Shown in pieces: positions 1 to 47,998 of a stretch of 47,998 nucleotides of DNA. Source of the DNA: Fragilaria crotonensis. Lineage: Eukaryota > Bacillariophyta > Fragilariophyceae > Fragilariales > Fragilariaceae. The notes beneath the pieces were generated by a model. The model saw only the letters and a list, made by a program, of their open reading frames with translations, ran no database searches and had not been told where the DNA came from. A program made the position numbers and the translations under genes. The stretch covers positions 1 through 47,998 of the forward strand of contig JAKSYS010000495.1 of NCBI GenBank assembly GCA_022925895.1, written 5' to 3'. How positions within the stretch are numbered: the first letter of the stretch is position 1; each line of letters starts with the position of its first letter.

Positions 1-316
1 CCCATTGACGGTTATCCATGGTCCAAAACTTGCCTCCGATCTCCTTTTTGGAACATCCTCCGCAGGCAACGAACGTCGTCGAACACCTGTGTTCGGAGTT
101 CGGAGCGATCCTATCCTGTCACCTGTCAATTGCAAAACTCGCAGATGTGCCAGTAGTAGCCAGTTGGCAATTTTAGAGATACACTCTGATCATAAAATAA
201 AGACTTCCGACCGAAACATATCCTGCTTCAAACGTAAGTATGCATACGAGGGAAAGATACGATGATCCGCTGAGTTTCACAATCACACAATCACTGACAC
301 CTCGCCAATCTTTCAG

Positions 317-1066
317 ATGCCAGCGTCGTACGAAATCACTTATTTTGATACTGCTGGGCGCGCCGAAGCCATCCGCGTCATGCTTCACGCAGCGGGTGTA
401 GAGTTTAAGGACAATCGTTTGAAAGGACCGGATTGGCCAACCATAAAGCCTACGACCCCTCTCGGAGCCGTTCCAACGCTCAAGATTGATGATGTCACGT
501 ATTGCCAGTCATTGGTACGTCCTCTTCGTCATATATTGGATCCTTAACATAATGCACCTCTGAACTAGTCAAAAACCATCTGCAGGCTCTTGCCAGATAC
601 GCTGCCAAGCTGGCAGGTTTCTACCCTGAAGACCCACTCGAAGCCTTGGTCGTTGATGAAGCCATGGACTCTTGTACTGACCTCTTGACAACTTGTCCTA
701 AGGATACCGACGTTGAGGAAAAGAAGAGGAAGCGTCTCGAATGGCAGGAAGGTCCACTTACGAAGTGCGCCAACCTCATTGAAAGTCGCATTCAGGCTTC
801 TGGCGGAGCCAGTGTCGCCAAAGCCCCAAGCGTTGCCGATTCATTCTGAAGGGTGTTGTGGAGGGGATCAAGAGTGGCTTCTTCGATTACATCGACACGA
901 ATTTCTTTGACACCTATCCTGGGATTTTGTACGTACAAACGGAATCTTTGGTCGTTTCCTGCCCTTGATCTTGCTAAACATCTCCCCTGTTTGTTCTTGC
1001 AGAGCTACCTGCGATGCTATCGCGAAGGATCCCAAGGTGAAGGCCTACTATGACTCCCTCGAGTAG
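317..1066 (+). CDS. Glutathione S-transferase, three exons, one apparent frameshift
   Basis: Probable cytosolic glutathione S-transferase, conjugating glutathione to electrophiles. Exons are 317-514, 586-928 and 1003-1066; both introns are GT-AG (gtacgt donors, gcag acceptors). Exon 1 gives the thioredoxin-like N-terminal domain, with YFDTAGRAEAIR near the start (catalytic Tyr region of sigma/alpha-like classes) and the cis-Pro block GAVPTL before CQSL. Exon 2 continues ALARYAAKLAGFYPED and the helical C-terminal domain. An in-frame TGA at 847-849 follows loss of one T near 838-843; in the shifted frame the expected LKGVVEGIKSGFFDYIDTNF block continues into exon 3, ending AYYDSLE. With the base restored the product is about 201 aa, normal for the family. 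A gtaagta donor at 234 and a tttcag acceptor just before the ATG suggest a 5'UTR intron, 234-316. The frameshift may be a sequencing error. Confidence 0.85.
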
Positions 1067-1645
1067 CATGGTGAGGTGACAGATCGCATGATGCTTACGG
1101 CACGCAATCGTTGTGTCTCAATCTACGTACGAGTCGGAGTCAACTGCGTTGCATAGGTAGAGAAGCTCAAATGTGAAACTTAGGTACTGCAGTCTTACAT
1201 CTGTTTCATGTATTCGTTATTGGATTAGTAAGAGCTTCTAGTTCTGTTCTAAAATTTGGACGCATTTTCACTAATGCAGACTTTGATTTCCTTGTCACAG
1301 CATAATGCTGGAGCCAAGAGACTGGACGGACGTGGTACTACTTTTTCTTCGTCCCTTCTGCCAGAAACCATGTCACACCCCAATCGCTAATGACGGTTTG
1401 ACAATAATTGACTGACCAATCCGTCGGTCGGAATTGTTTCTGGAAAGATGAGTTTTGAATAAGTAAGAGGGTCTTATCCCTGCACAGAGCGGATGAGTCT
1501 GCATTGATCTGTCCTTTGGGTGGTAGGACAGAGAATGAAAATGATGATTGTTGATGATGATTTGTTATTGCCATTGACCTGCAAAAGTTGCTGGACAAAA
1601 AATCTTACACCAAGGGCTACTGGAGATAAACACAAAGATAACCTT
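1067..1645. other. Intergenic, no gene recognised
   Basis: The stretch holds the 3' flank of the glutathione S-transferase gene and the left flank of the piggyBac-like element. An 86-codon minus-strand open frame (1338-1598) has no recognisable domain and is probably chance. Confidence 0.5.
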
Positions 1646-1660
1646 GTGTCTAAACGCCCG
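1646..1660 (+). repeat. Left terminal inverted repeat of the piggyBac-like element
   Basis: The 15 bases GTGTCTAAACGCCCG are followed 4 bases later by CTTTAATTA. They match the reverse complement of 4745-4759 exactly. Confidence 0.75.
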
Positions 1661-2219
1661 AAATCTTTAATTATTTTAGAGATCTCTTGGTGGTAAAATC
1701 TTTAATTAAAGATGATTTTGGGCCTCTACTCAACTTCATCATTTTGTCATTTACACCAAAATCAACAGGACAAATGTGTTCTCCATTGAGTCAAACCTCA
1801 AACCTCGTGGGCCAAATGGGGAAATCTTAGTAAGCGACAGTTCCTGACTTAAGTTAATGGGCAAGAAAAGGTTGCCAATTTTCGGGTTTTTCGGGTCGGA
1901 AAACAACGCAATGTACCCGGATATATAGTATGCAGTCTAAGCATGCTACACAACGTCAACGCATTCGAGGCTTCAATCAATTCATTGATTTCGTTACCTT
2001 TCACTTTGATTGAGCCAATACACTCCATTACAGTTGACTGAAGTGTGCTTTAAACAAAAGGTATGTAACTGGTGGTCATCTCTAACTTTTGATGCTTCCT
2101 GTGTTGTGACAATGAAACTGAAGGTGCTTTGAAAAAAATTTGCGAGTTTTTTTTGGTGCGCCACTATTTCATCATCGCTTCATTTCTCACTTCCTTGCTG
2201 TTCACAGCTTGTGTTGATC

Positions 2220-4553
2220 ATGCCAGTCACAGATGACCCAAGACTCTACATTGGTGCCTCAGTTGAAGCAAAGGCAAGAATGTTTGTCACGTCCCTCGCC
2301 GAATGCAGTCGTCGCTATGGGACAAATGCAAAAACAAAAGTTGTGCCAGGACTCGTTGTGTCATTTGGCCAAGACAGGGCTCCTCCTGGCCGATCCCGCG
2401 CCACCACATTTATTGTTGCCGATTTCTTCTTCGGTGACAATGAAGTCAAACGAGGAAAGCTGAACATTGGCTGTCAAATGCTCTGCACTTCACGAAGAGT
2501 TGAAGGTAATTCTCCAACAACGTGAGAATCCGATTGCTGTCGTTGCATCACCAGCTCCTGTCGCTCAAGGAGCTAATGTAGCAGTACAAGAACAGCAATC
2601 ACCACAAGCAGTGCCTGCGGGACGAGATGACCACAGCAGGAGTGCAACAACCCCAGTGTCAGAACTACTATGACAGTTGGGCGACAGCAACACCCACGTC
2701 AGCAGCCACTGCTGTCACACAACTAATTACAAACAGTGACAAAGCCCAGCAACGTTGACTTTCCATGACACTCAGTGGTTTGAAGCAGATCCGTCTCTGC
2801 TGGATCAGGAGATAAATGGACCGGTAGTCCGGCGGCTGTGGTCCACTCGAAATAGTGTGTGGGGACCCTATTGGAGCAAGACTGCGACCGAGGTGAGACT
2901 ATGTCACGACTTGACTATTTTCTATGCATGTTCCCTCCGCAGTTTCTTTTGTCCATGGTTCGGTTGACATCACAACAGCTTGAGATGCTTTCAAAACCTG
3001 CAACAACAAAAGGCAAGGTTCTCAGGTTCTTTAGTGTGGTTATTCTGGCACCAAATTTGAATTTGACAATCGTCGAAGTCTCTGGGCTACAACTGCGACC
3101 TCTAAGTACATTCCAGCACCATTGTTTGGCAAGACCAACCTTTCTCAAAACCGCTTCAATGACCTTTGGCGATGCATTCGATTTAGCGATCAGCCACCAG
3201 TCCGTCCAGCTGATATGACTGCAGAGCAGTATCGTTGGAAACTGCTGGTCGACAGTTTTGTAAGTGAGTTCAATGAGCATCGCGCATCAACCGTTCTCCG
3301 TCTGAGAGAATTTGTGCTGATGAATCCATATCGCGTTGGTATGGAAAGGGAGGCCGCCACTGGATCAACCATGGCCTCCCTATGTATGTTGCAATTGACA
3401 GGAAACCAGAGAACGGATGCAAGATTCAGTGTGCATCCTGTGGAGTGGCCGAGCGGCATCATACTTTGTTTGAAGCTTGTAAAGACGGCGAGGAAGAGGC
3501 GCGACATGTTTCATTGATGGACGAAGCCGAGAGTGGACAAATCATGTCTGAAGAAGGACTTTTGCATGGAGCAAAGGTGATGCAAGACTTAGTTATGCCA
3601 TGGATGCATACCAATAGAATTGTATGTGGCGACTCCTACTGTGCTTCGGTGACAGCAGCACGCATGATGATGAGATACGGCATGCAATTCATCGGAGATG
3701 TGAAGTCCGCCACTCAACAATATCCCATGCCATACCTGTCACAAGTGGAGCTGAACAATCAAGGCGACCGCAAAGGAATGCTAACAAGAGGCGGAGAGAC
3801 AAATAGCAAACCCAAAATGATGGCCTTTGTCTGGATGGATTGACAGAGACGATACTTCATTGCAACCTGTTCTTCGCTTGCGGAAGTAAGCTCAAACAAA
3901 CAACAGCGATGGAGGCAACTTGAGATGCATCTGGTGATGATCACGGCGACCCGCAACTTGTTGATTTGGTGGTTCCTCAACCGAAAGCGGCTGAGGTTTA
4001 CTATGAAACGTGCGCTATGATTGATCGCCACAATCGTCATCGACAGGACACGCTTGGAATTGAAAACAAGCATGTCACCCACCAGAATTGGTCGATGAGA
4101 GTCAATTTGACTGTGTTTTCCATGATTGTTGTCAATACATGGCTTGCATACAGTCAATGCAAGGGCGAGAGTGCGATGGTGGAGAAGCAGAAGACACTCT
4201 ATACATTGCTTGCTGAAGAACTCATCGACAACAGATTAGATGTGCCTAATGTTCGACTTCGATTGTCGACGCCACGGGCCGAGCTGAATCAAATGATTTT
4301 TGACCGAATGGGTGATCCTAGAGCTGGAGAATCAGCTCACCTAACACCAACAAAGAGGAAGAAGCGAACAGTGAATGGGGATATACTTCCCTTCAGTCTT
4401 CAAGGCCGATGCCGAGTCTGTAAGTGTTTGACAACGTTCATGTGCTCGCTCTGTGAAGATAGCTTGGAGTGTACGACAACAACATGGATTTGCCACACAA
4501 AGAAAGGAAAGTTATGCTTTCCCACCCACTTAGAAATGAGCCATGGTGAATAA
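2220..4553 (+). pseudogene. piggyBac-type transposase (DDE_Tnp_1_7), multiply frameshifted
   Basis: Remnant of a cut-and-paste transposase. The N-terminal part starts at the ATG at 2220, just after a possible 5'UTR intron (gtatgt donor at 2061, ttcacag acceptor ending 2207). Later blocks fit the family: WFEADPSLLDQEINGPVVRRLWSTRNSV near 2775, FGKTNLSQNRFNDLWRCIRFSDQP near 3125, then DESISRWYGKGG (first catalytic Asp at 3319-3321), VCGDSYCASV (second Asp near 3630) and MIDRHNRHRQ (third Asp near 4020). The C-terminus is the Cys-rich finger typical of the family (CRVCKCLTTFMCSLCED, then WICHTKKGKLCFP). The frame changes near 3293, 3445, 3490 and 3921, and an in-frame TGA follows WMD at 3841. 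Several breaks could be sequencing errors, but the number suggests a dead copy. Confidence 0.8.
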
Positions 4554-4744
4554 TGAATAGGTTGCAATAGTTGGTTTATGAGTCTTATGGTAGATATGTG
4601 ATGATATTGATGACGGCAATCGGCCATTGTCAATGTCAAATTTTGCGTTGTTGATGGTACAATACGTACATCGACCGTCTTGCAAAACGTACGAAATTGG
4701 CCATCTTTAAAAAAGACAGATTTGCCTTTAATTAAAGAACCCCC

Positions 4745-4759
4745 CGGGCGTTTAGACAC
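4745..4759 (-). repeat. Right terminal inverted repeat of the piggyBac-like element
   Basis: CGGGCGTTTAGACAC is the exact reverse complement of 1646-1660. On its inner side it is preceded by a run of C and the palindrome CTTTAATTAAAG. Confidence 0.75.
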
Positions 4760-6423
4760 TTGAAGCACGAATAAAATCACCCCAATCTCTTCCTGGTATA
4801 CTGGTAGTTGCTGTACGTCGAATGATTACTGTTCAACAGCATCAAGCCGTACCTCCGGGTTTTATTGGGGGAAATCACCTTAATTGGGGTCATATCCCCA
4901 AATCGAGTTTCAAAATCTCTCCCAATTAAGCGTTTATGTGGTGCTCTGTAATGTGTCGACTGGATTCAGTTTCCCCCGATTAACAACCAAATTAGTAAAG
5001 TGCAAGTGCATCTTCACATCATCACATAGAGGATGTCCAAAACACAAAAAATCTTCATTGGATGTGGGCAGACTAGATTGTTGAATCAATGATCAGATAA
5101 ATATGTTCTGTTGTCTCAAGAAAAATATGTTCCTAACAGCGTGTAACAACAAATCTTGGTTTTCTTTTTGATGGTGGAACATCCATTATTGCGAGACACG
5201 AGAACTGATCTTCAGGTTCTGACTTCTTGGAGACACCTCAATGCCTACCTTATCCTCAGCTTGTTGGCCCTGAGGATTTTCACTGTACTTTTCTACTAGC
5301 ATTGCTTGACAACACACAAGAAACGTTGCAGTGTTGATGAACAAATTGCGGATCAACTTAATGATAAACTCCTAGAACTTGTCAGCACACACCCAAAGAG
5401 TCATGGTAACAATTGCTAGAAAGCTTAAGATGACTCTTGTTGCTTGGAGATGTCTTGCGCTGGATGGAGCATTCATGGCATAGACAAGTCGTTGCATCCC
5501 CAACCTGAAGTGCTTGTAAACAGATTGGTATCATCTGCATTCCCACCAGGAACACAGATAGTCAAGCCACATGTTGCAGTCATCAGCCAGTTTGGATGAA
5601 ATTGATATAAACTGATTTTCATTGTTGGAAGGTACCCTACTCCAGTGCAACGCAATTACCTCTTTGTTGAAAAAGTTAAATTTGCAGCATAGACTCATGA
5701 AGGTGGCTGAGATTTAGTTGCATCTTCCTCCTGATGTCTCAGACATGTCCCCAATTTGCCTCAGAAATCTCCCCCAATTAGCCTCATTGCCGGGGCGCGT
5801 TTGTTTGCCGGTATACATTCCAGTTTGGACGTTAATTGACCGCTTGGTACATTATGCCAATAACATGACATGGTCGTTTAGGCAATGTTTGGTGATTAGA
5901 CAGCACAATGCTTTGTTCCACAACTCAATCTTTAGAAGAAACTGTAAATGTATTCCAATTTCATTAGCTACACTAAGCATCATTTTACAAGAAACAAGCC
6001 AAAAGATCATGAGGCAATTTCATCATGGATGAGTATGAGCGACAAAATGTTAATCCTTGCATTGGGGGTGTTGAGGATGCTGACAACAATATTATTGATA
6101 CCAGCATGATTGATGTGAGTGCCTACTATGCGAGTGACATTTCTGCTTTGAGCATTCTGGATAATGTGAACAGGGACACACACTGTCTGGATGCTACTCA
6201 GTCACTATCCAGATGTTCTTGATCATGACTTAGCATCAACACAATTCTGTGTATACTTACCGTGCTGCAAGAGTACTAGGAGAAGGAGGTGGTGAACAAA
6301 GTTGTATAGTACACATTCATACGTCTAAAGGAGATGCCCTGTCTGATCTCCGTCTTGACAATCATATCAAGAAACTACCTTTTCATTGCGAAGGTACTAG
6401 TTCACGTCGAAGAGAATCTGAGA
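4760..6423. other. Gene-poor tract, no gene recognised
   Basis: This AT-rich stretch has only short open frames (for example 5718-6032 and 6025-6222 on the plus strand). None shows a family motif. The composition and scattered short frames fit old transposon debris, but I cannot name a family. Confidence 0.4.
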
Positions 6424-6996
6424 GAAGGTCCGGCCCATGCACGTTCCAGCCGTACCGTTTGGGGCAGTTGAGTTTGCGCGCCAGCCTTCTCCGATTTGAA
6501 CGATGCGAGAGCTTTAGCGATGGTAATGATCCATCCGAGCCGGCAAGGTTGCTTCATCGTAAGCAAATTTTCTTGACAGTAAGCAAAATCAGTAAGCAAA
6601 TTCTGCCGGTAAGCGAATTTTGTAAGCAATTTTTTTCTGTAAGCAAATTTGATTTTCGTAAGCAATTTTTCTTTGCTGTAAGTAAATTTTATTAACGTCT
6701 TTGAAAATTGGTATGTTTTTACGTAGAAAAAGACAATACCCGTAAGCAAATTTAATCTTACAGTAAGCAAATTTTGTAAGCAAATTTCTGCTTACAATAA
6801 ATTTGCTTATGGTAAGCAAATTCCGTAAGCAAATTTTTTTTCGCTGTAAGCAATTTTTTTACAAACGTCAGCCGTGTCACCACCACGCCGGCACATCCAA
6901 TTTTGCGCCAGCCAGACATCGATCGGAACTTGTTTCCCTCCCGGCGGGCGCGCATAGTTCCTTTATTCACGACTTCGCCCGCATTGCCGGACCTTC
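6424..6996. mobile_element. MITE-like element with GGAAGGTCCGGC ends, copy 1
   Basis: A 573-bp non-coding element. Its left end GAAGGTCCGGC (6424-6434) matches the reverse complement of its right end (6986-6996). The left end continues GCACGTTCCAGCCGT, closely matching GCACGTTTTTGCCGT at the same offset in the element at 38949-39573, so the two belong to one family. No target duplication is obvious. The centre is an array of a GTAAGCAAATTT motif unlike the array in the other copy. There is no transposase, so it would be non-autonomous. Confidence 0.65.
6559..6858. repeat. Irregular array of GTAAGCAAATTT
   Basis: About 13 forward copies of GTAAGCAAATTT or close variants (GTAAGCAATTTT, GTAAGTAAATTT, GTAAGCGAATTT) begin near 6559, 6579, 6592, 6609, 6622, 6639, 6658, 6678, 6742, 6763, 6776, 6812, 6825 and 6845. 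Inverted copies occur near 6784-6810. Spacing is irregular (13-20 bp, with one 64-bp gap). The copies look like splice donors (GTAAG), but there are no exons around them. Confidence 0.9.
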
Positions 6997-9900
6997 CAGG
7001 GAGATCATCAATTGCCGAAATCCTATGTAATGCATAGCTAGCTAGCGTCGGGTCCAATATGATTCAAAATCTTAACGTAATTTGTGGATCATGTGTTTTT
7101 GCACTTTGACTGTACATTTGAATGCTTCAGGATGGAGATTTCTCATTGGAAAGGAAATGGAATTTCCATTCTCTTTATATGCTTTTTTCAGAATTTGTTC
7201 AAAGCGTGGTCTCAGTTGTAACGTAACTTTTCGATAGCGTCTTATGGTTTTGTCTCACTCGACAATTTTTACCCGTTCTAATTGTGGGGAGCATTGGATC
7301 AGTCTGAATTTTGGATTCTTTGCGCACCATGGAATATTTTGCTTGATAGTCTTCGGGACTAACTTGCTCACCTAGTAGGAATAATAGAACTGAGGATCAA
7401 TTCCGTACATAAATCCGAGCTGGATCATTTGCCAATCACCATTTCACTCCTGCAATGGTCATTAACATAGTAGAAATTGGCGCAGTCATCAATTTCTTCA
7501 CAGGGAATGATGCCTTGGTTTCACTCAATGAGAGAGTCGTGCGGATGCAATGGACAATGTAGCTGGTCTCAGGGCATGGGTCTGTTGTGCCATCCTTTTC
7601 TCTTTTCTTGTAAGTTGATTGATTGTGGGAACGTCTGCCGAAGAGCAGTTGGAACTGTCGGATGAGCTCTGATGGATCTGTGCTCAACGGCTCGAATGAA
7701 GTGACTTCTTGTCGATTACGCTTATCATAAAACTGCACTTCATTTCCATGAGTGCTGTTGGCTTCATGCATCCACTGGACATAAAGTATGGCTGGATGAA
7801 CACTCTTGCGATTGCTTGACGGCATATACTAGCGGAACTTGAGGGTTTTCTCCACACACGAACATTCGCGTGAGTTGGTTGTTCTTCCTGCTGGGCATTT
7901 GGAGCCGACGGCGGAATTGATGATTTACTGATGGCTGAATAAATGGAAAGCTTCATCATGGTAACTTGACGTAGAAGCTAGAGCCTAGCTATGCCAGATT
8001 CACGTGGAAAAATTTAGTAGACTTGATAGTTTCTTCTCCAAAGTGAAAAATTCTGCCTCGGGGTACTAGGTGGCATCATGCTTTGGTTGCTTCAGTTTGT
8101 CTCACTTGCTTGATCATTACTATTAACGAGTTTGAATCAGAAGGAGTAAGAAATAGAGGTACAAAGTCAGGTAAGTTCTGGACTCCGAATCTCAGCTTCA
8201 ATTTGGCAACATTCACAAACACAACATAAGGCAGACAGTCTTTAGATTTGTTAGTTGCTTGTCGGGATCAATCTCTGTGCATTTGCGACTGCTGCCACGA
8301 CTGCTTGTGTTGACACCAGCACATGATGCATCGGATGCACCAATGCTATCGTTGAGACGCTACAGGGACCATTGAAGCAGTTGGTGGCGGGCTGCCACCT
8401 CCCACAAGTACAAAGGTAGGAAGGTTGACCGTTAAGGAATGCCGCTCAAGTGTGCAATGCATGAGCTGGCCTTCCAGAACAAGTGACCCATGAAGATGTC
8501 TTGGTCGGCCTTGCTTGTGATCTTCATCTCGTCACAAGCATAATCTAAAAACAGACGACAATTCAAAGGACAAAAATTATGTTGCATAATGATAACTGTG
8601 TTTTTGATCAATTTCACCCTTGCCCTGTCCACTCTGTTCCATCCTTGACATCTGATGATGCAAAGTAAATCAGATTGCATTGCTTGATGCATAAATGTCT
8701 TGAATCTACTGTGGAGTTGCTGGCAAGAGTTTGCTATTTGTTCAAGCAAACAAATAGTTGCTCTCATGTAGTCAATATGACCATCCAATACTATTTCATA
8801 GTTCAGGCATTTCTTTGAATACAGTTTGGTCTGTCATGTTCAAAAAGAATGTGAATCAACAGCATGTGTAGTACAAAACAAGCTGTCAGCAAATATGGTG
8901 GGCATCTTATCATACTTGTCAAGTTTGGACATTAGACCTTCTTCACCTGATCCTGCATGAGAACACAATATTACATGAAGAAAAGGAAGAACAACTGCGT
9001 GCCAACAACCGCCAACATTGCTGGGATGGGTATTGGTACTTGCCCTCATCAATTCATGTCTCGTCTTCTTGTTGCTGAGCCCTCACCAAGACATCGCGCC
9101 ACCTTGTTGCTACTTCCTAAGTAAGAGAACTTATATCCACATTGTTGCAAACTAGTTTTGTTGGAGGCACTCTACTATGGTATGCTGTTGAGTCCAATTA
9201 CTTGGGCAAGGTATTGGGGATATGTTGAACAGGCAGCCTTGCCTGTCTTGAAATTTCCTTACGATAATCTGTGCTTTGAGGATGCAACAATGTTTTGGGA
9301 CGTAGTGACCATGTTACCCACTTCAAAACTGAGCAGAGGAATATCATTGCATAACAAACCAATGCACACTGGATACAGTACTTCTTCTCCTCGTTGCCAG
9401 ATTCCTCATATGCTTGTTTCTAACAGACATAACTCCTCATTGTCAGTAGATGCAGCAGCAGGCAGTGTAGCAACAAACAGCGATGATTCAGCATTGTCCT
9501 CAGTCTAGTTACAGCACTTCATCAAGTGAGCCTTTGAAGCCACTCATTGTGTTCACCACCAGGTGCTGTTGTGATTCTGCTTCTTGATACCAGCTACGCT
9601 CAGAGCTTATAGTTTTGCTGAAAATGAAGATACAGCCAAAGAACACATGTTCTTCAAGCATATGCAGTCAAAGCAATGGTCAGCTGGATTTCCGAACTTG
9701 GCTAAAATTCTTGATAATTTGGACTTCCAAGTAAACAAATGACGAGTCCCACTTAACCAAGAATAAAAGTGGATTCACGAATGAATTTCTTTATGTGCCC
9801 ATGGAATCTTGGGAATAAAAACCAAATGGACACCATCTTAGTATGTCTTATGTAAAAATGTCAAACCTTGTATTAAACATGCTGCAAGGTAGAGTTGCAT

Positions 9901-11161
9901 TCACTTATAACACGGCTATAATGTCATATTGAAGTCAAGTTCATAGGATTTTGGTACTAGTAGCTAGCAAGTGCTACTAGTAGTGCAGAATTGAACATGA
10001 TGGGCTTGTGTGTGTGCCATTGACAACACAAATGCAAATGTTAAAAACCTTGACAGAGCAATTGTTTTGTACCTCCAAGCGCAACCTGAGATTTTGCAAC
10101 TTATGGTGATTCCCCCATCACTAGTAGTAGCTAGTTGAGCTTAAGTGTGCATTGGCTGATTTCCACATAGTATGTCCATGGGACTGCAAAGTACCTTCAA
10201 GGAGGTTTCCTTCCTAACCTTTAAGTCCAGCCTTGGATTTTGCAACTCAGCAGGAATCCATCATCATTAGTAGTGTGAAAGTATGCATTGATTTGTATAC
10301 AAGTCCAGTACAAGATTAAACTTGTAATTGGTGCCATCAACAGCAACAATTAAAAGTTTGCAACTCTTGGCATTAGTACAGCGTACGAATGACGATATAA
10401 TAAACTCTTGCTTGCAACAGCATGGCACTACCTGAACGAAAAAATTGATACGCGTGCTTTTCAGTATCTTCGATCTGTGGCTACAGCGCACCAATTTTTA
10501 ACGTTATTACAGTATCGTACTCCAGTAAAGTAGCTTGTACTCGCTTTCTTAAATGGGTATGGTCTGCGTAAGAATCATATGCCAGTTATTCGGATTTGTA
10601 GAAACTGTATAAATCGAACGGACAAGGAACTGCCACGTCATGTGAAAGTCACAGAATGCTATTGAGAAGCCGTATCTAACGACTGATCTTTGCCATGTAC
10701 ACGGAGTACATATCTGGTGTATATGTCATACCAAAATGAACTTGTAAGAATGTACACATTGGCCATTATACAGAAACATGGAGTCCGAAAACTTCGTGCA
10801 TTGTTACTCGTACGAAATGCCTCAGTTGCATACATCATTCAACGAACCTCGGTTGAACTCGTACGCTGAGTAATAGGAGGATTCGTACCGCATATAAGAG
10901 AATTTTCAATTTGGCACGATTGCCTCGGAGTGGCACCCTCTGGGACCTTGAGGTCTACAGTGTTCTCATGTAAGGTGCAGTATATGTTTGATTGGTGGAG
11001 CAGCCCCTCTACAATTCTCGCCCTTCGCCTGCCGGAAGAGAATTACACCTGCTGCACCTAACGACGTTTTCCCTCGCTCTCACTTTTTCAGACATGCTGG
11101 AAAGCGTTGGAATTGGCATCCAGGCACCCAAACCTACATCTAGGAGATTGATTTCGTAGCC
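6997..11161. other. 4.2-kb gene-poor tract
   Basis: No convincing gene. The longest open frames (7436-7825 and 8432-8788 minus, 9158-9508 plus) lack recognisable domains and are not flanked by clear splice sites. Two degenerate related segments lie near 10070-10130 and 10220-10275, both with GATTTTGCAACT followed about 15-20 bp later by a TCATCACTAGTAG-like block. The right part (10690-10890) is rich in GTAC and presumably contains the promoter of the gene at 11162. Confidence 0.4.
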
Positions 11162-12058
11162 ATGGTTTCACTAATCGGCACCAACCACGTTGATGGCAGA
11201 TTTGCCGCGTTTGATCAAATGAACCATTGCATTCCAACCAATAGTAACGTTTCAGTTTCGTCGGGAGATGAGGTGTCTGGCGTCAGGAGGATCATACAAC
11301 GAAATGGAAAGGACTTTGTTCGTCAGCCATGCAAGGCACGAGGTGTCAGTGTTAAGGACGGTCAAGATCCACACGTTGCCAAGTTCGCCTACATCGACAT
11401 ACCCGTTGGAGCGGTGCATGGGACCGTTCTTTCCTGTTGCCACCCGCTCTGCAAATCCTCCGGTCGCCTTTTCCGCTACTGTATCCAATGTCAAACGGCA
11501 GTTGCCAAGCGTAACTTCAATGTACGTCATGCCCATGGAAAAACCCATTTGCAGCCTTTGCTCATGAAGAACATGGAAGATGTGAAGCCGGAGTCACGTA
11601 GTACTTGTAGTAGTTTGAGGAACACGAGAGCCATCAACCCGATTAGCGCTGACGATGCGGAAGCCAACATCCCGTCCTTCATTTCTATTGACGACAAGGT
11701 TAAGCCAAATACTCCCGTTCATGAGCCAGACGGAGCGATGTTCCCAGTGTATGTTACCTCGGGCGAACTTGAAGTTATTGCCTTGCTCCGCTCTCGCCCA
11801 GGACACGATTTTGCTGGAACAAAAGAGCAGTGGAGGCACGAAATTCTCAGTTATGCCGAGAAGGTCTGTCAAAGCGTGCATTCTCCAACTATCCCACTTT
11901 CTGGCAAAGCCCGCGTTTATGGCGGTGAAGTGTATGACTACGCGCCGCAAGAATTCAACGTCTGCACCTCCGCTGATGACCTGGATATGAACAACGACGA
12001 AAGCGCCTCAGCGAGCGATTTCGATGGCGTTGACATTGCATCCTTTTTTGAGGCTTGA
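11162..12058 (+). CDS. Cys/His-rich protein of unknown function, diatom-type
   Basis: A 298-aa single-exon protein starting at the first ATG (context agccATGG). Near residues 75-130 is a compact block, FAYIDIPVGAVHGTVLSC, followed by C-x3-C, YC-x2-C and VAKRNFNVRHAHG. The spacing of Cys and His suggests a zinc-binding fold. I recall similar blocks in many diatom proteins of unknown role, but cannot confirm this here. The C-terminal half contains ELEVIALLRSRPGHDFAGTKEQW and an acidic Ser/Asp tail. There is no signal peptide or membrane segment, and nuclear or cytosolic location is inferred only. The frame is intact. No function is assigned. Confidence 0.75.
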   Translation: MVSLIGTNHVDGRFAAFDQMNHCIPTNSNVSVSSGDEVSGVRRIIQRNGKDFVRQPCKARGVSVKDGQDPHVAKFAYIDIPVGAVHGTVLSCCHPLCKSSGRLFRYCIQCQTAVAKRNFNVRHAHGKTHLQPLLMKNMEDVKPESRSTCSSLRNTRAINPISADDAEANIPSFISIDDKVKPNTPVHEPDGAMFPVYVTSGELEVIALLRSRPGHDFAGTKEQWRHEILSYAEKVCQSVHSPTIPLSGKARVYGGEVYDYAPQEFNVCTSADDLDMNNDESASASDFDGVDIASFFEA

Positions 12059-12679
12059 TATCGTCGTTCGATTTCGATCGCTTGAACCGCATGGCATTCC
12101 AACAATGGAAACCATGCATCCGACTACGTCGAACTCATGTCATGCTCCCACCTGCAGCTCTGGTTCAATCAGAAGGAGGGAGCGTACGGTTAGGACTTGA
12201 AGGGATGTTCACCTTTTTACCTCCAATCGAATCCAACAGGTCCAAATCATTGCGTAGAAAGTGCCGTCACTTTTTGTCGTTCTGGTTCACCAACCAAGTT
12301 TTCATCACTGCGTGCGCACATCCATCCCTCTCGCTATCGCACTCATCAATCGATGTACTGGTACCTGGTAGTTTCCTTCTTGAGTTGAGCGCCTCCACTC
12401 CATGAAAATCGTGAGTCTACTGAGGTCTACATGGGTTGAAAATCTTGTTGTCCGTCACACCGAACTACGAAACGATGTACGGACTTCGGTGCCTTATTTC
12501 TGTACAGCACATACATATATAAATATATATAGTAGGATATTCTTCCGTACAGTAAAGGACACACCAAACGAATTGTCAATTACTCCGAGTATTGCGGAGA
12601 TCGGAGATATCTACTGTTGTGGCAGTATGTACTACAGTCTCTCCAGTTGTAACAGACTCCTGTAAAGTTCAGATCCACC
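12059..12679. other. Intergenic between two same-strand genes
   Basis: Contains the 3' flank of the upstream gene and the presumed promoter of the GH18 gene, including an AT-only run TATATAAATATATATA near 12515-12530. No gene is recognised; short open frames here have no domains. Confidence 0.4.
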
Positions 12680-13633
12680 ATGAGGGAGCAGTTCTACATT
12701 TTGTTAACAGTATTGTTGACGGCATACACCCGTGCCGAGTTCATCGTAGCGGGATATCTTCCTGATTATCGCAGCTACGTGAATGTCAACAATACAGCCA
12801 CTCTGTTGACTGACCTCATCCTCTTTTCCATCGAACCGAACGGTGTCTCAGATGAGAACCCCCTAGAAGGACAATGTTGTTTGGGGGAGTCTCATTACAA
12901 GCTCGCTCGAGAAGCGCGCAAGCATCGATCCCACTTTATTCGAACTCCGCTCAAGCTGTGGGTCTCAATTGGAGGAGCTGGTCGATCCTCAGGATTTAAG
13001 AATCTAGTTTCATCGGAGTCGAAACAAGTTTCATTTGTTCGCAACTTGGTGGGCTTGTGCAAGAGAGAGCATCTTGATGGGATTGATCTTGATTGGGAAG
13101 GCATCGATAGCCAGAATGACTTCAATCTGTACATGGATTTTATTGTGCTAGCCGCCAAAGCTTTACACGACGAAAACCTCATGCTGTCTATCACAACCCG
13201 ACACCGACACCCGCCTGCCGTATTGCACCACGTCGATCGCATCAATTTCATGGCATATGACTTATTGCTACCGAATGGCCCTAAACATCACGCCAGCTAC
13301 AGTGTTGTCACGAAAATGATCGACGAGTGGTTGGCAGCGGGGTACCCACCTCGTAAAATCGTCCTAGGCATTCCGGGATATGGTCGACACAAAGGCAGCC
13401 CTTCACAAGTCATGACGTACGCGGAACTCGTCGATGATGGACTAGAGGATGTCTCCATCAGTGAGTGGAAGGGCATTTTGTTTGACTCTACGAAACTGAT
13501 ACGCAAAAAAGTGGATTATGTCAAGAAGAAAGGGCTTGGTGGAGTGTTTCTCTGGGAACTTGGTCACGACAAACAGCTACAGTCAACCCACGGTGGTGTG
13601 CTTCTGAAGCCGTTTCAGAAATTCAGCAAGTGA
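12680..13633 (+). CDS. Secreted glycoside hydrolase family 18 (chitinase-like) protein
   Basis: A 317-aa protein with a hydrophobic N-terminal signal sequence (about residues 1-19, ending YTRAE). GH18 landmarks are in order: beta-1 strand FIVAGYLPDYRSY, the SIGG motif at 96-99, the catalytic signature DGIDLDWE at 133-140 (acid/base Glu140, with the preceding Asp residues of DxxDxDxE all present), MAYDL at 191-195 and GIPGYGR at 230-236. The end GVFLWELGHD corresponds to the last barrel strand. All catalytic residues are present, so it could hydrolyse chitin or related beta-1,4-GlcNAc polymers. It is short and lacks a chitin-binding module, so a chitinase-domain-containing-protein-like role is also possible. 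The frame is intact. It converges on the nucleoporin gene, with almost no 3' spacing. Confidence 0.9.
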   Translation: MREQFYILLTVLLTAYTRAEFIVAGYLPDYRSYVNVNNTATLLTDLILFSIEPNGVSDENPLEGQCCLGESHYKLAREARKHRSHFIRTPLKLWVSIGGAGRSSGFKNLVSSESKQVSFVRNLVGLCKREHLDGIDLDWEGIDSQNDFNLYMDFIVLAAKALHDENLMLSITTRHRHPPAVLHHVDRINFMAYDLLLPNGPKHHASYSVVTKMIDEWLAAGYPPRKIVLGIPGYGRHKGSPSQVMTYAELVDDGLEDVSISEWKGILFDSTKLIRKKVDYVKKKGLGGVFLWELGHDKQLQSTHGGVLLKPFQKFSK

Positions 13634-13657
13634 AGGATGAGCTCTGACCGACAGCTA

Positions 13658-16600
13658 CTAGCGTGCATTTAATAAGATGTACTTCATACTGTAGAATTTA
13701 AGACAATGAACGGCTAACGTCGTGGAGCTCGAAGGCGACCCCCCGAATGGCGTGGTCCCAGCACCAAAGCCACCGCTCGTCGGTGCACCGAATGGGGAGG
13801 CCCCTCCAAATCCACCAGACGCGGGCGTTCCAAATCCACCTCCGCCTTGCTGAGCTAACGATCCGAACCCACCCACTGCTTGGGTGTTTCCAAATGATGC
13901 ATGACCACCAAAACCTCGTGCGGTTGCACTGCTGCCGAAGCCTCCGCTTGCTCCAAAACCGGTTGCTGCTGGAGCCGGGGTGCTTCCAAACCTCCACTAC
14001 CGAATGTACCACTGGTACTGAGCGCAGAAGTGCTGCCGAAACCTTGAGCAGTGGAGGTAGTGCCCCCACCAAAGGCATTTCCTCCCCCGAGCTGAGAAGC
14101 TTGGCCAAATCCACCAGCAAATCCGCTTGTCGATGCCGATGGGTTGCTAGTCTGACTGAGACCGAATACAGATGGGTCGAGCTTATACTTATGAGCAAGA
14201 TTGCGAAACAATTTTTCCTCCTGGCCTTTGTACTTCTGCAGCACCATGTCGACATCACTCAGTTTTGATGCATTGTACTGTTGATAAAATGCAACAAGTA
14301 GTTCACGATTGCTCTTGCCTCCAAAAGCCGTCGGGGCTGATGATGCAGCGGTACCAAACGGAGTGGATTGCGCGGTCGCGAAAGGAGAGGCAATCGGTGC
14401 TTGAGACTGCATACCGAATGCAGTATTGGGCGACACAGCTGATCCAAACGCCGGTGCTGGTGCTGCCTGCGACGAACTCACTGTCGAGTTGCCAAGTGTT
14501 GACGACGCACTTCCAAACGGAGTCGGGCCTGCAGGAGGAGATCCACCACCAAAGGGGGTATTGGCTTGCGCAGTCGACCCAAAGGGACTTGGGACTGCCG
14601 TCGACAGAGCCTTTGCAAACGGGGACTCCTTCGCACCAAATGGCGTGGTCGAAGTTGTCAAGCCGAAAGTGCTGCCTCCAGACACGGCACCAAACTGCTT
14701 TGTTGACCCACCTGGAGCGCCGAACGATGTGGTCGGTGCTGCAGCTAAAGTCAAGCTGACGGTGTCCAGCGGATTAGTTGTCTTGTACCTCGCCGCCAAC
14801 TTCCCGAACATTTCGTCTTCCCTGCCCTGGTACCGATCGAGGTGCTTTGACACATCTTTGACTTTTTCGGGATTGTGTGTTTCGTAGAACTTCGTCAACA
14901 AGGCCTGGTAGTCTGGCTTGTCGGTGGCTGCGGCCTTCGACAGACCTGGTTCTTTAGAAGAAGCGAACACACCTCCGCCTGAAGCGGGGGCATCGGCTGG
15001 AAAGAGAGCCGCTCCTAAACTCTGCATTCCACCAAACGGTGACGAGTCGATCTTCTCGGGTTTCCTCTGGCTCTTCGATGGGGGTTCGCTCGGTTCGTTG
15101 TCGGAACCGAAGGCTTCGGTGCTGTGCTGGGCATGAGCGTATCCAGATGATTTTGGAGGATTCAGGGATGGCGCAGGAGATTCGGATGAGGAATTCGAAG
15201 CGAAGGAACCAGGGTCCCTTGTTGGCGTTGCCGGCAGTCCCGCAAATGACGAAGGCAGCTTTTCCGTCTGCGTTGGAGGGTGCTTGGGGGTTACTTCGTC
15301 GGGCACCGTCTTGGAGGATGCGGCAGCCCTAGCTTTTGACTCCATTACCTTCGCAAGCTTTTCCGGCGTCGTTCCATACTGAGCGAGAGATTCTCGGACG
15401 GCATCGGACGACTTCACTTCATTCAAATGCCTGGGCAAGTTGAATGATAGATTCCTAACCTTCATTTGATCAGTTGTAAATCCAGCATCCCAGTCAGGTC
15501 TTGTCACCAAGGAACTGGTGGCGATAGAGAACAGATCAGCCGCAATGGATGTGCCTGATGAGCTTCCTCCCGAACTCTTCTCATATTGCGGCGGGGACAG
15601 GAGCAACGAGTTACGGTCTGTTCTTGCACAAAGTGAATTACTTGAAGTCATGCGTTCGCGTTTCAACTTCAACAGAGGTGCAGCAAGGACAATCTTAGAC
15701 TGTTTCGGTGTATCTGTCCTCGTCACTTGGAACTGCTGTTCGATTCCTTGCCATTTGTGAAAATTCGACGAGCTGCGTTCGCGAACTAATTCCGATCCCT
15801 GCGGACTTGCCTTTAAGACGTTTTCGACATTTGGGTGTCGGGTGATACCTCTTCTTCCAAATCGCACTTTTGATTCGGGAGACTGCCATGCATTCTCGTC
15901 CCATGTTCTTGGCACCTTTTTGGACATATCGACCACCTTGCTATAGCATCTGGATGAAGCACTGTTGATGACGCTCGAGAGGTCAGTGACATTCTTGACA
16001 GACTCGAGTAACGCCTCCTTTCCAGAAGGTACAGTGTGTATTGTAGCAACTCTGTCATGCTGAACGGCTTCCAGAAGTCGTATGCCCCCATCAAGAATGT
16101 CTACGAGGCGGGGAATCATGATTGCTTCGGCCGCCAGACGACGACGCATTGCTTCCGAGTCAGCGTCGAGAGTCTGGGTTGACGTCGTTCCATTCTGTCC
16201 AGGCTGAGATTTTTTATGAACCCTGATCAATCGCTGCGCTTCTCCGATCTGTCGCTCGAGATCAGGTACACGACTTAACAAGAATACGCATCGCTGCCTA
16301 TGAATCGCGGCCTCTGAGTCGAAATCGAACATATAATTCCACATTTTCTCCCTGTTCTCAATCAACACTCGCAGTTCCTTCTCAAATGTGTCAACAGCTG
16401 TCGGCGACTGCTGCCGAAGAGATTGGATCGACTCCTGGAAGGCTTGCATAGCGTCCACAAACTGCGCTTCAAACGTCGACACTGGTCTGTCGAGGAGAGC
16501 GCTTGGCCCAGGTGGAATTTGTCTCTCGGTTTGATTCCTACTCTGCGTATTAGAGTTCTCGAACGTACTTGAAAGTGGATTGGTCATCAGTGGTGACGGC

Positions 16601-19600
16601 ACTGAGAGAACCTGCGAGGCAGCAGCGGCACTCGCATTAGGCAGCCCGTGACCTGTGGAAGGACAGCCACTGCTGGTGTTGCTACAAGCCTTGGCGACCC
16701 AAAATTACCAAGTGGGGCCGGATTGGAACTCTTGCCAAATGGATTAGACGGTGCTGATAATGACAACGGTGGATAGCCTGAGGAAACGGTGGGCATTGCT
16801 GGCTTCAGAACCGACTCAGCGACGATGCTTTTGGAGAAGGGAACTGATGGCAATGATGGCCTCGGCGGCAAACCAGACAACGGAGCCGTGGTGAACTCGG
16901 GGGGCGGAAGGTCAGTGGACGCAAAGCCGGCAAATGAATTTGTTGGGACTTTCGTTACTGGCAACTCAGTGGAGGCTTCCACTGCGCTGCGCAGAGGATT
17001 CACTACACCATACTTTTTCGCAACCTTTCAAGCATTACCTCCTCTTTTCCCTTGTACTTCTTCAGCAGCGCCGGGATGTCAGGTATCTTGGACGGCTCGT
17101 GGTCCTGGTACACTTTCATCAGTAGCGCTCCGTAGTTTGGCCCGTTCGAAGAATCAGCCTTCGCAGCTTCCGGTGTGCTTGAAGCGAACGGATTCGATGG
17201 CGCTTTGGATGACATTGGAGGATAACCAGAGGCGGGAGCAGGTATTGCAGATCCCGGCACAGCGGTCGTATTGGAAGAGTCTTCCTTGGCAGTATCTGGC
17301 TTGATCGAACCAAAAGGATTCGACGGTGCCTTTGACGATATTGGAGGATAACCAGAAACCGGAACTGTGGAGCTGGCCATCACAGTGTTCTTGAAAGAAT
17401 CTGCCTTCGCAGCGTCCGGCTTGCCCGAACCAAAAGGATTCGATGGCGCCTTCGACGACATCGGAGGATAACCAGTGCCAGGAGCCGGGCCTGCGGAAAT
17501 GGGCTTTGTCATCTTCGTGTCACTCGCGGGGGCGCCGGAAGCAAACGACCCTTGGGGGGCAGCCTTGTCGCCTTTCACTACGCCGAAGCCAAACGCCGAC
17601 TGCGGTTCCACCTTGATACCCTGGGCAACGCCGAAGCTGAAGCCTGATGAGACTGGTGCTTTCAAGGACGACGTCTCCGAAACCGGTGGCGAGCCAAAGG
17701 AGAAACCACTGCTGACCTGGGGCTTAAAAGTAGAACCTCCAAAGGAAAGCGTAGACGAGGCGGGTAGCGCAGATGCAGATGGCACGCCAAACGAGAATGA
17801 CGAAGTGCCAGCGGCAGCCATCGTCGAAGTTCCCTGTTTCGCCATATCGGCCTCGAAACCTGGACGAACTGTCTCACAAGACACGCACTTCTTTTTGTCA
17901 TCTTCATTCTGGATCATACACACGTCGCATTTCCATCCCTTGGGTTTACCAAAAATGCCGCCCCATCCGTCAGCCACGGCGGATCTCCCAGAGAAGCTCT
18001 CGTCCGCTCGGTCACCCTGCGCCTCTTCGTCGCTCTCGTCGTCACCTTCGAACAGCCAAGGAATGTACCACGCCTCGAAAGCTTTCCATGCGATGCTGCC
18101 GGGTGGTCCTTCCATGCTCTTGGCTGCCCTGCCGTGCACTTCCTCAGCGTATGTAGTCCCGATCTTCTTCATAAATTTGGGGAAAAGATCCATGTTGATC
18201 GATTTCCCGTCATCGGTGCTGAACACTTTGAAAACCGCGAGCACCCTCTGTCGTTCTTCTTCTCGCTCCTCTACCTCGTCCTCGTCAAGCTCTTGGTCTG
18301 CGTAGTCCTCGTCCGCCGATATCAACCCGCAGTACCATTTTATGAACGCCTCACGCTGGATAGAGTTCGATACATCTGGATCTACCAATTTGAGTTGAGC
18401 GTCGAGCTCCTCTCCGTGAAATCCTTCACCGAGTTCTTCCAGCAAGTCTTCGAAGCGCTCTATCGGGAGCTGTCCTGCTTTGTCGTCGTCGAGAGAATCG
18501 AATGCTTCGGCGGCAGCCTCGGCTCCAGGATAATCATATGCTTCCTTTTGTATGACTCGATTTGTCGACGACTCAGGGAGGTTTTTATCTCGGACAGTCT
18601 TCAGTGGAGGAGAGCTAAACAAAGGTTTTGTCATTGAGGAAGTAACGACAGTCGGAGTCGCATTCGACAGCCCGAATGCGCTAAATGGGGATTCAGAAGC
18701 GATGGGTAACGAGCTCAAAGACGCGAGCGGCAAAGTCTTCAAAGGATGCTTTGACGGGATTTGCAGAATTGCAGCAGTGCTGTTGCTAGTAGGAGCCAAT
18801 CTTGACGGGGATTGGCGGAGGACACTGCAGCGTCCAAAGGATTCATTATACCATACTTTTTCGCAACCTTTTCAAGCATTACCTCCTCTTTTCCCTTGTA
18901 CTTCTTCAGCAGCGCCGGGATGTCAGGTATCTTGGACGGCTCGTGGTCCTGGTACACTTTCATCAGTAGCGCTCCGTAGTTTGGCCCGTTCGAAGAATCA
19001 GCCTTCGCGGCTTCCGGTGTGCGTGAAGCGAACGGATTCGATGGCGCTTTGGATGACATTGGAGGATAACCAGAGGCGGGAGCAGGTGTTGCAGATCCCG
19101 GCACAGCGGTCGTATTGGAAGAGTCTTCCTTGGCAGTATCTGGCTTGATCGAACCAAAAGGATTCGACGGTGCCTTTGACGATATTGGAGGATAACCAGA
19201 AACCGGAACTGTGGAGCTGGCCATCACAGTGTTCTTGAAAGAATCTGCCTTCGCAGCGTCCGGCTTGCCCGAACCAAAAGGATTCGATGGCGCCTTCGAC
19301 GACATCGGAGGATAACCAGTGCCAGGAGCCGGGCCTGCGGAAATGGGCTTTGTCATCTTCGTGTCACTCGCGGGGGCGCCGGAAGCAAACGACCCTTTGG
19401 GGGCAGCCTTGTCGCCTTTTACTACGCCGAAGCCAAACGCCGACTGCGGTTCCACCTTGATACCCTGGGCAACGCCGAAGCTGAAGCCTGATGAGACTGG
19501 TGCTTTAAAGGACGACGTCTCCGAAACTGGTGGCGAGCCGAAGGAGAAACCACTGCTGACCTGGGGCTTAAGATTAGAACCTCCAAAGGAAAGCGTAGAC

Positions 19601-22600
19601 GAGGCGGGTAACGCAGATGCAGATGGCACGCCAAACGAGAAAGACGAAGTGCCAGCGGCAGCCATCGTCGAAGTTCCCTGTTTCGCCATATCGGCCTCGA
19701 AACCTGGACGAACTGTCTCACAAGACACGCACTTCTTCTTGTCATCTTCATTCTGGATCATACACACGTCGCATTTCCATCCCTTGGGTTTACCAAAAAT
19801 GCCGCCCCATCCGTCAGCCACGGCGGATCTCCCAGAGAAGCTCTCGTCCGCTCGGTCACCCTGCGCCTCTTCGTCGCTCTCGTCGTCACCTTCGAACAGC
19901 CAAGGAATGTACCACGCCTCGAAAGCTTTCCATGCGATGCTGCCGGGTGGTCCTTCCATGCTCTTGGCTGCCCTGCCGTGCACTTCCTCAGCGTATGTAG
20001 TCCCGATCTTCTTCATAAATTTGGGGAAAAGATCCATGTTGATCGATTTCCCGTCATCGGTGCTGAACACTTTGAAAACCGCGAGCACCCTCTGTCGTTC
20101 TTCTTCTCGCTCCTCTACCTCGTCCTCGTCAAGCTCTTGGTCTGCGTAGTCCTCGTCCGCCGATATCAACCCGCAGTACCATTTTATGAACGCCTCACGC
20201 TGGATAGAGTTCGATACATCTGGATCTACCAATTTGAGTTGAGCGTCGAGCTCCTCTCCGTGAAATCCTTCACCGAGTTCTTCCAGCAAGTCTTCGAAGC
20301 GCTCTATCGGGAGCTGTCCTGCTTTGTCGTCGTCGAGAGAATCGAATGCTTCGGCGGCAGCCTCGGCTCCAGGATAATCATATGTTTCCTTTTGTATGAG
20401 TAGATACGTCGAGAGGTCGACTTCGGGTTCCTCGGATTTTGAAATGACCTGCTCAGACATGCCTTCTAAAGGATTTGGGACGCCGTACGTCTTGGAAATT
20501 TTTGCAAACATTTCCGATTCCTTGCCCTTGAATTTCTTCAGCAATTTAGGGATATCCTTCAACTTTTCAGGATAATCTTTCTCATAGAACTTTGTCAAGA
20601 TAGCAGCATAATCTGGGTCGACTGCCTTGGTCGGTTCCAAAAGGGATGCAGCCGAAACACCAGTGACAGGCTGAGATCCGAGTAGAAGCTTCGAAACATG
20701 GTCCGTTTCCTCTTGTGTGACTCGAGGTGTCGAGAGTTCGACTTTGACTTCCTCGGATTTTGAAACTGCCTCTTTCGAGATGGCGTCTAAAGGGTTCGGG
20801 ACGCCATACGTCTTTGCAATTTTTGCAAACATTTCCGATTCCTTGCCCTTGAATTTCTTCAGCAATTTAGGGATATCCTTCAACTTTTCAGGATAATCTT
20901 TCTCATAGAACTTTATCAAGATAGCTGCATAATCTGGGTCGACTGCCTTGGTCGGTTCCAAAGGGACTGCAGCCGAAACACCGGCGACAGGCTGAGATCC
21001 GAAGAGTTGCGTTGTTCCCTTTCCAATGGTCGACGATGACGAAGTGTTTCCGCCAAACGCCCCGGAGGTATTGTCCAAGACCAGCTTATTCGGGACTGGC
21101 GCCGACCCAAATAGTGGTCTCGCGATCATTCCTGTCCCAGAAGCGTGGCTTTTGGGTGCACCGAAAGCCCCAAAGGGATCTGAAATCGCGCCAATTGTGA
21201 TCTCTGTTCCTTTAAGAAAACCGGGGGAATCCTTCGTTTCGGAAGCTAGAGATCCGAATGTAGGTCGATTATTGAAGCTTGCCCCAAACGTAGTACCAAA
21301 AGAAGGCATGCCGGTCCCTGATCCAAACGTAGGACTTTGTCCGAAGCTGGATGTGGCCGCAAGATCTCCATTCTCTTCTCGCGAGTTGGGGCGAGCAGCG
21401 GGTGGGGCCAAGCCAAAGGTGAAGGGGTTCGAAGCAGGAGCTGCTCCGAAACCACCGAACGCTGGAGTGGTAGCAGATGCTGTTTTGACAAATGATTGAG
21501 CTGAAGCGCCAACACTACTAGTTTGACCAAAAACTGGAGTCGGTGCAACTGACGCAGTCGCCTGGCCAAATTTTGGCGGCACAGGACTCGTCATTGGCAT
21601 CTGACCGATCGTCTGAGAGCTCGACATGCTTGCTCGACCCAAGCCACTGTTTTGAAATGCGACCGTAGTCTCGCCAAATGTCGGAGTCTTTGAAGAGCTA
21701 CCAATTGATGGTAAAAATGGAGCTGTCGCCTGTGCGACCATGCTTGGTTGGATTGGCACTGGCTGGAGCGGAGGCAGCTCAGGTGCCTTGAAATAGTCGT
21801 GGTTCCCCGAGTGTTGTAATTGAAGGCACGTAAGAGACCCATCGGTTGCGCTGATGTATAGCAACTGCCCCAGGGTTGCCAAACCGACGCAAAACGTGTA
21901 GTCGTCTTCTTCAGTGGTAGGCGTTGTTGCACCTGCGCCTTCCGTCAGCTCCAATAAGGTTAGGTCTGGCATGTACACGAGGGCGAGATCCGACCCCACG
22001 TTGGTTCCAACCACCAAGAAGTTGTAAATGAATTGTGTATAAAAGATATGCCTTCCATTGTGGGGAACGGAAAAGAAGGGAACGACATTCCCGATGTCAG
22101 CCCATTCAGAAGTAAGAGTGTTATTCTCAAGGGAGACAAGAAACATGTTCACGATATGCTCAGCCGTATCATCTTCATCTTCTTCATCATCACCATCACC
22201 GGTCAGAATGGTGCAAAACCCGACAATGAGGGTGGAGGCATCGTGACAAGCGAGATATGTACAGCAAAAGCCGTCGTCTGCTGGTGTTGCCCAGGACTTC
22301 AACAGCTCGGAAGTCTGATTCGCAACGCTGTACACTTCTATTTCTCCCATTTTCTTCCCAACAGCCACAATATCCTTCGATATCCAAGTGGCACACGTGG
22401 CACCACCAGCAACTACAACAAGGGCTCTTGGCGCTGACTCCGCCGCATTGTAAACCATAGCATGCTGTGTTCCTGCATCTGCGAGAAGCAATTGATGCCA
22501 AGGATTAAGCTCCAAGCTAATCAACGGTCCAGACGCGCTTGCACCCCAGTCGCGACTGGATGACAAGGGCTTGTCGACTTCACTCGAGACGAACGAATGG

Positions 22601-22971
22601 ACTTCGCAAGTCTCCATCGCAGAGTATGCGTGTCAGGTAGAATATCGTAACATTCCATCGATCCATCATTTTGTGCCACAACCAAGAGAGACTGTTGAAA
22701 AGCGAGTCTCACAACCCCGGCCGTTGTAGTGATGGCTTGCAGCTCCACCAGTTGTTGACTTGAATCACGTGAGTACTGTTCCTGTAGAATCGAGATTTTG
22801 GTCGGCAACGTGACGCGAGCGATCAGTCCAGTTCCGTTGCTGTCTAACCATGAAATGCCGGATCCCACAGGACGAGTTGGTGACGAAAAGGGATTCAGCC
22901 CTTCTTGGAAGGATTGATGTTGGAACTGTAGGGCTTCTTCAAGAGGCAGGTCGCCACTCTCCATGGTCATG
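13658..22971 (-). CDS. Giant FG nucleoporin, Nup214/Nup159-like, with EF-hand and RanBP2 zinc-finger modules; five apparent -1 frameshifts
   Basis: Probable cytoplasmic-face nuclear pore protein of about 3,000 aa. The N-terminal ~400 residues (22971 down to about 21790) look like the Nup214/Nup159 beta-propeller. FG/GFG repeats follow, then two 321-bp repeats, then two near-identical 1.55-kb modules. Each module has an EF-hand-like pair, an acidic linker, a RanBP2 zinc finger (WKCDVC-x10-CVSC), FG repeats, three GYPP-SSKAPSNPFG repeats and a YKGKEE helix motif. A middle region (about 15500-16560) looks helical; more FG repeats close the protein. I see no introns. The frame slips by -1 near 22620-22650, 18810-18830, 17028, 16640 and 13990. 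Restoring one base each time continues the same protein, so I read it as one gene. The end is unsure: the open frame stops at 13658, but another frame ends at 13714 with RLRAPRR after a run of six G. Confidence 0.85.
16995..18555 (-). repeat. Tandem intragenic duplication, copy 1 (C-terminal)
   Basis: This segment matches 18838-20399 at an offset of 1,843-1,844 bp with only scattered substitutions. It lacks one A near 17028 (AAA here, AAAA in the sister), which breaks the reading frame here but not in the sister. It encodes the EF-hand pair, RanBP2 zinc finger (17873-17938), FG cluster, GYPP repeats and YKGKEE motif. Confidence 0.95.
18838..20399 (-). repeat. Tandem intragenic duplication, copy 2 (N-terminal)
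   Basis: Sister of 16995-18555, with the zinc finger at 19717-19782. Identity ends sharply after the shared tatga at 20395-20399, where the upstream sequences diverge. Near-identity implies a recent duplication or gene conversion. Confidence 0.95.
20400..21010 (-). repeat. Two 321-bp tandem repeats within the nucleoporin gene
   Basis: Two direct copies at an offset of 321 bp (for example the block starting actgccttgg at 20621 and 20942). Each encodes GSQPV-GVSAA, EPTKAVDPDYAAI and a YEKDYPEKLKDIPKLLKKFKG helix motif. They are more diverged than the 1.55-kb copies, so probably older. Confidence 0.9.
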
Positions 22972-23589
22972 ATGATAATGTTGCACGATATGATTGCCAT
23001 CAGTGGATGGGCAATGGACGCAACAAAGGGTTTGGGGTACCTGGTACCATGTACCAGCATGTACTCGTACCTGGCACCACGTATCGTACATAATACCCGG
23101 TAGGCATGTACCAGTAGTCTCTGCGTACGTTTAGGTTGCCAATATTTCTGGTACTGTGCTGTACGGTACGGTCATAGGGGTTTCACCTTTCATACGGACC
23201 TACGATTGTACTGGAGTACATGTACCAGGTACTACATTGTTACTGTAATATAAAGGATTCAAATCGAGCGCATCGTCCGGGAGTCGGGTGTCACGGAGAA
23301 CCGAGACGACACCTGCACCGACTCTCCAGCATTCTCAAGACCTGAGACCTGACAAATAGGCAGGTTTTATCACAGGGCGACCGTTGCCAATGACATGTTC
23401 CGAGCATATAGTACTTGTACTAAGTACCACATACCGCTATAAAATTGATCAATCGGTCAAACGATCGTGGTTTCCCGTCGTACCAGTAACTTGTACCAGT
23501 ACTCAAACCTCGTTGTTGCTGATTCACTGATTGCTGATGCACCTGAAAACGAGCGGGGAACATCTTCGACGCGTGTACTTGCTGCTCCA
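22972..23589. promoter_or_regulatory. Divergent intergenic region between nucleoporin and nicastrin, GTAC-rich
   Basis: It separates two divergent start codons, so it must carry both promoters. It is packed with GTAC-containing words (GGTACC, TGTACCAG, CGTAC, AGTAC), notably at 23035-23120 and 23205-23240. No specific element can be assigned. Confidence 0.5.
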
Positions 23590-25870
23590 AACATGGTGCC
23601 CTTAGTAGCGTTCGTCAGGCTGCTTCAGGTGGTGTCGCTGCTTTTCCTTTCTAGCCCGGCGCGGGCATCATCCTCGCTCCTTTCCCAACCATTCACATCA
23701 TCCTTCCATAACCTTGCGCACGCTCCGTGCGTCTCTCTCTCGCGATGGTAAACAGGGATGTGGTACCTCGTCTCGCGAGACCCAAACAGGTGTTCTGCAA
23801 CTTTATCAAGGAGAGGGAAGTCTCGGGACTAACAAAATGGACGCCCCCTACGTGGCGTTGGTTCCTGAAGAGCTCCTAAGCAGGGACGCGATAGAAGATA
23901 TTCTGTCAAGCAACAAAAAGGAATTGCTCCAAGGCATTCTCGTCACTAACTCATCGAATGTGTCTGAGTTCTACAGTCCAGCACCTCGTTGTCCCAATGG
24001 GAAGAGAACGCCTTCGCAGTACCTCAATTATGGAAATTCCGCCTACGGTTGGAATCATTACGGTGATTCCCTCCTGCAACTCAATTTCAAGGGTGTTCCT
24101 CTCGCGTTGGTGCTGGATCGTGAGGTGTCAGACACGTTGGTCGCAGAATCCGGGAAGGATGTTGTAGCGGAGTTCAACTACTACATGGGGCCTATCAATG
24201 ATATCACCTCCCTCGGATGCTTGTCTTGGAAAGATGCTTCTGACAACCAATGGAGTCCCAAATGTTTGCCTCTGGGTGGGCAATCGGTGTGGAGTTACGT
24301 ACATGAGAATGCAGATACCAACAATCGGAAACTCCAGGATTCCAGCGCCAGTGGGGGTGTATTCTTCTTGACCGCCAGCATGGATGCCACATCTCTATTT
24401 CACGATGCGACGCCTGCGGCCAACGAAGCCGCCAGCAATATCCTGACCATTCTTATGGCCTCGAAGCTCCTTGGACAAGCGAAATTTACTCAAATCAACA
24501 AGATAGTCGTCGCCCTATTTCAAGGGGAATCTTACGGTTTCCTTGGCAGTCGGCGATTCCTGAAAGACATTACCTCATTCACCTGCAACTCCAACCCTGT
24601 GCCGGCTGTTGCCAAGAATCAGACCGCGGAACAAGCTTGTTTGGATCCACTTCGTCCGAGTTTAGAGTTTACCAAAGTTCTAGGAAGCTCTGGAACCATA
24701 ACTGGCATGCTGTCAGTCGATCAAGTTGGTGTCTTGACCAAGAGTCAAAATCTTTATGTACAATCTGACGGCTCCAACTTTGGAGGCTTTCTGAGTGCTG
24801 TCTTGCAAGGAGTTGCTGCCAATGGATACACAATAAGTCAAGTTGCAGTAGACGCTGACGATGACCATTTCAACGGAAACGATGTCACGATTCCGCCCAC
24901 TCCTTTGACAACACTCCTCTCCTTGACGAGCGGAGCAAAAGGTGGCGCCGTCTTGACAGGTTATTCTGAGACTTTTGCAGGAGAGTATGGATCCCACCGA
25001 GATTCGGTATGGTATCAAGATATTGACCTCGACGCCATTGCGACGGCAGCTACAGTTTTAGCGAGAGCGGCGGTTGCTGCAGCATCGGATGACGGAAGTT
25101 TGGATTCGGATGTGGCCACCGAGTACGCTCTTCAAGTTATTCCAGATGCACTTTCAGCTCAAGATGCGGATTTGTTGGCACTAGCTGAGTGCCTTTATAA
25201 GGACGGCAACTGTCCACTCCTGCTACAATACGCAGATGTCGAAGCCGCAACAGAAACGGGCAAGACTGGGCTCCACATTGTTGTAGGCACTCCGTTGGGA
25301 ACCCCCCCAAACTATTATACATCTGTTTTCGGTGGCGGTCAAGGGCAGCCCTTCGTGTCTGTTAACAAGAATATTTACGGATCCTACGTCGGCGACGAGT
25401 ACGGCCAACACGACTCTGATGCATTCGCGGTCCAGGCGTCATTGCTGGAACACGCCGTTCGAGGCCTCCTAAATGACTACTTGGGACGGCCTGCCTCCGC
25501 AAGCCTGAAATCTTGCAAGAAAACATCTGATTGCGGCAAGGTCGACTACTGTCCTAATCAGGAGGCTATCTGCACTGGTGGCCATAACTGCGTCTGCCGT
25601 CAAGCGAATTTGCATTTGGCCCTTGATGAAGCGCTCACGGCTGCACCCGGCAATTACACTAGTCACTTTTTGATATCTTCCAGCGATGAAGGCGTCAGTG
25701 CTCTTTATACGGAACCCTTTTGGGATGGTGGGGTGGGCATAAAGGTTTATCGAAACTCGAATACAACGGGATCGGTCGCCGCCATGGTGGTTGGTTCTTT
25801 AGTTGTTGTGGTGTCCGTGGTTGCCACGTTGCTCGTGAAGCGAACATTGGTAAAGGAAAAGCTGTATTAG
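23590..25870 (+). CDS. Nicastrin, gamma-secretase subunit; one apparent -2 frameshift
   Basis: Type I membrane protein that forms the large luminal domain of gamma-secretase and gates substrate access to presenilin. The ATG at 23590 opens a signal peptide (LVAFVRLLQVVSLLFLSSPARASS). After CVSLS the frame breaks at a (CT)n run near 23735-23745; one more CT unit would join it to RDGKQGCGTSSRETQTGVL. Family landmarks follow: PYVALVPEELL, then the peptidase-like core with SMDATSLFHDATPAANEAASN, VVALFQGESYGFLGSRRFL (DYIGS-region equivalent) and DQVGVL. Several N-glycosylation sequons (NSSN, NQT, NYT, NTT) fit a luminal domain. A single C-terminal membrane helix (VAAMVVGSLVVVVSVVATLLV) is followed by a short basic tail. 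About 760 aa, a normal size. Partners (presenilin, Aph-1, Pen-2) are not in the window. It diverges from the nucleoporin gene. Confidence 0.9.
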
Positions 25871-26024
25871 ATGTACGAGCACCATTGCATTGAATGAGAA
25901 ATCCCCCTTCAACTACGTCTAGTATCGGCTTCTAAAAACGAAAGCAAATGCTAAGTCTTCCTACAACTCTAAACGATTTTCTAGCGTAGTGAAGTTGGCA
26001 CGTGGCTTGTATAAAGCTGTTTTA

Positions 26025-28058
26025 TTAAGCATCTTGAGCGTTGGCCTTGCTTCTCCTTGGTTTGGTCACCTTGGCGTTCAGTTTCTTCTTGTTCTTATCC
26101 TGCCTTGATGGCGGAATCGAAACATGGTCGCTTCGAGGCTTCTTCTTCGTTGGTACCAGTTCAAGATCTTTAGATTTCGTAACTTCCTTTCTTTTTGAGA
26201 TTCCCTTACTGTCGTCCGGCGCTTGCTCCTTTTTCTTGGGGGTGTCAATTTCTTCCTCGTCACCATCACCCTCTTCGTTTACCTCAGGTTGTTCAATTGT
26301 GTCTTCAGGTTTTCTGTCACTCAGCTTCTGAATCTTGGCGACAAAAAAGCCGTCCATGTTATGAACATGGGGGTAGAATCTTCTTGTCAGTACAAGACTT
26401 GGATGAAATCGCTTCTGTTGATAGCGAACAAAGCCAGGCTTTCCAAAGTCCAGGCCTGCGGGAATGAGTTTGATGTCCCTCTTTTGAAGCGCGTAGTTCA
26501 CCACTTCTTCGTTTTCGTAAACACTGACACTGCAAGTGGAGTAAACCATGACCCCGCCAGACTTTTTGCTCTTGTGATTTAGGGCGTCAATGGCAGCCAA
26601 GAGGAGCTCCTTTTGCAAGTGAGCGCACTTTTGGACATCGAGAATGGTTCGCTGCACCTTGACACTGGGGTCACGACTGATGACTCCGAGTCCAGAACAT
26701 GGAGCATCCAAGAGAATTCTGTCAAACGAGTTTGGAAACTTGATGCCCAGCTTGCGACCGTCATGAATACAGGTGATCACATTCTTGACACCCAAACGAT
26801 GCATGTTCGCCACGGTTGCCTTTTGGCGCTCTGCCTTGAGATCATTTGCCATAATGACTCCTTTGTTGCGCATAAGCTGGGCAATGTAGGAAGTTTTGCC
26901 TCCAGGAGCAGCAGACATGTCCATGACTTTTTCGTTGGGCTGCGGAGCGAGAGCCAATACGGGGCACATACTAGCAGCGCTCTGCAACATGTAGTGACCA
27001 GACAAATATTCGGGAGTCGCACCGATTGGAACGGGCGACTCAACAATCTTGAGGCCCACTTTGGACCAACTGGCGAGCGGATCCAATGACACTCCTCGCT
27101 TCATCAGGGCAGAAGCAAGATCCTTGCGTCGAGCCTTGAGCGTATTGGTACGCACAACCAAAGGTCTAGGGCGATCGGATGCGTCCACGAACTCGAGCGT
27201 TTCGGATGGGCCAAACATGGACATGAAGTATTCCATCAGCTCTGGCAAGTATCCATACAACTCTGACATGTCTACCACAAACTGGTCAGTATACTCACTT
27301 CGGGCACGACCGGGCTCACGACGAATTTTGAAGTCAGCCAGCACTTCGAGAATTGATTCGATACGCGATCGAATTTCTGAGGGAGGAACAACTCTGTTAT
27401 GCTCAGACTCAAGTTCTTCTGCTGTGGGAAGGTGAAAGATGGCGGTTTCTTGTGCAATGGTGCGACGCATTTCTTCGTCTGCCTCTTCTTGTTCAATTTT
27501 CATTTCCTCATCTACTAATCTCGATTGACGCTCAACTTCGAGCTCCTCTTCATCCATCTCGTCAACTTCAATCTCATCTTCATTTCCTTCCTCGTCATCT
27601 TCGTCGGAATCCATTAGTTGCGATTTCTTGGGTTTCAACCACCTTACGTTGTCATCTGAAAAGAAAGGCTGATTTATCGGCTGCTCCTTGGGGTCATCCT
27701 CTTCATCATCATCATCATCATTATCATCACCATTATCATCACCAATGTCATCACCATTGTCATCATCATTGTCATCATCATTGTCATCATCATTATCATC
27801 TACGAGACTTTCTTCGTCATCCATGGAATCGCTATCGGAATTGTCGTCGTTTTCTTCCTCCTCCTCAGGTTGAGGCTCCTCCTTCTTCTTGTGCACAACC
27901 TTCTTCGTAGGTTCGCGGCCTCGTGAGCCCGACTTTTTTGGAGGCTGACTCTTGGCAGCTTTGCGGCTGTCCACCTTCTTTGGGGGTTGGTTCTTGACAG
28001 CTTTGCGGCTATCTGCCTTCTTTGCAGGCTGCTTCTGGGACGGTGTACGGCGCCCCAT
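26025..28058 (-). CDS. NOP2: NOP2/NSUN1-like 25S/28S rRNA cytosine-5 methyltransferase
   Basis: Nucleolar SAM-dependent enzyme that makes m5C in large-subunit rRNA and is needed for 60S assembly. The 677-aa frame is intact. I start at the ATG at 28058 (MGRRTPSQ). The N-terminal third is a Lys-rich tail (three KxADSRKA-type repeats), then a long acidic stretch with DNDDDNDDDN repeats (about residues 85-125), typical of nucleolar proteins. The catalytic domain carries the SAM motif AAPGGKTSYIAQL (about 383-395), DAPCSGLG (Cys about 454, motif IV) and YSTCSVS (nucleophilic Cys about 509, motif VI): the two-cysteine arrangement of RNA m5C methyltransferases. The basic C-terminal tail fits RNA or nucleolar targeting. 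It converges on nicastrin with about 150 bp between stops. Confidence 0.93.
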   Translation of the reverse strand: MGRRTPSQKQPAKKADSRKAVKNQPPKKVDSRKAAKSQPPKKSGSRGREPTKKVVHKKKEEPQPEEEEENDDNSDSDSMDDEESLVDDNDDDNDDDNDDDNGDDIGDDNGDDNDDDDDEEDDPKEQPINQPFFSDDNVRWLKPKKSQLMDSDEDDEEGNEDEIEVDEMDEEELEVERQSRLVDEEMKIEQEEADEEMRRTIAQETAIFHLPTAEELESEHNRVVPPSEIRSRIESILEVLADFKIRREPGRARSEYTDQFVVDMSELYGYLPELMEYFMSMFGPSETLEFVDASDRPRPLVVRTNTLKARRKDLASALMKRGVSLDPLASWSKVGLKIVESPVPIGATPEYLSGHYMLQSAASMCPVLALAPQPNEKVMDMSAAPGGKTSYIAQLMRNKGVIMANDLKAERQKATVANMHRLGVKNVITCIHDGRKLGIKFPNSFDRILLDAPCSGLGVISRDPSVKVQRTILDVQKCAHLQKELLLAAIDALNHKSKKSGGVMVYSTCSVSVYENEEVVNYALQKRDIKLIPAGLDFGKPGFVRYQQKRFHPSLVLTRRFYPHVHNMDGFFVAKIQKLSDRKPEDTIEQPEVNEEGDGDEEEIDTPKKKEQAPDDSKGISKRKEVTKSKDLELVPTKKKPRSDHVSIPPSRQDKNKKKLNAKVTKPRRSKANAQDA
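27700..27815. repeat. Trinucleotide-rich microsatellite coding the NOP2 acidic tract
   Basis: On the plus strand this is a run of CATCAT and TCATCATTG/TTATCATCA units. Read on the minus strand it encodes Asp/Asn repeats. Slippage here would change acidic-tail length without breaking the frame. Confidence 0.85.
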
Positions 28059-28459
28059 GGTGATGACAACGTTGGTTCGAAACAATGGGGCCTGAAGGTT
28101 TCAAATTTTAATTGCTGGCTCACGTAGCAAGGCGCATAACCTGTACAGGACCACCATTCATCAGACATCAGACTGCAGACCCTACTGGTACAAGAGTACA
28201 AGAGTACAGTACTACTAGTAGTACTTGTACCTGGTATGATATTCGTATACTGGATGCACTTGTTGGTTGGTGTAAAAGTGCTTGTACCACTGTTGTGAGT
28301 CGCACAGTACATGTACGCCTAGAGTATGTACTAACTCGTCTGCCACCAGTACTGTAGTACGGCGGACTGCAATGACGGGTACTGGATACTGGATACTACT
28401 ACTGCTAGCAGCATATGTTCATGTATCTGTTCGTATTACGCATATGCTACTACTACTAC
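28059..28459. promoter_or_regulatory. Upstream flank of NOP2, GTAC/AGTACT-rich
   Basis: A 400-bp non-coding stretch between the NOP2 start and the first Crypton-like element. It is dominated by short words such as GTAC, AGTACTACTAGTAGTACT and TACTGGATACTGGATACT. It presumably contains the NOP2 promoter. No gene. Confidence 0.5.
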
Positions 28460-29497
28460 ATAACCCGGTGAAATATAAGAGATATAGACCTTTTACGAGC
28501 TCGGAGGTCACATTGTATAAGAAAATCTTATATTTTCAAGTAGTCCGAGAAGTACTCCGCGCGCCTTCTAGTGGTGATTCTGCGCACAATTCTTCAGTCA
28601 CACCAGTCATGAGAGGTATTCTTGGAAAAGTATAAGACTTCGAGCTTTTTGTCTTATACTTTCCCAGTGGGAGTAGGTACTTGTACTCGTGAACTCGTGA
28701 CAGCAATCGGTGCACACTACGACGCGTCGACGTATTTGGTACTGTAGTACTTAACTACCGGTGCAACTTGGAGATTGGGGCACAGTACCAGAACTGAACT
28801 GAAATTGACGGCAGTTTGTTGCAGTACTGCAGTATCTACTACTGTAGTAGTTCCAGCCCTAATTCCTACGGCATGTTGGGAATACGACCTTCATTCGCAA
28901 CTTTTACTACAACAAACAATACCAGGATGATGCGTAGATGCTTTATTCACTTGTGACTTCTGACGGTGAATGTTATTGTGACGCTGCGACTGCATACAAT
29001 GTGAAGTCAAACATCTTCGCCATCATGATGCTTCATCATACTGGAGTATCCATTATCATATTCCCTCTGAAAGGTCAGTGATTTCAATGTGCCTTGTACA
29101 TCATGTGCTTGTCGCTAACTTGTGTTCCCAACATCAAAAAATGACACAGTACTAGTATGACATGTTTGATCAAATCCAAATGCACTCGAAGCTTGTCGCC
29201 TGCTAAGAAGAAATTCTTGTCTGCAAAAGGCACACACCGGACCCAGTGAAAAGTACTACTTGGGAGTGTGCATGAAGGGTGAGGAGGGCATACCTCCTGT
29301 CTGTTTGTTCTTGGGGTGGTGATTTTGTGATGTCGGAAAAATTCAACATTCTCGCCAAAGGTAGACATCATCTTTTGCGCAACGTTACCGTTGCAAGTAG
29401 AAAGGGGACAAACCGAGACATCGTTATAAATCATTTTTGACATTCTTTCTTGGAGCTTCTGTTAAGGCCTTGTCTTGGATCCTGTTCTCGGTAAGTA

Positions 29498-29833
29498 CTA
29501 CGCACATGTGAGGCCAAGTTGATCAGCGACAATTTCTAAATCAAGTCTAAATTCACAGCAACGTTGCCAATTCCAGATGTTGCATCCTGTATCCACCATT
29601 CCACAATGATTTTTGAGAGCTGATGGCACACCTGTTGTGGCAACATGCCGAATGCTTCTACTAGTAAATACTCCGGGTATTTCAGCATCACTAGTTGCAA
29701 AATGCTGGTGAGGACAAATATTCCCGATGTCATTCAAAAGGCGCACTCGACAGTGTATAGTACTCAGAGTACTACTAGTAAGGAATTGATTCAGGCCTGT
29801 GAAGCATCGATTCCTGAAAATCAGAGTGTCCAA
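29498..29833 (-). other. Conserved open frame in the left third of Crypton-like unit 1, unidentified
   Basis: A 111-codon minus-strand frame, kept open in the second unit (33686-34024, 112 codons) with similar but not identical sequence. A second overlapping frame (29536-29733 and 33724-33921) is also open in both, so I cannot tell which is translated, if either. No domain is recognised. It may be part of an accessory gene or 3' exon of the element. Confidence 0.35.
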
Positions 29834-29863
29834 CGTGGCTGGTTTGTCATGTGTAGATGTGTA

Positions 29864-32396
29864 CTAGTGGAGGTTTTGCATTACTTCCTGTTCAACAGTG
29901 AATTCCTTACCGAGGACCATGGATCTGTGTTCATGGTTATTGTGTTGTATGACTGCAGCATGACGCTTTTCGGGTCGTGTAATCGGAGTTCGTTTTCTCT
30001 TTGCTCTTTGTGTTCTGGGTTGGTTGAATCGTGTCGCTTGTGGAAGATTGTCCTTGTCAACTTGCTTTCCATGCTTGATGATCTCCGATGCCCTTGCATG
30101 TTTTGACCAAGTGGATATTTTCCATGTCTGTGGCTTCACTTTTGGACCTTTGTCGAACACATAGCTTACTCGCTTTGTCTTCAGATACTCAAATGCCACA
30201 CTATAAAGCTCCAAAAATTGGGTGGCAGTGATAGTACTTGGATTCCTTGGAATATCGAGCCCTGGAGTTTGACACATCATCTGCAGTATTGGCTCCCAAT
30301 GAAGGTGGAATACTGCTCTCACGGATTTTGGAAGCATTTTTGGGTCGAGCAGTCGGAATGGCCTTATTGGAGCAGCTTTTGACACAGAATCCTTTGTCTC
30401 GATTTCATAGCCAGGCATACCCTTCAACCACAGACAAAAAGCACCTCTCAAATCAACCTGGGTTGGGAACTCAAAAGGTTTTGGTACCTGCCAAAAGTGA
30501 CCATTGTGAGAATACACTCGATAAATGGCACCACCGCCATGATTGCTTATTTGCTCTTCTTCCCCTGCAAAGTCAACTCCTCCATCAGTGTTGTTGCCGA
30601 TTGAAATGTCATCACCTGATGTGTTGTTGGTCTGTCCATATCTCAACAAATGGGTGCGGATGCTATCAATTTTTGAATGCAACTTTGACATACGACAATC
30701 TAGCAGGTGTTCCATGTGCTTGCGGAAGTCATCAAGTATAAAATTCATTCGATCAGCTGTCATTTGGCCATTTGCAGACATTTTTGCCTCGTATGCTTCT
30801 GCCACAGACTCTTTGACCTGCATTGTTATATCTCGAACTTCTTCCAAAACTGTAGTACATATCTCCAACACCTTTTCACCATCACCGCACTTTGGATATG
30901 AGGTGGAATTCCTGTTGCAGTTTTCATTGACTCAGTTGGCTCTGTCGTGACAAGAGCCTTTAAATTAAGCAGCAAATCCTTGTCGTGGAGCAGTGGGATG
31001 AGGCCAAATGGATGCGGAACCTTCCGTATCCAATCATACAGAAATTCAGAGTGATGAATGACAGCAGGAAGGAGTCGAAGAAGTAATCCAGTGGGATTGA
31101 TTGAATTTCCTGACCAGCGTTGAAGGATTGGCCCATACATAAGGTGCATTGCCTCATTAATTTGTGCATTTCCCATTGGATCGATAGGAATGAAATGAGG
31201 CGGAAGGGATGCAAAGTTTTCATTAAGGGATCCAAGCCGGCCAAGATACGCCCAAGGTAAGTGTCGGCAGGTTCTGCTAAGTACAAATACAAATCAAATA
31301 CTCGACCAAGCGACCACTCACCACGCCCAGCTGTTGCTGTAGCAGGTGGTGGACAGGTTGTACCTGACTGAGAATAAGTACCGGAGCCTTTGCGAATTGA
31401 ATGCGTGTTTGCATGTTTAGGTCGAATGTAGGCCGACAGCTCCGGTGTATTTGCATCGAGAATATCATTGAGCTGGGAGCAGAACCGCTGTGATGCTGCT
31501 CCCTCTAGAGTGTCTCGAGTCAAAAAGAGATATTCACTGTCCCCAAACCGTGCAGTGTCCAGAGCAAACCAAACCCCGAGTGCTAGGTACAGATCCAAAA
31601 TGGCATCAAATGGATTGGAGAATAAATGCTTGTCATGTGCACTATCCCCGGTTTGATCAGTCTTGTGTTTGTCATACCTCCCCACAATCGAATCCTCCTC
31701 AAGGCGAAAGTTATGCAGACCAAGTGTCCCAATACTGATTGAACGCGCCATAAATGACCACTGCAACAACCCAAAAGTCCAAACAAAAGGATTTTTCAAT
31801 TCAAGTGCCCAGGTCATCCACATACGGAAAAGAGAGAAGGAAACAGGGTCTGCCTCGCATTCATCAATCCTCCCATCCTTCTTTGCAGTTGCAGCTTCTT
31901 TTCGATACGACATCATCCACTTTTCCATCTCCGTGTAGTAAGATGTGGGGAGCTGCTCTTTTGAACATTCTGCCCCCCACAGAACTGCATCATTATATTT
32001 TCGGATTTGTTCAAAGCTGCTTGTATTCCCGTTGTCCTTTATCTTCTTTGTGGTTAGGAAGGCCTTAAATATTTGTACGTTCAAACCCTCATAGCGCAAA
32101 TCGTGCGTGTTTTTATGATGAAACCCACCCAGGTCGGCATCGCCAAGCTTCCTGATACCTCCTAGTTCACAGTACTGTGGATATGCCTTCTTCATAAATT
32201 CATAAATATGCTTGATTCGATTCCGATAATCCTTCTTTGTTTTAGCCTGTCGGTCATGTCCTTCCGTTTCAAGCATTCCCATGCTGTGGAGTGTTTTGAT
32301 CGGGATACTTTCCCCAATTATAGGGACAACATCATTGGTGTCACGCTGATGTGGGCGTATGCGCCCATGTGATTGAGATGATGAATGTCGTGGCAT
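29864..32396 (-). pseudogene. Crypton-like tyrosine recombinase, copy 1, frameshifted
   Basis: Starts at the ATG at 32396 (MPRHSSSQ). The N-terminal part has a SAM-like core-binding region (RNRIKHIYEFMKKAYPQY). The catalytic block holds MARSISIG (first Arg), KHKTDQTG (Lys), HSIRKG (H-x-x-R), RGEWSLG (Trp in the H/W position) and FDLYLYLAE, whose Tyr residues about ten beyond the Trp are candidate nucleophiles; DTYLGRILAGLDP follows. The downstream region contains a coiled-coil-like segment and a block HFWQVPKPFEFPTQVDLRGAFCLWLKG through RPFRLLDPK to TWKISTWSKHARASEI, possibly the C-terminal DNA-binding domain (GCR1_C-like in fungal Cryptons; inference). The frame breaks near 31200 and 30880. 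The C-terminal part is intact here where copy 2 is shifted. Confidence 0.7.
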
Positions 32397-32652
32397 GCTT
32401 GCGCTGATGGTCAGATAAGTTTTGTCACATGTGAAGTGCAACACAATTTTACCAATTTACGCACCTTGGGCTTGTGGTCGCATACAGTACCGTGTAGTAG
32501 GTGTCAGACATAAATTACTACTGGAGTACATAGCAGTACTGTTGGCTGGGACTAGTGGAGGCGTAGGACTCAAAAGGCCTGAGAAAAGCATGATGCTGGA
32601 CAGACCACAAAAACTGTATAAGCTTTCTTATACTTTTTGTCGAGGCTCCTAC

Positions 32653-35600
32653 ATAACCCGGTGAAATATAAGAGATATAGACCTTTTACGAGCTCGGAGG
32701 TCACATTGTATAAGAAAATCTTATATTTTCAAGTAGTCCGAGAAGTACTCCGCGCGCCTTCTAGTGGTGATTCTGCGCACAATTCTTCAGTCACACCAGT
32801 CATGAGAGGTATTCTTGGAAAAGTATAAGACTTCGAGCTTTTTGTCTTATACTTTCCCAGTGGGAGTAGTACTTGTACTCGTGAACTCGTGACAGCAATC
32901 GGTGCTCACTACGACGCGTCGACGTATGGAATACTGTAAGTGCCAACACACGGTGGCGATTGGGGCACAGTACCAGAACTGAACTGAAATTGACGGCAGT
33001 TTGTTGCAGTAATGCAGTATACGACTACTGTAGTAATTCCAGCCCTAATTCCTACGGCATGTTGGGAATACGACCTTCATCCGCAACTTACAACAACAAA
33101 CAATACCAGGATGTTGCGTAGATCGTTTATTCACGTGTTACTTCTGACAGTGAATTTATTGTGAAGCTGCGACTGCATACACTTTGAAGTCAAACATGTT
33201 TGCAATCATGATGCTTCATCATACTGGAGTATCCATGATCATATTCCCTCTGAAAGGTCAGTGACTTCAATGTGCCTTGTACCTCATTTGCTTGTCGCTA
33301 ACTTGTGTTCCCAACATCAAAAATGACACACTACTAGTATGACATGTTTGATCAAATCCAAATGCACTCGAAGCTTGTCGCCTGCTAAGAAGAAATTCTT
33401 GTCTGCTGCAAGGCACACCCCGGACCCAGTGAAAAGTACTTCTTGGGAGTGTGCATGAAGGGTGAGGAGGGCATCCCTCCTTGTCTGTTTGTTCTTGGGG
33501 TGGTGATTTTGTGTGATGTCGGAAAAAATTCAACATTCTCGCCAAAGGTAGACATCATCTTTTACCGCAACGTTACCGTTGCAAGTAGAAAGGGGGACAA
33601 AACGAGACATCGTTATAAATCATTTTGACATTCTTTCTTGGAGCTTCTGTTAAGGCCTTGTCTTGGATCCTGTTCTCGGTAAGTACTACGCACATTTGAG
33701 GCCAAGTTGATCAGCGACAATTTCTAAATCAAGTCTAAATTCACAGCAACGTTGCCAATTCCAGATGTTGCATCCTGTATCCACCATTCCACAATGATTT
33801 TTGAGAGCTGATGGCACACCTGTTGTGGCAACATGCCGAATGCTTCTACTAGTAAATACTCTGGGTATTTCTGTATCACTACTTGCAAATTGCTGGCGAG
33901 CACAAATATTCCAGATGTCATTCAAAAGGTGCACTAGACAGCAGTGTATAGTACTCAGAGTACTACTACTAAGGAATTGATGCAGGCCTATGAAGCATCG
34001 ATTCCTGAAAATCAGAGGGTCCAACGTGGTTTGTCATGTGTAGATGTGTAGTGGAGGTTTTGCATTACTTCCTGTTCAACAGTGAATTCTGACCGAGGAC
34101 CATGGATCTGTTCATGGTTATTGTGTTGTATGACTGCAGCATGACGCTTTTCGGTCGTGAAATCGGAGTTCGTTTTCTTTGCTCTTTGTGTTCTGGGTTG
34201 GTTGAATCGTGTCGCTTGTGGAAGATTGTCCTTGTCGACTTGCTTTCCATGCTTGATGATCTCCGATGCCCTTGCATGTTTTGACCAAGTGGATATTTTC
34301 CATGTCTGTGGCTTCACTTTTGGACCTTTGTCGAACACATAGCTTACTCGCTTTGTCTTCAGATACTCAAATGCCACACTATAAAGCTCCAAAATTGGGT
34401 GGCAGTGATAGTACTTGGATTCCTTGGAATATCGAGCCCTGGAGTTTGACACATCATCTGCAGTATTGGCTCCCAATGAAGGTGAATACTGCTCTAACGG
34501 ATTTTGGAAGCATTTTGGGTCGAGCAGTCGGAATGGCCTTATTGGAGCAGCTTTTGACACAGAATCCTTTGTCTCGATTTCATAGCCAGGCATACCCTTC
34601 AACCACAGACGAAAAGCACCTCTCAAATCAACCTGGGTTGGGAACTCGAAAGGTTTTGGTACCTGCCAAAAGTGACCATTGTGAGAATACACTCGATAAA
34701 TGGCACCACCGCCATGATTGCTTATTTGCTCTTCTTCCCCTGCAAAGTCAACTCCTCCATCAGTGTTGTTGCCGATTGAAATGTCATCACCTGATGTGTT
34801 GTTGGTCTGTCCATATCTCAACAAATGGGTGCGGATGCTATCAATTTTTGAATGCAACTTTGACATACGACAATCTAGCAGGTGTTCCATGTGCTTGCGG
34901 AAGTCATCAAGTATAAAATTCATTCGATCAGCTGTCATTTGGCCATTTGCGGACATTTTTGCCTCGTATGCTTCTGCCACAGACTCTTTGACCTGCATTG
35001 TTATATCTCGAACTTCTTCCAAAACTGTTGTACATATCTCCAGCACCTTTTTCACCATCACCGCACTTTGGATATGAGGTGGAATTCCTGTTGCAGTTTT
35101 CATTGACTCAGTTGGCTCTGTCGTGACAAGAGCCTTTAAATTAAGCAGCAAATCCTTATCATGGAGTAGTGGGATGAGGCCAAATGGATGCCCCGGAACC
35201 TTCCGTATCCAATCATACAGAAATTCAGAGTGATGAATGACAGCGGGAAGGAGTCGAAGAAGTAATCCAGTGGGATTGATTGAATTTCCTGACCAGCGTT
35301 GAAGGATTGGCCCATACATAGGTGCATTGCCTCATTAATTTGTGCATTTCCCATTGGATCGATAGGAATGAAATGAGGCGGAAGGGATGCAAAGTTTTCA
35401 TTAAGGGGATCCAAGCCGGCCAAGATACGCCCAAGGTAAGTGTCGGCAGGTTCTGCTAAGTACAAATACAAATCAAATACTCGACCAAGCGACCACTCAC
35501 CACGCCCAGCTGTTGCTGTAGCAGGTGGTGGACAGGTTGTACCTGACTGAGAATAAGTACCGGAGCCTTTGCGAATTGAATGCGTGTTTGCATGTTTAGG

Positions 35601-36824
35601 TCGAATGTAGGCCGACAGCTCCGGTGTATTTGCATCGAGAATATCATTGAGCTGGGAGCAGAACCGCTGTGATGCTGCTCCCTCTAGAGTGTCTCGAGTC
35701 AAAAAGAGATATTCACTGTCCCCAAACCGTGCAGTGTCCAGAGCAAACCAAACCCCGAGTGCTAGGTAAAGATCCAAAATGGCATCAAAAGGATTGGAGA
35801 ATAAATGCTTGTCGTGTGCACTGTCCCCGGTTTGATCAGTCTTGTGTTTGTCATACCTCCCCACAATCGAATCCTCCTCAAGGCGAAAGTTATGCAGACC
35901 AAGTGTCCCAATACTGATTGAACGCGCCATAAATGACCACTGCAACAATCCAAAAGTCCAAACAAAAGGATTTTTCAATTCAAGTGCCCAGGTCATCCAC
36001 ATTCGAAAAGAAGGAAACAGGGTCTGCCTCGCATTCATCAATCCTCCCATCCTTCTTTGCAGTTGCAGCTTCTTTCGATACGACATCATCCACTTTTCCA
36101 TCTCCGTGTAGTAAGATGTGGGAGCTGCTCTTTTGAACATTCAGCCCCCACAGAACCGCATCATTATATTTTCTGATTTGTTCAAAGCTGCTTGTATTCC
36201 CGTTGTCCTTTATCTTCTTTGTGGTTAGGAAGGCCTTAAATATTTGTACGTTCAAACCCTCATAGCGCAAATCGTGCGTGTTTTTATGATGAAACCCACC
36301 CAGGTCGGCATCGCCAAGCTTCCTGATACCTCCTAGTTCACAGTACTGTGGATATGCCTTCTTCATAAATTCATAAATATGCTTGATTCGATTCCGATAA
36401 TCCTTCTTTGTTTTAGCCTGTCGGTCATGTCCTTCCGTTTCAAGCATTCCCATGCTGTGGAGTGTTTTGATCGGGATACTTTCCCCAATTATAGGGACAA
36501 CATCATTGGTGTCACGCTGATGTGGGCGTATGCGCCCATGTGATTGAGATGATGAATGTCGTGGCATGCTTGCACTGATGGTCAGATAAGTTTTGTCACA
36601 TGTGAAGTGCAACACAATTTTACCAATTTACGCACCTTGGGCTTGTGGTCGCATACGAGTACCGTGTAGTAGGTGTCAGACATAAATTACTACTGGAGTA
36701 CATAGCAGTACTGTTGGCTGGGACTAGTGGAGGCGTAGGACTCAAAAGGCCTGAGAAAAGCATGATGCTGGACAGACCACAAAAACTGTATAAGCTTTCT
36801 TATACTTTTTGTCGAGGCTCCTAC
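32653..36824 (-). mobile_element. Crypton-like tyrosine-recombinase element, unit 2 of a tandem pair
   Basis: A 4,172-bp second copy, head to tail with unit 1 with no spacer. The first ~220 bp and last ~200 bp match unit 1 almost exactly. The copies differ by substitutions and many one-base indels, mostly in homopolymers (for example GCATTTTTGGG in unit 1, GCATTTTGGG here). The right end GAGGCTCCTAC is followed by non-repeated host sequence at 36825. Confidence 0.75.
34012..36567 (-). pseudogene. Crypton-like tyrosine recombinase, copy 2, frameshifted
   Basis: Same protein as copy 1, starting at the ATG at 36567. The catalytic block (MARSISIG, HSIRKG, RGEWSLG, FDLYLYLAE) is present in the open frame 35136-36140. 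Breaks lie near 36110-36140, near 36000 and near 35330. A short stretch near 34430-34520 reads in the wrong frame between two compensating indels relative to copy 1. Because the two copies break at different places, each part of the protein is open in at least one copy. That argues for a recently functional element or for sequence error. Confidence 0.7.
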
Positions 36825-36951
36825 GTAGGCGTAGTAGCTATGTAGTGTAGCGTACTCCCTGTAACTCTGGTACTAGTATTGTCCTACTGCTGACCTTTGC
36901 ACTGTCGAGCATGAACGACCTGTACTACGAACTACGAACAGCAGTTCATAC
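36825..36951. other. Spacer between the Crypton-like pair and the hAT MITE
   Basis: Short non-coding stretch rich in GTAC/GTAG words. Its last eight bases (GTTCATAC, 36944-36951) are the left target-site duplication of the MITE. Confidence 0.6.
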
Positions 36952-36963
36952 CAGGGCTGCGCA

Positions 36964-37210
36964 ACAATATATTGTATTACAATATATTGCAATATATTGT
37001 TACCAATACAATATATTGTAGTAGTAAAAGTATTGCAATATATTGTATTGTCGTTCTGAAGTATTGCAATATATTGTATTGTTGTTCTGAAGTATTGCAG
37101 TAGTAGTATATTGTATTGTCCATCTGGAGGATTGCAATATATTGTATTGTCGTTTTGAATTATTGCAATATATATTGTATTGTCATATTCAAGTATTGCA
37201 GTATATTGTA
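36964..37210. repeat. 31-bp repeat array 1 (CAATATATTG core)
   Basis: Units of the form TATTGCAATATATTGTATTG plus an 11-bp variable linker. Clear starts at 37031, 37062 and 37093 give an exact 31-bp period. Some later units are shortened or altered (37093-37200). Confidence 0.9.
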
Positions 37211-37324
37211 CAATATGTTGTACGGTGGCATGGTACAAGTACTATGTACCACTCTAGTATGCACTGTACGTGGATGCATCCGTACAATTGGTGTTTCGGT
37301 CCGGGCTGCGCAACAATGTTTACA

Positions 37325-37560
37325 CTGTATTGCAATATATTGTTACCAATACAATATATTGTAGCCTTAAAAGTATTGCAATATATTGTATTGTCGTTCT
37401 GAAGTATTGCAATATATTGTATTGCTCTATTAAAGTATTGCAATGTATTGTATTGTCGATCTGAAATATTGCAATATATTGTATTGCTGAATTAAAGTAT
37501 TGCAATATATTGTATTGTCAATTTGAAGTATTGCAATATATTGTATTGCATATTCAAGAT
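37325..37560. repeat. 31-bp repeat array 2 (CAATATATTG core)
   Basis: Unit starts at 37374, 37405, 37436, 37467, 37498 and 37529 are each exactly 31 bp apart. The core TATTGCAATATATTGTATTG is nearly constant and the linker varies (CGTTCTGAAG, CTCTATTAAAG, CGATCTGAAA and others). Confidence 0.92.
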
Positions 37561-37782
37561 TCAACAATACAATAACAATACTATTGTGCGCAGCCCTGGT
37601 TCATACACTCGCCCGCCTCCATGAACTACCGGTAGTACAAGTACAAGTACTTAACTCCAATGTCAATAGCATCTCGCACGGGTTTGCAATTTCTTTTGAA
37701 AGAGCTAATAATTACTCATGATTGCTACCAAGGAGTTCTGACCAACGACTACCTTCACATTGTCTCGAGACCCAGACCTTTA

Positions 37783-38592
37783 TCACGACCTCTTCGTCTT
37801 TTCCTTTGCGAGTTCATAGGGTGGTTGTATAGGAGGCTGAACGGGAGTATTGTCAAAATCTGAGTCAACTGGATAACTCTTGTTCGCATCCATGTCTACT
37901 CCTGTCTTTGAAAACCCTGACAAGTCACCACACGCGATGAACGGTACTACCGATGGATCCAAGCTCCCGATGTCAGCTATCGTACCCAAAGGCAATTTGC
38001 AGTTCCCTATAAAGTCTTCACACACCACAAACGCTTCACTCGAAGAATTTCTGGACGCCGACGGTTTGGCAACGCTGACACGGCGAAAAACGAGTCGCAG
38101 TTGGGCATACAATAAACCTACATCCTTGTGTCGGAAGATTTTCGCCACAAAGGTGCCTCCATCGCGCAGTAGATGTGTCGCCAAGGCCAGGGCACTGAGC
38201 AATAGCTGTCCCTGTAAATAGTCGTCCACATCGTGTAGACCTGTGACATCAGGCGCACCATCACACACCACCAGGTCGGCCTGTTGATTGTCGAAGGCTC
38301 TCAGAATCGCATGAGCCGTGTCGACCGACGTGATGTCACCCTGCATGCAGAAGACGCCATCCAAGGGCGCCATGGGCTGTAAGTCAACGGCCACCAGTTT
38401 CTGAACATGTTCACTCAGGACTTGGGACCAGGATCCCGGAGCGGCGCACAAATCGACGGCTCGCTGAGTTCCTGCCAAAAATTTGAACTCGGAATCCAGT
38501 TGTAACAGTTTAAATGCTGACCGCGCTCGATACCCCATTTCTTTGGCGCGGCGATAAAACACATCGCGTTTGTCTCTCGATAATCGGCCCAT
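37783..38592 (-). CDS. TRM7: tRNA 2'-O-ribose methyltransferase, TRM7/FTSJ1-like
   Basis: A 269-aa SAM-dependent RrmJ/FtsJ-fold enzyme. The cytosolic TRM7 group methylates riboses at positions 32 and 34 of the tRNA anticodon loop. The start [29 protein letters not shown] is characteristic of TRM7/FTSJ1. The catalytic tetrad is complete: Lys28 (SAFKL), Asp111 (CDGAPDVTG), Lys151 (FVAKIFR) and Glu186 (SEAFVVC). The SAM-binding motif is [14 protein letters not shown] (about 46-59). The frame is intact from the ATG at 38592. After about residue 195 the tail is poorly conserved in general, and here it ends Lys-rich (AKEKTKRS). The close bacterial and mitochondrial paralogues (RrmJ, MRM2) lack this N-terminal signature, so TRM7 is preferred. 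Confidence 0.93.
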
Positions 38593-38948
38593 TGTGATGC
38601 TTTCTGAAGAATTCTGGTAGACCTACGCCAAACGTTCGGTCTGGATTCTGGAGAGGGGATATGCCCGAATCAACCGACGGCGACAGCAGATCTGATCAAG
38701 ACCTAAATTGAGAGATGAAAACAAAACTGATGGCAGGTGCGAGGTGCGACAGGTGCGGAATTGCGATAAAAGTTTACTCCTGAGTCACCAAGTTCGACCT
38801 CTGAGGAGTACTCTTGTGGTTCAAACTTGCATACTCCAGAACGTCTTCGTTCTGTTTTCGCCCGACACCCTCAGCTGCCATTTATTTTCAACTTCGTGAA
38901 CGTAGTCAGAGAAATAATCAGGGGTCTTCGTGCAGCGAACGAAGAGCT
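38593..38948. other. Upstream flank of TRM7, no gene
   Basis: Non-coding between the TRM7 start and the MITE-like element at 38949. It should include the TRM7 promoter. No distinct motif can be assigned. Confidence 0.45.
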
Positions 38949-39091
38949 GGAAGGTCCGGCCAAAGCACGTTTTTGCCGTTAAGTTCCGGTAGCGAAGTCA
39001 TTTCCACGTGAGCCGACTTCAAAAAACATGTGCTGCGATATTTGTAGCTGGTGCAGTCTATGCAATCGAGCCGGTAAGGTTTTCTGATGCG

Positions 39092-39238
39092 AAGTGGAAA
39101 TCCACTTCGGCTAAGTGAAACTCCACTTCCCCGAAGTGAAATTTCACTTCCCCTAAGTGAAATTCCACTTCACCGAAGTGGAATTCCACTTAGGGGAAGT
39201 GGAATTCCACTGACCCGAAGTGAAATGCAATTTTCCCG
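39092..39238. repeat. 21-bp palindromic tandem array, cluster 1
   Basis: Seven units with an exact 21-bp period: a 16-bp palindrome AAGTGGAATTCCACTT (variants AAGTGAAATTTCACTT, AAGTGAAATTCCACTT) plus a 5-bp linker (CGGCT, CCCCG, CCCCT, CACCG, AGGGG and others). A degenerate eighth unit follows. Confidence 0.95.
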
Positions 39239-39293
39239 AAATGACTTAGTACTGAATTGTGTAGGCGACACGTGTGTCTATCGCGTTGTGAGG

Positions 39294-39435
39294 AAGTGGA
39301 ATTCCACTTCGGGTAAGTGAAAATCCACTTCGGTGAAGTGGAATTTCACTTCGGGTAAGTGGAATTTCACTTCGGGTAAGTGGAATTTCACTTAGGGGAA
39401 GTGGAATTTCATTTAGGGGAAGTGGAATTTCACTG
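39294..39435. repeat. 21-bp palindromic tandem array, cluster 2
   Basis: Seven units starting at 39294 with exact 21-bp steps up to 39420. The palindrome is AAGTGGAATTTCACTT or AAGTGGAATTCCACTT and the linkers are CGGGT, CGGTG or AGGGG. It is separated from cluster 1 by about 55 bp of non-repeated sequence. Confidence 0.95.
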
Positions 39436-39675
39436 ATTAGGATCCACATGATAAACGCGCCGGCCTTGCTTTTTATCAGTTGACAATGACATAACGTGGA
39501 ACCGAGACAATTACTATGAGGTGTCACGTGTTCTCGGTTTTTCCTCGATTCGGACGGTGCGGCCGGACCTTCCTGCACTTTATCACGTCCTGACGCTCCG
39601 GACTTCATTCATACAATTGGCAATATTGTTCGGTAACACTCTCGGGCAAGGGTTCTGAGATCATTATTTCAAAGA

Positions 39676-40365
39676 ATGTCGACATATTTATCGGACTCGG
39701 ACCAGAACGCCTTGAGCGGAAGAAATGCCCTTCATTTTCGAGCCGAACCAGACGTTTCCGTGGCCTCCAAAACCGACAAGACAACAGAAACGATAACCGA
39801 TGAAACACCTATCGAAGGACATCGCGCTGAAAAACCCATTCAAATAACGTCCAATATGTGGCCCCGCAAGGGACAGGCAAAGAAATGAGAAAAGGCGCCT
39901 ATCGGTCGTCAATACACGGTGTCGAATGAGACAGCTGGACGAATCACACCTTCTCGCCGGCCAAACAGGCCTCTTTGCGGCGACATGCTTCGTCCAATGT
40001 GATATAGTTGGTGAATATTGTGGTGAGGTGGTTCCATCGATGCATGGTCGCGAATACAAGGCTGTCCTAGAAGAGAATGCGACCTTTCCCCTTGGAGTTG
40101 ATTCGCAACGATATGGTAACGAATGCAGAGCCATCAATCACTACGAAAACATCGCTGCTCTTCCAAATGTTGTCATGAAGACTTGTTACGTGGATCAGCT
40201 TCCGAGGCTTATGATTGTCTGCAAACGAGACATTGCCATCGGGAAGAGTTCCTTCTTGACTATGGAGATGCTTACGTCAATGCGTTCCTGCAAGGTAACC
40301 AAGGAGACCTGATAGGGTCTTCGACTCGATTTCTTGGTCTGAGATGGCAGGTAGTAGTACCATAG
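39676..40365 (+). CDS. SET-domain protein (putative protein lysine methyltransferase), frameshifted
   Basis: SET-domain core: GLFAATCFVQCDIVGEYCGEVV (39960-40030), GREYKAVLEEN, RYGNECRAINHYENIA (40110-40150, the NHS region, here NHY) and, after a -1 slip near 40243, EEFLLDYGDAYVNAFLQG, equivalent to the catalytic YDY motif. The slip fits loss of one G from a GGGG run. The upstream frame 39676-39888 (starting MSTYLSDSD) ends in a stop just before the SET part, which reads openly from about 39884 in the next frame. One gene with two slips is therefore likely but not certain. The canonical post-SET cysteines are not visible. The substrate is unknown; it could be histone or another protein. Confidence 0.65.
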
Positions 40366-41072
40366 GGGACGAGTAATAGCAACGTCGTCCTCGTCTTCCA
40401 AACTTGTAAACCCTCGTGTAGATTTCGATCACGGATATGGAAAAGAAACGGGTATGGGAATTGAACTGAAAGGTCTGGTACATCACGGTTGTTTACGCGA
40501 TCCGAGACAGCTACATTTCACGATTGCACGGCCGTCCTGGAGTATTTGGTGTCCTTGGGGACGTAGTCTAGTTGTATATTCTGGTTGCAACGCTTCTATC
40601 GCTTTGATTGCTGGATCAGTAATACAAGTACTGTTTCATATGCAGGTTGGTTGAAGAGTGGAATTGGGAATCTCTGGTGAAAGGTGTTGAAATTTGAGAT
40701 GCCAGAAGTACCGACGTACAGACGCCTTCGTAGGGGTTTGTGAGGGTTCCAGTCATTCTTCTCACCAGCGGTCATTTTCATGACGGTCTCGTTTTTAACG
40801 GCATCCCGAGCATCGCCTGTCGGTCGGTGGTCGATGGGAGCTTCGAAGAGGTCGAAAAAGTCGAAGGCGCATCCGAATTTATACACTGGGTATGATACAC
40901 AAGAAGAAGTTACGGACAGCCAGACGTCAATTTCCTCGCGTTGAGTTAAACCCTTGTATACATATATGATAGGCATCCAAACCAGAGCACAACACAAAAA
41001 CGTCTCAGTCAGACTAATTCCAACAGCATTCCTCGAGATAGCTTTCACTTTTCAACCACTACTATTATAACT
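40366..41072. other. Intergenic between SET gene and E2 gene
   Basis: No recognised gene. Short open frames on both strands (for example 40454-40654 plus, 40596-41048 minus) show no family motif. The right end should contain the promoter and 5'UTR of the E2 gene. Confidence 0.4.
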
Positions 41073-41822
41073 ATGACTGAATATGGAGCCGAGTTGTTGC
41101 GACGTCAATTGGCCGGTAAGGAAGGAAACTTGAGAGAATTACAGACATTATTGGGTCTCGAAAAGAATAGTTCGAGCGTTGTTGATGCCCCGTTCCGAAA
41201 CGGCAGGAAATTTCGGCAGGACAGAGGTTGCGATGGTTTTCAAATTGGTGTGGTTTGATTCGGTCCGTATTGTTGAATGGACTCGCGTTTCCTTCACTTC
41301 CAACAGAATTCTACCCTGTCGGACGCCACTATTAAGCATTGTAACTCACCTCTGATCACCCCAGATCTTGCCAAAAATCCGATTGATTTGGTTAGCGTAG
41401 GATTGGAAGACGACAGCAGTGTCTATAATTGGGAGATTCTCATCATGGGACCAGACGGTACTCTTTATGAAGGAGGCTTCTTCAAAGCAAAGCTCTGCTT
41501 TCCATCCGACTTTCCGAACATGCCACCTACCATGACGTTTGTATCAGAAATGTGGCATCCGAATGTCTACGCTGACGGACGAGTCTGCATTTCCATTCTT
41601 CATCCACCGGGTGAAGATGAATTCAACTCGCAAGAGTCAGCAGATGAACGATGGAGGCCGATTCTGGGAGTAGAACAGATTCTCATTTCGGTCATTTCGA
41701 TGCTTTCAGATCCGAACGATGAAAGTCCAGCCAACCTGGATGCAGCAGTTATGTGGAGGAATGACCGAGAAGCTTTCAAGAAGAAGGTTCGGCAGGTTGT
41801 TCGTAGGTCTCAAGAAGAATGA
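41073..41822 (+). CDS. UBE2G1: Ubiquitin-conjugating enzyme E2, UBE2G/UBC7 type, two exons
   Basis: Class I E2 of 166 aa. Exon 1 is 41073-41115 (MTEYGAELLRRQLA, ending in the first base of an Asp codon) and exon 2 is 41365-41822. The intron (gtaagg donor, ccccag acceptor) is 249 bp, and splicing joins cleanly into DLAKNPIDLVSVGLEDDSSVYNWEI. Landmarks are GPDGTLYEGGFFKAKLCFPSDFP, MWHPNVYADGRVCISI with the catalytic Cys, and the acidic insertion after it (HPPGEDEFNSQESADERW) that marks the UBE2G/UBC7/CDC34 branch. ISVISMLSDPNDESPANLDAAVMWR and a basic C-terminal helix complete the fold. There is no transmembrane tail. UBC7-type E2s act in ER-associated degradation with K48 chains; that role is inferred from family. 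The frame is fully intact, unlike several neighbours. Confidence 0.95.
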
Positions 41823-42291
41823 AGAATGCTAATGCACGCCTAGCAGTGCTCATAGTAGGAAGTAGAAATCTTGGAAAGCCGCTCGTTATCGATGGTTAGT
41901 GCTCTTCAGGTTCCAACCTAGGTGTTCGTCATTTTATGGCGCAGTTCGTCTGTTACAATTACTTTTGCTCCTCACTACCGCTATCTTAGTGAGCGCTGTC
42001 TATCATGTGGGGAACGGACTCCAGATGATTAATGCAGTGAGGATGGTCCAACCTTCTAGTTTTGAGCCCAATCGTGAACATTGACCTTCTCGCATTGGAG
42101 CCCAATTGACATGCGTGATGGAAATAGGCGAAGACCCTTTGTCGGCATTGCTATAAGTGTGGTGCAACCATATGCGCTGAACGATAAAGCAAACCAGCGC
42201 CAGAGCTTTCGAGTCAAATTTGTCAGATAACTTCTAGTAGGCGAGAAACTCAGAACAATATTATCTGATGTAGTTTGACTTTCATGAAAGG
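41823..42291. other. Intergenic between convergent E2 and ATPase genes
   Basis: About 470 bp at the convergent 3' ends. One 61-codon open frame (41899-42084) has no recognisable domain. Nothing else is seen. Confidence 0.4.
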
Positions 42292-45200
42292 TCAGGAGGG
42301 ATTCAAGAAGACTGTCTTGTGCTTATTTGCCTCCTCTGTCGAGAACTTCTTGCGAGCCAAGAAACCTTCCGTCAAATGTCTTTGGTCGACGAATTCTTCA
42401 GACAATTTGTAATGTGATTGGATTTGAGAAACCTTGGCGGCGGCTCCCCAATACGAGTAAAGCTCGACCGCTCGTTCAAAGTATAGCTTGGCGCCATCTG
42501 GGTCGCCCCTATGCAACACGAATAACCCAGCTCGTTCATTCGCGATAGCAGCGTCGTGAAGAATACCGCTTCGAGAGGCAGTGGCGATCGCCTTGCGATA
42601 CAGGCTCATGACTTCGTTGATATCTTTGCTAGGATGGAGTGTTGCGCTTTCAGCAACACACAACTGAAACAAGTGGTAAACGTTGACGTTCTTGGCTTTC
42701 AGCATCGCACTCATCACGGCCATCAGCCTATTGGCATCTCGGACGAGAACGTTTTGCCGCCGTAGTGGAGCGTTCCTAGCCAACGCTAATTTTGTCAGAG
42801 CCATGTAGCCATACTGAGCGCAGGCTGAGAAGTGACTTGTTGTTCAAGCCCGAGTCTGCCAGAAGCCTCCCATTTCTTCTGCAAGCTCAAAGTCCCCAAA
42901 GTGGTACCCCAGAATCATCCGCATTGTCCACATTGCTCGAAGTGTCGCCAACTGATTCGTCACCGTAAGCTCGTTGGTTGCTACCTCCTGGTCCATTGCT
43001 CGGCCAGTAAGAGTCACAGGAGAAGATGCGTAGTCACCCATGAAGCACAGGATGGATTGCCAATGAATCCGCAATAACCAGAGCGACAGTCTGCGGTTGT
43101 AAGACGACAATTGTTCGACAAACTTCTGTGCGTCATCTTCTATTGATGCCAAAGGAAGACCAACGATGACATAGATGGCGACGTAATTGGCGACACACTC
43201 GTGCGCAACATCGATGTCGCCAGAATTCATCCCTGTCTTGTACGCGCTGATCATGGGATCCAAACACTGTTGCAACGGATTTTTGAGGTGATGAATGAAG
43301 ATGAGGTAGAGTAACAGTGGACGGGCTGCGTGATTCTCATGTTTCTCGACCATAGACAGTGCCAAATCGCCGTATCGAGTTGCGGCATTGCAGTCAAGCG
43401 AATCGCCACATAACGCACCAAGACCGGCGAAAGCATGGGCCGACGCCCACGTCTGCCCATGACGACAAGTGTTTCAGAATACGAAGGCACAGAAAAACAG
43501 CCAGCTCCTTTTGTCCAGTCAACCAAGCCAGCCTTGTAGTCTTCGACATCATTCGCATAGCAGCAATTGTCTTTGCATTTTCCATCTGGGGAAGTTGCAA
43601 TATTTGATCGTTTGTAATGCCTTTCAACATCCGTCGGACAGATGCAAGTTCTACGTACACTTGCAGCTTGTTGGGCTTTCTACGCATCGGCTCACCAAGT
43701 AGCTCGAGGGTCTTTATACCCAAATTCACAGCTTCCATCACATTCCCTTGAGCGGTGAACGATTCGAATTGTGAGAAGTATGCTGGTATCTTCTCCTCCA
43801 GACTTCTTGCGTTTTGTAAAACCTGTCGAATCAACTCCTCGCAGGTTCCAAATCGTCCAAGGATGCATTCAATATCTGCCAACTGGATGCAGACTTGCAT
43901 TGACAAGTCATAGTGGACTTTCCAACGAGAATCACTGTCGCCCATTAAGTTAAGCGAGGCCACAAGGAATTCACTTGCAGGGACTAGTGCTGATTTTTCA
44001 CTCGCGAGCTCGGCAGCTCTCTTGTTGAGCAAGATTAAATCCATTTTGTCGCTATCATCAGAGATTAAGCCAACAGCACGATTGAGGTGTTCTGCTGCCA
44101 AGAATAGAGTCCATTCTTTGTCAGACGACTCAGCCAACTGCTTCAGAACCTTCCCAACTTTCAAATGAAACGCAGGACGCCTCGATGAGGTCAGGTAATA
44201 ACTCGTATGCCGCCTGCTGGACCTTATCGTGAGCCCATTTGAAGGAATCGATCTCGTTCATCTCAATTAGCCGTTCCTTCACCGCGCCTCGCAAACAGAA
44301 CTTGGTCTCAGCAAACGTCATTTCTACAATTGCAGCTATGACATCCAATTCACAGTGCGCTCCTAAGCAAGCGCCGACACGCAGTGCATTCTGGGCCGTC
44401 TCGGGTAAAGCGCGAAGTTTGGCAGTAATGAGTTCCGCAACATTCTCTGCAACGTAAGTTTCACTTCGAATTTTGGTCACGTCGAATTCGAATTGATTCG
44501 AAGCGTAGTTTAGCCATAAATACTGTTCATGGGCCAACATCCGGAGGAATTCAATCAAAGTACGGATTGCCGTGCGTTTTCTCGAACACGACTTCTGACA
44601 ATTCAGCTGACTTCGAAAGATCGTTCGCTGTCAGAGTGACGTCTGCTATCATGTGATGAAGATCCGGTTGCTTCAATTTCCAATAGGCAATGTCGTTACA
44701 TTGCCATACCTCTTCAGGGAGCTCAAAGTTCTCCTTAGACGAGGGTGCAAGACTTCGTCATCACGATAGCATCCGATGATGATCAGCCCGTGACATTTGG
44801 TGTCTCGGGATAGATACTGTAAAAGGCAAGGACGGATCATCCGCCCATTGCAAGCCTCTCAAACACAAAACAACAGGCTTTGTCGGTGTGCATATAGCTC
44901 GAAGGAACGAACGAAATGAGTGTCTGATGCGGTCGATAGAGTGACTTGGTACAACGATGTTTGAGGGAACAAGCCTAGCCATTCCAGGAACAATTGAAGA
45001 AATGCGGCCCTTGGTATCAACTGTTTCTGTCATGCTCTGATGCGACACAAGTGACTTCCCAAACCGAGAAATTGAGTCAACAGATGTTGACTGACTTGAC
45101 ATAAAGGATTTCTCGCACCGCGAAAGTGGGTCACGCGATATCTTCCGCTTCGTCTCCTGTTCAGTTATGACTGGAGGGCAAGTGCCTCGCCTCATCGATG

Positions 45201-45752
45201 GCGCGGACGTCGCCTTCAGACTTAGTGATATCGCCCGTCGTGCCAGAGATGAAGGTTTTTCTCGCGTAAACGAAGCATCAGTCATCAGGTCATCAGGATT
45301 CGAGGCGGCGTCGCCAGTCTCCGGCATGCGGCTCAATTTGCGAGAGAGAGCCTCAATTTCAGGGTCCTCTTCCGAAAGAAATGATTCTTGAATCTTGGCA
45401 AGCTCTCCCCCTTCCTTCTCGGCCATCAGATCCGACAACTTAGTAAATGCTTGCGAAAAGGCGCAGTAGGGCTCTGGAGAGTTGATCGAATTTCCTTCGA
45501 CGTAGACGGGAGAAACTTTCTTTCGAAGAAACGGCAGAGGGCTGTTTTTCCAGTTCCAGTTGATCCGTGCACGAGAACAACTTGGGTGGAAAGAGCAAGC
45601 CCTTGGTCGCTGGACACTGAATTGTAGATACTCACAAGCTGCTCCATCTCATGATGACGCCCATACAGGGTTTTTAGCATGGAGAAATCTGGTTCCAGAT
45701 TCATCCCCGCCGAAGACGAGGAGTTATCGCCCAAAAACTGCAGTCGCTTCAT
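42292..45752 (-). CDS. AAA/STAND-like ATPase with helical (TPR-like) repeats, resembling bacterial multidomain signalling ATPases; frameshifted
   Basis: A large protein read in several frames. From the ATG at 45752, LYGRHHEMEQLVSIY precedes a Walker A GSTGTGKT (residues 63-70). After a -1 slip near 45520-45540 it continues SPEPYCAFSQAFTKLSDLM, a Ser-rich insertion and a Walker B-like PVVLCLRGLQWADDPSL (44820-44890). The winged-helix part has THGNPYF, then a slip near 44560 (TTTTT to TTT would explain it) into IEFLRML, and FKWAHDKVQQAAYELLPDLIEA. The rest (44160-42292) is helical repeats (LNLMGDSD, YGYMALTKLALA, AAKVSQIQSHYKLSEEF). This order matches the ATPase/TPR part of large bacterial Ser/Thr or His kinases, but neither a kinase nor a cyclase domain is visible. 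Further breaks lie near 44160 (two), 43430 and a TGA near 42846. Function unknown; regulatory signalling is inferred. Confidence 0.65.
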
Positions 45753-47891
45753 GACCGGTAGACTGATCCGGAAACGAGTAGGAGATGCAAGAACAACTGC
45801 TAACCAGATTCAATAGGCTTCCGTAGATGTTTCTATCATCAGTTGTCGAATGGAGCACCTTGCGTCCTATAGATATCTGAAACGATTTGTCATACACTGT
45901 ACGGTAGTGAATACGTAATACTGAGTACAGTAGTACGGAGTACACGTATGAAGTACATACAGTACTCGAATGCGGGGTCGTACAGTATGCATATGAGATA
46001 TGATATCAGTGCTCATGTGCGCATAAATAAATTCTGAATTGTATGTACAACATCTGTATGTACTTGTAATCATTTATAATTTATAATTTATCACATTCAT
46101 TAAATCGACAGTCGACGCTGTACTTGGAGTACACATATACATATATATTATACACTCGGAGTACTATCCAAATGTACGGCGGTCCGCCAAACACACATAG
46201 TAGTACAATCAATTAATCCAATAAGCATAGATGGGGGGGGGGCCGGACATTCGCAGGCAGCCATGTTCACATCGAGCGTCAACTCTGTGATACGAGATAT
46301 CCAAGACTACTTTAGTAGTGTACTTTTATTTTCTACCTGAGCAAGCCAGTCACGCCCCATATTTAGTGCCATACGCATACATGAAATATGGACTATGGAT
46401 GTCACAAAGACAAACGACATAGGTTTTTCACCTTTCTGTAAGTCGATACTTGAAACTTGAAGTATAATTATTCCACGAGGTCATTCGAAAACCGACGTCA
46501 GCGTCATGCTTCGTCCTGACAGTATTCGTGTGTTCGGAACACGAGTTCTTGCCGACGGTAGACTTAAAGTAAGTAGACATTGACCAAGGGACTTGATGGG
46601 AGAGGAAGTGACCCTGATGGCTCATCCAACCTTGGGCAAAGGTGTCTTGAAGAAGTCAACCATATCGTTGAATGATGGTACAAATATGCAGAAAATGTAG
46701 ATGCTAAGAAGTAAATTCCTTTCCTGTTTTGGGATGTGAATTATAAATATAAACTAGTAAGATGAAAAGTGACTTGAGATGTGATTTTTCACACAACAAG
46801 AAGTGTTGTCTTCATCCCACTTGTTCAGTGGTGTTTGAGTTATGTTACTATCAATGTTAAAAAGAGCCAGCATTGTCAAAGAAATGACAACACTCATGAT
46901 TTGAATAAATAGGGAATTCAGGACAACGAAAAATGAGTGTGGTTGCAGCAAGAGCCAGCGTTGTCAAAGAAATGACAACACTCATGATTTGAATAAATAG
47001 GAATTCAGGACAACACAATCCAAAAATGAGTGTGGTTGCAGCACTGAAAGTTCTGATTCTCAGATGTCATGGAATAGGTCATGGACAAACTAGGAAAACA
47101 AAGGACTGCACACTGCATTACCATATGGCATTCAACCTTACAGCTATTATGAGTGACAGTGCTGTGACGGAGGAGCAACAGTAGATTGCTAACAAGTTCA
47201 CATACTACAACAGTACCATGTTTGTTGTTTGTGTAGCTACAGTACTCAATAGTACCATCAGGTACATTTGTAAACTTTGGGGTTTCTCATGTAGCTTCTA
47301 CAAAGGTCTCAGTACAAAGCATGAACACTTTTTTGTAGTCCCAGCAGTAGTTGCATTCTTGAACATTTATGCTACTACTAGACACATATACCCGCATGAA
47401 CTACAGGAGCAGTATGAGCTTTGAGCTATGGTGAGCTGCATGCTCTTATCATGCTCATGTGTGGAAGTCATGCTGACTCCCAAGTCTTTGCACAACAAAA
47501 GTGTCTGGCTATGAAGGCATCCCAGAATACTTGTGGACGTGAAACAAAGGTGCCTATCACAATCTGGCCTTGGAAGAAAATGAAGGGAACAAAGCTTTTG
47601 ACAGGTGCTCAACAATCAATTCAAAAAGATTTGAAAATTTGTGAGATGAGTCAATGATGCAATTTAGCAAGACTGCTAGAAGAATTGTCCTGTTGCATTG
47701 GATTAACTATTTTGGAAGTTCAAAGAAACACATGGATGTGTAATGGACTTCTAATCCTGAATCCCATTAAAGCAACGGAGCCAGTGCTGGCTGAACAAAG
47801 TTGACTTCCTACTACACTTCTATGCCACCATCACAACAAATTGACTCCTTATATGCCTTAGGTTAGGCTACATAAGTTGTATGATACATCA
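45753..47891. other. 2.1-kb gene-free AT-rich tract
   Basis: No gene recognised. 45880-46180 is rich in GTAC/AGTAC words. A run of ten G lies at about 46233-46242. A directly repeated segment lies at 46863-47042. The right part (about 47100-47700) has short open frames without motifs and resembles transposon debris. Confidence 0.4.
46863..47042 (+). repeat. Tandem direct repeat, two copies of about 88-92 bp
   Basis: Copy 1 (46863-46950) and copy 2 (46951-47042) both start AGAGCCAGC, share TTGTCAAAGAAATGACAACA, and end ATGAGTGTGGTTGCAGCA. Copy 2 carries a few extra bases (CACAATCC) after GGACAAC and lacks one G in the GGGAATTC run. Each copy contains the inverted pair TTGTCA/TGACAA. Confidence 0.95.
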
Positions 47892-47998
47892 GGAAGGTCC
47901 GGCAAGAGGTAAGCCACCTTGCTCGAGTTAGATACCGTCTTGCGGACCTCGGACCTCCCCAGCATCCAGAATCCAGGCAAAGAATGACATCGAAAATG
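47892..47998 (+). mobile_element. Possible left end of a third GGAAGGTCCGGC element, cut by the window edge
   Basis: GGAAGGTCCGGC at 47892-47903 is identical to the first 12 bases of the element at 38949 and to the right end of the one at 6424-6996. The following bases (AAGAGGTAAGCC) do not match the subterminal region of the others, so membership is tentative. Confidence 0.35.

Follow-up and report, generated by a model that had tools for sequence, protein, structure and literature searches.

A MITE-like transposon family in Fragilaria crotonensis with paired internal arrays that differ by subfamily

Introduction

NuwaI transposons of the PHIS (PIF/Harbinger-ISL2EU-Spy) superfamily have a CWG target duplication as their stated hallmark. 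Their terminal inverted repeats (TIRs) measure 12-61 bp and usually begin with GGG, autonomous copies encode a DDE transposase ORF and a Myb/SANT ORF, and the families treated in PMC4482050 come from animals only. In the two-protein PIF/Harbinger systems, element DNA is presumably contacted by a Myb-like accessory protein, according to an excerpt of PMC2836001. One such case is described as demonstrated, that of Harbinger3_DR, whose Myb-like protein recognizes a 9-bp subterminal motif (PMC9710019, excerpt). MITEs that contain tandem repeats include Xstir and miDNA4 from Xenopus, and elements of Donax trunculus appear in the reference list of the same source (PMC12628747, excerpt).

Here we describe a family with two members in the window, the complete 47,998-nt stretch of F. 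crotonensis DNA that was analyzed (contig JAKSYS010000495.1). Like Tourist-type MITEs (mPing, PIF/Harbinger), its members are short, carry no transposase and have TIRs and a 3-bp duplication (PMC2836001, excerpt). However, the duplication is TWA in mPing-type elements and in PIF/Harbinger sensu stricto, whereas here it is C-N-G, and long arrays, of which there are two here, go unmentioned in the excerpt of PMC2836001. The family resembles Xstir and miDNA4 in having MITE ends around internal tandem arrays of variable copy number, as far as the excerpt of PMC12628747 describes them, but differs in that a pair of arrays flanks a spacer and in that seven motif types with a common half-site follow the phylogeny of the ends. 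The ends of the family are near-constant, whereas its two arrays repeat a short motif many times over, and this motif changes stepwise over eight subfamilies.

Results and Discussion

Two Elements in the Window Have Ends and a Left Block in Common

Element 1 (6424-6996, 573 bp) is of the W1 type and element 2 (38950-39572, 623 bp) of the W2 type (Table 1). A preliminary description of this DNA had reported common inverted ends and a common left block in the two elements, and both are indeed present: the ends, GAAGGTCCGGC(C), are 11-12 bp long, and the block GCACGTT-NNN-GCCGT occurs in each. The bounds it gave for element 1 stand, but positions 38949 and 39573, given for element 2, are bases of the flanking CTG duplication. 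The flanks of element 1 differ, indicating that its duplication is not intact. TRF reported GTAAGCAAATTT-type repeats in element 1 between 6579 and 6787 and a 21-bp period in both arrays of element 2. No ORF of at least 200 aa overlaps either element, which is a weak test at such lengths.

Table 1. Coordinates of the family's features in the window
Feature	Position	Strand	Remarks
Element 1, left TIR GAAGGTCCGGC	6424..6434	+	left flank AGA
Element 1, left subterminal block	6435..6548	+	3' limit is the shared CGAGCCGGCAAGG (6536-6548)
Element 1, left array of GTAAGCAAATTT, spacing irregular	6559..6690	+	limits by eye
Element 1, central spacer	6691..6741	+	limits by eye
Element 1, right array of GTAAGCAAATTT	6742..6861	+	limits by eye
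Element 1, right subterminal block, with CACGCCGGC inside	6862..6985	+	
Element 1, right TIR	6986..6996	-	right flank CAG
Element 2, target-site duplication, left CTG	38947..38949	.	
Element 2, left TIR GAAGGTCCGGCC	38950..38961	+	
Element 2, left subterminal block	38962..39079	+	3' limit is CGAGCCGGTAAGG (39067-39079)
Element 2, left array of 21-bp units resembling CTTMGGGKAAGTGGAATTYCA	39090..39232	+	TRF: 39090-39244
Element 2, central spacer	39233..39291	+	limits by eye
Element 2, right 21-bp array	39292..39434	+	TRF: 39292-39434
Element 2, right subterminal block	39435..39560	+	
Element 2, right TIR	39561..39572	-	
Element 2, target-site duplication, right CTG	39573..39575	.	
Tiny 66-bp element, CAG-GAAGGTCCGGC...GGACCTCC-CCAG, without arrays	47893..47958	+	end of the same type; only a candidate family member

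The Ends Are Numerous Genome-Wide and Flanked by C-N-G Duplications

The exact 11-mer end occurs 521 times in 62 Mb (264 forward, 257 reverse), compared with 20 occurrences (10 + 10) of the reversed control. Short inverted ends in many copies are a MITE property, and the genome-wide count shows that these ends are not a product of chance. Among the 100 of 521 places listed, 27 convergent pairs spanning 455-1914 bp were counted by hand, along with one further pair of 7.2 kb. Across the family the inverted ends are 11-12 bp long, about the 12-bp minimum of NuwaI (PMC4482050), and open with GAAGG, so that GAA stands where NuwaI usually has GGG.

A duplication of fixed length, as expected of MITEs, was evident: identical 3-bp flanks were found in 49 of 59 tallied two-ended elements and were lacking in 10. 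The 49 comprise 23 CAG, 23 CTG, 2 CCG and 1 CGG; CWG, as in NuwaI, thus accounts for 46 of the 59 elements. Seven two-ended copies beyond the 59, two of them a single locus on two contigs, likewise have CAG/CAG or CTG/CTG flanks. The C-N-G duplication sits within a wider, roughly palindromic target, with C directly before it in 22 of 49 cases and G directly after it in 25. In addition, a W1-type copy is nested precisely in a d-type array with CAG duplicated, and the uninterrupted version of this site can be read in another copy (L002). The duplications, the precise nested insertion and the hundreds of ends bear out the earlier view of one mobile family with conserved ends. A supposed allelic empty site (C179/C361) was rejected: homology ends before the element, so that no insertion polymorphism was demonstrated. 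In two further cases, C202 and C394, the presumed partner proved not to be homologous.

The Arrays of Eight Subfamilies Have a Half-Site in Common

The fetched copies form eight subfamilies (W1, e, d, f, c, b2, g and W2), laid out as two internal arrays with a spacer between them. Subfamilies d and f have one motif type and are separated by their ends, which gives seven motif types. The subfamily set comprises 53 of the 59 elements, six insertion-bearing copies being excluded; these 53 copies without large insertions are short (352-783 bp), and the family, like MITEs generally, counts as non-coding.

The arrays have the half-site GTMAG in common. It occurs 16.5 times per element in W1, 14 in e, 15.1 in d, 11.7 in f, 18.6 in c, 14.9 in b2, 9.5 in g and 4.0 in W2, and all eight values exceed the dinucleotide-shuffle means of 0.9-2.2. 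A longer 10-mer, GTMAGCARAT, is retained in W1, e, d and f despite differing spacings (13/17/21 in W1; 19/29/10 in d); it is sparse in c (mean 1.4) and absent from the b2, g and W2 arrays.

Our explanation, to which as a whole we assign a probability of roughly 0.55, is that these are MITE-like, non-autonomous cut-and-paste elements moved in trans by a PHIS transposase, with the arrays as probable binding sites. A PHIS-superfamily transposase encoded elsewhere, NuwaI-like to judge from the target duplication, would act in trans on the ends, and the array motif would be a cluster of putative sites bound by the system's Myb-like accessory protein. The arrays are perhaps docking sites, with GTMAGCAAAT and TGGAATTCCA units as candidate targets. 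The ancestral motif was perhaps GTMAGCAAAT, and the later 21-bp units would consist of CTKACSGTMAG and TGRAATTYCA. Array length would shift by slippage and the motif stepwise by subfamily, with no swap at single loci.

Alternatively, the arrays might be neutral, that is, slippage-prone AT-rich repeats carried by a MITE, with subfamily motifs drifting by concerted evolution. Length variation within subfamilies (352-601 bp in b2) is consistent with this, and tandem repeats in MITEs are said to vary in copy number (PMC12628747, excerpt). However, a short motif is kept although period and spacing differ, with GTMAG above its shuffle mean in every subfamily, and when a single W1 copy is aligned with a single e copy, 108 of 140 motif positions are identical compared with 126 of 216 spacer positions, an alignment that may favor motifs. 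We consider neutrality possible, though somewhat improbable. If the motif is a binding site, the genome offers a ready series on the joint change of transposon sites and proteins; if it is not, the family is a clean example of array turnover with a retained half-site. A more specific version of the binding-site explanation, which we hold to be doubtful, is that array motifs are subfamily-specific addresses, the MITE subfamilies tracking a duplicated accessory protein with changed specificity. If true, transposon-regulator co-evolution would be readable within one genome.

Candidates for an Autonomous Copy

The preliminary description had suggested looking for an autonomous copy with the same ends and a transposase. 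None was found among the 100 of 521 ends listed and further subsets, and this limited search revealed no transposase or Myb/SANT gene of the family's own between ends. DDE_Tnp_4 transposases are plentiful in the genome (150 scored of 333 candidates); within about ±2 kb of 20 of the 150 scored loci, some single TIR-like matches were present and no pair.

Several candidates were rejected. The C786 locus (47383-54047) has the family's ends and contains a DDE transposase and a 596-aa ORF, but both genes lie in a nested 4,279-bp element with other ends, GGCCCTCCCTTATACG, and a TAA duplication. This nested element, whose relatives L069 and L072 have similar ends, sits in a subfamily e copy that holds another nested repeat as well. 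Of two 7.2-kb copies, L027 contains a 6,673-bp foreign element (735-7407), the three longest ORFs of which gave no Pfam transposase match, and L079 contains an LTR retrotransposon with gag- and copia-like pol ORFs, as assigned by eye. Insertions were seen by eye in L012 and L015, and L080 and L081 have a single end only. The long copies L063-L066 (1.1-1.8 kb) may still be candidates. A GGAGGTCCGG end by a transposase match on C2 proved to be a tiny MITE.

The outcome of this limited search, and the lack of a GGG start in the TIRs, would fit an enzyme from another superfamily with 3-bp duplications. We judge such an origin unlikely, and we know of no group other than NuwaI with exactly the C-W-G duplication. 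That duplication is the NuwaI hallmark (PMC4482050), and the mobilizing enzyme is probably a PHIS-type transposase acting in trans.

Array Type Follows the Phylogeny of the Ends

The preliminary description held that the two interiors differ completely and are unrelated, the ends being conserved while locally amplified motifs take the place of the interior at individual loci. Compared alone, the arrays of W1 and W2 do look different, and maize Ds elements reportedly have ends in common with highly variable size and composition. For the family as a whole, with its common GTMAG and its intermediates, complete difference does not hold.

Each interior is present in many copies. Genome-wide, the element 1 interior gave 41 long matches of at least 90% identity, the window copy included (40 of 164 candidates scored), and the element 2 interior gave long matches with identities from 94% down to 68% (40 of 74 candidates scored). 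Array motif type and the tree of the ends agree for 50 of 50 rows once four rows (L091, L102, L092 and L093) are relabeled. A BLAST listing had at first placed these four in W2; the tree flagged them, and on motif counts two were reassigned to b2 and the other two to the new subfamily g. L106 was dropped because no partner end was found, and L005, L099 and L105 were excluded from the tree and homology tests. Array position is fixed: in 55 of 59 elements the CGAGCCGGCAAGG block, with at most two mismatches, lies just 5' of the left array and has its start at base 112-120.

The homology extends beyond the TIR. The left subterminal block was matched in 28 of 28 comparisons versus 4 of 2,800 two-base-block shuffles, although two g matches (8.1 and 5.0 bits) were not above the best shuffle (8.5). 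Blocks from c matched those of b2/g/W2 in 23 of 23 (left) and 22 of 23 (right) comparisons, all above the best shuffle; the W1-group right block was found in 0 of 23 comparisons with b2/g/W2. By these alignments, the left block is homologous between subfamilies. For the array units, the similarities b2-W2, b2-g and g-W2 were equaled in 0 of 1,000 draws under either null; c-b2 similarity gave p values of 0.005-0.008, c-g similarity was weak (p 0.036-0.049), and c-W2, compared directly, was not significant (p 0.08-0.11). Judged by motif and unit similarity, subfamilies e, d, c and b2 bridge most steps between the W1 and W2 arrays, and the different-looking arrays are probably diverged forms of one internal array.

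Among the examined rows no hybrid of end and array was confirmed, the two apparent ones being mislabeled rows. Interiors of this family are probably not swapped per locus; motif type goes by subfamily. Replacement at single loci is contradicted for the rows examined, and we regard it as highly improbable.

Equally improbable is that the 21-bp units, near-palindromic in W2, g, b2 and c, are kept as fold-back or cruciform hairpins used in movement, since W1 arrays are mostly direct repeats and the tested positions showed no excess of paired changes (paired types of TGRAATTYCA in b2, 46 of 107 with about 55 expected by our own arithmetic if independent; W2, 38 of 76, in line with expectation; c, 0 of 24).

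One copy (C327:461014-461605) has a W1-like left and a d-like right end pattern, from which it is a possible end hybrid; a single-base change in a W1 copy could account for it equally well.

The window elements belong to a MITE-like family

Both transposons of the preliminary description, element 1 (subfamily W1) and element 2 (subfamily W2), were confirmed in the sequence. The two end in perfect GAAGGTCCGGC and have the left block GCACGTT-NNN-GCCGT in common; TRF reported repeats of the GTAAGCAAATTT type in element 1 and 21-bp arrays in element 2. The outer G of the 13-mer initially taken as the end is part of a CTG target duplication and not of the element. A search of 62.1 Mb in 881 contigs, the window being C443, found the end 11-mer above chance (521 occurrences vs. 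20 for the reversed control). Among the matches listed (100 of 521), at least 27 convergent pairs of 455-1914 bp were present, plus one of 7.2 kb.

Table. Coordinates of features (L, fetched stretches; C, contig)
Feature	Location	Details
Element 1	window 6424-6996
Element 2	window 38950-39572
Tiny element	window 47893-47958	66 bp, same end type; left CAG, right CCAG
Two similar gene-sized stretches	window 17003-20149	equal 276-aa frames; matching repeats 17149-17475, 18993-19319; apparent tandem duplication
Two blocks of ~31-bp tandem repeats	window 37009-37549	core CAATATATTGTATTG; adjoin FtsJ-like gene
Two W1-type copies, head to tail	C712:41977-43167	zero gap between match ends
Harbinger-type element	L061 1691-5969	4.28 kb; TAA duplication; convergent DDE_Tnp_4 and 596-aa genes
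Insertion in L027	735-7407	6,673 bp; ends CATCAGAAGGTGGGTTTTG

Identical 3-bp flanks border 49 of the 59 tallied copies (23 CAG, 23 CTG, 2 CCG and 1 CGG); element 1, flanked by AGA and CAG, is among the other 10. CAG/CAG or CTG/CTG was also seen in seven copies outside this tally, two of them one locus on two contigs. The wider target is approximately palindromic, with C directly before the duplication in 22/49 and G directly after it in 25/49. In L011, a W1-type copy with duplicated CAG is nested in a d-type copy, and the uninterrupted d-type sequence of L002, one base different from the filled flank, is the empty site. L082 (C184) and L083 (C733) have a W2-type copy inside a W1-type array. 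The two stretches share 99.6% identity across 1,305 bp, of which 120 bp lie to the left of the W1 copy, so that the assembly either contains both haplotypes or has the locus duplicated. The gapless head-to-tail pair suggests that one copy inserted into the target duplication of the other.

Array type follows the ends

The fetched copies form eight subfamilies with seven array motif types, d and f sharing one. The common plan runs from a TIR through ~100 bp and CGAGCCGGCAAGG to two arrays separated by a spacer, then to a block containing CGCCGGC or a similar sequence, and ends in the second TIR; CGAGCCGGCAAGG starts at base 112-120 in 55/59 elements. The W1 search (best 40 of 164 candidates scored) gave 41 long matches with at least 90% identity; that for W2, also taking in b2 and g, scored the best 40 of 74. 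Exact counts were 55 for the W1 left end and 82 for GAAGGTCCGGCCCAAG, the left end found in c, d, e and f.

Table. Commonest array motifs
Subfamily	Motif
W1	GTAAGCAAAT
e	GTAAGCAAAT and GTCAGCAAAT
d, f	GTCAGCARAT
c	CTGACSGTCAG, with a few GTCAGCAAAT
b2	CTTACSGTAAG-TGRAATTYCA
g	CTTAGGGTAAG-TGGAATTCCA
W2	CTTMGGGKAAG-TGGAATTYCA

In a tree built from the left and right end blocks of 50 rows, one of them e, separate groups were formed by W1 (100/99), d (100/100), c (96/92) and f (100/99), and d was joined to f (91/76); with array motif counts, W2 (8 rows, 93/97), b2 (13 rows, 100/99) and g (2 rows, 100/99) were further single groups. Array type follows the ends in 50/50 rows, counted after four rows were relabelled by motif counts, prompted by the first tree.

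A left-block profile from 22 W1/e/d/f elements, TIR excluded, matched 28/28 c/b2/g/W2 elements vs. 4/2,800 two-base-block shuffles, the two g matches (8.1 and 5.0 bits) not exceeding the best shuffle (8.5 bits). The corresponding right-block profile matched c (5/5) and none of 23 b2/g/W2 elements. Profiles derived from c matched b2/g/W2 in 23/23 left and 22/23 right blocks, every match above the best shuffle. The profiles thus mark the subfamilies as one homologous element: W1 and W2 have a direct link in the left block, and in the right block c is their sole bridge. Central spacers were compared by eye in the alignment.

Unit-profile similarity of b2-W2, b2-g and g-W2 was matched by 0/1,000 draws under either null; c-b2 was also similar (p 0.005-0.008), c-g only weakly so (p 0.036-0.049), and c-W2 was not significant (p 0.08-0.11). 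The half-site GTMAG exceeds the shuffle mean in 8/8 subfamilies, being lowest in W2 (4.0 vs. 1.1; shuffle maximum 4); its extended form GTMAGCARAT does not occur in the arrays of b2, g or W2. Together, motif sharing, unit profiles and GTMAG counts thus give array links that are strong from W1 through e to d, good on to c, moderate from c to b2 and strong from b2 to W2.

Transposition and possible role of the arrays

The ends and target duplication indicate cut-and-paste transposition. PMC4482050 names C-W-G duplications as the hallmark of NuwaI; the family matches these but lacks NuwaI's usual GGG terminus, and we therefore do not assign it to NuwaI.

The palindromic array units might be used as hairpins; this is less likely, because at the tested positions paired changes in the palindromes are not more frequent than expected. 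The array motif, short and conserved despite changing period, probably provides binding sites for a Myb-like accessory protein. Such an arrangement would fit sites like the 9-bp subterminal motif of Harbinger3_DR, recognised by a Myb-like protein (PMC9710019); in mPing yeast assays, mutating the accessory protein's Myb-like fold left no detectable excision (PMC2836001). MITEs with internal tandem arrays are already known (PMC12628747); titles and abstract openings of the open papers searched yielded no account of this architecture.

Autonomous partner and foreign insertions

The autonomous copy with the same ends envisaged at the outset was not found among the matches listed (100 of 521 ends) and subsets, with L063-L066 left out. 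The best candidate, C786:47383-54047, resolved into nested transposons, and L027 and L079 were rejected as long autonomous copies, having foreign elements inside. The L027 insertion has an apparent 2-bp TC duplication, judged against the L002 empty site, and its three longest ORFs had no Pfam transposase match. A protein search of the genome with the L061 transposase scored the best 75 of 411 candidate places; the 596-aa protein matched nothing in Pfam even with E values of up to 1 allowed. A tiny MITE related to the 66-bp window element (~80 bp, GAAGGTCCGGCCACGCACC...TTACCGGACCTCC) accounts for 8/14 ends seen in L028-L040.
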